Positions 1 through 64,000 of a stretch of DNA of 64,000 nt are shown one piece after another. Source of the stretch: Sedimentitalea nanhaiensis DSM 24252 (lineage in GTDB: Bacteria; Pseudomonadota; Alphaproteobacteria; Rhodobacterales; Rhodobacteraceae); assembly GCF_000473225.1 (NCBI RefSeq), contig NZ_KI421509.1:3428868-3492867 (forward strand), in the 5' to 3' direction. How positions within the stretch are numbered: position 1 is the stretch's first letter; each line of letters opens with the position of its first letter. Below the pieces are notes generated by a model. It was not told the DNA's origin, searched no databases, and saw nothing but the letters and a program-made list of their open reading frames with translations. Position numbers and translations under genes: made by a program.

Positions 1-105
1 CAAAGGGGTGGGTCCGCGCAACGGTGTCTCCGGGATCTGCTGGCACGCCCCGCGCCATGCGGATACAAGCGGCCCGGACAGACAACCGGACCGCAGGAGC
101 CAGAG

Positions 106-417
106 ATGAACCAGCCGGACGCCCAATCCCCCGCCGACTGTGCCGATATGGGGTCGGTGCGGGCGCAGATCGACCGGCTGGACGCAGACCTGGTGCAACT
201 GCTGGCGCAGCGTGCGGGCTATATCGACCGGGCAGCCGAGCTGAAGGCGGCCAATGGCTGGCCGGCGCGGATCCCGGAGCGGGTCGAGCAGGTGATCGCG
301 AACGCGCGCGCCGCGGCCGGGCAGGCGGGATTGGATCCGGCGCTGGCCGAGGCGCTGTGGCAGGTGCTGGTAGAGTGGTCGATCGTCCGTGAGGCGCGGA
401 CCATCCCCGAGAATTGA
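106..417 (+). CDS. Chorismate mutase (AroQ type)
   Basis: This 103-residue protein matches the compact all-helical AroQ chorismate mutases, which convert chorismate to prephenate in phenylalanine and tyrosine synthesis. The family signature is visible at residues 17-45: R-x-x-I-D-x-L-D-x-x-L-V-x-L-L-A-x-R, then a conserved K in the AELKAANG segment. The C-terminal helix with W84, V86 and W90 fits the third helix of the fold. AGGAG lies 7 bases before the ATG, which supports this start. folD follows 53 bases downstream on the same strand. The enzyme is monofunctional, with no prephenate dehydratase or dehydrogenase fusion. The alternative would be the related isochorismate-pyruvate lyase family; I cannot separate the two firmly by eye. 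Confidence 0.85.
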
Positions 418-470
418 CAGATCCCGGGCGCGGTAACCCGCCCTGCGGCAAAGCGAAAGAGGAACAGGAC

Positions 471-1364
471 ATGACAGCGACGATCATCGACGGCAAGGCC
501 TTTGCGGCCAAGGTGCGGGGCCAGGTGGCCGAGCAGGTGGCGCGGTTGAAGGCGGATCACGGTCTCATCCCGGGGCTGGCGGTGGTGCTGGTGGGCGCGG
601 ACCCGGCCAGCGAGGTCTATGTGCGCTCAAAGGGCAAGATGACAGTCGAGGTCGGGATGAACAGCTTTGAGCACAAGCTTGCGGCCGACACCTCCGAGGC
701 AGATCTTCTGGCGTTGATCGATAAGTTGAACAATGACCCGCAAGTCAATGGTATCCTTGTTCAATTGCCTTTGCCGGATCATCTGAACGAAGACCTGGTG
801 ATCAATTCCATCGCGCCCCAAAAGGATGTGGACGGGTTCCACATCAGCAATGTGGGGCTGTTGGGAACGGGGCAGAAATCGATGGTGCCCTGCACGCCGC
901 TGGGCTGCCTGATGATGTTGCGCGCGCACCATGGATCCCTGTCGGGCCTGGACGCGGTGGTGATCGGGCGTTCCAATATCGTGGGCAAACCGATGGCGCA
1001 GCTGCTGCTGGGCGACAGCTGTACGGTGACCGTCGCGCACAGCCGCACCAGGGATCTGCCCGCCGTGGTGCGCCGCGCCGACATCGTGGTCGCCGCCGTG
1101 GGGCGCGCACAGATGGTTCCCGGCGACTGGATCAAACCTGGCGCCACGGTGATCGACGTGGGCATCAACCGGATCGAAAAGGACGGGGGCGGCACCCGGC
1201 TGGTCGGCGACGTCGACTATGACAGCTGCGCCGCCGTGGCCGGCGCCATCACCCCCGTCCCCGGCGGCGTAGGCCCCATGACCATCGCCTGCCTCCTCGC
1301 CAACACCCTCACCGCAACCTGCAGAGACAACAATATCCCAGAAACAACTGGCCTGACGGCTTAG
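471..1364 (+). CDS. folD: Bifunctional methylenetetrahydrofolate dehydrogenase/cyclohydrolase
   Basis: FolD interconverts 5,10-methylene-, methenyl- and 10-formyl-tetrahydrofolate in the cytosol for one-carbon metabolism. The 297-residue length is normal. Visible family motifs are the catalytic YVRSKGKM segment (Y and K), VQLPLPDHL, the DVDGFH substrate loop, the [13 protein letters not shown]-binding turn and the C-terminal [11 protein letters not shown] chose the ATG at 471, just after AAGAGGAACAG; the frame is open upstream but encodes nothing FolD-like. The stop overlaps the end of the converging thioesterase gene by 4 bases. Confidence 0.97.
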
Positions 1365-1801
1365 GTGGTAGAGATTGCGACCGGCACCATCGTGCCCATC
1401 AATACCGCCACCAGGGTTTCGGTATCGCCGTCGACGGCATGAACTTCGGCGGAAACGATCATCAGGCGGCGGCCGGGCTTGATGACCCGCCCGGTGGCGC
1501 GCAGGAAGTCACCCTTTCCGGGGGCCAATAAATTAATTTTGATTTCAGCGGTCATGACCTCTTGATCCGCAGGCATCAAAGTCAGGGCTGAATAGCCCGC
1601 GGCAGAGTCGCCAAGTGCAAAGGTCAGCCCGGCATGGGCGAATCCGTGCTGCTGGCTGGTCGAGGGCTGCAAGGGGGCGGTAATCACAACCTGGCCTTGA
1701 GCGACCGACGCGACCCGGGCGCCAAATGTCGCCATCAGCCCCTGTTGGCTGAAACTTGCGCAGATCCGGCGGCTGACAGCGTGTGCATTGTTTTCAGACA
1801 T
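1361..1801 (-). CDS. PaaI-family hotdog thioesterase
   Basis: This 146-residue protein has the single hotdog-fold layout of PaaI/YdiI acyl-CoA thioesterases. The segment [23 protein letters not shown] (about residues 50-72) holds the HGxxxHAG-like helix start and the acidic residue (D65) of the helix used for catalysis. It is followed by the [11 protein letters not shown] strand and the [17 protein letters not shown] strand typical of the family. It probably hydrolyses a small or aromatic acyl-CoA, but the substrate cannot be read from the sequence. A short purine-rich AGGGAAA precedes the ATG. The gene converges on folD and is divergent from the LytTR gene, so it is likely monocistronic. Confidence 0.85.
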
Positions 1802-1909
1802 TTATTTCCCTATTCTTGGGTCCATAATTGCGCAAAGGGGTAAGGGATGCGCATTGGTCTCGCGATTGATGGCGTATACACTTTAAAGTAGATTGGACGC
1901 GGTGCAGAA

Positions 1910-1936
1910 ATGAAATTTTTGACAGCTTCCGAATGA
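1910..1936 (+). other. Possible 8-codon leader ORF overlapping the LytTR start
   Basis: A short frame begins with ATG at 1910 and encodes MKFLTASE. Its TGA at 1934-1936 overlaps the ATG of the LytTR gene at 1933. No convincing ribosome-binding site is seen directly ahead of the LytTR ATG, so translation of this leader could feed ribosomes to it. This is an arrangement seen in the sequence; function is inference. Confidence 0.25.
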
Positions 1937-2700
1937 TCAAGCCCATCAAAGAAAGTTATAAAGCGCTGCTCACGTGGCGCAACTTGGGCCTTCTGGGCCT
2001 GTGCGTCCTGATTGCGGCAATGATCGGCCCGTTTGGCACGTTCGAATCGCAGAGCTTTTTGAGGCGGCTGATCTATTGGGGGCTGGTGGGTATTTCTTCT
2101 GTTCTGATCGGACATGGGTGTCACGAGATCGCCCGCCATCTGGTTCCAAGGCACCGTCCGATTCTGACAGATCTGCTGATGAGTGCGTTGATGACAGTGA
2201 TTTTCACGCCGCTGCTTTGGGCCCTCACCAACGGGGTGCTGATCCATCCGACCGAGAATGGGCCGGTATTGGCGAGACTTTCCTACCATGTCGCGACAAT
2301 TACCATAGCGATTTGTGTGGCGCGCCGCATTTTGCCGGGTTTCGAAACCGTCGGATACTTTGGAACGTCGGTTCAGGAGCCGACAGCGCCGCCGCGGCTG
2401 ACCCGTCGGCTGTCTCCGGAGTTCCAGGGGCCGATCCTGCGGCTCGCCGTGCGAGACCACTTTGTCGATGTGGTCTCCGCCGCAGGGATCGAAACAATTC
2501 GTTCGCGGTTTGCGGACGCCATTGACGAGATGGATACCGTTGTTGGGCATTACACACACCGATCGCATTGGGTGGCGCGCGATGCAATCGTTGGCAGCGA
2601 GTGGAAGAAAGAAAAGATTTTTTTGCTCTTGACCAATGGCGATCTGGTGCCGGTCAGTCGCAAATATCGACCTGAGTTGGAAGAGGCCGGGTTGTTATGA
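1933..2700 (+). CDS. Membrane-anchored LytTR-domain transcriptional regulator
   Basis: The 255-residue protein has four hydrophobic segments in the first half (about residues 17-33, 44-62, 80-98 and 113-130). A C-terminal LytTR DNA-binding domain follows at about residues 155-252. The domain is recognised from LRLAVRDHFVDVVSAAG, the middle H-R-SHWVARDAI segment and the terminal LTNGDLVPVSRKYRPELEEAG, which match the beta strands and recognition loop of LytTR proteins. Such membrane-LytTR proteins are single-component regulators that often control their own or neighbouring genes. No partner kinase is nearby. It is divergent from the thioesterase gene across a 131-base gap. The target genes are unknown. 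Confidence 0.85.
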   Translation: MIKPIKESYKALLTWRNLGLLGLCVLIAAMIGPFGTFESQSFLRRLIYWGLVGISSVLIGHGCHEIARHLVPRHRPILTDLLMSALMTVIFTPLLWALTNGVLIHPTENGPVLARLSYHVATITIAICVARRILPGFETVGYFGTSVQEPTAPPRLTRRLSPEFQGPILRLAVRDHFVDVVSAAGIETIRSRFADAIDEMDTVVGHYTHRSHWVARDAIVGSEWKKEKIFLLLTNGDLVPVSRKYRPELEEAGLL

Positions 2701-2744
2701 TGACCGCGTGGAAATTGGCAGAGGTCATATCGTGTGCTTTAGCG

Positions 2745-3190
2745 GTCTGATCGTGGAAACGGGATGGCGTTAACGGTCGCACCCGTCAGCAGGGCCACAG
2801 CGTCCGGTTGCATCAGTTGATTCAGAACCGGGCCGTGGCTGTGCAATCCTGCGGTGTAGATGCCAAAGGCCGGAAGGATCGCCCTGTTACTACGATCCAT
2901 GGGAAAGGCGGGACGCGTGACTGTGCGTGCCGGGCTCGCAATTGCGATTTGGCAGGGTCGTGGCCGGATAGTTCGTCGCAGGCGGCGGGTTTGGCAATAT
3001 GCCGAAAGCATAGGGGCGGCTGCATCGGCTGATACGTCTGGACTTGCCCAGATGCAGATCGGTGACACACAACAACCGCTGCTCAGGCCACCCGAAGGCA
3101 AAACGACCAACTGTGCCATGTACAGGGAGAAGGGTATTCCGTTCATGTCCTGTTGCTTGCGCATCAAAACCGTTCAACCGAACCGTCAGG
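2745..3190 (-). pseudogene. Decayed ligase-associated metallophosphoesterase (pdeM-like)
   Basis: Read on the minus strand, the first frame encodes LTVRLNGFDAQA, then WPEQRLLCVTDLHLGKSRRISR. This is the N-terminal metal-binding part (D-x-H) of the PdeM-like phosphoesterase that accompanies the ligase-associated DNA-repair helicase. The match then breaks. A second frame carries the family's C-terminal part, FPMDRSNRAILPAFGIYTAGL then LNQLMQPDAVALLTG, up to about 2745. The middle, including the GDSFDD-type metal motif, is missing, and the frames do not join. The gene is therefore a remnant of about half the normal length. It directly follows the helicase remnant, as in intact loci. Confidence 0.75.
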
Positions 3191-3711
3191 GTAGCGGGCA
3201 CCAAGGGTGCCTTTGACGGAGCGTTGTAACGAAGGTTGGCGCGACCGATGCGTTGAACCAGCCGGTTACGTTCTTGAGCACCCTGATTCGGATCACAAGA
3301 TCCACGTCTCTCCAGTCGATGCCCAAATCCAGGCTTCCGGTGCAGACGATTGCGTACAACTCGCCGCGTACCATTGCCGTTTTGGCACGCTGGCGTTTCT
3401 TGCGTGTCGCCAGACCGGCTCTCGATCCGGATCGGCAGTCCAATTTCATTCACTGGGGGTAGGCAGGGTGCGTTCAGTGCCGGCAGCCAGGGCTGCTAGC
3501 GGGCTGATATACGGCAGGAACAAGCCATCTTGGGGGCTGTGGCCAGGTTCGCCAATATGGGCAGAAATCCGGTCATTGTCTTGCCCCCGCCCGTAGACGC
3601 GATCAGCAGGGTGGCGGACTGATCCGCCGCGGTCAGCATCTTTTGCCGGTGCGAATGAAGGTGCCAGCCGCAGATGGTAAACCAGTCCATGATAGGCGGG
3701 GGCAATTGCAT
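3186..3711 (-). pseudogene. Decayed ligase-associated DEAD/H helicase (Lhr-like)
   Basis: Pieces of a roughly 800-residue Lhr-type helicase can be read in order across three frames. They are: an N-terminal PPPIMDWFTICGW; the Walker A region LLIASTGGGKTMTGFLPIL (about 3540-3610); LFLPYISPLAALA in another frame; LPIRIESRSGDT in a third (about 3410-3450); then IVCTGSLDLGIDWRDVDLVI (about 3290-3350) and LVQRIGRANLRYNAPSKAPLVPA (about 3190-3260). The blocks between motif Ia and motif V and the whole C-terminal half are missing. At least three frameshifts and large deletions are needed, so this is clearly a pseudogene. It is directly followed by the pdeM remnant. Confidence 0.8.
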
Positions 3712-3782
3712 GCCCCTGAGATAGCGCGGTCAAGACATGTGGAAAGGCCTTGGCACTCCATGTGGGAATTTTGCGCGGCTCG

Positions 3783-5108
3783 CTAATTTACGATGGTCTC
3801 GTCTTTGACGAACATGTTGGCCCAAGCCCGGTCAATCAAGTCTGGTGACATCTGATAGGGAAGCCCTTCGAACTCGCAGATTGCGATCATCTGGTCGATC
3901 AGGAAAACCGGCTGGTAGTTGGCATATATGTTGCCGATGGTCGGATATTTGACCTTGAGCAGGTGCAGCAGAGCGGGTTCATTCAGCGGCATCCCCTTTT
4001 TTCGGGCAACCAGAGCAAAGATCTTGAGAAAGTTCTCCTGGCTTGGGCCGTCGATCTTGATTTTGAAAAAGATCCGGCGCAGTGCGGCCTGGTCGAAAAT
4101 CTCGTTCGGGTGGAAATTGGTCGAGAAAATGACCAACGTGTCAAAGGGTACCTCGAATTTCTCGCCCGATTGCAGCCCCAGAATGTCCTTGTTCTCTTCC
4201 AGTGGCACGATCCACCGGTTGATCAGAGCCTGCGGAGGTTCCTCTTGCCGACCGAGGTCGTCGACAATGAAGATCCCGCCGGTGGATTTTAACTGAAGCG
4301 GAGCCTGATAGGTGCGCGCCGTTGGATTGTAGACCAGATCCAACATTTTCAACGACAGTTCGCCACCGGTGACAACAGTTGGCCGTTCACAGCAGACATA
4401 GCGGGTATCGAACCGTTTTATGCGGCGCAACGCATTGGGATCGTCGCGAATTTCCTCGACGGCGGAATGTACGATCGGGTCATACACAGTGATCACCTGG
4501 CCGGAATATTCAATGGCACGAGGCACATAGACCTTGTCGCCAAGCGCATCCCGAATACCGTTGGAAATCGAGGATTTTCCATTTCCCGGTGGGCCGTACA
4601 TCAGGATCGAGCGGCCCGCGCTGACGGCCGGCCCAAGGTGATCCAGCAGGCTATCGGGCAGGACCAGATGTCCCATCGCACTGGTCAGTTGGTCCCGGCT
4701 GACCTGGATATTGCGAATTGACTGGCGTTTCACCTGTTCGCGGTAAACATCCAGCGGAACGGGCATGGCGCCGAAATATTCGGACTGCGCCAAGGCATCC
4801 AATGCGCGAGCCTTGCCAACATCGGTCAGCTGATACCCCATCTCGTTGCCGCTGTTGGCGTTCAGCGTGCCGGTTGCTTCGAGTAGGCGCTGATCGCGTG
4901 CGATGTCGACCAATTCCTGAGTCACCTGAATCGGCAAACAGATGGCTTGCGCAATTTCGGATACGGTGTCGGCGTTCTTGCGAAACATCGTCTTTAGCAG
5001 GATATCCCGCATCATCACCATCGGTAATTGCATCTCGGCCATGCCTCGGGGGGCCGGTGGAGCCATTACGGCGGTGGTGTGCATGTTCATAGAATTTGCC
5101 TGTGTCAA
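3783..5108 (-). CDS. AAA-type ATPase beside the Tad locus
   Basis: The 441-residue protein has a winged-helix-like N-terminal part (about residues 30-115) and a AAA ATPase core. Walker A is GPPGNGKS at residues 172-179, Walker B is IFIVDD at about 279-284, and a sensor-1-like STN sits in FSTNFHPNEIF. ALRRIFFKI follows as the likely arginine-finger segment. There is no signal peptide or membrane helix, so it is cytosolic. It is transcribed in the same direction as the Tad genes, 137 bases after the prepilin peptidase gene. The context suggests a role linked to pilus assembly or its control, but this is inference and I cannot name a function. Confidence 0.8.
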   Translation of the reverse strand: MTQANSMNMHTTAVMAPPAPRGMAEMQLPMVMMRDILLKTMFRKNADTVSEIAQAICLPIQVTQELVDIARDQRLLEATGTLNANSGNEMGYQLTDVGKARALDALAQSEYFGAMPVPLDVYREQVKRQSIRNIQVSRDQLTSAMGHLVLPDSLLDHLGPAVSAGRSILMYGPPGNGKSSISNGIRDALGDKVYVPRAIEYSGQVITVYDPIVHSAVEEIRDDPNALRRIKRFDTRYVCCERPTVVTGGELSLKMLDLVYNPTARTYQAPLQLKSTGGIFIVDDLGRQEEPPQALINRWIVPLEENKDILGLQSGEKFEVPFDTLVIFSTNFHPNEIFDQAALRRIFFKIKIDGPSQENFLKIFALVARKKGMPLNEPALLHLLKVKYPTIGNIYANYQPVFLIDQMIAICEFEGLPYQMSPDLIDRAWANMFVKDETIVN

Positions 5109-5245
5109 AGGTGGGTTCGGCTATCGAGCCTAGCTGGGAAATCGGGCATTCTTGCGGCGGAGGCACACGATTGCGATCATGGTCCCCGCGTTACGCGCGA
5201 ATCTGCGACATAGGGCTTGAGAATTGATGAATGTGATCCGGTTGC

Positions 5246-5740
5246 CTAGAGACCGAAGTTGGCCCCCAGAATCAGATAGATCGCCAAAGTGCCGCCCAGC
5301 GACAACCCCATCGGAAATTTCAGGCCTGCGTCCCAGCTTTTCCAGCCTGGCGCGATGCGGCGCAGTGGGCTGTGTTTTGCCAGCCGGTGTGAGAAAAAAG
5401 CGGCCATCAGGTTGGCGGCAAAGATCGCGATCAACAGGCGCAGATCGCCAACCGCGATGAAGGGGGCGGCGGCGGCGGCGAATTTGGCGTCGCCTGCACC
5501 GACAGCGCCAGCGGCATTCAGGATGATGCCGATTACCAGAACCGCACCCATCTGCACCAGACCCATGCCATAGGCGGTCAGTGGCAAAATAATCGGGCCA
5601 ACCAGAACGAAAACCGCTGCCAACAAGAGGACCGCCTGATTGGTGATGCGCATCTCGCGCAGGTCGGTAAAGGAGACGTAGAAACAGATCGGCAGGACAA
5701 ATGGCAGGAACCAGAATGCGGCCGATGCAGAAACCGACAT
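5246..5740 (-). CDS. A24-family prepilin peptidase (TadV/CpaA)
   Basis: This 164-residue integral membrane aspartyl protease should cleave the Flp prepilins encoded at the start of the locus. The two catalytic aspartates are visible: D26 in YVSFTDLREMRITN and D84 in the GAGDAKF (GxGD) motif. Several hydrophobic helices surround them. It lacks the large N-methyltransferase region of type IV pilus PilD enzymes, as expected for the short Tad type. The gene lies 5 bases after the TPR lipoprotein gene, so it is probably co-transcribed with it. Confidence 0.93.
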   Translation of the reverse strand: MSVSASAAFWFLPFVLPICFYVSFTDLREMRITNQAVLLLAAVFVLVGPIILPLTAYGMGLVQMGAVLVIGIILNAAGAVGAGDAKFAAAAAPFIAVGDLRLLIAIFAANLMAAFFSHRLAKHSPLRRIAPGWKSWDAGLKFPMGLSLGGTLAIYLILGANFGL

Positions 5741-5745
5741 CGCGG

Positions 5746-6594
5746 TCAGGAGCTTTCCAGCGCCCGCAGGGACCGGGCCGCTTCTTCGAAATGCTGTGGA
5801 TGGGTGTCGATTGCTTCGCGCAGCAGTCCTTCGCCCGTCTTGATATCGCCCTGCTTGATCGCTGTCAGCGCCATGGTGTGCAGCAGTTCTGCGCGCTCTA
5901 TCTGATCCATCGGGACCACCGGCAGGGAATAATTGCGCTGTGCGCCGCGGGCCAGGACCAGATTGTTCTTGGCGGTAAACAGGGATGGATCCTGGCGGAT
6001 GGCCTGGCCAAACAGGCGTTCCGCGCCGGAATAGTCGCCGCGGGTCAGTTTTGAATAGCCCCAGTTGTTCATCACGCCGGCCGGTTTGGTGGTCAATCCG
6101 ACGGCGGTTTCATAGAAACTGTCGGATTTTGTCCATTCCTTGTTTGCATCCGCGACCATTGCCTCGAGCCGGTAACGCTTGAAGGTTTCGTGGGTGGGGG
6201 GCACTTTGTCCAGGGTCTTTTCCGCTGCGGCCCAGTCGCCGTTGCGGATCTGGGCATCGGCAAGTTCAACCTTGTCGTCCGGGGTCGATCCGGTCATTCC
6301 GACCAGCTTGGTCCAGGCGGCGACGCCCTCGGGATTGCGTTTGGCTCGCACCAGAGACAGGGCCAGCCCACGCTGCAGGTCAAGCCGGTTCGGATTTTGT
6401 TGCAAGCTGCGCTTGAAATAGTCGACGGCCTCGTTCGGGTCGGCGACGGTTAGCATCACATCGTTCAGGTCGCTTTCGTCGACGACATTCACGTCCTGAA
6501 ATGCCCGCTCGACCGTTTCATCGCCCTTGTCAGCACAGGCGACCAGACCCAAGCCAGCCGCCAATACGACCGAAATCCGAAAAAGGTGGCGCAT
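5746..6594 (-). CDS. TPR-repeat lipoprotein of the Tad locus
   Basis: The 282-residue protein starts with a lipoprotein signal peptide (lipobox LVAC, cysteine at residue 20). It is then built mostly of tetratricopeptide-like helices, for example NEAVDYFKRSLQQNPNRLDLQRGLALSL and SGAERLFGQAIRQDPSLFTAKNNL. Tad loci carry such TPR lipoproteins (TadD and relatives), thought to assist assembly or localisation of the secretin at the outer membrane. It sits between a second TPR lipoprotein gene and the prepilin peptidase gene. Which of the two TPR genes corresponds to the classical tadD is not certain; this is the longer one. Confidence 0.85.
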   Translation of the reverse strand: MRHLFRISVVLAAGLGLVACADKGDETVERAFQDVNVVDESDLNDVMLTVADPNEAVDYFKRSLQQNPNRLDLQRGLALSLVRAKRNPEGVAAWTKLVGMTGSTPDDKVELADAQIRNGDWAAAEKTLDKVPPTHETFKRYRLEAMVADANKEWTKSDSFYETAVGLTTKPAGVMNNWGYSKLTRGDYSGAERLFGQAIRQDPSLFTAKNNLVLARGAQRNYSLPVVPMDQIERAELLHTMALTAIKQGDIKTGEGLLREAIDTHPQHFEEAARSLRALESS

Positions 6595-6622
6595 CCTGCG
6601 TCCTCTGCTGCTGTTGCCTCGA

Positions 6623-7213
6623 TCATGGTATCTTGCGGATCAGGTATTCGCTGCCACTCCGCCGCACCAATTTATAGTCTTCATTTTGTCCAGCAGTATT
6701 AGCAGAATTTTCGGTTTTTGCGAGGGCCAAGCGCAAATTGTCCCGGATTGAGTCACTTTGGCCATTGTCCAGGGCATAGGCCTTGCGAAAGATCTGTTGC
6801 GCTTCGCCCAGCTTGCCCTGTTCCATCAATACAACCCCGAGGTTGTTCCAGGCTTCGGGCCAGTCGGGCGCGTCCGCCACCGCGCGGCGCAGCTGTCGTT
6901 CGGACTGCCCCAGCCGCCCCAACCCCAGATTGGCAGTCCCCAACCCGGTGAGAACCTCGGGGGTCATGCCCTGGTCCAACGCGGCACGGGTAAAAGCATC
7001 CAGCGCCAGTTCATACTCGCCTGCAGACATCAGGCGATTGCCGACGTCGAGGCCGTCGATGGCCGTCTTTTTGTGATCTACACCAGGGGCATAGGGCCCT
7101 TGGGTCAGGTCCGCACCGGGGTCTGGCGCACAGCCAGCCATCGCCCCTGCAAGGGCGGTGGCCAGAATAACGTTGCGGGTCGTCGCGTGTGGCGTCGCTC
7201 GCGGTGATGCCAT
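6623..7213 (-). CDS. tadD: TadD-like TPR lipoprotein
   Basis: The 196-residue protein has a signal peptide ending in the lipobox AMAGC (cysteine near residue 28). Three or so tetratricopeptide repeats follow at about residues 55-165 (LTGLGTANLGLGRLGQSERQLRRAV, WNNLGVVLMEQGKLGEAQQIFRKA). This length and layout are those of TadD, the periplasm-facing lipoprotein needed for Flp pilus biogenesis. It follows tadC after a 4-base gap, and the second TPR gene follows it after 28 bases. This tight spacing supports one transcript from cpaF through the prepilin peptidase gene. Confidence 0.87.
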   Translation of the reverse strand: MASPRATPHATTRNVILATALAGAMAGCAPDPGADLTQGPYAPGVDHKKTAIDGLDVGNRLMSAGEYELALDAFTRAALDQGMTPEVLTGLGTANLGLGRLGQSERQLRRAVADAPDWPEAWNNLGVVLMEQGKLGEAQQIFRKAYALDNGQSDSIRDNLRLALAKTENSANTAGQNEDYKLVRRSGSEYLIRKIP

Positions 7214-7217
7214 GGGG

Positions 7218-8201
7218 TTATTTGCTCATGTTGCCCAAATTCGAGATGCCTTGTGCCGAAGGTCCGACGAGGATGATCAATAACGGCGGCACCGTCAGCC
7301 CCATTGTGGCAAGGGTCATTTTGGTTGGCAACTTGTTTGCGGCCTCTTCCGCCCGCATCACACGCTTGTCGCGCATCTCGCTGGCATAAACCCGCAATGC
7401 GTCTGCAATCGGAGTGCCGAAAGTCGAGGATTGGATCAGCACAGTCACAAACGACTGCACGTCCTGCACGCCGCACCGCACCCCCATATCGCGCAGGACC
7501 GCGCTCTTGTCCTTGCCCGCCTTCATCTCATAGGCCACAACCTCGAATTCCTCGGCCAGTTCGGGATAAGAGGCGCGCAATTCGGTCGCGACACGGACAA
7601 TGGCCTGATCCAGAGATTGCCCGGCTTCCACACAGACCAACATCATGTCCAGAGAGTCGGGAAACCCCTGTTCGATCGCCTCCTTGCGGGCGGCGACACG
7701 GCGGGTCACCCAGTATTTCGGGATCATATAGCCTGCGCCACCTGGGCCGAGAACGTACAACAGCAGCATCTTGTTGTCCAATTCCTGCCCCTGGGAATTC
7801 AGCATGGCAACATAAGCTGCGCCCGCAATCAGGCCCAGGATACCAAGCGCGAACTGGGCAAAATGATAGAACCGTACCGCATCCTTGGATTGATATCCGG
7901 CCTGACGCAGTTTCAGCTGAATCGCCGACAGCTCTTCTTCGTCCTTGGGCTCTAGGAAGGTTGCGAATTTCTGCAATTGTTCGTTGCGCCCGGTCTGGCG
8001 CAGGCGCTCCTTCTTGGAGTCCGCCCTGCCGTTCGCGGCGTTGGTACGCTGAAGCTTTTTCAGCGGATCTTCGCGTTGGTTCAACATGAACGGGATAGTC
8101 GCCAGCACCATGAACAGGCCCACGACGCCAAGTAACAGGATTGGGCCGAACGCGCCCAGCGAATCGGTAATCATGTCGTTGATCGGGGTCAGAAAATCCA
8201 T
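7218..8201 (-). CDS. tadC: Tad pilus inner-membrane platform protein TadC
   Basis: The 327-residue protein belongs to the type II secretion F family. The T2SSF core is seen at about residues 160-290: FPDSLDMMLVCVEAGQSLDQAIVRVATEL, then PIADALRVYASEMRDKRVMRAEEAANKLPTKMT. Hydrophobic helices lie near both termini and in the middle (about residues 110-160). TadC and TadB form the inner-membrane platform on which the CpaF ATPase acts. The gene lies 10 bases after tadB. Confidence 0.93.
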   Translation of the reverse strand: MDFLTPINDMITDSLGAFGPILLLGVVGLFMVLATIPFMLNQREDPLKKLQRTNAANGRADSKKERLRQTGRNEQLQKFATFLEPKDEEELSAIQLKLRQAGYQSKDAVRFYHFAQFALGILGLIAGAAYVAMLNSQGQELDNKMLLLYVLGPGGAGYMIPKYWVTRRVAARKEAIEQGFPDSLDMMLVCVEAGQSLDQAIVRVATELRASYPELAEEFEVVAYEMKAGKDKSAVLRDMGVRCGVQDVQSFVTVLIQSSTFGTPIADALRVYASEMRDKRVMRAEEAANKLPTKMTLATMGLTVPPLLIILVGPSAQGISNLGNMSK

Positions 8202-8211
8202 CGGCGTCTCC

Positions 8212-9180
8212 TCAGACTTTGATGTTGGTAAGAAACCGCATCACCACCAAATTCATGCCCAGCAGGATGCCGACGACAAAACAGGCCGGGATAAACCATG
8301 GATGATCCAACACTTCGTCATAGTAGTTCGGATCGTTCACGGTGATGATTAACAGGCAGACCAGCGGAAAGGCGGACAGGAACTTGCCCGACCATTTCGC
8401 CTCGGCGGTGATTGCGTTGACCTTGCGGAACAGGCGGAAACGGGCACGGATCACCTGGGCCAATCCGGCCAGGATTTCGGCCAGATTTCCGCCCGACTGC
8501 TGCTGGATGCTGACGGCAACAGAGAGAAAACGCATATCCTGCATATCCAGCCGTTCGGCCATGTCCTTGAGCGCCTCGCCAACGTCGCGGCCATAGGCGT
8601 TCTCATCGGCGATGATGCCGAATTCGGTGGCCAACGGGTCTTCGATCTCTTTGGATACAATCGAAATGGCGGAGGAAAACGGATGTCCGACCCGCAGGCT
8701 GCGCACCATCAGTTCGACGGCATCTGGCAGTTGTTCCTCGATCATTGCCATGCGTTTCTTGGCCTTTGAGTTGACCCAGAAATACACCCCGCCGATCCCG
8801 ATCCCGACCGAGGCCACAATACGCACCGGCAATTCGGTTACGGTTCCGATTGTCAGCCCGACAAAGGCCACCACCGACAAGCCTCCCATGATCAGGATCA
8901 ACTGCCGGGGGGTAAACGCGATCGCCGCCTTTTGCGCCTTTTCCCCCAGCAACGAATACAGCGGGATGGTGCGCGATTTCATGTGTTGCTGCATTTCCTT
9001 GCGCAGCTGTTCCAGAACCTGTTCGCGCCCGGTGCCCTTGTCCAGCATTTCCAGGCGGCGGTTTACTCTGCTGTTCAGGCTGATCGACTTGCCAAAGGCG
9101 ACAAGATAGATGCCCTCGACCAGAACCAGGACCCCGACAAAGATCAGGCCATAGATTATCGGTTCGGCACTCAGTTCCAT
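8212..9180 (-). CDS. tadB: Tad pilus inner-membrane platform protein TadB
   Basis: The 322-residue T2SSF-family protein begins with a hydrophobic helix at about residues 7-28. It has further helices near 95-135 and at the C-terminus. The conserved block is LPDAVELMVRSLRVGHPFSSAISIVSKE, followed by DMQDMRFLSVAVSIQQQSGGNLAEILAGLA. It works with TadC in the pilus platform. Its ATG overlaps the cpaF stop codon by one base (TGATG), so translation is probably coupled to that of the ATPase. Confidence 0.93.
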   Translation of the reverse strand: MELSAEPIIYGLIFVGVLVLVEGIYLVAFGKSISLNSRVNRRLEMLDKGTGREQVLEQLRKEMQQHMKSRTIPLYSLLGEKAQKAAIAFTPRQLILIMGGLSVVAFVGLTIGTVTELPVRIVASVGIGIGGVYFWVNSKAKKRMAMIEEQLPDAVELMVRSLRVGHPFSSAISIVSKEIEDPLATEFGIIADENAYGRDVGEALKDMAERLDMQDMRFLSVAVSIQQQSGGNLAEILAGLAQVIRARFRLFRKVNAITAEAKWSGKFLSAFPLVCLLIITVNDPNYYDEVLDHPWFIPACFVVGILLGMNLVVMRFLTNIKV

Positions 9181-10640
9181 CAGTTCTGCTCCATCGCGGT
9201 GGGTTCATAGATCGAGGCCGGCAGGTCATAGCCCCACATCCGGAACCGTTCGGCAAAGTGGCTGCGCACACCCGTGGCGGTGAAATGGCCAATGATCTTG
9301 TTGTCCGGTGTCAGACCGACGCGTTGGTATTTGAAGATTTCCTGCATCGAGATCACGTCGCCCTCCATGCCGGTGATCTCGGTGATCGAGGTCATGCGGC
9401 GGCTGCCGTCCTGCAGACGAGAAGCTTGCACGATCAGGTTGACAGCCGACGAGATCTGACTGCGCACCGCCTTGAGCGGCATCTCGATGCCGGCCATCGC
9501 GATCATGTTTTCCAGGCGGCTGACCCCGTCTCGCGCACTGTTGGCGTGAATCGTGGTCATCGACCCGTCGTGGCCGGTGTTCATCGCCTGGAGCATGTCG
9601 ATGACTTCCTCGCCTCGGGTTTCGCCGACGATGATCCGGTCCGGGCGCATCCGCAGAGCGTTTTTGAGACAGTCGCGCGGGCTGACCTCGCCCTTGCCTT
9701 CGACGTTCGGAGGGCGGCTTTCCATCCGGCCCACATGGATCTGCTGCAATTGCAGTTCCGCCGTATCCTCGATGGTCAGGATACGTTCGGCATTGTCGAT
9801 AAAGCTGGAGAGCGCGTTCAGCGTTGTCGTCTTGCCCGACCCGGTGCCGCCTGACACGATTACATTCAACCGGGTGGCGACAGCGGCCTGCAGGTATGCG
9901 GCCATTTCCTCGGAGAAGGCACCAAAGCGGACCAGATCGTCGATGCCCAGCTTGTCCTTTTTGAATTTGCGGATCGACACCAGGCTGCCGTCCACTGCGA
10001 TTGGCGGCACCATGGCGTTGAAGCGAGACCCGTCTGCCAGGCGGGCGTCGACATAAGGATTGGATTCATCCACCCGCCGGCCGACGGCGCTGACGATCTT
10101 GTCGATGATCCGAAGCAGATGGCGTTCATCCTTAAAGGTGATGTCGCTCAGTTCCAGCTTGCCGTCGCGTTCGACAAACACCTGTTGCGGGCCGTTCACC
10201 AGAATATCGTTGACGCTATCGTCTTGCAGCAGGCTTTCCAGCGGGCCGAGGCCGGTTACTTCGTCATACAACTCCTTGTTCAGGGTCTGCCGGTCCTCGC
10301 GGTTCAGCACGATACCCTTTTCTTCGAGCAGTTCGCTGGCGATGTTGCTGATCTCGGTGCGCAGTTCGGCCTCGCTGGCGCGTTCCAGTGCCGCCAGGTT
10401 CAGGTTGTCCAAAAGGGATCGATGCATCTCGACCTTGATTTCGCTCAAACGTTCCTTGCGCTTGCGATCCTTGTCTGCCGAACTGGCTTCGGCTGCCTTG
10501 AGCGGCATCGGACGGCGCAGGCTGGCTGCCTGAATGCCGATGTCTTTGGCGGCGGGTTGTATCTCGGCAATCTTGGCGACCTTTGCGGAGGATCTCGTTG
10601 CCGGAGAAGCTGGAGCGGATTTCTTGTATCTGGAAAACAT
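9180..10640 (-). CDS. cpaF: Tad pilus assembly ATPase CpaF/TadA
   Basis: The 486-residue cytosolic secretion ATPase of the VirB11/GspE superfamily powers Flp pilus polymerisation. Walker A is GGTGSGKT at residues 264-271. The Asp box appears as ILTIEDTAELQL, Walker B-like as RMRPDRIIVGETRGEE, and the His box as GHDGSMTTIHANSARD. The first 70 residues are basic and low in complexity. I chose the ATG at 10640, giving MFSRYKK; the frame is open further upstream but has no CpaF-like sequence there. It follows cpaE by 19 bases and overlaps tadB. Confidence 0.95.
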   Translation of the reverse strand: MFSRYKKSAPASPATRSSAKVAKIAEIQPAAKDIGIQAASLRRPMPLKAAEASSADKDRKRKERLSEIKVEMHRSLLDNLNLAALERASEAELRTEISNIASELLEEKGIVLNREDRQTLNKELYDEVTGLGPLESLLQDDSVNDILVNGPQQVFVERDGKLELSDITFKDERHLLRIIDKIVSAVGRRVDESNPYVDARLADGSRFNAMVPPIAVDGSLVSIRKFKKDKLGIDDLVRFGAFSEEMAAYLQAAVATRLNVIVSGGTGSGKTTTLNALSSFIDNAERILTIEDTAELQLQQIHVGRMESRPPNVEGKGEVSPRDCLKNALRMRPDRIIVGETRGEEVIDMLQAMNTGHDGSMTTIHANSARDGVSRLENMIAMAGIEMPLKAVRSQISSAVNLIVQASRLQDGSRRMTSITEITGMEGDVISMQEIFKYQRVGLTPDNKIIGHFTATGVRSHFAERFRMWGYDLPASIYEPTAMEQN

Positions 10641-10659
10641 CTGGTCGTGCCCCTGAGTT

Positions 10660-11898
10660 TTACGCTGCTTTGACGTCGCTGCTGCCCAGTTGGTGCAAGG
10701 ATTGCGCCAACTTGGCGATTTCCTTGCGCAATGGGTTCTTGGCGGCCGATGTTGCCAGCGGCAGCCCGTGATCGGCGCCCTGGCTGACGGGTTTCCCCCC
10801 ATCGGGCAATTGCAAGTCGATCGAGATGCCCAGGCTTTCCGCCAGGCGCTTGACGCGGCTCTTGCCGGAGAGATCGGTGAATTTGGGGGCCCGGTTCAAC
10901 GCAAAGCGCATTTTCTGAAACGGCAGGTCTTCGGATTGCAGCGCCTTTTTGAGCCGCAGTGCATTCTGCGCCGATCGCATGTCCAGTTCGACCAGCGCAA
11001 AATAGACATGCGCTGCTTGCAGAACGGTTTCGGACCAATGCACCAGCGTCGAGGGCATGTCGATCACGACATAGTCAAAATGGCTGCGTGCCATGGCGAT
11101 CACCTGTTCGATGTCTGCTGGCCCCAGAACATCGAGCGGGACCAACTCGGCCGGGGCCGTCAGAACCTGCAACCTGTCTTCGAAGCTGAGCAGGGCCTGA
11201 CCAAAATTCTCTTCGTCCATATTCTCGAGATCCGACAGCATCTCGAACACGGTTTCGCGCCGCGGCAGGTCAAGATAGGTAGCCACCGAGCCAAATTGCA
11301 GGTCCAGATCCAGCAGGCAGACGCTGGGAGGCGTTGCGTCATCGATATTGGCCAGTTCCCAGGCCAGATTGACCGCCATGGTTGTCGAACCGACCCCCCC
11401 GGCCAACCCGTGCACGACCACCACCGCGCCTTCCTTGGAGGTTCCGGATGTCAGCTGATGCGTATTGTGTTGCATCGCCTCGGGTTCGGGTTCGGGTGCG
11501 TTCAGCCGGTCGATGGCGGACTGCAATTCATTTTCGGGCAGCGGATAGGGGACAAATTCATCGGCCCCCTGGCGCAACAGTTGATGCAGTGAAGCCGGTG
11601 TCACGTCTTCGGCAATCAGGATCACCCGGATGCCGCGGGCCTTGGCCTGGTTTATGATCTCACCCATCAGGACAAGGTTATCTTCGTCGCTGCTGTCCAG
11701 TGCCAGGGCCACGAACTCCAGCGCATCGGCCTCGGGTTGGCTGAAAAAAACCAGGGCCTCTGCAAACCCAAGATCGCCCCAGCTTTCGCCCAGGGCGGCC
11801 TCCATGTCCTCGATCAGCAGATCGAAATTCTGAACGTCTCGACTGATCGTGCAGGCCACGATCGGATTCATCTCGGGGTGTGCGTGTCCACTGCTCAT
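10660..11898 (-). CDS. cpaE: Pilus localisation ATPase CpaE/TadZ
   Basis: The 412-residue protein has an N-terminal receiver-like domain (about residues 15-125: VILIAEDVTPASLHQLLRQGADEFVPYPL) and a C-terminal ParA/MinD-type ATPase. The P-loop VVVVHGLAGGVGSTTMAVNLAWEL is of the deviant Walker A class, though the usual lysines are replaced (GGVGST). DLDLQFGSVATYLDLP and YVVIDMPSTLVHW follow. CpaE/TadZ proteins position the pilus machinery at the cell pole. The start is set at 11898 because GAGGATAAAGGCA stands just before that ATG. The frame stays open upstream. Confidence 0.9.
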   Translation of the reverse strand: MSSGHAHPEMNPIVACTISRDVQNFDLLIEDMEAALGESWGDLGFAEALVFFSQPEADALEFVALALDSSDEDNLVLMGEIINQAKARGIRVILIAEDVTPASLHQLLRQGADEFVPYPLPENELQSAIDRLNAPEPEPEAMQHNTHQLTSGTSKEGAVVVVHGLAGGVGSTTMAVNLAWELANIDDATPPSVCLLDLDLQFGSVATYLDLPRRETVFEMLSDLENMDEENFGQALLSFEDRLQVLTAPAELVPLDVLGPADIEQVIAMARSHFDYVVIDMPSTLVHWSETVLQAAHVYFALVELDMRSAQNALRLKKALQSEDLPFQKMRFALNRAPKFTDLSGKSRVKRLAESLGISIDLQLPDGGKPVSQGADHGLPLATSAAKNPLRKEIAKLAQSLHQLGSSDVKAA

Positions 11899-12097
11899 TG
11901 CCTTTATCCTCAAAACTGCGAGGCTTGGCAGGGTGCTGCGGGCCGGGCCCGTTCTTGCTGTCCTGCTTTCGCCGACGTTTGACCGCAACTGGTCGCACAT
12001 CACCTATTGAGGACAATGTTGCCGGAAATCTGGGCGAGAATTGGGCCAAAAAACCCCAATTGTAGGGAATTGAGCGACGATCAGGCAATAACTGCGG

Positions 12098-12730
12098 TTA
12101 TTGTGTTTCGCCAAACCCGCCGGTGTTGTTGCGCCGGGTCAGCCGGTCGATGGGCTGGGCGCTGATGACATACTCACGATAAATGACTTCGGCGTATTTG
12201 CCGTCCAGTACCGTGGGGTGGCGCTCCACAAAACCGGCCACTTCGGTTACGCTGCGGCGGTTTGCGCGTTCCGGTCCGGGGACATCGATGACCGGGCGGG
12301 TCTCGCCATATGACACCAAGGCTTTCAGCCGGGAACGGTTGATCCCTCGCGAGGACAGATAACGGACCACCGCGGTCGCGCGTCTGCGCCCCAGGCCATA
12401 GTTGTAGGATTGGGTGCCCACCTCGTCGGTATAGCCATAGACGGCAAACCGAACTTCGGGAAACTGGCGTATCCAGTCTGCCTGCCGATCGAGGATCTGC
12501 TGCGCCTCGCCATCCAGTCGATCGCTGTTGAAGGCAAAATTGACCGTGGTCGGCGTTTCGCGGGCGAATCGTTGACCCAGGCTGATCGCATAGCTCTTGT
12601 CGCCGCGCATCACCAGGCCGTTGTTCATCGTGGCTTCGCCGAAATCTCCGGTTCTGACAAAGTCCCCGGCTTCCTGGGCGCACCCCGCCAGGGTCAGGGT
12701 CATGCCCGCCGCAAGGATGAGTTTCTGCAT
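12098..12730 (-). CDS. OmpA-family lipoprotein of the Tad locus
   Basis: The 210-residue protein has a lipoprotein signal (LTLAGC, cysteine at residue 17). The OmpA-like peptidoglycan-binding domain is at about residues 70-175: VNFAFNSDRLDGEAQQILDRQADWIRQFPEVRFAVYGYTDEVGTQ, then LGRRRATAVVRYLSSRGI and RANRRSV. It occupies the slot held by CpaD/RcpB in other Tad loci, between the secretin and cpaE. It probably tethers the secretin to peptidoglycan, which is inference from domain and position. The start at 12730 is supported by AGAGGAA upstream. Confidence 0.88.
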   Translation of the reverse strand: MQKLILAAGMTLTLAGCAQEAGDFVRTGDFGEATMNNGLVMRGDKSYAISLGQRFARETPTTVNFAFNSDRLDGEAQQILDRQADWIRQFPEVRFAVYGYTDEVGTQSYNYGLGRRRATAVVRYLSSRGINRSRLKALVSYGETRPVIDVPGPERANRRSVTEVAGFVERHPTVLDGKYAEVIYREYVISAQPIDRLTRRNNTGGFGETQ

Positions 12731-12746
12731 AGTCCCGTTCCTCTGC

Positions 12747-14171
12747 TCAGTCCATGACATAGCCATAAGAGCCGCTGAAATCCTGTTTCGCGACCTCATT
12801 GGCAGCGCGATCCTTGCCCTGTCCAACCTTGCTCATCTGACCGAACATGAACAACTCGCTTTCGCTGGGCGGAGTAATGCGGTCTGTCGGCAGGGCCAAA
12901 GCCTCGCCGCGTGTCGGCGTCACAAGGTGGGCCGTTACGATGATTACCAGTTCAGTTTGCTTGCGCTGATAGTCGGCGCTGCGAAACAGCATGCCCAGCA
13001 CCGGCACGTCGCCCAGCCACGGGATCTGCGAGGCATTGTCCAGGAATTCATCCTGTATCAACCCGGCAATGGCAAAGCTTTCACCGTCACGCATCTCCAC
13101 CGTTGTCGATGTTTCACGGCGGGAAAAGGCAGGGACCTGCATGTCGTTGATATCGACGCCCAAGGTGGGGTCGATGGCCGAGACGGCCGCCATCATTTCC
13201 AGATTGAACACATCCTTGTCCACCACACGCGGGACAAAATTCAGCTCGATGCCAAAGGGTTTGTATTCAATCGAAAACAGCCCGTCTCGTTGCGCGACGG
13301 GGATCGGGAATTCGCCACCGGCGAGAAATTTGGCTTCTTGGCCAGACAACGCCGTCAGGTTGGGTTCGGCCAAGGTGCGCACGACGCCTTTCTGTTCCAG
13401 CGCCTCCAGCAGCAGGCCGACCTGTACAGAACCGGCATTGAACCCGAACAGCACCGCGCCGGTATTGTCATTCGCCAACGGCAGCCTGCCCGCTTGGCCG
13501 TTCGACTGGCCGAGCTGATTGCTGAACCGGCCGGTGCCACCGTTCAGGCCGGTGCTGCCACCGTTGATCGTACCGTTGAACCCCAGCGATGCGCTGAGTG
13601 ACTTGGAAACCGATCTTTGCATTTCGGCAAACCGGACCTTGAGCATCACCTGTTGCACGCCGCCGACGCTCATCAGGTTGGAGACCCGTTCGGGCGCATA
13701 CCGTTCGGCCAAGTCCAGCGCCCGTTGCAGACGCGCCGTGCTGCTCACGACACCGGACAGGACAATGCCGTCATTGGCGGTGCGCACCTCGATGCGTTCG
13801 CCGGGCAGGATCTGGCGCAGGCGTTCCTTGAATTCGGTCACATCCGCCGCAACCCGCACATTCACATTGGTGATCAGCCGTCCGGTTGCGTCCAGCAGTG
13901 TCAGGGTGGTCATGCCCGGAGATTTACCCAGCACATAGATAGTGCGGTCCGAAAGGGATGAAATGTCGGCGATTCCGGGATTGGCGATGCTGAGTTCGGC
14001 AAAGGGCACGTCGCTCTCGACAACCACGGCCCGGTTCATCGGAACATCCAGCGTTGCCTCGGTGCCTTTCTTGACCACAGTCAGGCTTTCAGCCTGCGCA
14101 CTGCCCGCAACCGGGGCAAACGCCAATGAAAGCCCGAACAGGGCGGCCTTAAGGGTACTGTCGAATTTCAT
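12747..14171 (-). CDS. cpaC: Tad pilus outer-membrane secretin CpaC/RcpA
   Basis: The 474-residue protein starts with a Sec signal peptide (cleavage near SAQAES). A pilus-associated N-terminal domain follows (about residues 30-100: VDVPMNR, DVPFAELSIANPGIADI), then a BON-like segment (about 105-165), and the secretin domain at about 195-410. Visible secretin landmarks are the EPNLTALSGQEAKFLAGGEFPIPV and VPAFSRRETSTTVEMRDGESFAIAGLI segments. It forms the outer-membrane channel for the Flp pilus. The ATG at 14171 is used because the signal peptide begins there. The 194-base gap to cpaB upstream is non-coding and may hold a secondary promoter. Confidence 0.95.
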   Translation of the reverse strand: MKFDSTLKAALFGLSLAFAPVAGSAQAESLTVVKKGTEATLDVPMNRAVVVESDVPFAELSIANPGIADISSLSDRTIYVLGKSPGMTTLTLLDATGRLITNVNVRVAADVTEFKERLRQILPGERIEVRTANDGIVLSGVVSSTARLQRALDLAERYAPERVSNLMSVGGVQQVMLKVRFAEMQRSVSKSLSASLGFNGTINGGSTGLNGGTGRFSNQLGQSNGQAGRLPLANDNTGAVLFGFNAGSVQVGLLLEALEQKGVVRTLAEPNLTALSGQEAKFLAGGEFPIPVAQRDGLFSIEYKPFGIELNFVPRVVDKDVFNLEMMAAVSAIDPTLGVDINDMQVPAFSRRETSTTVEMRDGESFAIAGLIQDEFLDNASQIPWLGDVPVLGMLFRSADYQRKQTELVIIVTAHLVTPTRGEALALPTDRITPPSESELFMFGQMSKVGQGKDRAANEVAKQDFSGSYGYVMD

Positions 14172-14365
14172 GTGACCTGCCTCTCCGATCACGCCTCGTT
14201 GGTCGGGTCTTGTTGCCCGATCTAGACAGCACTGTGCGCCACATCGATATTTTTTGCAAGAATCAACGGCTTCCGCAGTCTTTCTTATGTGGACATCTGG
14301 CAACAATACAAAAAACCTGACATGCGCAATGCACGTCATGGTTGTGATAAGGCTTTGGTATCGTT

Positions 14366-15223
14366 TCAGTTTGTGCAGGGTATCGGCAACTCGACCACTT
14401 CAGCACCACGGCGGGTTCTGATCGTACAAACCTTCTTTTCAGCTTGCTGAGGTGCTATTTCGACCGCTCCCAGCCCCAGCAGCGAGCGCTGGTTGACCTC
14501 GATCGCAGAGGCAATCGTGTCATCTTCGGCCCCGACCAGAGACAGAGACAGTTTACCCGTGGTCTGAGCCTGGGCCAGTGCGGCGACCTGTTCGGGCCGG
14601 GCCGCGACAGTGACCGTGCGCGCAATTGTTGTGCTGTCCACATCACCGCCGGCACTTTGGTCCACTGCGATCAGCGAGACATTTGCCTCGATCAGCCGGG
14701 TCACATCGCCCCGCGCCCCTTCGACCGCATCTCCAATACCACCGGTCCAATAGATGTCGACCCGGTCTCCGGGCCGCAGAAAGCCCGACACGCCAGACGA
14801 AACGTCAACCTTGATGGCAAAGGCGCGCATGCCGCGGTCCAGCTGCGAGGTCAGGCCGGCGTCCTTGCCTGGTTCGGTCACCTTGAGCGCCATGATCGCC
14901 TCGTCTTTTTCCATTGCGCGCAGGACCACGCGCCGCTCGGTCAATTCGGGCGGAAACAGAATGCTCTGATTGATAAAGGCCCCTTCGGGAATGGCGTTTT
15001 CGGGCCAACGCACCTTGCGTACGTCGTCCGGATTCAGGGACTCGCCATATTTCAGCGACCGCGTGGCGACGAAAACCTCTACCGTCGGCACGACCTGGGC
15101 GCGCGCAGCGCGTTCCTTTTGCAATTCGGCCTGATAGGCGGTGATATAATTCTTCGCCATCATGACGGCACCACCCGCAAGGGCGACCCCGACGATCAGG
15201 ACCAATCCAAATACTGTTCGCAT
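14366..15223 (-). CDS. cpaB: Flp pilus assembly protein CpaB/RcpC
   Basis: The 285-residue protein has an N-terminal membrane anchor (about residues 5-25), a SAF domain at about 48-110 (VEVFVATRSLKYGESLNPDDVRKVRWP) and an RcpC-type beta-rich domain at about 125-245 (GMRAFAIKVDVSSGVSGFLRPGDRVDIYWTG). This matches CpaB, a periplasmic protein that works with the secretin in Flp pilus biogenesis. It lies between the pilin genes and the secretin, as is usual. Two cysteines near the C-terminus (VCTIRT and IPCTN) may form a disulfide. Confidence 0.92.
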   Translation of the reverse strand: MRTVFGLVLIVGVALAGGAVMMAKNYITAYQAELQKERAARAQVVPTVEVFVATRSLKYGESLNPDDVRKVRWPENAIPEGAFINQSILFPPELTERRVVLRAMEKDEAIMALKVTEPGKDAGLTSQLDRGMRAFAIKVDVSSGVSGFLRPGDRVDIYWTGGIGDAVEGARGDVTRLIEANVSLIAVDQSAGGDVDSTTIARTVTVAARPEQVAALAQAQTTGKLSLSLVGAEDDTIASAIEVNQRSLLGLGAVEIAPQQAEKKVCTIRTRRGAEVVELPIPCTN

Positions 15224-15374
15224 GCTCTACCCTTTCCGTTGTTGTGATTTCGGCCTGGGTCTTGCCCGGGGCCCGACAACGCAGGTTTGCCAGCCTTGCG
15301 GCGAAACACGACCGTACGGGGTTTTTGACGTTGTCGTAATGTGGCCGGTTCCGTGCAGCACCGTTATTCGTTTG

Positions 15375-15551
15375 TCACTCGGCCTGACTTGCGATCTCGG
15401 TTCCGACAGCGCCCCCCAGGTCCAAAGTGTTGTCGGCAATCTTGTTCATACCGATGGCCGACAGAGCGACCACAGCAGCACACAACACGACCCAATCGAC
15501 CGTCACCGCGCCCTCTTGGTCGGACAGGAATGTTTTCATGATATTGATCAC
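15375..15551 (-). CDS. Flp-type pilin, second copy (GTG start)
   Basis: This 58-residue Flp pilin carries the prepilin processing region EG-AVTVDWVVLCAAVVAL followed by a short C-terminal tail. I place the start at the GTG at 15551, not the ATG 12 bases further in. GTG has GGAGGG 7 bases ahead. It also makes the leader (MINIMKTFLSDQEG) align residue for residue with that of the other pilin (MIKFFKNFRKDEDG). A cysteine (C23) lies in the hydrophobic segment and is absent from the first copy. A 15-bp hairpin separates the two pilin genes. It is probably a minor or alternative pilin subunit. Confidence 0.85.
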   Translation of the reverse strand: MINIMKTFLSDQEGAVTVDWVVLCAAVVALSAIGMNKIADNTLDLGGAVGTEIASQAE

Positions 15552-15584
15552 GTCACGCCCTCCAGATGAGCCGGGTCTAAAGTG

Positions 15585-15626
15585 CAGAAGGGCTGCGTCT
15601 TGCAATGCAATGACGCAGCCCTTCTG
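15585..15626 (-). terminator. Perfect 15-bp hairpin between the two pilin genes
   Basis: CAGAAGGGCTGCGTC at 15585-15599 is the exact reverse complement of 15612-15626, with a 12-base loop. No clear U-tract follows on the minus strand (ACTTTAG), so it may be an attenuator or an mRNA-end stabiliser rather than a full terminator. Either would let the upstream pilin be made in excess over the downstream genes. Confidence 0.6.
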
Positions 15627-15647
15627 TAGTATGGCCACGTATTGCGA

Positions 15648-15833
15648 TCACTCGAAGGTCGGCAATGTTGTGCCAACTTCGGTTGCAACCGCGTCGGACA
15701 ACAGCTTGGTGTTGTTGCCGATCGACTCATAGGCGACAACGGCCAGGGCAACGACGGCTGCTGTCAGCACAACCCAGTCGACGGTCACGGCACCGTCTTC
15801 GTCCTTGCGGAAATTCTTGAAAAATTTGATCAT
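15648..15833 (-). CDS. Flp-type pilin, first copy
   Basis: The 61-residue prepilin has a short basic leader (MIKFFKNFRKDEDG), the processing site G-AVTVDWV, one hydrophobic helix and a 25-residue tail ending TTLPTFE. Cleavage by the prepilin peptidase encoded at the other end of the locus would give a mature pilin of about 47 residues that polymerises into the Flp fibre. A strong AGGAGG lies 8 bases before the ATG. As the first gene of the locus, followed by a hairpin, it is the best candidate for the major pilin. Confidence 0.93.
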   Translation of the reverse strand: MIKFFKNFRKDEDGAVTVDWVVLTAAVVALAVVAYESIGNNTKLLSDAVATEVGTTLPTFE

Positions 15834-16183
15834 GTCTTGTCCCTCCTAAGGATCATTGCTTTACCTGCAAACCGCGTCGTTCTGATCGGGACGTTTCTTC
15901 GCTTGACCCATGTCCGACGTGGTATGCAGCCATATAGACGGGTGCCGATGGCAGGAGTTGGGCGGAAAAATGGATTCTTCTGCCACATTTAATATTTCGA
16001 TAAGATATTTTCTAAGAGCATGAAATATAACGCGTATTTGTGATTTTTGGGGGTGGCTCGCTTCGTTCCGGCGATGCAAACAGGACCCAAATCGGGCAAA
16101 ATCGACAGAATTCGGGCCGCAGTTCTGGCTTTGGAACGGGATTTGGAGAACAGTTGCAAAAAACCGAGCAGTGAGGCCTGCAA
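15834..16183. promoter_or_regulatory. Divergent pilin/transglycosylase intergenic region
   Basis: These 350 bases separate the first pilin gene (leftward) from the lytic transglycosylase gene (rightward). A clearly AT-rich stretch at about 15985-16045 stands out from GC-rich surroundings and is the likely site of promoters for one or both directions. I see no ORF or RNA gene, and I cannot fix -10 and -35 boxes with confidence. Confidence 0.45.
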
Positions 16184-17077
16184 ATGTTCAAGCGTGCCTG
16201 GATCGTGCCTGCAATCGTGTTCTGCCTTTGTAGTGCCGGACCATCCCTTGCCGAACGTCTGGTACTGCGAGAGGTATCGGAGCGGCCTGAACAGATCGAT
16301 GAAACATCGATACCCGTGGCAAAACCGGTCTCTAGACGCGCGCCCCAGCCGTTCAGCGATTTTCAGGCGCGGCGGGTCAGACCACCCACGTCCGATGCCG
16401 CCAAGCGTATCACAATTCAGATCGATCCCGACGCACAACGACCGGCACCGTTGCCGCCTTTGGCGGACGTTCCTGTGTCGGTTCGCGAACCGGTCGGCAA
16501 ATACACCTGGTTCTGGGACGCGATTTCACCTGAAATGACGAGCACCGGCCCAGGAAGGCTGCCGGAGGCGCTGAAAACGTTGAACGGGTCCGGCAAGATT
16601 TCTGCGCCGCGCCTGCAGGCGATGCAGGAAATTGCCCGCATGCAGGGCGTTCCGATCCTGCGCTCGACCGTTGGAACCCGGGTATCTCCCGCACTGGTGC
16701 TGGCAGTGATTGCGGTCGAATCCGCCGGGCGGTCGGACGCAGTCAGCGGGGCCGGGGCGCAGGGGTTGATGCAGCTGATGCCCGATACCGCGGCGCGGTT
16801 CGGGGTGCATGACAGCCTGAAACCGGATGAGAACATCGCCGGAGGGGTGAAGTACCTGGACTGGTTGATGGGGGAATTCAACAATGACCCCATCCTGGTT
16901 CTGGCCGGTTACAATGCGGGGGAGGGTTCGGTCTATAGCCACGCCGGTGTGCCGCCCTATGCCGAAACCCGGGACTATGTGCCCAAGGTCTTGGCGGCGT
17001 TTCAGGTTGCCAGCGGATTATGCGCGACGCCGCCGGAGTTGATCAGCGACGGCTGTGTGTTCGTGGCGATGAACTGA
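16184..17077 (+). CDS. Lytic transglycosylase (SLT domain)
   Basis: The 297-residue protein has a signal peptide (cleavage near SLAERL). A proline-rich linker of about 130 residues follows, then an SLT domain at about residues 165-280. The catalytic glutamate is in VIAVESAGRSDAVSGAGAQGLMQLMPDTAARFGV, and NIAGGVKYLDWLMGEF and LAGYNAGEGSV follow. It cleaves peptidoglycan glycan strands in the periplasm. Its divergent position next to the pilin genes suggests it opens the wall for the Tad secretin, though a general housekeeping role is possible. GAGG lies 7 bases before the ATG. Confidence 0.9.
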   Translation: MFKRAWIVPAIVFCLCSAGPSLAERLVLREVSERPEQIDETSIPVAKPVSRRAPQPFSDFQARRVRPPTSDAAKRITIQIDPDAQRPAPLPPLADVPVSVREPVGKYTWFWDAISPEMTSTGPGRLPEALKTLNGSGKISAPRLQAMQEIARMQGVPILRSTVGTRVSPALVLAVIAVESAGRSDAVSGAGAQGLMQLMPDTAARFGVHDSLKPDENIAGGVKYLDWLMGEFNNDPILVLAGYNAGEGSVYSHAGVPPYAETRDYVPKVLAAFQVASGLCATPPELISDGCVFVAMN

Positions 17078-17089
17078 TCTGGGCTTGAT

Positions 17090-17113
17090 GGGGCCGGTGT
17101 GGATGCCGGCCCC
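17090..17113. terminator. Bidirectional hairpin between convergent genes
   Basis: GGGGCCGG (17090-17097) pairs exactly with CCGGCCCC (17106-17113) across an 8-base loop. It lies 13 bases after the transglycosylase stop and 28 bases from the end of the converging scoB gene. The T-content just after it is modest (GATTTGATCTT). Confidence 0.5.
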
Positions 17114-17140
17114 GATTTGATCTTCACGAGGGCGGCAAGC

Positions 17141-17761
17141 CTAGACGATGGTTGCCTCTGTTGCGTTGCGCAGGTCGTCTTCGGTGACGCCGTCGGCGCA
17201 TTCGACGATCTTCAATCCGCCCGGCACCACGTCCAGCACGCCGAGGTTGGTGATGATACGGTCGACCACCGCCTTGCCGGTCAGCGGCAGAGTGCAGGAT
17301 TTCAGCACCTTGCTGTCGCCGTGCTTGTTGGTGTGATCCATCACCACCACCACGCGCCCGACGCCCGCGACCAGATCCATCGCGCCGCCCATGCCCTTGA
17401 CCAGCTTGCCGGGGATCATCCAGTTTGCCAGGTCGCCGTTTTCGGCCACCTCCATGGCGCCCAGGATCGCGGCGGCGATCTTGCCGCCCCGGATCATGCC
17501 AAAGCTTGTGGCGCTGTCGAAATAACTGGTGCGCGCCAGTTCGGTGATGGTCTGTTTGCCGGCGTTGATCAGATCGGGGTCGATCTCGTCCTCGGTCGGG
17601 AATGGACCCATGCCCAGCATGCCGTTTTCGCTTTGCAGGGTGATGTCCTTGTCGCCGACATAGTTGGCCACAAGCGTCGGAATGCCGATGCCCAGGTTGA
17701 CATACATGCCGTCTTCAAGTTCCTGCGCGGCCCGTGCGGCCATCTGATTGCGATCCCACAT
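17141..17761 (-). CDS. scoB: 3-oxoacid CoA-transferase subunit B
   Basis: The 206-residue protein is the beta subunit of a family I CoA-transferase. The catalytic glutamate motif SENGMLG is visible at about residues 44-50, preceded by [34 protein letters not shown] and the C-terminal [14 protein letters not shown] also match. With subunit A it moves CoA between succinyl-CoA and acetoacetate or a related acid, feeding ketone-body or PHB breakdown. It follows scoA after 3 bases. Family I members share these motifs, so the exact acyl substrate is inferred. Confidence 0.93.
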
Positions 17762-17764
17762 AGC

Positions 17765-18460
17765 TTAGGCCTCCCGGATGGTGCGCTGTTCGATGCGCTT
17801 TTCGTGATCGCCCTGGATCAGGCGGTGAACATAGATGCCGGGCAGATGGATCGTATCGGGATCCAGGCTGCCGCGTGGCACGATTTCCTCGACCTCGGCG
17901 ACGCAGACCTTGCCGCACATGGCCGCCGGCGGGTTGAAGTTGCGCGCGGTCTTGCGAAACACCAGGTTGCCGGTGTCATCGGCCTTCCAAGCCTTGACGA
18001 TCGACAGATCCGCGACGATGCCGCGTTCCAGAATATAGTCCTGACCGTCGAATTCCTTGCTCTCCTTGCCGTCGGCGATCACCGTGCCCACACCGGTCTT
18101 TGTATAAAAGCCCGGAATGCCGCAGCCGCCCGCGCGCATCCGTTCGGCCAGGGTGCCCTGCGGGTTGAATTCCAGCTCAAGCTCGCCGCTCAGGTACTGG
18201 CGCATGAACTCGGCGTTTTCGCCCACATAGGACGACATCATCTTCCTGATTTGCTTGGTGTCGAGCAATTTGCCCAGACCAAACCCGTCGACGCCGCAAT
18301 TGTTGGACGCGATGGTCAGATCCTTGACGCCGCTGTCCACCAGCGCGTCTATCAGCAGTTCCGGAATGCCGCACAGGCCAAACCCGCCGGCTGCGATCGT
18401 CATGCCGTCCGACAGCAGCCCCTCCAAGGCCTCGGTGGCGGTGGAATAGACTTTCTTCAT
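17765..18460 (-). CDS. scoA: 3-oxoacid CoA-transferase subunit A
   Basis: The 231-residue alpha subunit begins [39 protein letters not shown], the CoA-binding glycine-rich region of family I CoA-transferases. [14 protein letters not shown] and a late [20 protein letters not shown] follow. The start is set at 18460; the frame runs 15 codons further upstream without family similarity. The pair scoA-scoB is a two-gene operon that converges on the transglycosylase gene. No acetoacetyl-CoA thiolase or PHB gene is adjacent. Confidence 0.92.
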
Positions 18461-18542
18461 GGAAAACTCCCCGAAAATTGGTGTTCCATGCTTGTGCCGC
18501 TGCACCGCAGGAGAGTCAACGAAATGGCAGGCGGCCGGTCGG

Positions 18543-21191
18543 CTATTCTGCCGCCGGCTTCTTGTCGGTCGCCTTTGCTGCCGCGGGCTTCTTTCCGGGG
18601 GCCTTGGCGGACGCGGTTTTTCTTGTCGCCGGTTTCTTGGCCGGAGCCTTCTTTTTTGGAGCGGCCTTGCGCCGAGTGCCCTTTTTGGCGGCCTTTTCGG
18701 CGATCAGTTCGACCGCCTGTTCCATGGTCAGGGCCGTCGCCTCGATCTCTTTCGGCAGGGTGGCGTTGACCTTGTCCCATTTCACATAGGGGCCGTATTT
18801 GCCTTCCATGATATTGACCGGACCGCCTTCGTCGGGGTGCTCGCCCAGTTCACGCAGGGTCTTGGCGGCAGCACCGCGCCCGCCCCGGCTGGCGACCTTT
18901 TCGGCCAGCAATTGCACAGCCCGGTTCATGCCAACGGTAAACACTTCGTCAAGCGACTCGAGGTTGGCATTGGTGCCACCGCGTTCCGAGGTGCTGGCCG
19001 CATGTTTCAGATATGGCCCATAACGCCCGATATTAGCCCAGACCATCACACCATCTTCGGGATGCGGGCCGATGGGACGGGGCAGGGACAGTAATTTCAG
19101 CGCCTGTGCCAGATCGATCTCCTGGGGGGGCCAGTCCTTGGGCACGGATTGACGCGGCGGTTTCTTGTTCTCTTCGGTGACCGGTCCACGCTGCACATAG
19201 GGGCCGAACCGCCCCTTGAACACACGGATCTCGTCGCCCGCGTCTTCGCCCAACAGCTTGCCGTCGGGCGGGATCGCGCCGTCATCTTCGGCCCCCGGAG
19301 GGCCGAAGGCGCGGGTATAGCGGCATTCGGGGTAGTTCGAGCAGCCGATGAATGCCCCTCCCGAGCGTGCTGTGCGCATGGACAGCCGTCCGGCGCCGCA
19401 ATTCGGACACAGCCGCGGGTCGGTGCCGTCCTCGTTGGGCGGAAACAGGTGTGGTTCAAGCACCTCGTTGATCTTTTCCAGCACTTCGGTGATGCGCAAA
19501 TCGCTGGTTTCGGCGATGGCAGCGGAAAAGTCGCGCCAGAACCGGTTCAGAACGGCCTTATAGTCCGCATCCCCGGCGCTGACCTGATCCAGTTCGTCTT
19601 CGAGACCGGCGGTAAAATCATAGCCGACATATTTGCGGAAATAGTTCTGCAGGAACGCGATCACCAAGCGCCCCTTGTCCTCGGGGATCAGCCGGTTCTT
19701 GTCCTTTCGGACATATTCGCGGTCCTGAATCGTGGTGACAATGCTGGCATAGGTCGAGGGCCGTCCGATGCCCAGTTCTTCCATCCGCTTGACGAGTGTT
19801 GCCTCGGTATAGCGCGGTGGCGGCTGGGTGAAATGCTGTTCGGGGGTGACGCTGCGCTTGGCCGCCGGCTCACCCTGTGAAATCTGCGGCAGTCGCTTGT
19901 CGTCGTCGTCCGTGACAGCATCGTCGCGGCCTTCTTCGTAAACTCGCAAGAAACCGTCAAACAGCAGCACCTGACCGGTTGCGCGCATCTCGACCTGTTC
20001 ATCCTTGCTGGCAACGATGACTGTAGTGCGCTCAAGGCGTGCGCCTTCCATCTGGCATGCAAGGGTGCGCTTCCAGATCAGATCGTACAGCTTGCGCTGA
20101 TCCGCATCCATCAGTTTCAACGCGGCGGTGTCCTTGGTCATGTCGGTGGGGCGGATACATTCATGCGCCTCCTGCGCGTTCTTGGCCTTGTTCTTGTACA
20201 TCCGCGGGCTGGAGGGCACGTATTCGGCGCCAAACCGGTCCTTGATTGCATCGCGCGCCGCATGCACCGCCTCGGGCGCCATATCGATGCCGTCGGTCCG
20301 CATATAGGTAATGTGCCCGGCCTCATACAGCCGCTGGGCGACGCTCATGGCCTGCCGCGCGCCCATTCCGAATTTGCGGCTGGCTTCCTGTTGCAGGGTC
20401 GAGGTCATGAAGGGCGCGCTGGGATTGCGGTTGGCCGGCTTGGCCTCGACCGACTTGACGGTCAGGTCGCGGCTGGTGATCGCCTGTACCGCCAGTTCGG
20501 CCTGGGTTTCGTTTTCGATATCGAACTTGTCCAATTTCTTGCCGGCCAGCAGCGTCAGACGCGCCTCGTATTCCTGACCGCGCGGCGTGGCCAGCAGGGC
20601 CTTGACCGACCAGTACTCCCGGGCGCGGAAGGCTTCGATCTCCATTTCGCGCTCGACGATCAGACGCAGGCAGACCGATTGCACCCGCCCGGCCGATTTT
20701 GCACCCGGCAATTTGCGCCACAGCACCGGCGACAGGTTGAAACCGACGAGGTAATCCAGCGCCCGGCGGGCCAGATAGGCTTCGACCAGCGGCATGTCGA
20801 CCTGCCGGGGGTGGGCCATGGCCTCTTCAACGGCAGCCTTGGTGATGGCATTGAAAGTGACGCGCGAAACCGGCGTATCCTTCTTGATCGATTTGCGCTT
20901 GGTCAGCGCTTCTTGCAGATGCCAGCTGATCGCTTCGCCTTCGCGGTCGGGGTCTGTCGCGAGGATCAAAGCGTTGTCTTTGGCCAGTGCATCGGCGATG
21001 GCCTTCACGTGCTTCTTGCTGTCGCTTGCGACCTCCCATTTCATGTCGAAATCCTGGTCGGGATCGACCGATCCATCCTTGGGGGGCAGGTCGCGCACAT
21101 GGCCATAGGACGCGAGAACCGTGTAGTCGGGACCCAGGTATTTATTGATGGTTTTTGCTTTGGCTGGGGATTCTACAACAACTACAGGCAT
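18543..21191 (-). CDS. topA: DNA topoisomerase I
   Basis: The 882-residue type IA topoisomerase relaxes negative supercoils. The N-terminal TOPRIM domain ([17 protein letters not shown], then [16 protein letters not shown]), the active-site tyrosine in [14 protein letters not shown] near residue 300, and the central gate domains are present. The C-terminus has one C4 zinc ribbon (CPNC ... CSNYPEC) and further TOP-C-terminal repeats ([25 protein letters not shown]). It ends in a lysine/alanine/proline-rich tail of about 60 residues, common in alphaproteobacterial TopA and likely DNA-binding. A complete gene. Confidence 0.97.
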
Positions 21192-21471
21192 TTAACGGGT
21201 AACCTCATGCGGCGGACGGTTGGGCTTCTATGGCGGGGCAAGATGTGGGGTGCAAGTCCCGATTGTCAATCCGTGCAAAATGGGCGCATGTTCGCAGGAC
21301 AGGCTGGGCCTTGACGACCGGGATCGACGTCGGTTCAGAATGGGGCGAAAACACCTGCTCTCCCGCCCTCTGGCATTCATCTGTGGAAAACGGGATCTTG
21401 AGTGTATCGATAGAGTGTCCAACTGGGTGCTGTATCGCCGATCGGCTCAGAAACGGGGCGTGGCGCACCGC
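21192..21471. other. Intergenic region between dprA and topA
   Basis: These 280 bases lie between the topA start and the dprA stop, both genes leftward. No recognisable gene, RNA or strong hairpin was seen. It should contain the topA promoter and the end of the dprA transcript. Confidence 0.4.
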
Positions 21472-22623
21472 TCACGGATCCAGTGACAGCAACCCGCCCG
21501 ATTGGCGCTTGATCTTGCCCTCGAGTTCCAGATCGACCAAGGCCGGAGCCACCTCGCCTGCCGAGGCGGATAAATCGCGGATCAATTGGTCTTCGGCCAC
21601 CGGCGAGGGGCCCAGCCGCGACAGAATTTGCTGATGCAGGGCTGCGGTCTGTCCCAGATTGCGGCGCTCGGGCGGTGGCGGCGGCAGATCGTCCAGCATG
21701 TCGGGCTGGACCTGCATGGGGGGTGGCGCGGTGTCGGGCAGGGCGGCAATCACGTCTTCTGCATTGCGCACCAGGGTCGCACCGTCGCGGATCAGCATGT
21801 TGTTGCCTGCCGCACGGGCGTCAAACGGATGGCCTGGCACGGCCAGGACCTCGCGGCCCTGGTCCAGGGCGTCGCGTGCGGTGATCAGGCTGCCTGACCT
21901 GGCGGCGGCCTCGACCACCACGACCGCCTGGGCCAGTCCCGAAATGATCCGGTTGCGGCAAGGAAAATGGCGGGCCTGTGGCGTGGTGCCCATAGGCTGC
22001 TCCGAGACCAGCAGCCCGGTGGCGGCGATGTCGCGGGCCAGCTGGGTGTTTTCGGTCGGATAAACCACGTCGACTCCGCCGGCCATCACCGCGATGGTAC
22101 CGGTTTTCAGCGCCGCGATATGGGCGGCTGTGTCAATTCCGCGCGCCAGACCCGAGGCGATGACGTTCCCCTGGGTTCCCAGATCCTGCGACAGGGCGCG
22201 GGCCATGCGGGTACCTAGAGAGCTGGCGTTGCGGGCTCCCACCACCGCCACGGTGGGGCGGCCGAGCAGCGATATATCGCCGATCACCCACAGCATCGGC
22301 GGGGCGTCGGACAGGTCTGTCAGCATGTTCGGATATGCCGCATCGCCAAGGCACAAAAGCCGCGCACGCGCGGCTTTTGCGGCCTTCATTTCTGCGGCTA
22401 TGACGCCGGCCGGGCATATTTCATACCCGTCTACTCCGGCGGCGCGCGCCACTTCGGGCAACGCGGCCAGCGCGTTCTGCGCTGTACCATGCTCTGCCAG
22501 CAGGCGGTAAAACGTGGTGATACCGACCCTGCGCGAGCGCAACAGACGGAGCCACGCAAACCGATCGTCTTCCGTGGTGGGTGGGAGTGGGGGGTGAGTG
22601 GAAGAAATCGTTTCCTCGGTCAT
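21472..22623 (-). CDS. dprA: DNA-processing protein DprA
   Basis: The 383-residue protein carries the Rossmann-like DprA/Smf core at about residues 85-290. Landmarks are RPTVAVVGARNASSLGTRMARAL, the ASGLARGIDTAAHIAAL block, GGVDVVYPTEN and the FPCRNRIISGLAQAVVVVEAAARSGSLITARDALDQGREVLAVPG signature. A C-terminal winged-helix follows (ILSRLGPSPVAEDQLIRDL). DprA loads RecA onto incoming single-stranded DNA in natural transformation. The ATG at 22623 is preceded by GGCGGAG. The frame extends 27 codons upstream but without family match. Confidence 0.94.
   Translation of the reverse strand: MTEETISSTHPPLPPTTEDDRFAWLRLLRSRRVGITTFYRLLAEHGTAQNALAALPEVARAAGVDGYEICPAGVIAAEMKAAKAARARLLCLGDAAYPNMLTDLSDAPPMLWVIGDISLLGRPTVAVVGARNASSLGTRMARALSQDLGTQGNVIASGLARGIDTAAHIAALKTGTIAVMAGGVDVVYPTENTQLARDIAATGLLVSEQPMGTTPQARHFPCRNRIISGLAQAVVVVEAAARSGSLITARDALDQGREVLAVPGHPFDARAAGNNMLIRDGATLVRNAEDVIAALPDTAPPPMQVQPDMLDDLPPPPPERRNLGQTAALHQQILSRLGPSPVAEDQLIRDLSASAGEVAPALVDLELEGKIKRQSGGLLSLDP
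22354..22379. repeat. Perfect 12-bp inverted repeat inside dprA
   Basis: CAAAAGCCGCGC at 22354-22365 and its exact reverse complement at 22368-22379 are separated by only two bases. The GC-rich stem flanked by an A-run and a T-run looks like an intrinsic terminator, yet it lies within the dprA reading frame (about residues 82-90, an alanine/arginine-rich linker). Confidence 0.5.
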
Positions 22624-22780
22624 CCGTCGCTCCGCCTGCTTGCAGGGAAGGTGTAGCGCCCACGAGGTTAACAGGTCGTAAAGCGCGACAGATTTTTTGT
22701 GCATTTTTCACAAAAGCGCCGGGAACAGGTTTGAGGCTCGGATTTCGTGGCCAATTTGCGATATGGCAGCCGTACGGATC

Positions 22781-22814
22781 GCGTACATACACCGTACATA
22801 CGGCATGTACGCAT
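22781..22814. repeat. Short GTACATAC repeats between tldD and dprA
   Basis: CGTACATAC occurs at 22782-22790 and again at 22793-22801, a period of 11 bases. GCGTACAT (22781-22788) is also inverted as ATGTACGC (22805-22812). The cluster lies in the 225-base gap between the tldD stop and the dprA start. It could be a regulator-binding site for dprA or a transcript hairpin; no function is known to me. Confidence 0.4.
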
Positions 22815-22848
22815 CGGCGCGCCGGGCCGATGCGTTCCTGCGATCAGT

Positions 22849-24270
22849 TCAGGCGGCCGAGCCGCCCACGGTCAGCCCGCCCATCAGCACTGTTGGCTGG
22901 CCGACGCCCACGGGCACCCATTGGCCGTCCTTGCCGCAATTGCCCATGCCGGGGTCCAGTTCCATGTCATTGCCCAGCCCGCGAATCCGGGTCAGGGCGG
23001 TGGCGCCATCGCCGATCAGGGTTGCGCCCTTGACCGGGGCGCCGATCTTGCCGTCCTGGACGCGGTAGGCCTCGGTGCAGGAGAACACGAACTTGCCGTT
23101 GGTAATGTCGACCTGCCCGCCGCCGAACCCGACCGCCCAGATCCCGTCCCTGATCTGGGCCACCAGATCGGCCGGATCGGAATCGCCGCCCAGCATATAG
23201 GTGTTTGTCATGCGCGGCATCGGCGCATGGGCATAGCTTTGCCGCCGTCCGTTGCCGGTGGGCGAAACCCCCATCAGCCGCGCATTTTGGCGGTCCTGCA
23301 TATACCCGACCAGGATACCGTCCTCGATCAGCGTATTGCGGCGCGAGGGCGTGCCTTCGTCGTCGATGGTGATGCTGCCGCGCCGATCCGGGAGTGTGCC
23401 GTCATCCAGAACCGTCACGCCGGGCGAGGCAACCCGCCGGCCCATCAGCCCGGCAAAGGCGCTGGTCTCCTTGCGGTTGAAGTCGCCTTCGAGCCCGTGG
23501 CCGATGGCTTCGTGCAGCAGGATGCCGGGCCAGCCGGGGCCAAGCGCGACCTCCATCACCCCGGCGGGGGCGGGGACCGCATCGAGATTGACCAGAGCGA
23601 TGCGCAGCGCCTCGCGCGCCTTGGCCTGCCAATCGGCGGGGGCGATCAGCCCGTCCAGCCCGATGCGGCCACCGCCGCCGGCGCTGCCGGTTTCGCGCCG
23701 CCCGCCTTGTTCGACGATGACCGAGACATTGACCCGCGTCATCGGACGCACGTCGCGCAGATGCACCCCGTCCGGGCGCAGGATCTCGATCTCTTGCAAA
23801 GAGGCCGCGAGGCTGGCCGAGACCTGGACGACGCGGCTGTCCATGTCGCGGGCAAAAGCGTCGATTTCGCGCAGGGTGTCGATCTTGACCGGAAAGGGCT
23901 GTCCGGCGATGGGATCGGCATCGGTATAGAGACGCGCATTGGTCGGTTGCGGCGCGTCCGCCAGAGTGCCGCCGCCATTGCCGACCGCGAGCCGGGCGGT
24001 TTCAGCGGCCCGTTTCAGCGCCGCGATGCTCATCTCGGTCGCATGGGCATAGCCGGTCACCTCGCCGTTGACAGCGCGCAGCCCGAATCCTTCGGAAGCG
24101 TCATAGCTGGCGGTCTTGAGCCGCCCGTCATCGAACACAAGCGCTTCGGATTTGCGACGTTCGGCAAAGATTTCGCCGTCATCCGCCCCGTCGGTGGCCG
24201 CGCGCAGCTCTGACAGCGCGGCGTCCAGCGGCAGCGTGGTTTCAAAGGGGCGGAAGGGGGTATTTGTCAT
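22849..24270 (-). CDS. tldD: Metalloprotease TldD
   Basis: The 473-residue protein is the TldD subunit of the TldD/TldE (PmbA) zinc protease, which trims unfolded or modified peptides in the cytosol. The zinc motif HEAIGHGLEGD (HExxxH) is visible at about residue 255. The family hallmarks GVTVLDDGTLPDRRGSITIDDEGTPSRRNTLIEDG, GRRQSYAHAPMPRMTNTY and the C-terminal GNDMELDPGMGNCGKDGQWVPVGVGQPT are intact. The partner tldE is not in this window. It is transcribed away from coxB, and an FNR-type box lies 19 bases upstream of its start. Confidence 0.95.
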   Translation of the reverse strand: MTNTPFRPFETTLPLDAALSELRAATDGADDGEIFAERRKSEALVFDDGRLKTASYDASEGFGLRAVNGEVTGYAHATEMSIAALKRAAETARLAVGNGGGTLADAPQPTNARLYTDADPIAGQPFPVKIDTLREIDAFARDMDSRVVQVSASLAASLQEIEILRPDGVHLRDVRPMTRVNVSVIVEQGGRRETGSAGGGGRIGLDGLIAPADWQAKAREALRIALVNLDAVPAPAGVMEVALGPGWPGILLHEAIGHGLEGDFNRKETSAFAGLMGRRVASPGVTVLDDGTLPDRRGSITIDDEGTPSRRNTLIEDGILVGYMQDRQNARLMGVSPTGNGRRQSYAHAPMPRMTNTYMLGGDSDPADLVAQIRDGIWAVGFGGGQVDITNGKFVFSCTEAYRVQDGKIGAPVKGATLIGDGATALTRIRGLGNDMELDPGMGNCGKDGQWVPVGVGQPTVLMGGLTVGGSAA

Positions 24271-24288
24271 CGCCGGAGACCTCTCGAT

Positions 24289-24302
24289 TTGATCTAAATC
24301 AA
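24289..24302. promoter_or_regulatory. FNR/FnrL-type binding site
   Basis: TTGATCTAAATCAA matches the FNR consensus TTGAT-N4-ATCAA exactly. It lies between the divergent tldD (start 24270) and coxB (start 24451) genes, 149 bases upstream of the latter. In Rhodobacter relatives FnrL controls oxidase genes in response to oxygen, so regulation of the cta operon is likely. It is close enough to tldD to affect that gene too. Confidence 0.75.
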
Positions 24303-24450
24303 AAAAAAGCGTCCGTTTGACGCAATCAGATGGCTTTATCTGCTTGCCGGAATATGGTTTCTAGCGACACTAAAGACAACGGGGCAGGTGCGTTTTGATG
24401 AATCCGCCTGTACCTCACCGAAAAACGCGATCAAACGATCAGGACATAAC

Positions 24451-25317
24451 ATGAAGAACGCTTTCACGCTTTCCGGGGTCGTTACAGCCCTTTCGGCCCT
24501 TCCTGCACTGGCGCAAGACGGGCTTGAAATCATCGGCAAGCCGGTCGACGGTCTGACCGGGTTTCAGCCTGCGGCGACCGAACTGGCCCGCGACCAACAG
24601 TCGCTGGACTGGTTGATTCTCGTGATCATCACCGCGATCTGCGTCTTTGTGACCGGACTGCTGTTGTATGCGATGTTCCGGTACAGCCGCAGCAGAAACC
24701 CGAATCCGGCCAGCTTTACCCACAATTCGCCGGTGGAAGTGGCCTGGACGATCATTCCGATCGTGATTCTGGTGTTCATCGGCGCCTTCAGCCTGCCGGT
24801 TCTGTTCAAGCAGCAGGAGATCCCCGAGGCGGACATTACCATCAAGGTGACCGGGTATCAGTGGTACTGGGGCTATGAATATGTCGATCACGAATTCGGC
24901 TTTGAAAGCTTCCTGATCGGCGATGGCAAGGTTCTGAACGACGAGGTGATCGCCGAGCTGGAAGAGGCGGGCTATAGCAAAGATGAATTCCTGCTGGCGA
25001 CCGACACTGCCGTGGTGGTGCCGGTGGGCAAGACCGTGGTGATGCAGGTGACCGGCGCGGATGTGATCCACAGCTGGACGATCCCGGCCTTTGGCGTCAA
25101 GCAGGATGCGGTTCCGGGCCGTCTGGCCGAGCTGTGGTTCGCCGCCGAAAAGGAAGGCATCTATTTCGGTCAGTGTTCCGAACTGTGCGGCAAGGACCAC
25201 GCCTATATGCCGATCACCGTCAAAGTTGTCAGCCAGGAAGCCTATGACGCATGGCTGGACGGCGCGATCGAGGAATACGCGGGCAAACCGCGCAGTGTGA
25301 CCGTCGCGTCGAACTGA
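24451..25317 (+). CDS. coxB: Cytochrome c oxidase subunit II
   Basis: The 288-residue protein has a signal peptide (cleavage near ALAQ-DGL), two membrane helices (about residues 50-75 and 95-115) and a periplasmic cupredoxin domain. The CuA ligands are visible in DVIHSWTIPAFGVKQD (His) and GQCSELCGKDHAYMP (Cys-x3-Cys-x3-His, Met). The aromatic electron-entry patch YQWYWGYEY is present. It belongs to an aa3-type oxidase that takes electrons from cytochrome c. The start at 24451 fits the signal peptide. Subunit I (ctaD) is not in this window, as is common in this family. Confidence 0.97.
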   Translation: MKNAFTLSGVVTALSALPALAQDGLEIIGKPVDGLTGFQPAATELARDQQSLDWLILVIITAICVFVTGLLLYAMFRYSRSRNPNPASFTHNSPVEVAWTIIPIVILVFIGAFSLPVLFKQQEIPEADITIKVTGYQWYWGYEYVDHEFGFESFLIGDGKVLNDEVIAELEEAGYSKDEFLLATDTAVVVPVGKTVVMQVTGADVIHSWTIPAFGVKQDAVPGRLAELWFAAEKEGIYFGQCSELCGKDHAYMPITVKVVSQEAYDAWLDGAIEEYAGKPRSVTVASN

Positions 25318-25381
25318 AGATTTGAGTTGAAAGCGCATGGCGGGTAAGCCCGCCGTGCCATTTGCGCCACAAGGGTTTGCG

Positions 25382-26323
25382 ATGAGCGACGTCAGTTTCA
25401 ATACAGGCCTGCGCGAGGGCGAGGCGGAGTTTGGCGATTTCTTCGCCCTGCTCAAGCCGCGGGTGATGTCGCTGGTCGTGTTCACCGCCCTTGTCGGACT
25501 GGTGGCTGCCCCGGTATCGGTGCATCCGCTGATCGGATTTAGCGCCGTGCTGTTCATTGCCATCGGCGGCGGTGCGTCGGGCGCGCTGAACATGTGGTGG
25601 GATGCCGATATCGACCGCATCATGCGCCGCACCCGCAATCGCCCCATCCCGTCCGGCAAGGTGAGCGGGCAGGATGCGCTGGCGATCGGGCTGGCGCTGT
25701 CGGGGCTGTCGGTGATGATGCTGGCGCTGGCCACCAACCTGATGGCCGGTGCGATGCTGGCCTTTACCATCTTTTTCTACGTCGTGATCTATTCGATGTG
25801 GCTGAAACGCAGCACGCCGCAGAACATTGTGATCGGCGGCGCGGCGGGGGCGTTCCCGCCGGTGATCGGCTGGCTGGCCGCAACCGGGACGATGGCGGTC
25901 GAGCCGTGGCTGATGTTTGCATTGGTGTTCATGTGGACGCCGCCGCACTTCTGGGCCTTGTGCCTGTTCATGCGCAGCGACTACGATGATGCCGGTGTGC
26001 CGATGCTGACCGTGACACACGGTCGTCGCGCGACGCGGGTGCATATTCTCGTCTATACCGTGCTGCTTGCGCTGCTTGCGATCGGAGCAAGCTTTACCGG
26101 CATCGGCGGGCCGATCTATCTGACCGTGTCGGTGGTGCTGAACGGTTTGTTCCTGCTGGGCGCCGTACGTATCTGGAGGCGCGACGAAACCGATGCCGAG
26201 GGCGACAATTTTGCCGTCGAGCGGCGGTTCTTCAAGCTGTCGCTGCTGTATCTTTTCCTGCATTTCGGCGCGATCCTGGCCGAAGCGGTATTGCGGCCCT
26301 ATGGCCTGGGAGGCTGGACATGA
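25382..26323 (+). CDS. ctaB: Protoheme IX farnesyltransferase (heme O synthase)
   Basis: The 313-residue UbiA-family membrane protein makes heme O, the precursor of heme A for the oxidase. The prenyl-diphosphate motif NMWWDADIDRIMRRTRNRPI and the second acidic region near DYDDAGVPMLTV are visible, along with eight or so hydrophobic helices. The ATG at 25382 is favoured because the sequence upstream (residues MAGKPAVPFAPQ) lacks family similarity. Its TGA overlaps the ATG of the next small gene. Confidence 0.96.
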   Translation: MSDVSFNTGLREGEAEFGDFFALLKPRVMSLVVFTALVGLVAAPVSVHPLIGFSAVLFIAIGGGASGALNMWWDADIDRIMRRTRNRPIPSGKVSGQDALAIGLALSGLSVMMLALATNLMAGAMLAFTIFFYVVIYSMWLKRSTPQNIVIGGAAGAFPPVIGWLAATGTMAVEPWLMFALVFMWTPPHFWALCLFMRSDYDDAGVPMLTVTHGRRATRVHILVYTVLLALLAIGASFTGIGGPIYLTVSVVLNGLFLLGAVRIWRRDETDAEGDNFAVERRFFKLSLLYLFLHFGAILAEAVLRPYGLGGWT

Positions 26324-26481
26324 GTATCAAGACCACGCACGAGTTGCATCATCGCCGGTTCGGGCGCAACCTTGGAGTCGGGCTGATTCTGGCGGCGTTT
26401 GCCGCACTGGTCTTTGGCCTGACCATGGTCAAGGTGACCAGCGGCGATTTTGAAGTTCCCAGCGCGGAGAGCTTTAACTGA
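26320..26481 (+). CDS. Small membrane protein of the cta operon (CoxF-like)
   Basis: A 53-residue protein with one membrane helix (about residues 18-37, GVGLILAAFAALVFGLTMV). A basic N-terminus rich in histidine and arginine precedes the helix. Both ends are translationally coupled: its ATG overlaps the ctaB stop, and its TGA overlaps the ctaG ATG. A small ORF at exactly this place is common in Rhodobacteraceae cta operons. It may help oxidase assembly, but that role is inferred from context only. Confidence 0.85.
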   Translation: MSIKTTHELHHRRFGRNLGVGLILAAFAALVFGLTMVKVTSGDFEVPSAESFN

Positions 26482-27056
26482 TGGCAATGTCGGGACCCAA
26501 CCGGACCGTGCTGCAATTGGTGACCGTGGTGATCACCATGGGGGCGTTGGCCTGGGCCTCGGTCCCGTTTTATAACTGGTTCTGCCGGGTCACGGGCTTT
26601 GGCGGCACCACCCAGGTCGATACGGCCGGGGCGGACGAGGTGCTGGAGCAGACCATCAAGATTCGTTTTGACGGCTCGCTGACGCGTGGCATGCCCTGGA
26701 CGTTCAAGCCGGTGGTGCGCGAAATGGAGTTGCAGATCGGTGAGACCGGGCTGGCCTTCTACGAGGCCTACAATCCGACCGACCAGCCGATTGCAGGGCA
26801 GGCCAGCTATAATGTCTTTCCCTACGAGGCGGGACCGTTCTTTAACAAGATCGAGTGTTTCTGCTTTACAGAGCAAGTGCTGCAGCCCGGTGAACGGGTG
26901 CAGATGCCGGTAACTTTCTATATAGATCCGGAAATCGTCACCGACAGGGACGCAAAATATGTGCATACGATCACGCTGTCGTACACTTTCTACGAAATCG
27001 ATCTGCCCGGGGGCCAGGCGGCTCTTGACACGGGATCGCAAACAAAAACGAACTAA
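26481..27056 (+). CDS. ctaG: Cytochrome c oxidase assembly protein CtaG (Cox11)
   Basis: The 191-residue protein is the copper chaperone that inserts CuB into subunit I. An N-terminal anchor helix (about residues 10-28) precedes a periplasmic immunoglobulin-like domain. The copper-binding motif CFCF is visible in IECFCFTEQVLQPGE. FYNWFCRVTGFGGT and MPVTFYIDP are also hallmarks. The gene overlaps the upstream small ORF (ATGA) and precedes ctaE by 22 bases. Confidence 0.96.
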   Translation: MAMSGPNRTVLQLVTVVITMGALAWASVPFYNWFCRVTGFGGTTQVDTAGADEVLEQTIKIRFDGSLTRGMPWTFKPVVREMELQIGETGLAFYEAYNPTDQPIAGQASYNVFPYEAGPFFNKIECFCFTEQVLQPGERVQMPVTFYIDPEIVTDRDAKYVHTITLSYTFYEIDLPGGQAALDTGSQTKTN

Positions 27057-27078
27057 CGCCGCAAGGTGAGGGACATTA

Positions 27079-27891
27079 ATGGCACACGCAAAGAACCACG
27101 ATTATCACATTCTGCATCCTTCGGTCTGGCCGTTTCTGGGCGCTGCCGCCGGCTTTGTCATGCTGGCTGGCGCGGTGCTGTGGATGCATTCGATCACGCC
27201 CTATGTCTTTTGGATCGGGCTGGTGGGTGTGCTTTACACCATGTTCGGCTGGTGGTCCGAAGTGGTGCATGAAAGCCATGTCGGCGACCACACAGCGGTG
27301 GTACGGATCGGCCTGCGCTATGGTTTCATCCTGTTTATCATGTCCGAAGTCATGTTCTTTGCGGCCTGGTTCTGGTCGGTGTTCAAGCATCTGATCTATT
27401 CCATGCAGGAATATGCCGGCACCGAGTATATTCAGCCCTATATCTATCCGGTCGAGCCGTTCGAATTGCCGCTGATCAATACTGTGATCCTGCTGCTGTC
27501 GGGTTGTACCTTGACCTGGGCGCACCATGCGCTGGTGCATGAAAACAACCGCAAGGACATGATTGCCGGGCTGGCGCTGACCGTTGTGCTGGGCATCGGG
27601 TTTACCGCGCTGCAGGCCTATGAATACTCGCACCTGTTGCATGAAGGCTGGAAGTTCGGCGACGACATCTTCTACTCCAACTTCTTCATGGCCACCGGCT
27701 TTCACGGCTTTCACGTTGTGATCGGCACGATCTTTCTGACTGTCTGCCTGATCCGTTCGATCAAGGGCGATTTCACCCCCGAGCAACATGTCGGGTTCGA
27801 GGCCGCCGCCTGGTATTGGCACTTTGTCGATGTGGTCTGGCTGTTTCTGTTCGTGGTTGTCTATATCTGGGGCACGGCCAACTTGGGCTGA
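27079..27891 (+). CDS. ctaE: Cytochrome c oxidase subunit III
   Basis: The 270-residue protein has seven membrane helices. Family hallmarks include [12 protein letters not shown], the [14 protein letters not shown] helix, [15 protein letters not shown] and the C-terminal [21 protein letters not shown]. It stabilises subunit I and supports proton uptake. The start follows GAGGGACATTA. It is the last gene before a strong hairpin terminator. Confidence 0.97.
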
Positions 27892-27935
27892 TCTGCGATT
27901 GCGGTTGAAAAACCGCGCTCAGACCTTATCAAGCG

Positions 27936-27960
27936 AAGCGCGCGGGGTTTCCGCGCGCTT
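27936..27960 (+). terminator. Intrinsic terminator after ctaE
   Basis: AAGCGCGCGG (27936-27945) pairs perfectly with CCGCGCGCTT (27951-27960) over a 5-base loop, followed by TGTCATTT. It lies 44 bases after the ctaE stop and 27 bases before surf1. It would end or attenuate the cta transcript. Confidence 0.75.
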
Positions 27961-27987
27961 TGTCATTTACCAAGAGGCCTATTGCCG

Positions 27988-28659
27988 ATGCGCCGCATCC
28001 TGTTCCTGTTGATCTTTGGCGTGGCCGGATGTTCCGTGCTGATCGGGCTGGCCACATGGCAAATGCAGCGTCTGGATTGGAAACAGGGCGTTCTGGCGCA
28101 GATGGACAGCCGCATCGGGGCCGATCCGGTGCCGTTGCCCGCCACGCCCGACCCGGCGGAAGACAAGTATCTGCCAGTGACGGTCGACGGTACGGTTCTG
28201 CCGGGCGAATTGCATGTGCTGGTATCGATCAAGCGTGTCGGACCCGGCTATCGCATTATCGCGCCGTTCCTGACCGACGATGGCCGCCGCATTCTGCTGG
28301 ACCGCGGCTTTGTGCGCACCGAAGCCGCTGACGCGGCACGCAGCACCGGGCCGCTGACCGTGACCGGCAACCTGCATTGGCCGCAGGAGACCGACAGCTA
28401 TACGCCTGTGCCGGATATGGCCGCCAACATCTGGTTCGCACGTGACGTTCCCGCCATGGCGGCGGCGCTGGAGACGCAGCCGGTCCTGGTGGTGGCGCGG
28501 TCGCAAACCGGCCCTGCGGTGACGCCGTTGCCGGTGGACACGGCGGGTATTCCGAACGATCACTTGCAATATGCAATCACCTGGTTTTCGCTGGCCCTGA
28601 TCTGGGCTTTGATGACCGGCTATTTTCTGTGGCGCACCCGCGCCGGCGACAAGGGCTGA
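27988..28659 (+). CDS. SURF1-family oxidase assembly protein
   Basis: The 223-residue protein has the SURF1 layout: an N-terminal helix (about residues 5-22) and a C-terminal helix (about 195-213) flanking a periplasmic domain. Hallmarks are the early WQMQRLDWKQGVLAQMD, the central ILLDRGFVRTE and the HLQYAITWFSLALIW run before the end. SURF1 helps place heme A in subunit I. I use the ATG at 27988, with AAGAGG 10 bases upstream. The TTG two codons earlier is too close to that site. thrC follows 5 bases later. Confidence 0.92.
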   Translation: MRRILFLLIFGVAGCSVLIGLATWQMQRLDWKQGVLAQMDSRIGADPVPLPATPDPAEDKYLPVTVDGTVLPGELHVLVSIKRVGPGYRIIAPFLTDDGRRILLDRGFVRTEAADAARSTGPLTVTGNLHWPQETDSYTPVPDMAANIWFARDVPAMAAALETQPVLVVARSQTGPAVTPLPVDTAGIPNDHLQYAITWFSLALIWALMTGYFLWRTRAGDKG

Positions 28660-28664
28660 CTGAC

Positions 28665-30053
28665 ATGAAATATATCTCGACCCGGGGCACCGCGCCTGAG
28701 CTGAGCTTTGAAGAGGCGATGTTGACCGGGCTGGCGCGCGACGGCGGGCTGTATGTACCCGCCGAGGTGCCCCGGATGACCGCTGCCGAGATCGCCGCGT
28801 TGGCCGGTCTGTCCTATGAGGAGACCGCGTTCCGGGTGATGCGCCCGTTTGTCGGCGATACGTTCAACGACGAGGATTTCCGCGCCATCATCGCGCGGGC
28901 CTATGACGGGTTCGGCCATGCCGCCCGCGCGCCGCTGGTGCAACTGGCGCCGAACCATTTCCTGCTCGAGCTGTTTCACGGCCCGACGCTGGCGTTCAAG
29001 GATTTTGCCATGCAGCTGATCGGTCAGCTGTTTCAGGCGGCGTTGGAACGCAGTGGCGACCGGGTGACAATCGTGGGGGCCACCAGCGGCGACACGGGGT
29101 CTGCCGCCATCGAGGCGTTCAAGGGGTTGTCCAATGTGGATGTGTTCATCCTGTTTCCCCATGGCCGGGTCTCCGAGGTGCAGCGCCGTCAGATGACCAC
29201 ACCGACCGAATCGAATGTGCATGCGCTGGCGGTGGATGGCGATTTCGACGATTGTCAGGCCGCGTTGAAGGACATGTTCAACGATTTTCAGTTCCGCGAC
29301 GGGGTCAGGCTGGCCGGGGTCAACAGCATCAACTGGGCGCGGGTTCTGGCGCAGGTGGTCTATTACTTCAGCGCCGCCGTCAGTCTGGGTGCGCCGGATC
29401 GCAAGGTCAGCTTTACCGTGCCCACCGGAAATTTCGGTGACATCTTTGCGGGCTATATCGCCAAGGGGATGGGGTTGCCCATCGACCGGCTGGTGGTGGC
29501 GACCAACCAGAACGATATCCTGCATCGCTGTCTGAGCGGGCAGGGATATCACAAGGGACCGACGCACCCGTCGATCAGCCCGTCGATGGATATCCAGATC
29601 AGTTCAAACTTTGAGCGCGTCCTGTTTGATGCCTATGGTCGCGACGGGGCTGCGGTGGCGCAGTTGATGGCGGAACTGAACGCAGGTGGCTTTGACGTCA
29701 GTCAGGGGGCGATGGAGTTCCTGCAAGAGCAGTTCGACTCGGGCCGGGCCTCGGAGGCGGAAACGCTGGCAGCCATCAGCGAAACGCTGCGCGACAGTAC
29801 CGAACTGTTGTGCCCGCATTCCGCCGTGGGTGTGAAAGTGGCCAGGGAGCTGCGCAATCCGGAGGTTCCGATGATCACCCTTGCCACCGCGCATCCGGCC
29901 AAGTTTCCGGCCGCGGTGCAGAAGGCAAGCGGCATACATCCGCCTCTTCCCCCCCGGATGTCGGATCTGTATGAGAGGCCGGAACGCGTGCACCGGATCG
30001 CCAACGATCTGGACGCGATGAAAGATTACATCAGGGGGCATATCGCCAAGTGA
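28665..30053 (+). CDS. thrC: Threonine synthase
   Basis: The 462-residue PLP enzyme converts O-phosphohomoserine to threonine. The PLP lysine is in FHGPTLAFKDFAMQLIGQL, the phosphate-binding loop is in VGATSGDTGSAAIEAF, and the conserved VPTGNFGDIFAGYIAKGMGLPI is present. The length and early STRG segment match the bacterial class rather than the shorter plant-like class. The stop overlaps the GTG start of the downstream peptidase gene. Confidence 0.97.
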   Translation: MKYISTRGTAPELSFEEAMLTGLARDGGLYVPAEVPRMTAAEIAALAGLSYEETAFRVMRPFVGDTFNDEDFRAIIARAYDGFGHAARAPLVQLAPNHFLLELFHGPTLAFKDFAMQLIGQLFQAALERSGDRVTIVGATSGDTGSAAIEAFKGLSNVDVFILFPHGRVSEVQRRQMTTPTESNVHALAVDGDFDDCQAALKDMFNDFQFRDGVRLAGVNSINWARVLAQVVYYFSAAVSLGAPDRKVSFTVPTGNFGDIFAGYIAKGMGLPIDRLVVATNQNDILHRCLSGQGYHKGPTHPSISPSMDIQISSNFERVLFDAYGRDGAAVAQLMAELNAGGFDVSQGAMEFLQEQFDSGRASEAETLAAISETLRDSTELLCPHSAVGVKVARELRNPEVPMITLATAHPAKFPAAVQKASGIHPPLPPRMSDLYERPERVHRIANDLDAMKDYIRGHIAK

Positions 30054-31312
30054 CGGTTCAGCAACACACATTGGCCAACGGCTTTCGCATTGTCAGCGAG
30101 AACATGCCGGGGCTGCAATCGGCCTCGATTGGCATCTGGGTGACTGCCGGGGCGCGGCATGAACGGGTCGAGCAGAACGGCATCGCGCATTTCCTTGAAC
30201 ATATGGCGTTCAAGGGCACGAAACGGCGCAGCTCGGTTCAGATTGCCGAGGCGATCGAGGATGTGGGCGGCTATATCAACGCTTATACCAGCCGCGAGGT
30301 CACGGCCTATTATGCACGGGTGTTGCAGAATGACGTGCCGCTGGCGCTGGATGTGATTGCCGATATCGTGTTGAATCCGGTGTTCGATGCGGGCGAGATC
30401 GAGGTGGAGCGCGGGGTGATCCTGCAGGAGATCGGACAGGCGCACGATACGCCGGACGACGTGATTTTCGACTGGTTGCAGGCCGATAGCTATCGCGATC
30501 AGCCGCTCGGGCGCACCATTCTGGGTCCGACCGAGCGGGTCAGCGCCTTTTCACGCGAGGATCTGTCTGGCTTTGTCGCCGAGCATTATGGCCCGGAGCA
30601 GATGATCCTGTCGGCTGCCGGAGCGGTGGACCACGACGCGCTGGTGCGCACGGCAGAGGCCCTGTTCGGACATCTGAAGCCAACGCCGCTGTTCACGCCT
30701 GACATCGCGCGGTTCACCGGTGGCGAGACCCGTAATGTCAAGGCGTTGGAGCAGGCGCATTTTGCGCTGGCGTTCGAGAGCCCGGGCTATCGCGAGGATG
30801 CGATCTATACCGCGCAGATCTATTCCAGTGCGCTGGGGGGCGGCATGTCGAGCCGCCTGTTCCAGCAGGTGCGCGAGGCGCGCGGGCTGTGTTACACGAT
30901 CTTTGCCCAGACAGGGGCCTATGCCGATACCGGCACCACTACGATTTATGCCGGCACCAGTGCGGCGCAGATTGAGGAGTTGGCCGCGATCACCTTTGAC
31001 GAGATGAAGCGCGCGGCCAGCGACATGAACCCCGAAGAGGTTGCCCGTGCCCGCGCACAGATGAAGGCGGGGATGCTGATGGGGCTGGAGAGCCCGTCCA
31101 ACCGCGCCGAACGGTTGGCGCGGCTGGTGCAGATCTGGGATGTGGTGCCGCCGCTGGAGGACACCATCGCCCATATCGATGCGGTGAACACCGGCGATGT
31201 GCGCGAATTTGCCGAACATATCGCCGCGCAGGCACCGATGGCGCTGGCGCTGTATGGCCCGATCGAGGCCGCCCCCAGCCTTGCCGAGTTGCAGGACAGG
31301 CGGGCCGCCTGA
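30050..31312 (+). CDS. M16-family zinc peptidase
   Basis: The 420-residue protein is a processing-peptidase-like M16 enzyme. The inverted zinc motif HFLEH at residues 45-49 is followed by the distal glutamate in EVERGVILQEI. The C-terminal inactive half carries GGGMSSRLFQQVREARGLCYTI. The start is the GTG at 30050, whose bases overlap the thrC stop (GTGA), so translation is likely coupled. The adjacency of thrC and an M16 peptidase is typical of Rhodobacteraceae. The substrate is unknown. Confidence 0.93.
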   Translation: MTVQQHTLANGFRIVSENMPGLQSASIGIWVTAGARHERVEQNGIAHFLEHMAFKGTKRRSSVQIAEAIEDVGGYINAYTSREVTAYYARVLQNDVPLALDVIADIVLNPVFDAGEIEVERGVILQEIGQAHDTPDDVIFDWLQADSYRDQPLGRTILGPTERVSAFSREDLSGFVAEHYGPEQMILSAAGAVDHDALVRTAEALFGHLKPTPLFTPDIARFTGGETRNVKALEQAHFALAFESPGYREDAIYTAQIYSSALGGGMSSRLFQQVREARGLCYTIFAQTGAYADTGTTTIYAGTSAAQIEELAAITFDEMKRAASDMNPEEVARARAQMKAGMLMGLESPSNRAERLARLVQIWDVVPPLEDTIAHIDAVNTGDVREFAEHIAAQAPMALALYGPIEAAPSLAELQDRRAA

Positions 31313-31333
31313 TGCTGGCCTGAACCGCGCCCG

Positions 31334-31918
31334 ATGCTGTTGGTCAAACGCAAACTGAAGATCGAAACCGAGCGGCTGACGCTGCGCCCGCCGACCCATG
31401 GCGATTTTCACTCCTGGACGGCGCTGCGGCATCAGAGCCGCGAATTCCTGACCCCGTGGGAACCCAGCTGGGCGCCGGACCATCTGACCCGCAAGGCCTT
31501 TACCAATCGGGTCTATTGGGCGCAGCGCTCGGTTTCGGGCGGCTCGGCGGTGCCGCTGTTTCTGTTGCGGCGCGGCGATCAGGAACTGCTGGGTGCGATC
31601 ACGCTGGACAATATCCGCCGAGGCCCGGCCCAGGCGGGTACGCTGGGCTATTGGACCGGACAGTGCTTTGCGCGGCAGGGATATATGCGTGAAGCCATCG
31701 TGGCTGTGGTGCATCACGCGTTTTCGCAGCTGGATCTGAGTCGGATAGAGGCCGCCTGTCTGCCGGAAAACGCGGCGTCGCGCGGGTTGCTGGAAAGCAC
31801 CGGGTTCAAATACGAGGGCGTGGCGCAATCCTATTTGCAGATCAACGGGCGCTGGCGCACCCATGTGCTGTATGCGGCGCTGCGCAGCGATCGGCGGGGG
31901 CGGACCGACGCCGGCTGA
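31334..31918 (+). CDS. GNAT-family N-acetyltransferase (RimJ/RimL-like)
   Basis: The 194-residue protein has the GNAT fold of RimJ-like enzymes. The opening TERLTLRPPTHGDF, the beta4/acetyl-CoA region TLGYWTGQCFARQGYMREAIVAVVHHAF and the closing LPENAASRGLLESTGFKYEGVAQSYLQING are all visible. This subfamily often acetylates N-terminal residues of ribosomal proteins, but many members have other substrates. It lies 21 bases after the peptidase gene and probably ends that operon. Confidence 0.88.
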   Translation: MLLVKRKLKIETERLTLRPPTHGDFHSWTALRHQSREFLTPWEPSWAPDHLTRKAFTNRVYWAQRSVSGGSAVPLFLLRRGDQELLGAITLDNIRRGPAQAGTLGYWTGQCFARQGYMREAIVAVVHHAFSQLDLSRIEAACLPENAASRGLLESTGFKYEGVAQSYLQINGRWRTHVLYAALRSDRRGRTDAG

Positions 31919-32064
31919 GCGCGTGCCTTTGGGCCGGGTTTGATCCAAAGGCGCGCCTTGCGGCGCATTTCATGTTTTGTCTGACGCAGGCGGACCCGTT
32001 GTGATCCGCCAAATATGCGGGAATCCCTGCTGACTTTTGCGCCAACCGATCTATCCTGTGTCTC

Positions 32065-32895
32065 ATGAGGAAACCGGGTTCATGTCTGCTGGCAGGGCTG
32101 GTGATGCTGGCCACGGCGGCAGCGGCGCAGGATCGCCGCCCCAGCCATTGCATCGCGATTGCCGATGCAGCGCCGGGACTGCAGTATCTGCATCAGGCCG
32201 CGTGGCGCGATCCGGTGCCGGAGTATGCGGTGCGCCTATCCTATATCGCCCATGCCAGTTTCCTGTTGCAGACATCCGGCGGGCTGAATGTGGTGACCGA
32301 TTTTACCGGTTTCATCGGCACGGCGGACATGGTCCCGGATGTGGTCACGATGAACCATGCGCATGAGACGCACTGGACTGCCTTTCCGGATCCGGCGATC
32401 CCTTATGCGCTGCCCGGTTGGGGCGCATTTGGCGAGGGGATCGACCATCATCTGGATCTGGGCGAGATTTTGGTGCGCAATGTATCGACCGATATCCGGT
32501 CGCGGTTTGGCGGCGTCGAGGACAACGGCAATTCGATCTTTGTCTTTGAAGTCGCCGGGCTGTGCATCGGCCATCTGGGGCATTTGCATCACGTGCCCAA
32601 CGACGAACAATTCGCCGCCCTGGGGCGGCTGGATGTGGTGATGGCCCCGGTGGATGGCGGGCTGACGCTGCCGTTGCCCGAGATGATCGCGGTGCTGCAA
32701 CGGCTGAAATCTTCGGTGGTGATTCCGATGCATTGGTTCAGCGGCTTTGCGCTGGATGCCTTTCTGATCGGCATGGCCGAAGATTTCACCATCTCGCGCC
32801 CCGGCACCTCGTCGATCGACCTGTCGCTGCGCGATTTGCCGAACCGCCCGACGGTGGTTGTGTTGCGGCCGCAATATCTGACAGATGTGGATTGA
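32065..32895 (+). CDS. Exported metallo-beta-lactamase-fold hydrolase
   Basis: The 276-residue protein begins with a signal peptide (cleavage near AAAAQ-DRR). The rest is an UlaG-like MBL fold: SYIAHASFLLQTSGGLNVVTDF, MNHAHETHWTAF (metal histidines), CIGHLGHLHHVP, VMAPVDGGLTL and VIPMHWFSG. Two cysteines (C29 and C165 region) could form a disulfide. It probably binds zinc in the periplasm. The substrate cannot be told. It stands alone between a GNAT gene and an FAD oxidase gene. Confidence 0.82.
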   Translation: MRKPGSCLLAGLVMLATAAAAQDRRPSHCIAIADAAPGLQYLHQAAWRDPVPEYAVRLSYIAHASFLLQTSGGLNVVTDFTGFIGTADMVPDVVTMNHAHETHWTAFPDPAIPYALPGWGAFGEGIDHHLDLGEILVRNVSTDIRSRFGGVEDNGNSIFVFEVAGLCIGHLGHLHHVPNDEQFAALGRLDVVMAPVDGGLTLPLPEMIAVLQRLKSSVVIPMHWFSGFALDAFLIGMAEDFTISRPGTSSIDLSLRDLPNRPTVVVLRPQYLTDVD

Positions 32896-32922
32896 ACCGA
32901 GGCAATCGACAGCAGGACAGAC

Positions 32923-34338
32923 ATGACACTCAATTCAGCCGATGAAGGGTTTGCGGCACAGTTGCGCGCCAAGCTGCCGGAGGCGGTGCTGCGCCCGGTT
33001 GCGCCGCGTTACCTGCAAGAGCCGCGCGGGTTGTATCGGGGGCAGGCGGGCGTGCTGGCCCTGCCGCGCAGTGCGCAGGAGGTCGCGATTTTGATCGCCA
33101 CGGCTACCGCGGCGCGGGTGGGTGTGGTGCCATTTGGCGGCGGAACCGGCTTGGTCGGTGGGCAGATTGCCCCGGACGGCCCGGCACCGTTGCTGATTTC
33201 GCTGGAGCGGATGACGGCGGTGCGCAGCGTGCATCCGCAGGAAAACGTGCTGATCGCCGAGGCGGGCACCATTCTGGCCGATGTACAGGCGGCAGCGCGC
33301 GGGGTGGGGCGGTTTTTTCCGCTGTCGCTGGCCTCGGAAGGGTCGGCGCGGATCGGGGGCAACCTGTCGACCAACGCGGGCGGGGTCAATGTGCTGCGGT
33401 ATGGCAATGCCCGCGATCTGTGTCTGGGGCTGGAGGCGGTGCTGCCGGACGGGCGGATCTGGAACGGGTTGACGCGGTTGCGCAAGGACAACACCGGCTA
33501 TGATCTGAGAAACCTGCTGATCGGGGCCGAGGGCACATTGGGCATTATCACGGCGGCGGCGCTGAAGCTGGCGCCGATCCCGGCGGGCGAGGGGACGGCG
33601 TTGATTGTGGTGCCGTCGCCCGAGGCGGCGCTGAAGCTGTTGACGTTGGCGCGGGATCGGCTGGGCGAGACGGTCAGCGCGTTTGAGCTGATGCACCGGC
33701 AGGGGCTGGAGTTTCTGGCCGAAGAATTGCCCGATCTGCGCCAGCCCTTTGCCAGCCCGCCGGAATGGTGTGTTCTGATCGAGATTGGCGTGGCCGCCGG
33801 GTTGGACCCGCAGGCGGCGCTGGCCGGGCTGTTCGAGAGCGCGCAGCAGCTGGATCTGGCCAGTGACGGGGTGATCGCGCAATCTGCGGCGCAGCGCGAC
33901 GCGTTATGGGCGGTCCGCGAGCAGATCCCCGAGGCGAACCGGCGCGTCGGGTCGGTATCCAGCCATGACATTTCCGTGCCGCTGGGAGTCTTGCCCGAGT
34001 TCATCGCGCGCGCCGGAGCGGCGATTGCCGGGATCGGGGCATTTCGCATCAACTGTTTCGGCCATCTGGGCGACGGCAACCTGCACTACAATGTGTTTCC
34101 GTTGCGGGGCCATGACAGGGCCGATTACACACAGTACGGCGCGCGGATTCGACAGGTTATCCATGATCTGGTGGCGTCGCTGGGCGGATCGTTCAGCGCC
34201 GAGCATGGTATCGGCCGGTTGAAGGTGGCGGATCTGGAGCATTATGGCGACCCGGTCAAGCTGTCGGCGATGCGGGCGATCAAGGCCGCCCTCGACCCGC
34301 ATGGCATCATGAACCCTGGCGCGGTGCTGCGGGGATAA
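32923..34338 (+). CDS. FAD-linked oxidase (GlcD/D-2-hydroxyacid dehydrogenase type)
   Basis: The 471-residue protein has an FAD-binding 4 domain (about residues 40-180) with GVLALPRSAQEVAILIATATAARVGVVPFGGGTGLVGG. The C-terminal FAD-oxidase domain shows NCFGHLGDGNLHYNVFP and SAEHGIGRLK. These are marks of the D-lactate/glycolate/D-2-hydroxyglutarate dehydrogenase family, which passes electrons from a 2-hydroxyacid to an acceptor. The exact substrate cannot be assigned. It is followed by mtnP in the same direction after 93 bases. Confidence 0.9.
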   Translation: MTLNSADEGFAAQLRAKLPEAVLRPVAPRYLQEPRGLYRGQAGVLALPRSAQEVAILIATATAARVGVVPFGGGTGLVGGQIAPDGPAPLLISLERMTAVRSVHPQENVLIAEAGTILADVQAAARGVGRFFPLSLASEGSARIGGNLSTNAGGVNVLRYGNARDLCLGLEAVLPDGRIWNGLTRLRKDNTGYDLRNLLIGAEGTLGIITAAALKLAPIPAGEGTALIVVPSPEAALKLLTLARDRLGETVSAFELMHRQGLEFLAEELPDLRQPFASPPEWCVLIEIGVAAGLDPQAALAGLFESAQQLDLASDGVIAQSAAQRDALWAVREQIPEANRRVGSVSSHDISVPLGVLPEFIARAGAAIAGIGAFRINCFGHLGDGNLHYNVFPLRGHDRADYTQYGARIRQVIHDLVASLGGSFSAEHGIGRLKVADLEHYGDPVKLSAMRAIKAALDPHGIMNPGAVLRG

Positions 34339-34431
34339 GGGGCAGCCGAATTGGGTTGTTGGCGGCGCAAAATTCCGAAAAGATCGCGGTCAGGCGGCCA
34401 GGTGCTGCACGGTATGTGAACGGGAGACCCC

Positions 34432-35307
34432 ATGGCTTTGACAAAAATCGGGATCATCGGCGGATCGGGGCTGTATGAGATTGATGGCTTGCAGAACCCG
34501 CGACGGGTTGATGTGCACAGCCCCTGGGGAGCGCCCTCGGATGCGATCCTGACCGGGCAGCTGGCGGGCGTCGAGATGGCGTTTCTCCCGCGGCATGGGC
34601 GGGGACATGTGTACAGTCCCGGCAGCGTTCCGTACCGTGCCAATATCGACGCGCTCAAGCGGCTGGGGGTGACGGATGTGATCAGCGTTTCGGCTTGTGG
34701 TTCGTTTCGCGAGCATATGACCCCCGGCGATTTTGTGATCGTGGATCAGTTTGTCGACCGTACGTTTGCGCGCGATACGTCCTTTTTCGGCCCCGGCTGC
34801 GTCGGCCATGTCAGCGTGGCGCATCCGACCTGTGCGCGGCTGAGCGAGGCCTGCGAAACGGCGGCGCGGGGGGCCGGGGTTACGGTGCATCGCGGTGGCA
34901 CCTATCTGGCGATGGAGGGGCCGCAGTTTTCGACCATGGCGGAATCGCGGCTGTACCGCGATGTCTGGGGCTGTGACGTGATCGGCATGACCAACATGCC
35001 CGAGGCCAAACTGGCCCGTGAGGCCGAGCTTTGTTACGCCAGCGTGGCGATGATTACCGATTTCGACAGCTGGCATCCGGACCACGGGGCGGTGGATATT
35101 ACCGATATCATCGCGACACTGGCGGGGAATGCGGACAAGGCGCGCGCGTTGGTTGAGCGGTTGCCCGACCTGTTGGGGACGGATCGCGCGTCGTGCCCGC
35201 ATGGCTGTGACCGGGCGTTGGAGCATGCGATTCTGACCGCCCCAGAGGCCCGGGACGGTCAGTTGGTGGCAAAGCTGGATGCGGTGGCCGGGCGGGTGTT
35301 GACCTGA
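34432..35307 (+). CDS. mtnP: S-methyl-5'-thioadenosine phosphorylase
   Basis: The 291-residue protein belongs to the purine nucleoside phosphorylase class II family. GIIGGSGLYEIDGL at the start, LPRHGRGHVYSPGSVPYRANIDALK, the SACGSFREHMTPGDFVIVDQFVDRT block and YLAMEGPQFSTMAESRLYR are all diagnostic. It phosphorolyses methylthioadenosine to adenine and methylthioribose-1-phosphate for methionine salvage. The adenine phosphoribosyltransferase gene about 1.7 kb downstream on the same strand would recycle the adenine released. GGGAGACCC precedes the ATG. Confidence 0.95.
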   Translation: MALTKIGIIGGSGLYEIDGLQNPRRVDVHSPWGAPSDAILTGQLAGVEMAFLPRHGRGHVYSPGSVPYRANIDALKRLGVTDVISVSACGSFREHMTPGDFVIVDQFVDRTFARDTSFFGPGCVGHVSVAHPTCARLSEACETAARGAGVTVHRGGTYLAMEGPQFSTMAESRLYRDVWGCDVIGMTNMPEAKLAREAELCYASVAMITDFDSWHPDHGAVDITDIIATLAGNADKARALVERLPDLLGTDRASCPHGCDRALEHAILTAPEARDGQLVAKLDAVAGRVLT

Positions 35308-35324
35308 CGCGCCACCTGCACCGG

Positions 35325-36029
35325 CTATTCGATGCGCACGATACCCCATGCCGCCTTGAAGCGGGTGATAGCGTCGGCCTGCACGATTTCTTTCAGGCGT
35401 TTCGGTTGTGGGCAACCATCCTGGCACGAGGCCGGGTCCAGCATCAGAGGATTGGCGAACCGTACCCATTTGGATTGACCGACGGCATCGTCGACCTGAT
35501 AGATCGCATCGACGACAAAGGGGGTCAGGTTGGGGTTGAACGCCGTGGCGACCACGGTTTGCAGGCAGGCCGCTTCCATCGGGGCGCGGACTTCTTTGCG
35601 GTGGGTTTTCGAATAGGTCCAGGTTTTCTCGGCATTGTCGACCCTTGCCAGGCCCGAGATCTTATTCGGGACATAGTCAGCCATCGACGCGATTGTATCG
35701 TTTACACTGCTGCCCCAAAGGTTGGAGGCGGTCAGATGTTCGGAAATCGGCTGCGGTTCTTCGAAATACTGCAATGAGCAAAACTTGCTTTCGACAAAGG
35801 CGTCGTTTTCATGATTGAAAACAAAGATGTCGCCGGGGTGCGGATCGGTAACGCGGTTTGCCGGAACGATCAGTCGGGCATAGCTGATATCGGCCTCGTC
35901 GGCATCCAGCACAAGGCGCTCGATAACGTTGAAGCCGAGGCCGGACACGATCAGCACCGCAATGGTCCAGAATTTATAGTCCACCTTTCGGGGCGACGTG
36001 GCGGTTTGCGGGGGGCTGGAGGAGGTCAT
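35325..36029 (-). CDS. Unrecognised membrane-anchored protein
   Basis: This 234-residue protein has one membrane helix near the N-terminus (about residues 22-38) and an otherwise soluble, probably periplasmic domain. Four cysteines are present (in KFCSLQ, AACLQTV and SCQDGCPQ). I recognise no family. Its ATG overlaps the TGA of the small cysteine-rich peptide gene upstream (ATGA), so the two are almost certainly co-translated and may act together. It converges on mtnP with a 17-base gap. Confidence 0.75.
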   Translation of the reverse strand: MTSSSPPQTATSPRKVDYKFWTIAVLIVSGLGFNVIERLVLDADEADISYARLIVPANRVTDPHPGDIFVFNHENDAFVESKFCSLQYFEEPQPISEHLTASNLWGSSVNDTIASMADYVPNKISGLARVDNAEKTWTYSKTHRKEVRAPMEAACLQTVVATAFNPNLTPFVVDAIYQVDDAVGQSKWVRFANPLMLDPASCQDGCPQPKRLKEIVQADAITRFKAAWGIVRIE

Positions 36030-36142
36030 CCGGGGCAACACAGGTTGCTGCCACAGTTGTAATACCCCTGTGGACAGGCGGCGAACGCGGCAGTGGTGGA
36101 AGCGAAAAATGCGGCGGCAGCCAAAGCGGAAATGAATTTCAT
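36026..36142 (-). CDS. 38-residue secreted cysteine-rich peptide
   Basis: A short gene of 39 codons including the stop. The first 22 residues form a clear Sec signal peptide (MKFISALAAAAFFASTTAAFAA). The mature part would be only about 16 residues and holds four cysteines in the pattern C-x6-C-x4-C-C (CPQGYYNCGSNLCCPG). AAGGAGAG lies 7 bases before the ATG. Its TGA overlaps the start of the membrane protein gene downstream. The strong ribosome site, signal peptide and coupling make it a real gene; the function is unknown. Confidence 0.8.
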   Translation of the reverse strand: MKFISALAAAAFFASTTAAFAACPQGYYNCGSNLCCPG

Positions 36143-36311
36143 TGTTTTCTCTCCTTTCGTGCGAGCATTCAACTTAAGATTTTCTAATAATGTGACCTTT
36201 ATACCATAGGTGTGTGCCGCCCGATGTAACCTGGATTACACAGCGGGCAACTTGATCCCGGCGTTTCGATCTGCAAGAACTTCGACGTCATTTCAAAAGT
36301 GGAAATTGCCG

Positions 36312-36941
36312 ATGCCCCTCGATCTCTGGTTGACCTTTGTTGCCGCCTCGACGGCATTGCTTTTGATCCCCGGCCCAACGGTCTTGCTGGTGCTGAGCTA
36401 TGCCCTGTCCAAAGGGCGCGGTGTGGCGGTGGCGTCGGCCACGGGCGTTGCCCTGGGCGATCTGATCGCGATGAGCGCGTCCTTGGCCGGATTGGGGGCG
36501 CTGGTTGCAGCTTCGGCGACGCTGTTTGTGGCGCTAAAATGGGTCGGTGCCGCCTATCTGGTGTGGTTGGGGGTCCGGTTGTTGCGCAGCGCCCCGTCAA
36601 CCGGGCGAAACGCCGTATCGGCGGCCCCCGATGTCGGCGCACGGGCGGTATTTTCCCATGCGGCGGCGGTCACGGCGCTGAATCCCAAATCCATCGCCTT
36701 TTTCATTGCCTTTGTGCCGCAGTTCCTGCGCCCGGAACTGGCGCTGTTGCCGCAATTTGCCATTCTGATCGCCACGTTTGTTGCCCTGGCCTGGCTGAAT
36801 GCGCTGGCCTATGCGCTGTTGGCGGACCGGCTGCGGCGCACCATCGGACGGCCGGGTGTCATCGCCGGGCTGACGCGAACGGGTGGCGCGACTTTGATTG
36901 GGATGGGGATCGCGACGGCCTTGCTGCGCCGTCCCACCTGA
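36312..36941 (+). CDS. LysE/RhtB-family amino-acid exporter
   Basis: The 209-residue membrane protein has about six hydrophobic helices. The LysE family mark [35 protein letters not shown] lies near the N-terminus, and [16 protein letters not shown] in the middle. It exports amino acids or related small molecules; the substrate is not predictable. The ATG at 36312 is chosen because the family similarity begins there. apt follows 70 bases later. Confidence 0.92.
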
Positions 36942-37011
36942 TACCAGCTCTTGCGCAACGCCACCGGATTGGCGACACCGCAGGAATACATTTGCAATTT
37001 GCGAGGCACCG

Positions 37012-37551
37012 ATGCCCAAGAAGACCACGGTACGCGACTATATCCGCACCATCGTCGATTTCCCGCACGAGGGTATCATGTTTCGCGATGTCACGACCCT
37101 GTTTGCCGATGCGCGGGGGTTTCGCATGGCCATCGACCAGATGCTGCATCCCTATGCGGGCGAGCAGATCGACAAGGTGGTGGGGCTTGAGGCGCGAGGA
37201 TTTATTCTGGGCGGGGCGATCGCACATCAGTTATCGGTCGGCTTTGTGCCGATCCGCAAGAAGGGCAAGCTGCCCGGCACCACGATCAGCCAGGATTACA
37301 AGCTGGAATATGGCGAGGCGATCGTCGAGATCCATGACGACGCGATTCGGCCGGGCGAAAAGATCCTGGTGGTGGACGACCTTTTGGCGACAGGTGGCAC
37401 TGCGGCGGCGGGGATCAAGCTGATTGAACGGCTGGGCGGCGAAATCGTCTCGTGCGCGTTTGTGATCGACCTGCCGGATCTGGGCGGGCGCAAGGTTCTG
37501 GAGAACCTGGGCATGGATGTGCATGCCCTCTGCGCCTTTGAGGGGGACTGA
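37012..37551 (+). CDS. apt: Adenine phosphoribosyltransferase
   Basis: The 179-residue enzyme makes AMP from adenine and PRPP. The opening [23 protein letters not shown], the [15 protein letters not shown] block, the [16 protein letters not shown] loop and the PRPP motif [14 protein letters not shown] are intact. The start at 37012 is where family similarity begins. Together with mtnP upstream it can close the adenine salvage step of the methylthioadenosine pathway. It converges on cydB. Confidence 0.96.
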
Positions 37552-37623
37552 TCGGGACTGATCTGGGGGCTGTGTCGTGCGGATCGTTTTCAAAGCGGCG
37601 GTTTCATTGGCATCAGGTGGCCT

Positions 37624-38628
37624 TTACTGTCCGATACGGTCCGATTTACCACGAAAAACCCAGTAAACTCCGATTGTGTAGGCCCCGATCACCGGCAAAA
37701 CGACCACCCCGCCCCAGAAAAAGAAGCTGAGCGATGCCTGTGGGGCGGCGGCGTCGGCCACGGTGATGGAATAGGGGATCATGAAGGGCCACATCATCAG
37801 CCCCAGTGTCAGCAAGGCGGCGACAAAGAACACCGCGGTCAGCGCAAACGGCAGCGCGTCGATGCGCCAGTGCGCGCCTGTTGCGACCCCCGCGAGTGCC
37901 GCGGCGCAGAGGGCCGGCAGACCCAACATCCAGCGGTCGAGCCGCGAGGCGCCCAGGGTCAGGCCGACGCTGATATCGACGGTCACCACGATCAGGAATG
38001 CCAGGGCCAGCACGGCCGACGTCGCCAGCGCCAAGGTCTTTAGCCGGGCATAGGCCCAGTCGCGCAATGCCCCGTCGTTCTTGAGGATCAGCCATCCCGC
38101 GCCGAGCAGCATATAGCCGAGCACCAGCCCGATCCCGGTCAGGATGGGGAACGGATGCAACCAGTCCAGCCCGCCGCCGGCATATTGATTGTCGCGCACC
38201 GGAATGCCGCGCATCAGCGCGCCGACCGCTGCCCCCTGCACAAAGGCGACGACGAGCGAACCGAGAAAGAAGCCGCGGTCCCAAACCCCGCGCATGCGAT
38301 TGCTGCGATAGCGGAACTCAAACGCCACGCCGCGAAAGATCAGTCCGAACAGCATCAGCAGCACCGGCAGGTAAAACGCACCGAGAAACACCGTGTAGAC
38401 CGCCGGGAACGCCGCAAAGAGGCTTGCGCCTATGACCACCAGCCAGGTCTCGTTACCGTCCCAGAATGGCGCGATGCTTTGCACCATCCGTTCGCGCATC
38501 GCTTCGTCCCGGGTGGTTCCGAACAGGATGCCGACCCCGAGATCGAAACCGTCCAGCAGCACATAGATCAGGATTGAAACGGCAATCGCCGCCGCCCAGA
38601 ACAGCGCGAGATTGCTTGGATCATCCAT
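37624..38628 (-). CDS. cydB: Cytochrome bd-type quinol oxidase subunit II
   Basis: The 334-residue membrane protein has the CydB pattern of about eight helices. The conserved LLDGFDLGVGILFG near residue 25, WDGNETWLVVIGASLFAAFPAVY and EFRYRSNRMRGVWD are visible. The ATG at 38628 has GGAGGAAACCGCG just upstream and overlaps the end of cydA by 8 bases. No CydX-like small subunit gene is seen after it. Confidence 0.95.
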   Translation of the reverse strand: MDDPSNLALFWAAAIAVSILIYVLLDGFDLGVGILFGTTRDEAMRERMVQSIAPFWDGNETWLVVIGASLFAAFPAVYTVFLGAFYLPVLLMLFGLIFRGVAFEFRYRSNRMRGVWDRGFFLGSLVVAFVQGAAVGALMRGIPVRDNQYAGGGLDWLHPFPILTGIGLVLGYMLLGAGWLILKNDGALRDWAYARLKTLALATSAVLALAFLIVVTVDISVGLTLGASRLDRWMLGLPALCAAALAGVATGAHWRIDALPFALTAVFFVAALLTLGLMMWPFMIPYSITVADAAAPQASLSFFFWGGVVVLPVIGAYTIGVYWVFRGKSDRIGQ

Positions 38629-40033
38629 CGCGGTTTCCTCCAGGCCCGTTTGCGTCATCGGCGTCTCCTGCGAGAGCCATTGGCCGGCTTGGCGTTGCGT
38701 ATGGCCCCGTCTCGGCCTGCGCCGCAGGGCCTTCGCGCAGCAGCAGATAAATATACCGGATGCCAAAGCTGTAGACGATGGCATAGACAATCATATAGCC
38801 GATCAGCGACACCAGCACGTCGCCGGTTTGCAGCGATGGTGTCACCGCATCCTTGGTCCGCAGGATACCGTAAACCACCCAGGGCTGGCGTCCGACCTCG
38901 GCGGTGTACCAACCGCTGAGGATGGCGACAAAGCCGGTGGGGAAGGCCAAAAAGGTCGGCCACAAGAACCAGCGCGCGGTCTCAAGCCGCCCGGCCAGAC
39001 GCAGCAATGCGCCGCCCCACGAGAGCGCCAGCATGATCAACCCCATCGCCACCATGATGCGAAAGCCAAAGAAGGGGATCAGCACCGGCGGCTGATCCTC
39101 GGGCGCAAACGCGTCGAGTCCGGTTTCGCGCGATGTCCAGTTGCCCGACGCGATGAAGCTGCCGAGCCCGGGCACCGTGACCGCAAACAAGTTACGGCGT
39201 TCGGACTGATCCGGCCAGGCAATCAGAACCTCGGACGCGGGTTGCTCGGTATGCCAGCGCGCCTCGATCGCGGCGAATTTCGCCGGTTGGTGTTTGTACA
39301 CGTAGAGCCCGGTCAGATGCCCGAAATACAGTTGCACCGGGATCAGAACCGCCGCCAGACCGAGGCCCCAGTGCAGCATCGCCCGGCCTTCGGCAAAGTG
39401 GACCCGCCGCAGCAGATACCACGCCCCGGTGGCCGATACGCACATCGCCGTGGTCAGGAATGCCGCGAGCAGCATGTGTGGCCAGCGCACCATCATCACC
39501 GGTCCAAGCACGATCTCGCGCCAGTCGGCGGGAACGATCCGGCCATCGACGATCTCGTGACCCACCGGAACCTGCATCCAGGAATTGTTGGCAAGGATCC
39601 AGAAGGACGAGAACATCGTGCCAAGCGAAACCATGCAGCAGGCAAACAGGTAAAAGCGCGGCGAAACCCGATCGCGGCCCAGAAGCATCACCCCGAAGAA
39701 TGTCGCCTCGAGCAGGAAGGCGGTAAAGGCTTCGTAGCCCAGCAGCGGTCCCTGAATCGAGCCGGTCCTTTCGGCAAGGACACCCCAGTTGGTGCCGAAC
39801 TGGAAGGCCATCACGATCCCCGTCACCACGCCGAGGCCAAAGGATACCGCAAACACCCTCAGCCAGAAATCGAAGACGCGCCGATACAGAAGATTGCCGG
39901 TCGCCAGCCCCATCGCCTCGATCGTGGCCAGCCACGCCGCCAGTCCGATGGTGAAGGACGGGAAGATGATGTGGAATGAAATCACGAACCCGAACTGGAT
40001 CCGCGACAAGGTTACCGGGTCGAGAATGTCCAT
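38621..40033 (-). CDS. cydA: Cytochrome bd-type quinol oxidase subunit I
   Basis: The 470-residue protein carries the heme ligands of bd oxidases: H21 in FVISFHIIFPSFTIG, a later His in the GHEIVDG region and a Met near the GRQP motif (GWYTAEVGRQPWVVYG). The quinol-binding Q-loop (about residues 240-315) is short, lacking the extra insert of long-Q-loop CydA enzymes. This resembles the cyanide-insensitive CioA type. It reduces oxygen with quinol at high affinity and complements the aa3 oxidase encoded nearby. Confidence 0.95.
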   Translation of the reverse strand: MDILDPVTLSRIQFGFVISFHIIFPSFTIGLAAWLATIEAMGLATGNLLYRRVFDFWLRVFAVSFGLGVVTGIVMAFQFGTNWGVLAERTGSIQGPLLGYEAFTAFLLEATFFGVMLLGRDRVSPRFYLFACCMVSLGTMFSSFWILANNSWMQVPVGHEIVDGRIVPADWREIVLGPVMMVRWPHMLLAAFLTTAMCVSATGAWYLLRRVHFAEGRAMLHWGLGLAAVLIPVQLYFGHLTGLYVYKHQPAKFAAIEARWHTEQPASEVLIAWPDQSERRNLFAVTVPGLGSFIASGNWTSRETGLDAFAPEDQPPVLIPFFGFRIMVAMGLIMLALSWGGALLRLAGRLETARWFLWPTFLAFPTGFVAILSGWYTAEVGRQPWVVYGILRTKDAVTPSLQTGDVLVSLIGYMIVYAIVYSFGIRYIYLLLREGPAAQAETGPYATPSRPMALAGDADDANGPGGNRDG

Positions 40034-40034
40034 G

Positions 40035-40403
40035 TCAGGCCTCGCGATCCGCAGCGGTACCGGGCATCGGCGGTTTCGGGAAAGCCCCTTGGGACAGGTG
40101 TGCGCCAACGCTGCTTGCATTGAAGCGTCGTCCGCAGCCCTTGCCGGTGTCTTGGGCGTGGGCGGCGCACATCATCCTGTTATTGGCAACGGTGGTCTTG
40201 CGCTGGCGGTCGCCGGTCTTGAGATTGCAAGCCGGCACCCAACCGTCGTGGAGGCCGCGAGACGGCCATTTGGCCGGAGCGTTGGTTTTCACAAGAGGGC
40301 GGGGGGCGGTGAACCCGCTTCCGATGCCACCCGAAAACAACCAAGCTGTGCCAAGGATCAGGAGATGTTTGATGGCGGCGCTCCTCAGGTTCTCCCTGCT
40401 CAT
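40035..40403 (-). CDS. Possible small exported protein upstream of cydA
   Basis: A 122-residue frame directly precedes cydA, with one base between its TGA and the cydA ATG. It begins with a possible signal peptide (IKHLLILGTAWLFSGGIGSG) and has three cysteines spread through the mature part. Third-position GC is high, as in the neighbouring genes, which supports coding. AGGA sits 6 bases before the ATG at 40403. I recognise no family. If real, it is the first gene of the oxidase operon. Confidence 0.5.
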   Translation of the reverse strand: MSRENLRSAAIKHLLILGTAWLFSGGIGSGFTAPRPLVKTNAPAKWPSRGLHDGWVPACNLKTGDRQRKTTVANNRMMCAAHAQDTGKGCGRRFNASSVGAHLSQGAFPKPPMPGTAADREA

Positions 40404-41105
40404 TTGCATCCTATGCTATTGGAAAACATACCTGTTGCCTAGCCACCCATCCAAGGTTCGCCGCAGAGGTTCAGTTGGCTTCGCTGAGGGAACCGCTTGA
40501 CGGCTGCGGGCGCGCGCTGCGCCACGGGGTGGCGACGCATGGCGCGGTTTTGTGCCGCCCGCCTGTATCGATCAGGGTATGATCGCGGTGTCGGCCTTGT
40601 GCCCTCGGCAGGGAGGGTGGCCAGCGCATCCATCATGCCCAGGGCACGGTGACCAGCCGTTCCATTGGTAAGGGCGGTTCTTTGCCAAGCCCCTCGTCAA
40701 TGCCACGCAAACCGCTTCAACGCGAAACCGCGGGTTCTGTCGCGATGCCATGGCTGTTCTCCTTTGTGACATGACGCGTGCTCCAAGGAGCGGCACAATC
40801 CGCGCCAAGCCCAGGTTATAGTGAGAATTATTTTGATGAGTCCGTGCGGTACTGGTCGGTTGGTGCGGGTGGGGCCGTTGCTTAAATCGCCATAAGCGAT
40901 CTCAAGTGATAGCCTCTGCCTGCTCCGGCAGCCCAAGCCCAAGGCGCTTTGCCTGCAAGGGAAATTGCCCAAATGTCTCCCAAACCCAGTGCCATTCTGT
41001 GGCTCTCAAGGCCATTTTGAGAGGATTTCGTCCCGAGCAGAAAAATCTCAAAATCGGGGATTTTCGCCTTGTAACCCATATGTTCACTTGGCTATACGCG
41101 TCTGT
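40404..41105. other. Intergenic region between the cyd genes and the tRNA gene
   Basis: About 700 bases with no gene I can support. Short frames exist on both strands but none resembles a known family or has a good ribosome site. No perfect FNR box was found here. The region may hold the cyd promoter on its left side and the tRNA promoter just before 41106. Part of it could be old insertion debris. Confidence 0.4.
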
Positions 41106-41193
41106 GGAGACGTGGCCGAGTGGTCGAAGGCGCTCCCCTGCTAAGGGAGTAAACCGCAAGGTTTCGTGGGTTCGAATCCCATCGTCTCCGCCA
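41106..41193 (+). tRNA. tRNA-Ser (anticodon GCT)
   Basis: The acceptor arms GGAGACG (41106-41112) and CGTCTCC (41183-41189) pair fully, with discriminator G and an encoded CCA (41191-41193). The anticodon stem CTCCC/GGGAG holds the loop CTGCTAA, giving anticodon GCT for AGC/AGU serine codons. A long variable arm (GTAAACCGCAAGGTTTC) and the T loop GTTCGAATC fit a class II serine tRNA. Its 3' end is the attachment site of the integrated element that follows. Confidence 0.97.
41180..41193. repeat. attL core of the element
   Basis: CATCGTCTCCGCCA at the 3' end of tRNA-Ser is repeated exactly at 58496-58509. Flanking bases differ on both sides, so the shared core is 14 bp. Confidence 0.88.
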
Positions 41194-41317
41194 CCCACCA
41201 TTTTCATTGATCTGCACAGAGCAGCGGTTTAGCGTATAAACTGTTGATAAAACGCACCCATTAGCATTGATTTGCTGTTTTCGGTTTTCTTCGATTGCAT
41301 TGGGTTCTGTTCATTTC

Positions 41318-41336
41318 GTGGTATGAAAGGTGGTAT
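41318..41336. repeat. Paired arm-like sites at the left end
   Basis: GTGGTAT occurs at 41318-41324 and 41330-41336, 12 bases apart and just before the integrase start codon. The same heptamer pair with the same spacing occurs at the right end (58415-58433). They are good candidates for integrase arm-binding sites. Confidence 0.6.
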
Positions 41337-41340
41337 CTTC

Positions 41341-42531
41341 ATGGCCTATCTTGCGGGGAAACTGACCAAGAATCTCGTTCGAACGCTCGGATCAGGCCGG
41401 CATGGTGATGGTAACGGGCTGTATCTTGTTGTCGACCCGTCCGGTGCAAGACGCTGGATTGTGCGTGTCACGGTTAAAGGGCAGCGGAATCGCCAGGGAA
41501 AACCTCTGCGTACCGATTTCGGCCTCGGTGGCGCGGATGTGGTGACACTCAACGTCGCGCGAGAGCGTGCCCTAGAATACCGCCGCTTAGCCAAGCAAGG
41601 GTTGAACCCGAAATATCACCGCGGTCAGGACGTGCCTTGCTTTGAGGAAGTCGCAAGGCAAGTTCATATCGAGCGGTTGCCCACTTGGAAGAACCCGAAG
41701 CACGGGCAACAGTGGATCAACACGCTTGCCGACTATGCTTTCCCCAAGATCGGTCGGATGCCGGTTTCGGATATCGACCAACCGGAAATCTTGCAGGTAC
41801 TGTCGCCGATTTGGACCGAGAAGCATGAAACTGCGCGCAGAGTGGCGCAGCGGATGAAGGCAGTCCTCGATGTGGCGCGATCACGGGGCTATCGCGAAGG
41901 GGAAAACCCCGTGACGGTGGTGATGGATGCCAGGGTGCTGCCACGTGTGAAGGCTAAAGTGAAGCACCACAACGCGATGCGGTGGCAGGATGTACCAGCA
42001 TTCTATGCTCAGCTGTCCGAGCAAAAGGGCACAGCCGCAAGTGCGTTGATGTTTACATGTCTGACGGCTTGCCGGACTGGAGAGGTTCTAAACGCTTCGT
42101 GGGACGAATTCAGTTTTGATGATCTGCTGTGGATCATCCCACAGGATCGGACGAAGACCGGGGCGGAACATCGCGTGCCGCTTACCGATCAAATGCTTGA
42201 GATTCTCGAACCTCTGAAGGCTTTGCGATCAGAAAGCGTTTTTGAGGGGCAGCGTCGACACAAGCCATTGTCGAACATGTCGATGCTGATGTTGCTTCGG
42301 CGAATGGGCGTCGAAAACGTCACGGTACATGGGTTCAGATCCGCGTTTCGGGATTGGGCATCCGAGAAAGGCGATACTCCCCGAGAAGTCGCGGAAATGA
42401 GCCTTGGGCACAAAGTAGGGACCGAAGTTGAACGGGCCTATGCGCGGTCCGACTTGCTCGACCGAAGACGCGAACTGTTGCGGCGTTGGTCCGAGTTCGT
42501 GTGTAGTAAGCTGGAGAATTCCAATGACTGA
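41341..42531 (+). CDS. int: Tyrosine-recombinase integrase
   Basis: The 396-residue integrase has an N-terminal arm-binding domain of the DUF4102 kind (GDGNGLYLVVDPSGARRWIVRV), a core-binding segment at about residues 100-200, and the catalytic domain. The catalytic set is visible: R245 in CRTGEVLNASWDE, H330 and R333 in HGFRSAFRDWAS, H357 in LGHKVG and Y367 in ERAYARSD. The ATG at 41341 is used because family similarity begins there. It stands 148 bases from the tRNA-Ser gene and should recombine the 14-bp attachment cores. Its stop overlaps the start of the next gene by 8 bases. Confidence 0.95.
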   Translation: MAYLAGKLTKNLVRTLGSGRHGDGNGLYLVVDPSGARRWIVRVTVKGQRNRQGKPLRTDFGLGGADVVTLNVARERALEYRRLAKQGLNPKYHRGQDVPCFEEVARQVHIERLPTWKNPKHGQQWINTLADYAFPKIGRMPVSDIDQPEILQVLSPIWTEKHETARRVAQRMKAVLDVARSRGYREGENPVTVVMDARVLPRVKAKVKHHNAMRWQDVPAFYAQLSEQKGTAASALMFTCLTACRTGEVLNASWDEFSFDDLLWIIPQDRTKTGAEHRVPLTDQMLEILEPLKALRSESVFEGQRRHKPLSNMSMLMLLRRMGVENVTVHGFRSAFRDWASEKGDTPREVAEMSLGHKVGTEVERAYARSDLLDRRRELLRRWSEFVCSKLENSND

Positions 42532-43192
42532 CTTCGTCAGAACTCCAGCAAAGGTATTCGGTTTAAGCTTCGTAACACCGGAAGACGCAGCGTGGATGGC
42601 TGTGCGGGCATTGATCCTGTCTTGTAGCAGTGGTTCTGATTTCCAAACCCTTTATCTTGGCCTCCTCTCTCTCAAGTCAAGAGATGCCGACGAAACCGGA
42701 GATGCTGAAGAACAATTTGGGAAGTCGCAGTCTTTAACAAGAAGGGAGATGGAATTACTGGTTCGCTTCGCCGTCGGGCAATTTGCAGCAGGCAGCAAGA
42801 AGATGCGTTTGGATTTGCTGCAGATGAACAGGGTTCTGAGCGCAATGTTTATCAAGAAGATGCCGAAAACCAAAGCTCTGGAATACCTGCAACAAGAAAG
42901 CCAGCAAGCCGCAAAGCTCCTGCGCGACGAGGGGGATGCTGAGCGAGCATCCCTCTTTTACCAGGGGAAAGGTGCTCGGACTCTTGGAGAGCTTTGGAAT
43001 AAATATGAGGTGGTTCTTCCATATGTATACGCAGAAACGCTCCGACAGCAGGTTGCCGCCAGAGAAATCTCAGGGAACGTCCAATTCGAAGACCTGAAGT
43101 ATATGCCTGAGATCTTCCTTTACCAGATTGGCAAGATTTCCAAGTCTCGACCGCTCAAAATTGACGCTCTCTATCATCTTGATTTTGAATGA
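42524..43192 (+). CDS. Unrecognised protein next to the integrase
   Basis: The 222-residue protein has no signal peptide or membrane helix. It looks mostly helical, with a lysine- and glutamine-rich middle (about residues 105-150). I cannot place it in a family. Its ATG overlaps the last codons of the integrase gene, so it is co-translated and probably belongs to the element's core rather than its cargo. A role in excision or its control is possible but not shown by sequence. Confidence 0.7.
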   Translation: MTDFVRTPAKVFGLSFVTPEDAAWMAVRALILSCSSGSDFQTLYLGLLSLKSRDADETGDAEEQFGKSQSLTRREMELLVRFAVGQFAAGSKKMRLDLLQMNRVLSAMFIKKMPKTKALEYLQQESQQAAKLLRDEGDAERASLFYQGKGARTLGELWNKYEVVLPYVYAETLRQQVAAREISGNVQFEDLKYMPEIFLYQIGKISKSRPLKIDALYHLDFE

Positions 43193-43287
43193 TTTGTTTT
43201 TGAATTTCTTATTCAGTAGGTCGCTGAATGCAAACGATAAATGCTGAACCGCAATGATGACTTGCAAAACAAGGAGCGGTGAAGCGA

Positions 43288-43485
43288 ATGAAAGTCTTTG
43301 AAGATGAACGTGTTTATGATGACGCTGATCCTGAACTGGATCTGATCGCAACAAGGAACAAACGTGCGCAATGGCGCCATCGTCGCGTTGGGCCGGCTTT
43401 CGTCAAATTTGGGCGGCGAGTGAAATACCTGGGTACAGATCTGAACGCGTTTGTTGAAGAAAATCGCGTCTCTCCGGCTGGTTGA
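43288..43485 (+). CDS. AlpA/excisionase-like small DNA-binding protein
   Basis: The 65-residue protein has the ending typical of helix-turn-helix 17 / AlpA proteins: AQWRHRRVGPAFVKFGRRVKYLGTDLNAFVEENRV. In these, a tryptophan-containing recognition helix is followed by a beta wing and the DLxAFxxxN helix. The N-terminal part, which normally carries the first helix, is short and acidic here. Such proteins direct excision or activate integrase genes. AAGGAG lies 11 bases before the ATG at 43288. An in-frame GTG 9 bases earlier is too close to that site. Confidence 0.75.
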   Translation: MKVFEDERVYDDADPELDLIATRNKRAQWRHRRVGPAFVKFGRRVKYLGTDLNAFVEENRVSPAG

Positions 43486-43499
43486 GTTTGGGTGCGACA

Positions 43500-44288
43500 A
43501 TGGCGGTAAAACACTACGCGCAGATCGAGTTTGATCTATTCTCGGACCCAAAGTTTAGAGGCCTTTCCTCAAACGATGTACGGTTCATCTATCTGACGGC
43601 GCATTGCTCAAAGCTCAGCAATTACTTAGGGATCTTTCGCTATCCAATCGAGATTTGGAGCTACGATTCCAACGTCAAGCCAGCAGAAATTCAAGCAGCT
43701 CTTTCAGAGCTAGAAGCAAAAGGCTTGGTTGAATATGATCAAGACACTCAAACATTGAGACTGATTGGCTGGTTTTACACCTTGAATGGACCCCGCAATG
43801 GGAACCAAATGAAGGGGCACATCAAGAGCTTCCTAGGCCTGTCTCGTTGTGATCCAGAAATGCTGTGCCGTTCGGTCGCCGAATTTACCGTTTCGAGTTT
43901 CTCGGCTGCCTCTCTTTGGGAAAACGACAGCCCGGAACATCGCAAGGTTAATGACGCCTTCAGAACTTTCTTGAAATATTTGCATTTCAAGTTTGGGACC
44001 GGCTTCGGTGAAATCCTTGAGAATGAGATCAACGCGTCGGGGAAGGATACATTCGGCGCTATCCAGGCCGTATTTCACATGCTTTCCAGCGGTGGCCCAA
44101 GCACGGTGGAACCCTTTCGAAAGGGTTTCGAAACCGTTTCGAAACAAGAGATGACAGGAGAGGAGAATATAAAAAATCAAAAGAAAACAAACGTCGTCCA
44201 TGATGGAAAGCACATCGTGAGCGCTTCGCCTCTATCGGAAACAATGAATAGTCGATTGGCTATGGAAGCGAGGGGATCGCAGAAATGA
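43500..44288 (+). CDS. Putative replication initiator of the element
   Basis: The 262-residue protein starts with a winged-helix-like region (about residues 5-115): IEFDLFSDPKFRGLSSNDVRFIYLTAHCSKLSNYLGIFRYP, then a two-helix segment and the LVEYDQDTQTLRLIGWF wing. This resembles phage replisome-organiser and DnaD-like domains, though I cannot name a family. A less conserved C-terminal part follows. The gene contains three phased palindromes and an A-rich stretch near its 3' end (44112-44190), the layout of origins that lie inside their own initiator gene, as in phage lambda O. The start is the ATG at 43500; a TTG six codons earlier is possible. Its TGA overlaps the next small ORF. Confidence 0.55.
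   Translation: MAVKHYAQIEFDLFSDPKFRGLSSNDVRFIYLTAHCSKLSNYLGIFRYPIEIWSYDSNVKPAEIQAALSELEAKGLVEYDQDTQTLRLIGWFYTLNGPRNGNQMKGHIKSFLGLSRCDPEMLCRSVAEFTVSSFSAASLWENDSPEHRKVNDAFRTFLKYLHFKFGTGFGEILENEINASGKDTFGAIQAVFHMLSSGGPSTVEPFRKGFETVSKQEMTGEENIKNQKKTNVVHDGKHIVSASPLSETMNSRLAMEARGSQK
44112..44190. other. Candidate replication origin: phased palindromic iterons plus A-rich tract
   Basis: TTTCGAAA occurs three times, centred at 44118.5, 44129.5 and 44140.5, an exact 11-base period. Each copy is part of a longer palindrome: 14 bp at 44112-44125, 10 bp at 44125-44134 and 10 bp at 44136-44145. An A-rich stretch follows at about 44165-44190. The block lies inside the reading frame of the putative initiator. 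Iterons beside an AT-rich unwinding element suggest an origin; this is inference from layout. Confidence 0.5.
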
Positions 44289-44380
44289 AGCGGTTGCGAA
44301 TGGCAAAGAGCAAATCGGCCAATGTCCGACATGGTTGTCCGCCGCTTGGTGAGGCGTTGTTGGTAGGGGGGCCGCGATGA
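44285..44380 (+). CDS. Possible 31-residue peptide
   Basis: A 32-codon frame whose ATG overlaps the stop of the initiator gene (ATGA) and whose TGA overlaps the ATG of the following exported-protein gene. The peptide is basic at its N-terminus (MKRLRMAKSKSANVRHG). Overlaps at both ends suggest it is translated, at least as a coupler. No function can be read from it. Confidence 0.4.
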   Translation: MKRLRMAKSKSANVRHGCPPLGEALLVGGPR

Positions 44381-44871
44381 AACTCCTTCAAGCCGCGGCT
44401 TTGTTGCTGCTGGCAACAACCCACCAAATTGTAGCTGAAGGGTTGGCGAGCCTTTCCAAACCGGAGTTGAAAACCGCCGTGCGAGATGCGGTTGAAGCTG
44501 GTGATCATGAAAACCTGATGGCAGCGATGGAGGAGATCCGCCGCCGCAAAATGTGGGTTTTCCAGCCTACAGCATCGACATGCGTCATGAACGTGCCAGA
44601 GTTGCCGGTTTTCTCCCAGCATTTTGCGAACCGGATGCACGTCGAACAAGCCTATCAACTAGCCGCGCAAAAGCGCTTTCTTGAGGAAGGCAGCTGTCCT
44701 TGCATGTTCGATTGGTCTTTCTCCTCCTTCGTTCTCGGGCATTTGGGAAAATCGCCTAACGAACTTACGCAGGATGATGTCATTCAGCTACGCGATTGGA
44801 GATCGCAGGAGCTCTCAGACATTCTCGGCCGCTATACCGAGTTCCGCAACGCAAACTGCCAAGGAGATTGA
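44377..44871 (+). CDS. Unrecognised exported protein upstream of the VirB6-like gene
   Basis: The 164-residue protein has a clear signal peptide (LLQAAALLLLATTHQIVA) and a mature helical domain with four cysteines (in STCVMN, GSCPCMF and NANCQGD). No lipobox is present. It is followed by the VirB6/TrbL-like gene two bases after its stop, so the two are likely co-translated. The position suggests a periplasmic partner of a secretion channel, but no family was recognised. Confidence 0.7.
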   Translation: MKLLQAAALLLLATTHQIVAEGLASLSKPELKTAVRDAVEAGDHENLMAAMEEIRRRKMWVFQPTASTCVMNVPELPVFSQHFANRMHVEQAYQLAAQKRFLEEGSCPCMFDWSFSSFVLGHLGKSPNELTQDDVIQLRDWRSQELSDILGRYTEFRNANCQGD

Positions 44872-44873
44872 TC

Positions 44874-45878
44874 GTGGATTACATAGCATCCCTCATGGCG
44901 TTTGTTGACACGGTCGTCGCCTCGGTCGGTCAAAGCGCCTACGATCAAGTAGGCGCGGCGCTGATGCCTGCCTTCCAGCTTTCAGCGGTTCTTGTCATCG
45001 CGATCCTCGGAATAAATCTGATGATCCAGGCGGTTCCGATGTCGTTGGCAAATGGCGTGAATCTGATCATCCGCCTTTCAGTGGTCATGGTATTTCTGCC
45101 TTCTTGGGCGAACTTTTCTTTGGTCTATATGGCTTTGACGCAGGCACCAGAACAAGTCGGCGGTGTGGTGCTGTCAACGCTCGGATATAGTCAGGATATT
45201 GCCGGTCTCTATCCGGAGTTGGACCGCCTCCTTCAGGAAAGTCTCGATCTCGGGCAGGCCGTTGTTGATGGCAGCGGTTATATTTCCGGTGCCCTCGCCA
45301 GCATCGCTATCGTGGGCGTGACGATGATAACGCTGGTAGTGGCCGTCGGGATACTGATCATCGCCAAGACAGTTCTTGCAGTCATGATCGTGGTCGCGCC
45401 GGTCGCAATCGCTGCCACCTTGTTCAAGCAATCTGCACCACTTTTCGAGGGGTGGATTAAGGTCTCGCTGGGGGCTGCGATGGTATCGTTGTTGGTCGCC
45501 GCCGCGTTGGGGGTTGTGATCGCTTTCGAAAATCAACTTTCGCCAGGCAATAGCGAAAATGTGGCAGCTATCGGAGATGCGCTCGGGTTTGTGTTCGCCA
45601 TGGGGCTTGGGCTGCTATTGCTTCGCCAGGTGCCGGGATGGGCCGAAGCACTGGCCCAAACGCGCATTGAGATCGGAGCCGTCGCCCGCAATGCTGAGCG
45701 TATGGGCACCGGAGCAGCGAGACTCAGCTCTGGTGCGGTTCGGGATGTCGGGGCTGGTATGAGGGGAGCAGCGGAAGCGGGAATTGGCCGAGAACTACCA
45801 CAGGCGTCTTCAGCCGCGCGGCAAGTCGGCTACAATACCGTGGATAAGGTGCGGTATCTCGCGTCACGAATGAGGTAG
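44874..45878 (+). CDS. TrbL/VirB6-like membrane protein
   Basis: The 334-residue protein has at least six hydrophobic helices (about residues 30-55, 60-80, 135-165, 165-185, 200-220 and 235-255). A soluble C-terminal tail rich in alanine, glycine and arginine follows. The QSAYDQVGAALMPAFQLSAVLVIAILGINLMIQ opening and the long paired helices in the middle are typical of TrbL/VirB6 inner-membrane channel subunits of type IV secretion systems. AAGGAG lies 7 bases before the GTG at 44874, which I take as the start. No other recognisable type IV secretion gene is nearby, so it is an orphan. Confidence 0.75.
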   Translation: MDYIASLMAFVDTVVASVGQSAYDQVGAALMPAFQLSAVLVIAILGINLMIQAVPMSLANGVNLIIRLSVVMVFLPSWANFSLVYMALTQAPEQVGGVVLSTLGYSQDIAGLYPELDRLLQESLDLGQAVVDGSGYISGALASIAIVGVTMITLVVAVGILIIAKTVLAVMIVVAPVAIAATLFKQSAPLFEGWIKVSLGAAMVSLLVAAALGVVIAFENQLSPGNSENVAAIGDALGFVFAMGLGLLLLRQVPGWAEALAQTRIEIGAVARNAERMGTGAARLSSGAVRDVGAGMRGAAEAGIGRELPQASSAARQVGYNTVDKVRYLASRMR

Positions 45879-45883
45879 TGATC

Positions 45884-46288
45884 ATGAGTTGGAAAGTTGT
45901 GTTGGCGGCGGTGAACGATCAGCTCGAAATACTCGATTTCTCGCGCTCTCCTTGGGCGCTGTTCATAGCCGCCATTATTGCCGTCGCCGTAGGTTTTGCG
46001 TATTCGACCATGCACGGGGTCTCGATCTTCGAAGATGGTGACTCATACGTCAAAGCATCGGTAAAGGTCGCCTTTGTCCTCGCCTTCTTGTTCGCGCTTA
46101 TTTCGTTTTTTCGTGTCGTCTGCAGCTGCGTCGTTCCGTCAGAATCTGAATTAACGAATGCATACGAGGATGAGCAAGCGCATAGATTTGTTCGAAAATA
46201 TGCAGCCGCCGAGCTGGGTGTACGAGCCACCGCCAGAGGCGCGAGTGGGTGGGCGGAGATTTGGCAAGGACGGGCTGACCATCTTTGA
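45884..46288 (+). CDS. Small membrane protein after the VirB6-like gene
   Basis: A 134-residue frame with two membrane helices (about residues 22-41 and 62-83). GAGG lies 8 bases before the ATG at 45884. The first 90 residues look like real coding sequence. The last 45 are an odd mix rich in arginine and alanine, and here a second frame, shifted by +1, has much better codon choice. Either the two genes overlap deeply or a frameshift has split one longer gene. No family was recognised. Confidence 0.55.
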   Translation: MSWKVVLAAVNDQLEILDFSRSPWALFIAAIIAVAVGFAYSTMHGVSIFEDGDSYVKASVKVAFVLAFLFALISFFRVVCSCVVPSESELTNAYEDEQAHRFVRKYAAAELGVRATARGASGWAEIWQGRADHL

Positions 46289-46340
46289 TATTTATGACCA
46301 ATGCTTGCTGACCGCGGCAGCATTCCAGGGCATGGAGTAG
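46170..46340 (+). CDS. Small soluble protein in the overlapping frame
   Basis: A 56-residue frame (RIDLFENMQPPSWVYEPPPEA, then GKDGLTIFDIYDQCLLTAAAFQ) with GC-rich third positions. It overlaps the last 119 bases of the preceding membrane-protein frame. An earlier in-frame ATG is at 46158. No proper ribosome site is seen, so it may be translated by frameshifting from the upstream frame or be the broken end of it. Function unknown. Confidence 0.5.
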   Translation: MSKRIDLFENMQPPSWVYEPPPEARVGGRRFGKDGLTIFDIYDQCLLTAAAFQGME

Positions 46341-46347
46341 CGTTGTT

Positions 46348-46551
46348 ATGACAAAGCGTGAGGGAAGAATGGCCGATGATCAATGCAAAGCAAATATGGG
46401 CAGCGTCCAAGCCAAACAGCGAAAGCTCCTGCGAGACCAACAATTGCGCGGAACACCTCTTGTTCAGCGCCGTTCAGATGGCGTTTGGGTGCGGCGCAGC
46501 CATGATGGCAGAGAGGTGGAGCTTTCCTACTCGGACCGCGATGACGAGTGA
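46348..46551 (+). CDS. Unrecognised basic small protein
   Basis: A 67-residue hydrophilic, highly charged frame (QRKLLRDQQLRGTPLVQRRSDGVWVRR, ending YSDRDDE). GGAG lies about 10 bases upstream of the ATG. It ends just before the structured region that precedes the relaxase gene. It may be a small DNA-binding accessory protein for mobilization, judged only from charge and place. Confidence 0.5.
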   Translation: MTKREGRMADDQCKANMGSVQAKQRKLLRDQQLRGTPLVQRRSDGVWVRRSHDGREVELSYSDRDDE

Positions 46552-46632
46552 ACCAACCTGATAATTAGGGCCGTTTGATGTTTGAATTTCTGGGTCTTCT
46601 TGACACCTCAGGATGTCGGTAATTGCTTCAAA

Positions 46633-46680
46633 CCGGAAAACCGGAAAACCGGAAAACCGGAAAACCGGAAAACCGGAAAA
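46633..46680. repeat. Six perfect tandem copies of CCGGAAAA
   Basis: The octamer CCGGAAAA repeats six times without error, followed by two decayed units (GCGGAAAT, GCGGAAAG). It lies about 125 bases upstream of the relaxase start. Octamer arrays change length easily by slippage. Confidence 0.95.
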
Positions 46681-46702
46681 GCGGAAATGCGGAAAGAGTG
46701 GA

Positions 46703-46780
46703 TTTAAATGTCCAAGTACCCGACCCGATCGGGTCGAACGACAATTGCGAAGCAAATTGTCTAGTGAGTGGACATTTAAA
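46703..46780. other. Nested inverted repeats upstream of the relaxase gene (oriT candidate)
   Basis: Three structures are packed in 78 bases. An outer pair of 12-bp arms, TTTAAATGTCCA (46703-46714) and its complement (46769-46780), encloses a perfect 16-bp palindrome CGACCCGATCGGGTCG (46721-46736) and an imperfect stem at 46741-46760. The relaxase gene starts 25 bases later. Relaxase recognition sites of MobV-type systems are inverted repeats just upstream of mob, so this is the best oriT candidate. Confidence 0.55.
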
Positions 46781-46804
46781 AAAATATCGATTGAGGACCT
46801 CACT

Positions 46805-47950
46805 ATGAACAATGAAATCGTACCAGAGCTCGAACCGCTGAAATCCCGCTTCGCTCCAGGTTCATCTGATACGCGTGGGCCAAGAGTCCGTCCGCCGAAG
46901 GGTCAAAGGCGGTATGCGATCCTTCGCGTGAAAAAGATCAAGACAGCCGGCGATTTGGCGGCGGCGGCGCGCCACAATTTTCGCGAGCGAGATGCCGACA
47001 ATGCCGACCCGAACCGTAAGGATAGCAATCAGGTTCTTTTGGGAGCTACTGGATCTGAAGAGATAGCAGAGCTGTGGAATGCTCGGGCACCCGAAAAGGT
47101 GCGAAAGAACGCAGTGCGGGCGTTAGAGTATGTGGTAACAGCCTCGCCAGAAGCGATGGAACGGATTGGGGCCGAGAATTCAAATGCCTATCTCGAACAA
47201 GCCCTGGATTGGTTGAAAGAGCGTCACGGTGAGGAAAACATCCTCTCGGCTGTGATCCACGATGACGAAACGACACCTCACCTTCAGGCCCTGATTATTC
47301 CGATCGATCACCGTGGGCGGTTGAATGCACGTGGATTGATCGGAGGCAAAGGGCAGCTGTCTGCCATGCAGACGGAGTTTGCTACGCGGGTGGGGGCAAA
47401 CTTCGGATTGGAGCGCGGGTTGGAACGTTCCGGCGCAACCCATCAAAGCATCAAGAAATACTATGCTCAGTTGGCGGCTTTGGATCAAATCTCCGTTGAG
47501 CTGCCAGAGCGTTCGGTCAGTGTAGGCTCAGATTTGCCCGAAAAAGATGAGGATTGGCGCGAGCGTGCTTCAGCTGAGGCGAGTGAAGCCCTTCGCCAAA
47601 CAATCGCGGTCTCGCTGGCCGAACGGGGGGAGTTGTCTCGCGACATCGACTATTTGCAGGCGCAGCTAATGGAAGCGCGCACGGAAGTGCAATTCAATCG
47701 CGAAATTGCAGATCGTTCGAGCCTCGGGGTTGCAGCTCTTTGCGCCCTCGATGGCATTCTCCGTAGCCCGAAGGAGGATCAAAAGGGTCTTATCGACAGG
47801 TTTGTCAGTGAGACGAAACGATCATGGAGTAAGTTACCGGACGCTGCCAAGGAAACGATTCAGACGTCTCTTGTTCAAGATTTTTCGCTGGAACCAATAG
47901 AAATGGGTAAAAAACGGGGCCGAAGTAGAGAAACTGATTTGGACCTTTAG
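46805..47950 (+). CDS. MobV/Pre-type relaxase
   Basis: The 381-residue protein has the Pre/Mob layout. An N-terminal AILRVKKIKTAGDLAAAARHNFRE segment precedes a spacer with NADPNRKDSN. The metal motif is HDDETTPHLQ at residues 152-161, matching the H-x-D-E-x-T-P-H-x-H pattern except for Q in the last place. KKYYAQL follows near residue 220, then a coiled-coil-like C-terminus. It should nick the element at oriT and lead the DNA to a helper's channel. The ATG at 46805 has GAGGACC ahead. The frame is open further upstream through the octamer array. Confidence 0.85.
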   Translation: MNNEIVPELEPLKSRFAPGSSDTRGPRVRPPKGQRRYAILRVKKIKTAGDLAAAARHNFRERDADNADPNRKDSNQVLLGATGSEEIAELWNARAPEKVRKNAVRALEYVVTASPEAMERIGAENSNAYLEQALDWLKERHGEENILSAVIHDDETTPHLQALIIPIDHRGRLNARGLIGGKGQLSAMQTEFATRVGANFGLERGLERSGATHQSIKKYYAQLAALDQISVELPERSVSVGSDLPEKDEDWRERASAEASEALRQTIAVSLAERGELSRDIDYLQAQLMEARTEVQFNREIADRSSLGVAALCALDGILRSPKEDQKGLIDRFVSETKRSWSKLPDAAKETIQTSLVQDFSLEPIEMGKKRGRSRETDLDL

Positions 47951-48072
47951 CCATCCTGGCTCAAGCTGGCCGAGCGGAGCCCTGCATAGCTCAGGCGAGG
48001 CCAGCTAAAGCCGTCAGACGACAGTCGTCACCAGACGAAATTTCTTGCCTGTCGCGTCAAAATTTGCCGAAA

Positions 48073-48160
48073 TTCGGTGCTTCGGTGCTTCGGTGCTTCG
48101 GTGCTTCGGTGCTTCGGTGCTTCGGTGCTTCGGTGCTTCGGTGCTTCGGTGCTTCGGTGC
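48073..48160. repeat. Eleven perfect tandem copies of TTCGGTGC
   Basis: The octamer TTCGGTGC repeats eleven times without error in the 329-base gap between the relaxase gene (ends 47950) and the next small gene (starts 48280). Just upstream, AAATTTGCCGAAATTCGGT looks like the seed of the array; a similar sequence without expansion lies at about 48519-48539. The rest of the gap holds short inverted repeats (for example AGCTGGCC at 47964-47971 with its complement at 47999-48006) and no gene. Confidence 0.95.
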
Positions 48161-48279
48161 CTCTCAGAGGGCGTTGCCCGCGTTCGGTTTTGTGGGCATG
48201 ACCAATCGGGGCAGCGATTTTATTGCTCCTCGGTGGTTTTCAGCCTAAATTGTGAATGAACTTCATCGTGAGTGAGTAA

Positions 48280-48444
48280 ATGAGCGAAGAACGGTTTAAA
48301 CACCTGATGTTGCGCCTCGATCAAATCGAGAGGAACATGCTTAAGAAGTCAGATGTTTGCCAATCGGTTCTGACGGCTCAAGTCTTTATGCTCACGATTG
48401 TTGTTGGTGTGGTCGTCTTGAACTCGATGATCGGATTCGGTTGA
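48280..48444 (+). CDS. Small single-helix membrane protein
   Basis: A 54-residue frame with a charged amphipathic N-terminal half (SEERFKHLMLRLDQIERNML) and one membrane helix (about residues 34-49, VFMLTIVVGVVVLNSM). It lies between the octamer array and the restriction operon. The composition is convincingly protein-like, but no clear ribosome site is seen. The function is unknown; small helix proteins of this kind can be accessory factors of mobile elements. Confidence 0.5.
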   Translation: MSEERFKHLMLRLDQIERNMLKKSDVCQSVLTAQVFMLTIVVGVVVLNSMIGFG

Positions 48445-48608
48445 CATGGCTGCGGTCGAGGCAAGCCAAGGCTATGTGCTGGTGGGCGGCAGCTGATGAA
48501 GTAAACTGCCTGTCGCACCCAATTTGCCCAAATTCGGTAATTCAATGCGCGAGTGTACCTCTTGAAGTATGTTGGGAGAGTTGTCGCGTTGAAGACGAAG
48601 GAAATACG

Positions 48609-48806
48609 ATGACTGGTTCAAACCCTTTGCGTAGCAGGCACCATCCAGATTCTCATGAGCTGAACGACTGGCACCACTTTGGCCCCAAGAATTCAGAAAT
48701 CGCCGATCTGGTTTACCGCCTGGCTTATGAGGAGGATATGCGCCTGGCTGACATAGAACAATTGATGGTGGACGCGCTGAAGGAACGGTTATCCCCGCGC
48801 GAGTAA
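48609..48806 (+). CDS. Unrecognised 65-residue protein
   Basis: A short acidic protein with a helical C-terminal half (EIADLVYRLAYEEDMRLADIEQLMVDALKERL). AAGGAA precedes the ATG. The helical part resembles small regulatory or antitoxin-like folds, but nothing specific enough to name it. It stands 176 bases before hsdR in the same direction and could be a controller of the restriction operon. Confidence 0.5.
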   Translation: MTGSNPLRSRHHPDSHELNDWHHFGPKNSEIADLVYRLAYEEDMRLADIEQLMVDALKERLSPRE

Positions 48807-48982
48807 AGAGGGTGCAAAGTTTTACCAGGGGGCGAGTTCGGTGGGTTGTTTCTGCGTGTAAGCCAATATGCTCAGGGCGACACAACAATCTGGTTCAGTA
48901 GTTTTCCATTCTGTTCATTGTTTTTCATTTTCAATCATCTGCTTACACTTTAAGGTTGCGGTGAAAAGTAGGTGAGAACGAA

Positions 48983-51739
48983 TTGAACGAAATCAACCAA
49001 AATCCGGAACAGATTGCACGCGACAAGATTGACGAACTGCTTCGAGCATCGGGTTGGGTTGTTCAGAGCAAGTCAGAGCTCAACCCCTCGGCATCACAGG
49101 GTGTCGCAGTTCGTGAATACCAGACCGACATTGGCCCGGCTGATTATGTCTTGTTCGTCGACGGTCTTGCTGTGGGGGTATTGGAAGCCAAGCCCGAGGA
49201 ATGGGGGCAAAAGCTTACAACAGTTGAAGAGCAATCCGGGGGCTATGCGTCAGCGCAGCTGAAATGGATCAGCAATTCCAGCCCGTTGCCGTTTGTATAC
49301 GAAAGCACCGGCGCAATTACCCGGTTCACAGACGGCCGTGATCCCAAACCAAGATCTCGGGAAGTGTTTTCGTTTCATAGACCAGAGACTCTGGCGGAGT
49401 GGAGCAAACAAGCCCAGTCTCTCAGAGCAGCGCTGCAAGACCTGCCTGGGCTGAACGAAGATGGGTTAAGGGAATGCCAAACCAGCGCGATTACTAAGCT
49501 GGAGGGATCTCTCAAGGAAAACCGCCCCAGGGCGCTGATCCAGATGGCTACGGGATCGGGCAAGACCTTCACGGCGATCACAGAAATCTACCGGCTGCTC
49601 AAGCACGCGGATGCCAAGCGGGTTCTTTTCCTTGTCGACACCAAGAACCTTGGGGAACAGGCCGAGCAAGAGTTCATGTCCTATGTCCCAAACGACGATA
49701 ACAGGAAATTCACCGAGCTTTACAACGTCCAGCGTCTTAAGTCGCGCCACATCGCCGGGGATAGCCAGGTTTGCATCTCAACCATCCAACGCATGTACGC
49801 GATCCTCAAGGATGAGGAGCTGCCAGAAGGCGCAGAAGATGAAAACCCAGCCGAACAATGGAAGCGCAAACGTGAGCCTCTTCCTGTGGTCTATAGCGAG
49901 AAGATCCCGCCTGAGTATTTCGATTTTATTGTCATCGATGAGGCGCACCGCTCGATCTATAACCTATGGCGTCAGGTCATTGAGTATTTTGATGCTTTCC
50001 TGATTGGTCTCACGGCCACGCCCGACGATCGCACTTTCGGGTTTTTCCAGAAGAATGTTGTGAGCGAATACACGCATGAAGACGCCGTTGCTGATGGCGT
50101 GAATGTCGGCAACGAAATTTATGTGATCGAAACCGAAGTTACCCAGAAGGGGGCAAAACTGGTCGCAAAGCAGCAGGTCGAGCGCCGCGAAAAGCTGACC
50201 AGAAAGAAACGCTGGGAACAGCAAGACGAGGATGAGGCCTACTCGGCAAAGCAACTCGACCGCTCAGTTGTGAATGTTGACCAGATCCGGACGGTCATCA
50301 GGGCTTTCAAGGACAACCTGCCCAACATCTTTCCGGGTCGAAACGAAGTGCCTAAAACGCTGATCTTTGCCAAGACCGACAGCCACGCCGACGACATCAT
50401 TCAAACCGTGCGGCAGGAATTTGGCGAGGGCAACGAGTTCTGCAAAAAGATCACCAGCAAGACCGACGGCGATCCGAAATCCGTCCTGGCGGCTTTCCGC
50501 AATGACTTCTACCCGCGCATCGCGGTCACAGTGGACATGATCGCCACGGGAACTGATGTCAAACCGCTCGAATGCCTGCTGTTCATGCGCGACGTGAAGT
50601 CGAAGAACTACTTTGAACAGATGAAAGGGCGCGGCACCCGTGTGGTGAAAGCTGACGATCTGAAAAAGGTCACGCCGTCAGCCCGCGCAAAAAGTCATTA
50701 TGTGATTGTCGATGCGATCGGCGTGACGAAGTCGGTGAAAACGGCGAGCCAGCCTTTGGACACCAAGCCTTCCGTTCCTCTCAAAGACCTCGCAATGGGT
50801 GTTATGATGGGTGCTGCGCGGGATGAGGCATCAGTCACGTCCCTTGCGGGCCGCCTTGCGCGGATCGATAGACAAATTGATGATCAGCAACGCACGCAGG
50901 TAGAGACTGCTGCGGGTCGCACCTTGCGCTCGGTGATCAAGGGCTTGTTTGATGCCATCGACGCTGATGATGTCTTGGCCGATGCCAAGGCCGCAACGGG
51001 CCAGGATGAGCCTGACGAGGCCGCTCAGGACGCGGCGCGGGCCAAACGAGTGGGTGAAGCGGCCAAGATGCTGAGCGGCACGCTCATCAATACGCTCGAA
51101 ACCATTCGGCGCGATCTGGAACAAACGGTTGATCACGAAAACCTTGATCATGTGACCAAGGCTGAATGGGCGGGCGATACGGATGAGAACGCAAAAGCGC
51201 TCAGCCAGGATTTTGAGGCCTATCTCAATGACAATCGTGACCGGCTTGAGGCGCTAACGATATTCTTTAACCAGCCAGCACGCCGGTCAGAGATCACATT
51301 CGCCATGATCCGCGATGTGTTGGAGGCATTGCGCGCTGATGCCCCGCGCTTGGCCCCGCTCAATGTGTGGCGGGCCTACGCGCATCTGGACGAGGTGCAG
51401 GGGGCAGCGCCCGAGAAAGAGTTGGAGGCGCTGGTTGCCCTGATCCGCCGCGTGGTTGGGTTGGATAACAAGCTTACGCCCCATGCGGATCGTGTTCGCA
51501 AGAATTTCCAGAACTGGGTTCTGAAACGTCATGCGGGCAAAGGTGCCAAGTTTGACGAGGAGCAAATGACCTGGCTGCGCATGATCCGCGATCATCTGGC
51601 CAGTAGCTTCCACATCGAAAGGGATGATCTGGACTTTGCCCCCTTTGACGGGCAAGGCGGACTGGGCCGGATGTACCAACTGTTCGGGGATGACATGGAG
51701 CCACTGATGGCAGAGATGAATGAGGCTGTGGCAGGATGA
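48983..51739 (+). CDS. hsdR: Type I restriction enzyme R subunit
   Basis: The 918-residue motor-nuclease subunit cuts unmodified DNA after ATP-driven translocation. The PD-(D/E)xK nuclease is at about residues 40-75 (D54, then E68-A-K70 in VLEAKPE). The SF2 helicase has Walker A ATGSGKT (189-195), DEAH (319-322), the LTATPDD motif III region and motif VI as QMKGRGTRVV. The C-terminal part fits the EcoEI-like HsdR subgroup. The start is a TTG at 48983 with GGTGAG upstream. Its stop overlaps the hsdS start by ATGA. Confidence 0.93.
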   Translation: MNEINQNPEQIARDKIDELLRASGWVVQSKSELNPSASQGVAVREYQTDIGPADYVLFVDGLAVGVLEAKPEEWGQKLTTVEEQSGGYASAQLKWISNSSPLPFVYESTGAITRFTDGRDPKPRSREVFSFHRPETLAEWSKQAQSLRAALQDLPGLNEDGLRECQTSAITKLEGSLKENRPRALIQMATGSGKTFTAITEIYRLLKHADAKRVLFLVDTKNLGEQAEQEFMSYVPNDDNRKFTELYNVQRLKSRHIAGDSQVCISTIQRMYAILKDEELPEGAEDENPAEQWKRKREPLPVVYSEKIPPEYFDFIVIDEAHRSIYNLWRQVIEYFDAFLIGLTATPDDRTFGFFQKNVVSEYTHEDAVADGVNVGNEIYVIETEVTQKGAKLVAKQQVERREKLTRKKRWEQQDEDEAYSAKQLDRSVVNVDQIRTVIRAFKDNLPNIFPGRNEVPKTLIFAKTDSHADDIIQTVRQEFGEGNEFCKKITSKTDGDPKSVLAAFRNDFYPRIAVTVDMIATGTDVKPLECLLFMRDVKSKNYFEQMKGRGTRVVKADDLKKVTPSARAKSHYVIVDAIGVTKSVKTASQPLDTKPSVPLKDLAMGVMMGAARDEASVTSLAGRLARIDRQIDDQQRTQVETAAGRTLRSVIKGLFDAIDADDVLADAKAATGQDEPDEAAQDAARAKRVGEAAKMLSGTLINTLETIRRDLEQTVDHENLDHVTKAEWAGDTDENAKALSQDFEAYLNDNRDRLEALTIFFNQPARRSEITFAMIRDVLEALRADAPRLAPLNVWRAYAHLDEVQGAAPEKELEALVALIRRVVGLDNKLTPHADRVRKNFQNWVLKRHAGKGAKFDEEQMTWLRMIRDHLASSFHIERDDLDFAPFDGQGGLGRMYQLFGDDMEPLMAEMNEAVAG

Positions 51740-53223
51740 GTGAATTACCGAGTGGGTGGGCCGAAACCAAATTCTCCGAGATTCTTGGGCACCACAGCGG
51801 GAACTCAAAACTCATCAAGGGCAAGCTGCATAGCTCTCCCAGTGAGGGCAGATACCAAGGCTTCAGTGCATCTGGGGCCGACGTTTGGTTGGACCACTAC
51901 GAGCAAGAGGGCACTGCGATCATCATCTCTGCCGTTGGTGCACGTTGCGGAAAGTGTTTTCTCGCAAAAGGTAAATGGACGGCTATCGCAAATACACATG
52001 TGGTCAAGCCTGCCAGTGGCGAGCTAAATGCCAAGTTCTTCTGGTATCTCCTGAACAACGAAGAGTTTTGGGTCAAGGGTGGAAGCGGTCAGCCCTTTGT
52101 AAAAACAAAAGCGTCTTTCGATCGCCCATTTTTGCTTCCTCCGTCATTTGAACAACGCCGCATCGTTGAGAAGATCGAGCAGCTTTTTGACTTGCTTGAC
52201 AAGGGCGAGGAGAGCTTGCGGGCGGCGCGGGACAAGGCGGGGCTGTACCGGCAATCCCTGCTCAAACACGCCTTCGAGGGCCACCTGACCGCCGACTGGC
52301 GCGCCGCCAACCCCGACAAACTCGAAGACCCCGAAACCCTCCTGACCCGCATCCAGGAAGAACGCGACGCCCGCTACAAACAAGCCCTCGACGACTGGCA
52401 AACCGCCCTGACCAAATGGCGCGCTGATGGGGAAGAGGGGAAAAAGCCCGCGAAGCCGAAGCGTCCACCGGCGACTGAAAGAGTTGACCCGCCGGACAAT
52501 TATCACACTTGCGAGTCTTGGATTTGGGTTTCAGTGCTTTCGCTCCTTCGCGCTCCATTGATCAATGGGCGGTCAGTTAAAGACCGAGCAGATGGGTTTC
52601 CCGTTCTGCGATTGACAGCGCTAAAAGGTGAAAAACTTGATCTTTCGGAATATAAGAATGGTGCGTGGAACCGATCAGAGGCTTTGCCATACTTAGTTGA
52701 AGAGGGCGATTTCTACGTCGCCCGCGGGAACGGAAGCAAGAAGCTAGTTGGACTTGGCTCTCTCGCGAGCAACGTGACGTTTGAGACGGCCTTCCCCGAC
52801 ACCATGATACGATTGCGATTGGACCTTGGCGTGGTGGCGTCTGGGTACTTCGGGAGGGTGTGGAATTCACGCATACTCAGGGACCAAATCGAGGAAGCTG
52901 CAAGAACCACAGCAGGAATCTACAAGATTAATCAAGATCATATCTCGGGATTTGTTTTTCCGCTCTGCTCGCCTGCTGAACAAGCCGAAATCGTCAGCCG
53001 CCTCGAAGCCAAACTCTCCACCCTCGACGCGCTTGAGGCGGACATCGACCGCCAGCTCGCACGCTCGCGCGCACTGCGACAGTCCATCCTCAAACGCGCT
53101 TTTGAGGGCAAACTCGTCCCCCAAGACCCCACCGACGAACCCGCATCAGCTCTCCTCGCCCGCATCAAGGCCGAGCGGGATGCAGCCCCAAAGCCTAAGC
53201 GCAAACGAAAGACGCCCGCATGA
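51736..53223 (+). CDS. hsdS: Type I restriction specificity subunit
   Basis: The 495-residue protein has two target-recognition domains (about residues 1-130 and 255-405). Each is followed by a conserved helical spacer. The spacers are alike: IVEKIEQLFDLLDKGEESLRAARDKAGLYRQSLLKHAFEGHLTADW and IVSRLEAKLSTLDALEADIDRQLARSRALRQSILKRAFEGKLVPQD. HsdS sets the DNA sequence recognised by both the methylase and the nuclease. A charged insert with KPKRPP follows the first spacer. It overlaps hsdR and the GIY-YIG gene by ATGA at each end. The target sequence cannot be read. Confidence 0.93.
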   Translation: MSELPSGWAETKFSEILGHHSGNSKLIKGKLHSSPSEGRYQGFSASGADVWLDHYEQEGTAIIISAVGARCGKCFLAKGKWTAIANTHVVKPASGELNAKFFWYLLNNEEFWVKGGSGQPFVKTKASFDRPFLLPPSFEQRRIVEKIEQLFDLLDKGEESLRAARDKAGLYRQSLLKHAFEGHLTADWRAANPDKLEDPETLLTRIQEERDARYKQALDDWQTALTKWRADGEEGKKPAKPKRPPATERVDPPDNYHTCESWIWVSVLSLLRAPLINGRSVKDRADGFPVLRLTALKGEKLDLSEYKNGAWNRSEALPYLVEEGDFYVARGNGSKKLVGLGSLASNVTFETAFPDTMIRLRLDLGVVASGYFGRVWNSRILRDQIEEAARTTAGIYKINQDHISGFVFPLCSPAEQAEIVSRLEAKLSTLDALEADIDRQLARSRALRQSILKRAFEGKLVPQDPTDEPASALLARIKAERDAAPKPKRKRKTPA

Positions 53224-54137
53224 CATCGCAAGGACGCTCAATCGAACTCTTCTTCCATGACGGCGACCCCGATGGAATGACGACGGCAACAATCCCATTT
53301 CAGTGGACAGGGCATGTTCTGGTCACAAACCGAACGCAGGTTTTCGACGCACTTAAGGAGCCGGAGGCGTCGCAGCCTGGCATCTACCTTTTGGTCGGCG
53401 AAACCGAAAACGGCCTGACGCTTTACGTGGGAGAGACGGACGAAATCCGCACAAGGATCAATCAGCACATCAAGGATGCGTCCAAGGACTGGTGGGAGCG
53501 GGCTATCTTTGTGACGGCGCAAGGCGAGCCACTCAACAAGGCGCATGCGCGCTATCTTGAAAGCCGGATTTATGGGCTGGCATCGCGGATCTCAAAGGTT
53601 GCACTGGCAAACAATAAGGCTCCTACTGAAAGCCCGCTCAGCAAAGCAGCCCTCGCACATATGGAGGACTTTCTGAAGAATTTGCGGCTGGTTTTGCCTG
53701 CATTGAGGTTTGATTTCCTGACGGAACAAACCAAGCCGAAGGTTGCCACCACGTCGAGTGAGCCTGAAAATCAGCCCGTGTTCTTTGTGCTTTCGACTAA
53801 GGAAGTAGCCGCTCGAGCGAGGCAAGAGGGTGGAGATTTTGTCGTTGAGGAAGGTTCGGACGCACGTAGCAAGTGGGTCGGATCAACAAGCAAGGATTCA
53901 ACATATGGCCGGCTCTATGAATCGCTCGTGTCGCAAGGCGTGATCGGGGATCAAGACGGGGCTAGGAAATTTCTGCAAAGCTATGCCTTTAACAGCGTGA
54001 GTGCTGCCGCATCGGTTGTGACAGGGCGACCAACGTCAGGCACAGGTGCTTGGCTGCTGGAGAGTGATCAAACGAAGAACTATGGCGACTATGAAGCCGC
54101 GAAGGCAGAGCAGACAGAGGAAGAGGCAACAACATGA
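53220..54137 (+). CDS. GIY-YIG and DUF4357 protein inside the hsd operon
   Basis: The 305-residue protein has a GIY-YIG nuclease domain at about residues 50-150. GIY is at 54-56, YVG at 69-71, then GETDEIRTRINQH, and the metal-binding glutamate candidate is E114 in ARYLESRIY. A linker and a C-terminal DUF4357-type domain follow at about 215-285 (SKWVGSTSKDSTYGRLYESLVSQGVI). It sits between hsdS and hsdM with ATGA overlaps on both sides, so it is made with the restriction subunits. It may nick or cut DNA, or modulate the complex. This is inference from domain and place. Confidence 0.85.
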   Translation: MTSQGRSIELFFHDGDPDGMTTATIPFQWTGHVLVTNRTQVFDALKEPEASQPGIYLLVGETENGLTLYVGETDEIRTRINQHIKDASKDWWERAIFVTAQGEPLNKAHARYLESRIYGLASRISKVALANNKAPTESPLSKAALAHMEDFLKNLRLVLPALRFDFLTEQTKPKVATTSSEPENQPVFFVLSTKEVAARARQEGGDFVVEEGSDARSKWVGSTSKDSTYGRLYESLVSQGVIGDQDGARKFLQSYAFNSVSAAASVVTGRPTSGTGAWLLESDQTKNYGDYEAAKAEQTEEEATT

Positions 54138-55624
54138 ATACAGCCCCCATTGTTTCAAAGGTCTGGAGCTTCTGCACTACTCTGCGTGACGACGGCGTGG
54201 GGTATGGCGACTATCTGGAACAGCTGACTTATCTGATCTTTCTCAAGATGGCTGATGAGTATTCCAAGCCACCACACAATCGGAGCGTCGGTGTGCCTGA
54301 GGGTTTTGACTGGGCATCGCTGAAGGCAAAGCGCGGCGCGGAGCTTGAGGTTCACTACGTCGATCTGCTTCGAACGCTTGGTACTAAGCCGGGGATGTTG
54401 GGACAGATCTTCACGAAGTCGCAGAACAAGATTCAGGATCCGGCGAAGCTCTACCGGTTAATCGACATGGTGGATGGCGTCGATTGGGTGATGCTTGGCG
54501 CTGACGTGAAGGGGGATGTCTACGAAGGTCTTCTGGAGAAGAACGCCGAGGATACAAAATCTGGTGCAGGCCAGTACTTCACGCCTCGTTCCCTGATTTC
54601 AGCCATGGTGGAATGCCTGGCGCCAGAACCGGGCAAGACGATTGCGGACCCAGCTTGCGGAACCGGTGGCTTTTTTCTCGCGGCATACGACTATCTAAAC
54701 GACCCAAGACACGGTGGTCTGGACCGCGATCAGAAAGCGTTCCTTAAACACGATACCTTTTTCGGGAACGAGATCGTCGCCAATACGCGCCGGATGTGCC
54801 TGATGAACATGATGCTGCACAACATTGGCGAGATTGACGGCGAGAGCTGCGTGTCGCCCAATGATGCGCTTGTGACGGCCTCACCGCAGACTTTCGATTA
54901 CGTCCTGGCCAACCCGCCTTTTGGCAAGAAAAGTTCAATGAGCTTTACCAATGACGAGGGTGAGCAAGAAACGGATGACCTGACCTACAACCGGCAGGAT
55001 TTCTGGGCGACCACATCGAACAAGCAGTTGAACTTTGTCCAACATATACGATCGATGCTGAAGAGTAACGGTCGCGCGGCTGTCGTGGTGCCAGACAACG
55101 TGCTGTTCGAGGGAGGCGCAGGTGAGACGGTCCGGCGCAAGTTGCTGCAATCCACCGATCTGCACACCATTTTACGCTTGCCGACAGGTATCTTCTATGC
55201 GCAAGGCGTGAAGGCGAATGTCTTGTTCTTCGACAATAAGCCAGCGAGCCCAGATGCCCAGACGAAAGAGGTCTGGTTCTACGACTACCGTACGAACGTG
55301 CATCACACGTTGAAGAAAAAGCCGATGACCTATGAGCACCTGGCGGACTTCGTGGCGTGTTTCAAAGCTGGCGAGACGCACCAACGGGCCGAAACCTGGT
55401 CTGAAGATGCGCCAGACGGCCGCTGGCGGAAGTATCATCTGAAAGAGCTGCTCGACCGGGACAAGGCCAGCCTTGACGTGTTCTGGCTGAAGGACAAGAG
55501 CCTGACGGACATGGAGAATTTGCCTGCACCTGACATACTGGCTGAGGAGATTATTGAAGAGCTTGAGGCAGGTTTGGAGAGCTTTCGCAGCGTACAAGCA
55601 GAGTTGACTGGAGCAGAAAGGTAA
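54134..55624 (+). CDS. hsdM: Type I restriction modification methylase
   Basis: The 496-residue adenine-N6 methyltransferase pairs with HsdS to protect the host DNA. The N-terminal HsdM helical domain (WSFCTTLRDDGVGYGDYLEQLTYLIFLKMADE) is complete. Motif I DPACGTGGF is at residues 172-180 and motif IV NPPF at 260-263. Its start overlaps the GIY-YIG gene. The order R-S-accessory-M differs from the common R-M-S. After its stop a 35-base gap precedes the last gene of the operon; a 22-codon frame fills part of that gap, probably by chance. Confidence 0.95.
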   Translation: MNTAPIVSKVWSFCTTLRDDGVGYGDYLEQLTYLIFLKMADEYSKPPHNRSVGVPEGFDWASLKAKRGAELEVHYVDLLRTLGTKPGMLGQIFTKSQNKIQDPAKLYRLIDMVDGVDWVMLGADVKGDVYEGLLEKNAEDTKSGAGQYFTPRSLISAMVECLAPEPGKTIADPACGTGGFFLAAYDYLNDPRHGGLDRDQKAFLKHDTFFGNEIVANTRRMCLMNMMLHNIGEIDGESCVSPNDALVTASPQTFDYVLANPPFGKKSSMSFTNDEGEQETDDLTYNRQDFWATTSNKQLNFVQHIRSMLKSNGRAAVVVPDNVLFEGGAGETVRRKLLQSTDLHTILRLPTGIFYAQGVKANVLFFDNKPASPDAQTKEVWFYDYRTNVHHTLKKKPMTYEHLADFVACFKAGETHQRAETWSEDAPDGRWRKYHLKELLDRDKASLDVFWLKDKSLTDMENLPAPDILAEEIIEELEAGLESFRSVQAELTGAER

Positions 55625-55658
55625 ATGGCCTTCCCCGCGGGCTGGAGATTGATTGAGA

Positions 55659-58385
55659 ATGGAAGTGACTTACCAACACGATTCAAGTCTTGAAACGCTG
55701 ATCGCTCATACGGCAACGCCCAAGGGCATAGTTGAAGCCCTCGGAAAGCCGAGCGGAAGCCGGTTCTATCGCTGCGCGTTTCAAGTGAATCCGCATCAGT
55801 ACGGCCAGCGTCACGCCAAAGACGCAGGGTTTTCGTCAGAAGACGATTACAACGATGCGGTGGCTAAGGCCTGCCGGGAAAATGGTATCCAAGTCGTTGC
55901 AGTTACTGACCATTTCCGCTTCGACAGTTCCGAGAAACTAGCCGAGCGCCTCCGGGCGGATGGCATTGTCGTCTTTCCAGGGTTCGAGGCCAACTCTTCA
56001 GAGGGCGTGCACATACTCTGCCTGTTTCCACCAGAAACCACAGGATCGGAGATGAACACGCACATTGGCGCATGTGAAGTCCGCGATCTAAAGGCAGAGT
56101 CCCCAATATCGAACAAAACTTGCGAGCAGTTGATGCGGCTCGTCCAAGAGTTGGGAGGAATCGCAATCTCTGCACATGTCACGTCAGCTGCTGGTATGCT
56201 CAAAAACCTGAGCGGTCAAACCCGGATGAATGTATGGAAGTCTGATTATCATCTTGCGGCGGCCATTCCGGGGCCGGTTGAAGATGTGCCGACCGACTAC
56301 AGCCAAATCTGTAAGAATAAGGACGCACAGCATAAGCGCAGCCGTGCTATCGCGTTCGTTAACGCATCAGATGTTTCGAAGCCTGACGATTTCAAGAAAG
56401 ATAGCGCAACGTGTCTTGTTAAGATGACGGACGTGTCTATAGAGGGCTTGAAGCAAGCGTTTCTCGACGCAGAGGGGCGTATATTGCTTAACTCGGACGG
56501 CGTTCCTTCCGACTATACACGCCTGGTTGCCTTGTCATGGGATCGCGGGTTGCTGTCAGAGCAATCGGTCGCCCTGAACGCCGGTCTGAACGTCCTGATC
56601 GGCGGCCGCGGTGCGGGCAAATCTACTGTAGTCGAGAGCATCCGCTATGCCTTTGGACTGGAGCCGAAAGGCAAGGACGCATCGGCTACGCACAAGGCCA
56701 TGATGAAGGAGTTGATGGGGCAGAAAGCCAGTGTCGCTGTCTTGTTGCACTCGCCACGACCCTCTCCCGGCTACTACCTTGTTGAGCGCGTTTATGGCCA
56801 AGACCCGCGCGTAAAGGATCAGAACGGCGACATCATCAATGACCTCAAGCCGATAGATTTGGTTCCTGGACTTGAGGTCTATGGTCAGCACGAAATCTCT
56901 GAGCTGACACGGGACAAAGCCAAGCTCGCCGAATTACTCAAGCGGTTTGTCGGCGACGATGATCGAGTGAGCGTCGCGATGGACAACCTACGTTCACGTC
57001 TTAGAGAGTCTCGGGGCGGGATTGCCGGCAAACGTCAGAAGATCGAGGAGTTGAATGAAGCGTTGGCCGCACTGCCGGGCCTGCGCGAAAAACTAAAGAG
57101 GTTCCAGGCCACAAACCTTAAGGAGCATGCTGAGGAAAAAACAGCGGTTCAGGCTGAAGCTAGATTGATCGAAAAAGTGGCGGGCATGGTAGCGGAGCTT
57201 GAGGCCCAGTCGAAGAAGCTGCGACCAACGCAAGATACGGCAGAACCTGTTTTGCCCAATGAAACCGATCAAAAGCTTCCGCATCGTTCGACTTTGGAAC
57301 CACTTCAGAGGATCGTTCAGGGCATAAACGACGCCCTACGCTCAGCATCAGATACACTTACTACAGCGCACAAAGCCACTGAGGCAGACCTTGCAGCGGT
57401 AAAGACGAGCTGGGAGCCATTGCGGGATGCGGCGAACAAGCGCTTCGAAGACCTGAAGGCCCTGCTTGCAGAAGAAGGGCATAATCCCGACGAATATGTC
57501 AGTCTCGATGATCAGGTGGCCCGTCTTGAACCAAAACAGGCGGAAAAGCAGGGGCTTGAAGGCGAACTGGCGTCGCTTCGCCAAGCAAGGCAGGGGATTA
57601 TAGATGAATGGGAAAAGGCGGATACTCAAGCCTACACAGAGTTGGAGAAGGCAGCGAAGCGGGTCTCGAAGAAACTCAAAGGCACCGTCAAGGCTGTAAT
57701 TCAACCCAGTTCGACAATCGAACCGCTGCGGGAGGTCTTCCGCAGCCACGTTGATGGCAACATAAGTCAAGCATTTGGCAAGCTCGAAGAGGTTGAGGCA
57801 CTATCTCTGTCAAAGCTTGCAGAGAGAATCCGGGACGGGGCCCAAGCTCTGATGACCGAGTATGGATTCACAGAAACCAGCGCGAGGAAGATCGCTGATG
57901 CTGGCGAGGCGCTTGCACTGGAGGTGGAGGAATGCCGGATACCCCCAGAAGCCCTGATCGAACTCAACGTTGGCCGAGATGGTAGCGACAACTGGAAAAG
58001 GCTCGAAAACTTGTCGGCTGGGCAAAAAGCAACTGCGGTCCTTCTGTTGCTGCTACTGGACGCCGATGCGCCCTTGATTATCGACCAACCGGAAGATGAT
58101 TTGGACAACCAGTTCATTGCAGGTCGGGTCGTCCCGATCATGCGTACTGGAAAAAAGCGACGGCAGTTCATCTTTTCCAGCCACAACCCAAACATACCAG
58201 TTCTTGGCGATGCCGATCAGATCATCGGGCTGACACCAACAGTTGAGGATGCCAGTGATCGCACTAAAGTTTTCGATGATGACTGTGGCTCGATTGACAA
58301 GGTTTCGGTCCAGCAGCTCATCAAGGACTTGCTCGAGGGGGGCGAGCAGGCGTTCACAACCCGTCGAACCAAGTATGGTTTCTGA
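55659..58385 (+). CDS. PHP-domain SMC-like ATPase (TrlF-like)
   Basis: The 908-residue protein combines an N-terminal PHP-type phosphoesterase-like domain with an SMC/Rad50-like ATPase. PHP-type residues are seen as TDH (83-85), E110 in FPGFEANSSEGVHIL, H118 and H173 in ISAHV. The canonical first H-x-H motif is not clear. Walker A GGRGAGKST is at 315-323. A long coiled-coil region runs from about 430 to 700. The ABC signature LSAGQ is at 785-789 and Walker B LIIDQPEDD at 806-814, followed by FIFSSHNPN. I take the ATG at 55659; a TTG two codons earlier is possible. It closes the restriction operon and is probably a DNA-end-sensing defence factor. Confidence 0.82.
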   Translation: MEVTYQHDSSLETLIAHTATPKGIVEALGKPSGSRFYRCAFQVNPHQYGQRHAKDAGFSSEDDYNDAVAKACRENGIQVVAVTDHFRFDSSEKLAERLRADGIVVFPGFEANSSEGVHILCLFPPETTGSEMNTHIGACEVRDLKAESPISNKTCEQLMRLVQELGGIAISAHVTSAAGMLKNLSGQTRMNVWKSDYHLAAAIPGPVEDVPTDYSQICKNKDAQHKRSRAIAFVNASDVSKPDDFKKDSATCLVKMTDVSIEGLKQAFLDAEGRILLNSDGVPSDYTRLVALSWDRGLLSEQSVALNAGLNVLIGGRGAGKSTVVESIRYAFGLEPKGKDASATHKAMMKELMGQKASVAVLLHSPRPSPGYYLVERVYGQDPRVKDQNGDIINDLKPIDLVPGLEVYGQHEISELTRDKAKLAELLKRFVGDDDRVSVAMDNLRSRLRESRGGIAGKRQKIEELNEALAALPGLREKLKRFQATNLKEHAEEKTAVQAEARLIEKVAGMVAELEAQSKKLRPTQDTAEPVLPNETDQKLPHRSTLEPLQRIVQGINDALRSASDTLTTAHKATEADLAAVKTSWEPLRDAANKRFEDLKALLAEEGHNPDEYVSLDDQVARLEPKQAEKQGLEGELASLRQARQGIIDEWEKADTQAYTELEKAAKRVSKKLKGTVKAVIQPSSTIEPLREVFRSHVDGNISQAFGKLEEVEALSLSKLAERIRDGAQALMTEYGFTETSARKIADAGEALALEVEECRIPPEALIELNVGRDGSDNWKRLENLSAGQKATAVLLLLLLDADAPLIIDQPEDDLDNQFIAGRVVPIMRTGKKRRQFIFSSHNPNIPVLGDADQIIGLTPTVEDASDRTKVFDDDCGSIDKVSVQQLIKDLLEGGEQAFTTRRTKYGF

Positions 58386-58414
58386 GCTTGGCTGCACAGA
58401 ACTCAGTACGTCTA

Positions 58415-58447
58415 GTGGTATAAGTTGTGGTATGGGCTTATTGGTAT
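58415..58447. repeat. Paired arm-like sites at the right end
   Basis: GTGGTAT at 58415-58421 and 58427-58433 repeats the left-end pair with the same 12-base spacing. A near copy, TTGGTAT, is at 58441-58447. The group lies 49-81 bases inside attR. Confidence 0.6.
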
Positions 58448-58495
58448 GTTGAAGATACCTTTTGAATCAAATATTTAACTAAAAAATGCGTAAGA

Positions 58496-58509
58496 CATCG
58501 TCTCCGCCA
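58496..58509. repeat. attR core of the element
   Basis: CATCGTCTCCGCCA is an exact copy of the last 14 bases of the tRNA-Ser gene with its CCA (41180-41193). It marks the right boundary of the element. Confidence 0.88.
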
Positions 58510-58552
58510 TTTCACATTGATTTCATTAGATTAAATCTAACGTCGGCCAATC

Positions 58553-58570
58553 TGCCCACGAAGTGCCCAC
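58553..58570. repeat. TGCCCAC direct repeat beyond attR
   Basis: TGCCCAC occurs at 58553-58559 and 58564-58570, 11 bases apart, between attR and a truncated DUF2971 gene. The style is like the paired arm sites of the element but the sequence differs, so it may belong to a second, lost element. Confidence 0.4.
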
Positions 58571-58589
58571 AGCCTGAAAGGGCCTTGGA

Positions 58590-58812
58590 ATGGCCGAAAC
58601 CTTCGATCTAGACGACTTCGACAACCCGCCACCACCGCCCCGATTTTTGTACAAGTATCTCTCTGCGGAGCGTGTCGGCAACGTTTTGGAAGGTGGAACC
58701 GTGCGGTTCACACCCTTGATAAACACGAATGATACCTTTGAAGTTCGTTCGACGTTCGAAAAGCTGGCAGGCCCTAAGTTCATCTTGATGCTATCGGAGC
58801 AAATGGACACGA
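58590..58812 (+). pseudogene. Truncated DUF2971 gene
   Basis: About 74 residues match the N-terminus of DUF2971 proteins (RFLYKYLSAERVGNVLEGGTVRFTPLINTNDTFEVRSTFEKLAG). These are of unknown function and common among defence and mobile-element cargo. The normal protein is about 250 residues or more. The frame then runs into the antisense of the neighbouring barrel gene at about 58812, so the rest is lost. It lies outside the 14-bp boundary and points to an older insertion at the same site. Confidence 0.65.
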
Positions 58813-58814
58813 CC

Positions 58815-59440
58815 GTATCCGGCACCGGCCTGCAGGTTCACGGGGTGTCCCGCGATTACCGCGAGCCTGGAGACCGAGACATTGACCGGGACCGACCATT
58901 GTTCGGAGTTCCAGTCATAGGTGCTTTCGCTTTGCAGCGAATAGGTCCAGGCGCCCGGCGTCGTATAGGCGAAGAAGGGCTGAACGAAAGTCGCGTTGGT
59001 TGGCGTGGCGGGATTGCTTTCGAGATCCCACAGATGGTTGGCCATCGCGCCAAAGGTCCAGGGGCCGGTCTGTTTCAGCACGATGCCCGTCAGCCCCGCC
59101 GCCCAGGTATCGGTCGAGACGCGGCTGCCGGTGGGCACACTCAGGATCGGCCCCCCCAGGTCAGCCCGTTCACCGTGGGCGGAACATACCAGGCGTTCAG
59201 AAGGATGTCGCCAACCCCGCTTTGCGAGGTGCCGGGCACCACGTCGCGCTGCCGGACATAGGGGATGATGGTGCGGGTCACGATATTGGCGCCGTTTTCC
59301 AGCGCGAAGGGCACCACCGGCAGGAAATTCAGCGTGGTGCGTGTGCCTGTTCCCGCCGCGCCCAAGTCGTCGTCGTAATTCAGCTGGAAGGGCAGTGAGA
59401 TGATGGCCGCGATTGGGTTGGCCAGGTCCTGGGTCAGTCC
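58815..59440 (-). pseudogene. Truncated, frameshifted outer-membrane barrel gene
   Basis: On the minus strand a barrel-type protein can be read. QDLANPIAAIISLPFQLNYDDDLGA starts directly against the end of the DUF1254 gene with no start codon or signal peptide. LNFLPVVPFALENGANIVTRTIIPYVRQ, then a break at about 59140, and VPTGSRVSTDTWAAGLTGIVLKQTGPWTFGAMANHLWDLE in the next frame. It resembles the 'MetA-pathway of phenol degradation'/transporter-type beta barrels. The break lies in a run of seven Gs; eight would restore the frame. The 3' end stops at about 58815 where the DUF2971 fragment begins. Both ends are missing. Confidence 0.7.
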
Positions 59441-60438
59441 GCGGGGACCACCTCGGGGAAGGTCCAGCTGCCGTTCAGGATCTCTTCGCGCGGCTGGTAG
59501 AGGCGCACGGTATAGTTCCAGCCGGGCGTCACCGGGATGCAGTTCACGCGCCCGTCCACGCAGCCGCCGAAATGAATGGTGAAAGAGCCGTCCTGGTTCG
59601 GCATGGCCGAGGTGTTGTTGTAACTGTTCCGGCCCAGATCGTTCGGCGCCAGATAGCCGTCGGCGTCATAGACCGTGATCGACCAGAACGCGTCGACCGG
59701 CACATCCTTGACCGTCACCACATGCGGGGTCTCGCCATCATTGGCGCCCACCGCGTCGAGGATGGCCGAGGCGGTGGTGGCGGGCTGCCCGGCCCAGCCG
59801 GCCAGGGCGCCGACCAGGTGGTCGACGGGATCGACCTCGTCCTTGCGACCAAAGGCGCGGGCCACGTCGAACCCCACCGCGCTGGCCAGGTCGCTGACGG
59901 CCTTGCGCGCCTCGGCCAGGCTCTCCTGGTCCCAGTCCGGGGTCTCGAACGGCCCGTCGCCGCCGCCGCTGATGGCGATGCCGTCCTGGGTCGCATGGGC
60001 CTTGGCCAGGTCATCCGGGTCGCCCGCATCGACGAAGGTGCGGAACAGGATGAAGGCAAAGCGCGTGCCGACCTCGTCCTGGGTCAGCGTGTAGATGTCC
60101 GGCTTGACCTCGACGAAGTTGTAATGGTCCTGACTGATGACCAGCATGGACTGAAAGCGGCCGTCGCTCTCGGGCAGGGTGATGGTCACCGGCTCGGACA
60201 GGTCCAGAACGATCGCGGAATAGAGCGTGTCCTGGTTGGCGCGGATGATCGGCTGGGGGCCCTCGGCGCTCACGGTATTGCGCTCGTGGACGATCTCGCC
60301 CAGGCCCACACCATAGCCGGCCAACGTCGCCCGGAACATGTGGTCGGATTCGGCTCGCACGACATTGTCGAGCGTCACCTCCTCGGCAAGGGCGAAGGGG
60401 CTGGCAAATATGAAGAACAGGGTGAGAAGGCGTTTCAT
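59434..60438 (-). CDS. Exported DUF1254/DUF1214 protein, copy 1
   Basis: The 334-residue protein has a signal peptide (KRLLTLFFIFASPFALA). A DUF1254 domain follows at about residues 45-155 (IIRANQDTLYSAIVLDLSEPVTITLPESDGRFQSMLVISQDHYN), then a C-terminal DUF1214 domain at about 235-330 (VDAFWSITVYDADGYL). Two cysteines in FGGCVDGRVNC are kept in the second copy, as is GWNYTVR-YQP near the end. It is probably periplasmic; the function of the family is not established. The ATG at 60438 gives the signal peptide. The paralogous gene lies 41 bases upstream. Confidence 0.88.
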   Translation of the reverse strand: MKRLLTLFFIFASPFALAEEVTLDNVVRAESDHMFRATLAGYGVGLGEIVHERNTVSAEGPQPIIRANQDTLYSAIVLDLSEPVTITLPESDGRFQSMLVISQDHYNFVEVKPDIYTLTQDEVGTRFAFILFRTFVDAGDPDDLAKAHATQDGIAISGGGDGPFETPDWDQESLAEARKAVSDLASAVGFDVARAFGRKDEVDPVDHLVGALAGWAGQPATTASAILDAVGANDGETPHVVTVKDVPVDAFWSITVYDADGYLAPNDLGRNSYNNTSAMPNQDGSFTIHFGGCVDGRVNCIPVTPGWNYTVRLYQPREEILNGSWTFPEVVPAD

Positions 60439-60479
60439 TTTTTGTCCTTTCCTGGTAAACACTTGGTTGCGCGTGCGGG

Positions 60480-61550
60480 TCAATTCACAGGCTGAACGCT
60501 TGGGAATCGCCAGCGGCCGTCGAGAATTTCCGGCCCCGGCTGATACATCCGCACGGTGTAGTTCCAGCCCTCCATCAGCGGCAGACAATTCACGCGTCCG
60601 TCCTCGCAGCCGCCCAGATGCACGGTCATGGAGCCGTCCGCGTTGCGCGTTCCCATCACCGAGTTGATCACATATCCGTCGAGCGCGTTGGGTTCAAAGA
60701 ACCCGGCGGCATTGTAGAGGCTGACCGACCAGAAGGCGCCCACCGGGACATCCGCGGGCACCTCGATCCTGTATGCTGCCACGGGAAGCTTTGGGTCGAC
60801 ACCGACATAGAACGCCTCGGTCTCGGGCAATCCGCCCCAGCCGATCGCGGTGCCCATGAAATGGCGCAGCGGGTCCACCTGGTCCTTCGATCCGAACACG
60901 CGGGTGCTGTCCGGGATGTACGGCACGAGACCGAGGATGGCGCGCACCAGACCCTCATAGCTTTCCGAGTCATAGGGCGGTGGGATGAAGGGTTGAGCCG
61001 AGGCGGCCTCGATCGTCATCCGGTCCTGAAGGGCGTTGACCCCGGCCACGTCCTGCGGGTCGGCGGCATCGACCAGCGTGCGCATGTAGACGATCACATA
61101 GGGCGTATGGTGCGTCTCCATGTCGAGCGTGTAGCTGCCGCCGCCGTGGAACACCGCGTTGATGTGGTGATCCTGGTTGACCACCATCGCCGACATGTAA
61201 CGATCGCCGGCGTCGGGCAGGGTCAGTGTCGCGCCCTTGCGGATATCGACCACAGCGGTGCTGTAGAGCGTGTCGCGGTTCATGCGGATCGTGGGCTGAT
61301 CCTCGACCGGGGTCGGTTCGCGGAAATGGTAAAAGCGGTTCACCCCGCCCGCCAGCGCCACGTATTTTGCCAGTTCGATATCGGTGGCCGCGCGGTTGAA
61401 ATTGTCGATGGTCACGGAGATTTCGCGTGCCTCCAGCTGTGCGTCGAGGTTGTCGTCGGCAATCTGGGCCGAGGCCGGGGCGCTGAGGAGGGTCCCAAGG
61501 GCCAGGGTCAGGGCCAGCGGTGCGGTGCGGCGGAAGGTGGGTGTCTTCAT
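60480..61550 (-). CDS. Exported DUF1254/DUF1214 protein, copy 2
   Basis: The 356-residue paralogue of the previous gene has a signal peptide (TAPLALTLALGTLLSAPASA), DUF1254 (TIRMNRDTLYSTAVVDIRKGATLTLPDAGDRYMSAMVVNQDHH) and DUF1214 (VGAFWSVSLYNAAGFFEPNAL). The cysteine pair in GGCEDGRVNC and the closing GWNYTVRMYQPGPEILDGRW match copy 1. I use the ATG at 61550, which starts the signal peptide more closely; one 4 codons upstream at 61562 is also possible. The two genes are likely co-transcribed from beyond the small envelope genes on the right. Confidence 0.87.
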   Translation of the reverse strand: MKTPTFRRTAPLALTLALGTLLSAPASAQIADDNLDAQLEAREISVTIDNFNRAATDIELAKYVALAGGVNRFYHFREPTPVEDQPTIRMNRDTLYSTAVVDIRKGATLTLPDAGDRYMSAMVVNQDHHINAVFHGGGSYTLDMETHHTPYVIVYMRTLVDAADPQDVAGVNALQDRMTIEAASAQPFIPPPYDSESYEGLVRAILGLVPYIPDSTRVFGSKDQVDPLRHFMGTAIGWGGLPETEAFYVGVDPKLPVAAYRIEVPADVPVGAFWSVSLYNAAGFFEPNALDGYVINSVMGTRNADGSMTVHLGGCEDGRVNCLPLMEGWNYTVRMYQPGPEILDGRWRFPSVQPVN

Positions 61551-61610
61551 GGGCTCACTCATTTGCTATCGAATTTGGAAACCCGCCCCTTCGGGACGGG
61601 GCTCAGGGCA

Positions 61611-61985
61611 TCAGTCGAAGGCGTCGATCGTATCCCGGACGGCAAGATCCACCGCCCCGGCCAGAAGCCGGCCCGGATCGTCGTCACAGGCGTCTTCCAG
61701 CTCTTCGACGAACTCATCCTTGAGGCCTGCGCGGTCGGCCTTGTCCGGGATGACCGCCAGAACGTCGATCTGGCGATTGTAGAGCGCCACCATGGCCATC
61801 AGGCGGACGATCTCGGCAACCTGATCCGCGTCGTCCGGGTAGGTGTCGATCACGCTTTCACAGCTGTGGTGCATGTGGGGCATGGCCGCATCCAGGATCT
61901 GCTCCATCTGGTCATCGGCCTGCGCCAGCCCGGCCCATGCGAGCAAGCAGAGGGCCGCCGCCGCCGTTGTGGAAATCTTCGACAT
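61611..61985 (-). CDS. Unrecognised small exported protein
   Basis: The 124-residue protein has a signal peptide (AAAALCLLAWAGLAQA). The mature part is acidic and helical, with two cysteines (HSCESV and DACDDDP) that could form a disulfide. A histidine-methionine cluster (AAMPHMHHSC) near residue 38 might bind metal. GGGAGG lies 7 bases before the ATG, giving a firm start. It belongs to the same leftward gene group as the DUF1254 pair. No family recognised. Confidence 0.75.
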   Translation of the reverse strand: MSKISTTAAAALCLLAWAGLAQADDQMEQILDAAMPHMHHSCESVIDTYPDDADQVAEIVRLMAMVALYNRQIDVLAVIPDKADRAGLKDEFVEELEDACDDDPGRLLAGAVDLAVRDTIDAFD

Positions 61986-62032
61986 GGGCAAACCTCCCTT
62001 TCCCTGATGCGTGCCCCGGGCCCGCCCGGTCG

Positions 62033-62245
62033 TCATTTGGTGGCCCCCGCGATCGCACCGACCACGGCTCCGGCGCGCGCGCCCTTGCTGCCGCCGACGA
62101 GATAGCCGACGCCTGTGCCGATCACCGCGCCGCCAACCGTGTTCTTGGCCCGCTTGCGGTTGGCCTCGGCGGGCGACGGCGCACTCACAGTGAGCACGAG
62201 GCCGAGAAGGACCGTGCCGAGGACTGGAATTCGAAGTGTTTTCAT
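62033..62245 (-). CDS. Glycine-zipper small exported protein
   Basis: The 70-residue protein has a signal peptide (cleavage near AEA-NRK). The mature part, TVGGAVIGTGVGYLVGGSKGARAGAVVGAIAGA, has glycines every fourth residue, the glycine-zipper pattern of small envelope proteins that associate with membranes. GGAGG lies 8 bases before the ATG. It is in line with the neighbouring exported-protein genes. A specific role is not known. Confidence 0.82.
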   Translation of the reverse strand: MKTLRIPVLGTVLLGLVLTVSAPSPAEANRKRAKNTVGGAVIGTGVGYLVGGSKGARAGAVVGAIAGATK

Positions 62246-62360
62246 GATGCTGCCTCCAAGGTGGCCTCTGCGAGGCGTCGGGTTGTCTCAAGGCCGTTCC
62301 GCGCGGGGCGGGCGAGCTGTTTTGTGTCACGCAGCCGGGTCACCGAAATGCGGACCAGGG

Positions 62361-62708
62361 TCAGAACCGGAATGTCACCCCCGGGGTCGGGCCGGATTGG
62401 GCGACATCGAACATCACCCCGCCCAGCGGTTCGGTGGTGGACAGCTGCACATGGGTGGTGTCCAGATAGATTACCCACGGCCCGTTGCGCGCCGATCCCA
62501 TGACCATGCTGCCGAATTCCAGGTCGTCGAGGATATCGGAAAAGGACAGGTCCACATCCACCGGCGGCAGGCCGGGAACGGTGCCGACCTGGCCTTGCAG
62601 CCCCGCCATCCAGAGATAGGGCGTGAGCCGGAACTCCCAATCGGGAAGCGATTGCGCGCGCAATGGCCCGGCAAGGGTCAGGATCAGGGTCAGGATTGCT
62701 GCTCGCAT
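62361..62708 (-). CDS. Short outer-membrane barrel-like protein
   Basis: The 115-residue protein has a signal peptide (LTLILTLAGPLRA) and then WEFRLTPYLWMAGLQGQVGTVPGLPPVDVDLSFSDILDDLEFGSM. This is the N-terminal part of a known type of roughly 250-residue outer-membrane barrels. It ends abruptly in GPTPGVTFRF, which looks like the last strand of such a barrel, with terminal F. An internal deletion that kept the frame would explain this. It may be non-functional. It is the first gene leftward of the AraC regulator. Confidence 0.6.
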   Translation of the reverse strand: MRAAILTLILTLAGPLRAQSLPDWEFRLTPYLWMAGLQGQVGTVPGLPPVDVDLSFSDILDDLEFGSMVMGSARNGPWVIYLDTTHVQLSTTEPLGGVMFDVAQSGPTPGVTFRF

Positions 62709-62754
62709 TTCGGTCGTGCCTCTTCGTCGTCCGTGAGTTTAACACTGGTACGAG

Positions 62755-62822
62755 CGGTCATCTTGCGACCAGTCAAACCGCTCGGTAAGGTTCTATCATT
62801 GTCCTACCGGTCATTTTCCGAC
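62755..62822. promoter_or_regulatory. Two direct repeats, likely AraC-family operators
   Basis: CGGTCATCTTGCGAC (62755-62769) and CGGTCATTTTCCGAC (62808-62822) agree at 13 of 15 positions and lie 53 bases apart, close to five helical turns. They fill the 125-base gap between the divergent barrel gene and the AraC-type regulator. The second lies just upstream of the regulator's start, fitting autoregulation. Confidence 0.6.
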
Positions 62823-62833
62823 AATTTGGGTCC

Positions 62834-63862
62834 ATGCATAGGAAACTGGTGAATCTCCTTGAGCTGAGACACGTGATCGAACTGCTGGACCGCCACGCGT
62901 CGCGTGCCATCGTCGACAGGGCGCTGCGGTCCGTTGGTCTGGACCGCGCCATGTTTTCCGGCAGCACGGGTTTCCTGCCCTATGACAGCGAAGCCATCCT
63001 TTTCGAAACCGTCGCGCGGGCCATTGGCGACCGGCACCTTGGCGCCCGGATCGGGTTGGAATTCGACTATGCAGCCTATGGTGCCTATGCACATTACGTG
63101 CTGGGGGCGCCCGATCTCGCCTCGGCACTCGACCGGGGCAGACGCGCCTTGTCCCTGACCCACCCCGGCTCGGAGATCGTCATTCGGGAAACCGAACACC
63201 ACCTAGTTGTCGGGCGCAATTCCGAGGGTTTTTCCGTGATCGGTCACCGGCACCTGGACGAGGGCGCGCTGTTGGTGATCGGACACGTGGCACGCCATTT
63301 CCTTGGAAATGAGTGGCGGCCAGCCTGGGTGGAAATCCCCGCGACCTGCGAAAGCGAAGCCGTAACGCTCGGCAAGCTGGTGGATGCCCCGGTTCGCCTG
63401 GGATGCAGGGTGCCCGCAATTTCAATTCCTCTGGCCGACCTTGCCGCGCGGAATCCCGGGCCGCCGAGGTCGGACCGGGCCTTGTCGCTTGAGGAACTTG
63501 GGTCGCTGATGGGCGTCAAACCGGTGCAGACGATGCAAGAGGCGGTGGTTCAGGTGATGAACATCATGCAGATTAGGGCAATACCGTCGGAGGACGCCGT
63601 AGCCCGTCTACTGGCCATCGGACCCAGAACCTTGCAGCGCGCGCTGAAGGCTGAAGGCACATCCTTTCGCCGTATTCGTGATGATTTCATAGAGCATCGC
63701 GCGCAGTCGCTATTACGCGATACCGACATGCCAATTGAGAAGATTGGCGAGAACCTGGGATATTCCGAACCGAAAAGTTTCCGGCGTGCGTTCAAGCGAT
63801 GGACCGGAGTGTCGCCGATGGGCTACCGGTCCGCAGGGCAGTTTCAGAAAAACACCGCTTGA
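62834..63862 (+). CDS. AraC-family transcriptional regulator
   Basis: The 342-residue regulator has an N-terminal arabinose-binding-like domain (about residues 25-200: YDSEAILFETVARAIGDRHLGARIGLEFDYAAYGAYAHYVLGAPDL). A C-terminal AraC helix-turn-helix pair follows at about 245-335, with SEDAVARLLAIGPRTLQRALKAEGTSFRRIRDDF and MPIEKIGENLGYSEPKSFRRAFKRWTGVSP. It probably controls the divergent envelope/DUF1254 group through the two repeats in the gap. The inducer is not known. Confidence 0.92.
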   Translation: MHRKLVNLLELRHVIELLDRHASRAIVDRALRSVGLDRAMFSGSTGFLPYDSEAILFETVARAIGDRHLGARIGLEFDYAAYGAYAHYVLGAPDLASALDRGRRALSLTHPGSEIVIRETEHHLVVGRNSEGFSVIGHRHLDEGALLVIGHVARHFLGNEWRPAWVEIPATCESEAVTLGKLVDAPVRLGCRVPAISIPLADLAARNPGPPRSDRALSLEELGSLMGVKPVQTMQEAVVQVMNIMQIRAIPSEDAVARLLAIGPRTLQRALKAEGTSFRRIRDDFIEHRAQSLLRDTDMPIEKIGENLGYSEPKSFRRAFKRWTGVSPMGYRSAGQFQKNTA

Positions 63863-63953
63863 GGTGGCCAGGGCGGCCTCGCAGCGCCCGCCGATGCCCG
63901 GTTGTTCGCAGTACTGGCAGCTACAATGCAGTCCTGAGTTGGAAATGGATTAA

Positions 63954-64000
63954 ATGCCGCTCTCCGCTGACGAAATTGCATGTGCCGAACTCGTGGTGTC
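63954..64000 (+). CDS. Possible start of a gene cut by the window end
   Basis: An ATG at 63954 opens a frame (MPLSADEIACAELVV) that stays open to the last base. No clear ribosome site precedes it and too little is visible to identify it. It may be a chance frame. Between the AraC stop and here, about 90 bases show nothing recognisable. Confidence 0.2.
   Translation, partial: MPLSADEIACAELVV

Follow-up and report, generated by a model that had tools for sequence, protein, structure and literature searches.

Two groups of described islands are closest to the locus reported here. The SGI1 family integrates at trmE (PMC8409611). In SGI1 itself, the island-encoded TraN, TraH and TraG replace subunits of the helper, and experiments on TraG showed that its replacement increased SGI1 transfer and overcame IncC entry exclusion (PMC5389848). 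GIsul2 and the IncP islands carry TrbJ-TrbK-TrbL, to which the IncP islands add their own MobP relaxase, and subunit replacement has been proposed for both (PMC5704250).

We analyzed a window of 64,000 nucleotides of Sedimentitalea nanhaiensis DSM 24252 (contig NZ_KI421509.1, positions 3,428,868 to 3,492,867); coordinates below refer to this window unless another locus is named. It holds a 17.3-kb element (41180-58509) which, like SGI1, carries a VirB6 homologue (TraG in SGI1). In contrast, SGI1 as described has no relaxase, belongs with an F-type pore and also encodes TraN and TraH (PMC5389848), whereas the present element has a relaxase and lies at a tRNA-Ser gene. The IncP islands of Burkholderia glumae and Brucella suis are described with a tyrosine integrase, a Rep protein, their own relaxase and, as the sole pore components, VirB6/TrbL and an exclusion-like protein (PMC5704250). 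This element has a comparable set, in which the small Cys-rich protein is by position a candidate for the exclusion-like one. They differ from it in their MobP relaxase, guaA site and TrbJ/TrbK/TrbL set, against a MOBV relaxase, a tRNA-Ser site, another VirB6 lineage and no VirB5 here (PMC5704250). The element, with its relaxase, VirB6/TrbL, small neighboring protein and no full pore, has the composition of the non-canonical integrative and mobilizable elements (IMEs) of the IncP-island class. It belongs to neither the IncP-island family nor the SGI1 family; we place it in the functional class of GIsul2 and the IncP islands and outside the families themselves because of its MOBV relaxase, tRNA-Ser site and different VirB6 lineage. 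In the literature searched, which did not extend to most subscription papers, we found no comparable island described from Rhodobacterales.

Results

Borders and insertion site

The tRNA-Ser(GCT) gene at 41106-41193 (+ strand; ARAGORN; Rfam tRNA, 60.8 bits) supplies the attachment site with its 3′ end. As the initial annotation of this DNA had stated, its last 14 bases, CATCGTCTCCGCCA (attL copy, 41180-41193), recur at 58496-58509 (attR copy, + strand). The two copies, both on the same strand, are the only ones in the whole genome (4,948,550 bases, 7 contigs), where the repeat read backwards does not occur. The base composition shifts at both ends of the element, with a G+C content of 53.7% inside compared with 60.8% in the left flank and 62.9% in the right flank, that is, 7-9 points lower inside.

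An empty allele joined exactly at the repeat, which the initial annotation had proposed as a check, was not seen among the relatives searched. Neither the left and right flanks of the window compared with 61 genomes (its own included), nor the right flank and tRNA of the related element in Aliiroseovarius sp. Z3 compared with 21 genomes of that genus (Z3 included), gave such a junction. One genome (G436) carries after the same tRNA about 15 kb of metabolic-looking genes, followed by transporter genes that are also present in Z3. The first gene of this stretch encodes a DAO-type oxidoreductase and the remaining genes were judged by eye. Because G436 has other genes there, the tRNA site can be without this element, although the G436 arrangement does not amount to a joined empty allele. 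At seven loci in several other genomes, tRNA-Ser GCT or GGA is also followed by a related integrase (identity 54-91%, for some over a short stretch). By this sequence comparison, tRNA-Ser GCT/GGA appears to be a recurrent island site.

A sister element in Aliiroseovarius sp. Z3

A search of the genome contigs with the relaxase of the window returned one locus, in Aliiroseovarius sp. Z3, with a tRNA-Ser(GCT) 5.4 kb upstream. The element there occupies parts of NZ_JAFMZK010000005.1 and of a second contig, measures about 17.8 kb as assembled and has the same tRNA-Ser(GCT) gene and the same end repeat. The first contig ends and the second starts inside an array of TTCGGTGC, where we infer that the two join. 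In the grouping of genomes used, the window belongs to genus g1 and Z3 to genus g397, G461 being taken as identical to G435, a genome of Z3's genus. The stretches shared by the two elements are 82-94% identical in DNA, and the shared genes have the same order and 82-100% amino acid identity.

On the left side, the homology covers the tRNA gene, which is conserved in itself, and ends 44 bases before it; inside the element, the sequence directly after the left repeat is identical in the two. On the right side, the homology ends at the repeat, past which Z3 has amino-acid ABC transporter-like genes (by eye); nothing in the Z3 DNA to the right of the repeat matches the window. Within Z3's genus, all 7 loci compared match G436 on the left side of the tRNA, and the matching ends after the tRNA. 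Moreover, the right repeat copy agrees in sequence with the tRNA variant of its host (CATCG in the window, CTTCG in Z3). Both att copies were seen to match the T-stem base of the host tRNA, A in the window (41181 and 58497) and T in Z3, the pairing being judged by eye. The Z3 element, at the same tRNA gene and with the same end repeat, provides the best support for the predicted borders, and thus for the earlier proposal of an IME with these boundaries. Old chromosomal synteny, which had been named as the finding that would contradict this proposal, is disfavored because the element is shared with Z3 while the chromosome past it is not.

Gene content

Fifteen + strand ORFs of the element were scanned against Pfam, NCBIfam, PADLOC and PHROG. 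Clear family matches were obtained for the integrase, the MOBV relaxase, TrbL/VirB6, HsdR, HsdS, the GIY-YIG/DUF4357 protein, HsdM and TrlF. All genes with a family match lie on the + strand, and a Pfam scan of the ten longest - strand ORFs selected returned nothing at E 0.01, in agreement with the single reading direction reported before.

The tyrosine integrase (41341-42531; Arm-DNA-bind_3, Phage_int_M and Phage_integrase) retains the R-T-G-E and H-G-F-R motifs; its ORF opens at 41272, with ATGs at 41323 and 41341. It is 95% identical to its Z3 counterpart over 407 aa. The next gene (42524-43192) has no convincing family, and the gene at this place in Z3 is strongly diverged (32.5% over 40 aa, E 4e-4). 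It is followed by an AlpA/excisionase-like HTH protein (43279-43485; 91% identity to Z3) and a replication-initiator/DnaD-like protein (43482-44288). The latter matched PHROG families of unknown function (4e-15), replication initiation (6e-6) and DnaD-like proteins (1e-5). It has no significant match in Z3, where the gene in its place is also initiator-like (PHROG, E 3e-16). Of the integrase, AlpA-like factor and initiator named in the initial annotation, the integrase is thus clear and the initiator has PHROG support, while the AlpA-like assignment has an HTH_17 match below the cut-off (E 0.003). Each of the two elements has an initiator-like gene, though not of the same kind, which makes it plausible that they replicate once excised. 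In a viral collection, three relatives of the integrase were found, and three peptide-pattern scans of that collection returned no relatives of the relaxase or of VirB6.

The block before the cargo had been described as mobilization genes. The relaxase is indeed there, but the block also holds an orphan VirB6 that was overlooked at the time and that makes a different mechanism likely. In this block a small Cys-rich protein (44377-44871) and TrbL/VirB6 (44877-45878) are followed by a small hydrophobic protein (45878-46288; 82% identity to Z3), which has no relatives in the plasmid collection, and a small protein (46348-46551) of no assigned family (84% in Z3). The MOBV relaxase is encoded at 46805-47950. 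Two 8-bp tandem arrays were observed to flank the relaxase gene, one of AAACCGGA (46630-46693) and one of 11 units of TTCGGTGC (48073-48160), the latter being the array that splits the Z3 assembly. They may be iterons or slippage products. No coupling protein was matched among the scanned ORFs, and tblastn with VirB4, 5, 8, 9, 10 and 11 of one plasmid gave no match inside the element, a single VirB11 match at 10250 lying outside. The earlier description of a relaxase without a coupling protein or full type IV secretion system (T4SS) therefore stands.

The defense cargo, likewise borne out, consists of HsdR (48983-51739), HsdS (51736-53223), a GIY-YIG + DUF4357 protein (53220-54137; PADLOC candidate PDC-S14), HsdM (54134-55624) and a TrlF-family PHP/SMC-like ATPase (55653-58385; NCBIfam TrlF, NF045780, 499.7 bits against a cut-off of 350). 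By family match, HsdR, HsdS and HsdM form a putatively complete type I RM gene set. A literature search on TrlF yielded nothing useful. HsdR, HsdM and the GIY-YIG protein are 98%, 97% and 100% identical to those of Z3. HsdS is only 48% identical overall because two stretches, the recognition domains, do not match; its centre has 92% DNA identity. The last gene of Z3 encodes a different TrlF member (25% identity; 570.4 bits for NCBIfam TrlF). Cargo has been swapped between the two elements.

Relaxase and candidate oriT

The relaxase matched Mob_Pre (E 6e-41) and NCBIfam MobV (160.5 bits, cut-off 100), and has relatives of solved structure (PDB 4lvi and others, E 4e-17). Its ORF opens at 46613. 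Identity to the Z3 protein is 93% over 381 aa from the likely start and 87% for the longer ORF. The closest relatives in the plasmid collection are relaxases of Paracoccus MOBV mobilizable plasmids such as pMOS2 (45-55% over the matched part), and an HxDExxPH motif is common to the window relaxase and the four Paracoccus MobV proteins compared. These plasmids also have the same oriT-like motif as the element; unlike the integrated element, they are plasmids of 2.7-47 kb.

We read 46703-46780 as a candidate oriT. It contains a perfect 12-bp inverted repeat (46703-46714/46769-46780) and the motif AAATTGTCTAGTGAGTGGACAT (46754-46775), which lies before the relaxase start and runs into the right arm of the repeat. 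With few changes, the motif is present upstream of mobV in all four plasmid loci read with sufficient upstream DNA; that of pWKS1 was too short to judge. It had no match in 100 shuffles of the window. Of 72,556 plasmid records, 12 were matched in a search with 51 bases; with E-values between 0.07 and 0.9, these matches are weak by themselves. All nine Paracoccus matches among them lie 20-109 bases upstream of a mobV match on the same strand; the remaining three are two from Pseudomonas and one from Paramagnetospirillum. The pMV158 nick motif was also tried and rejected, its only match, with one mismatch at 43507, being at chance level.

With an integrase and att ends at a specific site, its own relaxase, a candidate oriT and no complete T4SS, the element has the makeup of an IME, and its classification as an IME in the 3′ end of tRNA-Ser(GCT) is supported by these sequence features.

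The orphan VirB6 and its small neighbor

The VirB6 gene at 44877-45878 (PF04610, E 1.7e-26; ORF opening at 44796) is preceded by a gene for a small Cys-rich protein that has a signal-like N terminus and resembles those encoded immediately before virB6 in complete virB operons. The small protein matched no family in Pfam, NCBIfam or PHROG. In three annotated Rhodobacterales plasmids the order is VirB5, small Cys-rich protein, VirB6, VirB8, VirB9, VirB10 and VirB11; in the window and Z3 elements only the small protein and VirB6 are present, and no other virB gene was detected by tblastn. At E 1e-10, a search for the VirB6 family gave matches in 84 of 394 genomes. VirB5, VirB8 and VirB9 lie beside VirB6 in all 29 other loci examined (30 were returned, one being the window's own). 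In Z3's genus, 9 of 21 genomes gave VirB6 matches (12 matches). Four of these contexts were read, and VirB6 is an orphan in Z3 contig 7 and in G435 and part of a complete set in G440 contig 11 and Z3 contig 3.

When 390 genomes of the order were searched with a profile of the small protein, nine gave a match. The pair is an orphan in the window and in a genome with a locus that starts identically to that of G435, and VirB5 and VirB8 adjoin it in the other seven. Among 22 more distant virB loci (1,319 ORFs), five have an ORF that matched the profile (E 1e-4 to 0.004) and whose end lies 0-106 bases ahead of VirB6, the host contig-7 and Z3 contig-3 systems being two of them; the profile had no match in the other 17. 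By its position the small protein is a candidate for an exclusion role; its fold model was unusable (pLDDT 47). In IncN, eex occupies the place between VirB5 and VirB6. TrbK of RP4 also sits between VirB5- and VirB6-type genes, like the small protein (PMC5704250).

The orphan locus of G435 (L205) is an otherwise different island. Its tyrosine integrase is a different one, and it further encodes an initiator-like protein with HTH_36, a NikA/MobC-like protein and a relaxase resembling MobA/VirD2 (below the cut-off, E 0.002); the small protein (123 aa) and VirB6 come directly after the relaxase and are followed by other cargo. Neither the integrase nor the relaxase of the window has a match in this locus. 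The small proteins of the window and G435 are 40% identical, compared with 27-31% to the plasmid ones. In a tree of 39 VirB6 sequences, at least three of them duplicates, the orphan VirB6s of the window, Z3 and G435 grouped together with a support of 0.93, two of the three sequences being nearly identical. As border repeats, only unconvincing matches of 11 and 13 bases were found in L205. The surrounding region (G435 contig 12, about 195-215 kb) was seen to have low G+C, with an integrase-like gene close to either end (that at 195042 judged by eye), and is possibly a composite island.

Selection on the shared genes was estimated as dN/dS by Nei-Gojobori counts of window and Z3 pairs. VirB6, 99% identical between the two elements (98.6% for the TrbL ORF), has 2 nonsynonymous and 32 synonymous differences, and its dN/dS of 0.02 is the lowest among the seven backbone genes compared. 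The small Cys-rich protein (87% identity) gave 0.29, the hydrophobic protein 0.16, the small ORF 0.40, the AlpA-like protein 0.05 and MobV 0.20; the integrase gave 0.12 with its diverged C-terminus and 0.04 without it. Given this low dN/dS, the orphan VirB6 has therefore been kept as a working protein. The substitution counts show that VirB6, with its putative operon partner, has evolved under purifying selection. For the cargo, values of 0.03 (HsdR), 0.05 (HsdM) and 0 (GIY-YIG) were obtained. The GIY-YIG/DUF4357 gene (53220-54137; 5502-6416 of the Z3 locus L089) showed 27 synonymous and 0 nonsynonymous differences and is more constrained than HsdM or HsdR.

Candidate helper systems

Contig 7 of the host genome encodes VirB4, 5, 8, 9, 10 and 11, with VirB6 placed behind VirB11. 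A coupling protein of the VirD4 type and a MobA/VirD2-like relaxase are encoded there as well. Z3 also carries a VirB set. The VirB6 of the element gave no tblastn match to the contig-7 VirB6 at E 1e-3 and branches far from it in the tree, so the contig-7 system may not accept the island protein. On the same contig (L198, 1766-3256), a relative of the small protein (E 1e-4) and VirB6 were observed together after VirB11, as if the pair had moved as a unit.

Discussion

The orphan VirB6 pair is the most informative feature of this well-bounded IME. By analogy with SGI1 and the IncP islands, the likely role of VirB6 is to replace the VirB6 of a helper, and from the same analogy we infer a takeover of the pore. 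We assign a probability of about 0.6 to the reading that the element is a mobilizable IME whose VirB6 and small protein replace those of the helper in the helper pore. In the proposed mechanism, the integrase and the AlpA-like factor would excise the element as a circle, which the initiator may maintain. The MOBV relaxase would nick near 46754-46775, and the coupling protein and VirB system of a helper plasmid would carry the element. The island VirB6 and the small upstream protein would enter the helper pore in place of the helper's own, and the swapped pore would favor the island, evade the helper's entry exclusion, or both. The RM and TrlF cargo would benefit the host.

A simpler reading, which we consider unlikely, is that the element is a plain canonical IME for which relaxase and oriT are enough, the VirB6 pair being a passenger that remained after a conjugative element degraded. 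Canonical IMEs that have a relaxase but lack T4SS genes are known (PMC5704250), and decay of a conjugative ancestor could have given rise to the present element. However, a passenger does not fit well with VirB6 having the lowest dN/dS of the backbone genes, with the lack of any other detected virB gene in the element, or with the same pair being kept in the unrelated island of G435.

Improbable, in our view, is that the pair protects the cell by blocking incoming conjugative plasmids, through exclusion or fertility inhibition, as part of the defense cargo. The island does carry defense genes, and in full operons the small protein lies between VirB5 and VirB6, the place of TrbK in RP4 (PMC5704250). 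Yet the pair is located in the mobilization block before the relaxase and not with the cargo, and in G435 it directly follows the relaxase. A larger island with misplaced borders and older remnants to the right, for which one could point to the short ORF of no known family opening the right flank (58590) and to the missing empty site, is very hard to credit, as the Z3 homology ends at the same repeat on the right and G+C goes up at 58.5 kb.

Replacement of helper subunits by the island pair thus remains our preferred reading, and it can be tentatively extended. In this extension, which we regard as rather less than an even bet, Rhodobacterales IMEs would share a VirB6 lineage of their own which, with the Cys-rich protein, forms an island-specific two-gene cassette that rewires the pore. 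The cassette would move among islands whose integrases and relaxases are unrelated and would replace the plasmid VirB6, giving the island priority and a way past entry exclusion. If true, this would be an independent virB-type counterpart of the SGI1 TraG strategy, and the Cys-rich protein would be identified as what determines exclusion in these systems or as the partner of their VirB6.

The element offers a compact system, with candidate helpers, for testing pore remodeling, and phage-defense genes ride on such an island and are exchanged at fixed positions. Because a separate VirB6 lineage has been kept in two otherwise unrelated Rhodobacterales islands, these results suggest that small islands have repeatedly come to exploit conjugative plasmids through the takeover of a single pore subunit.
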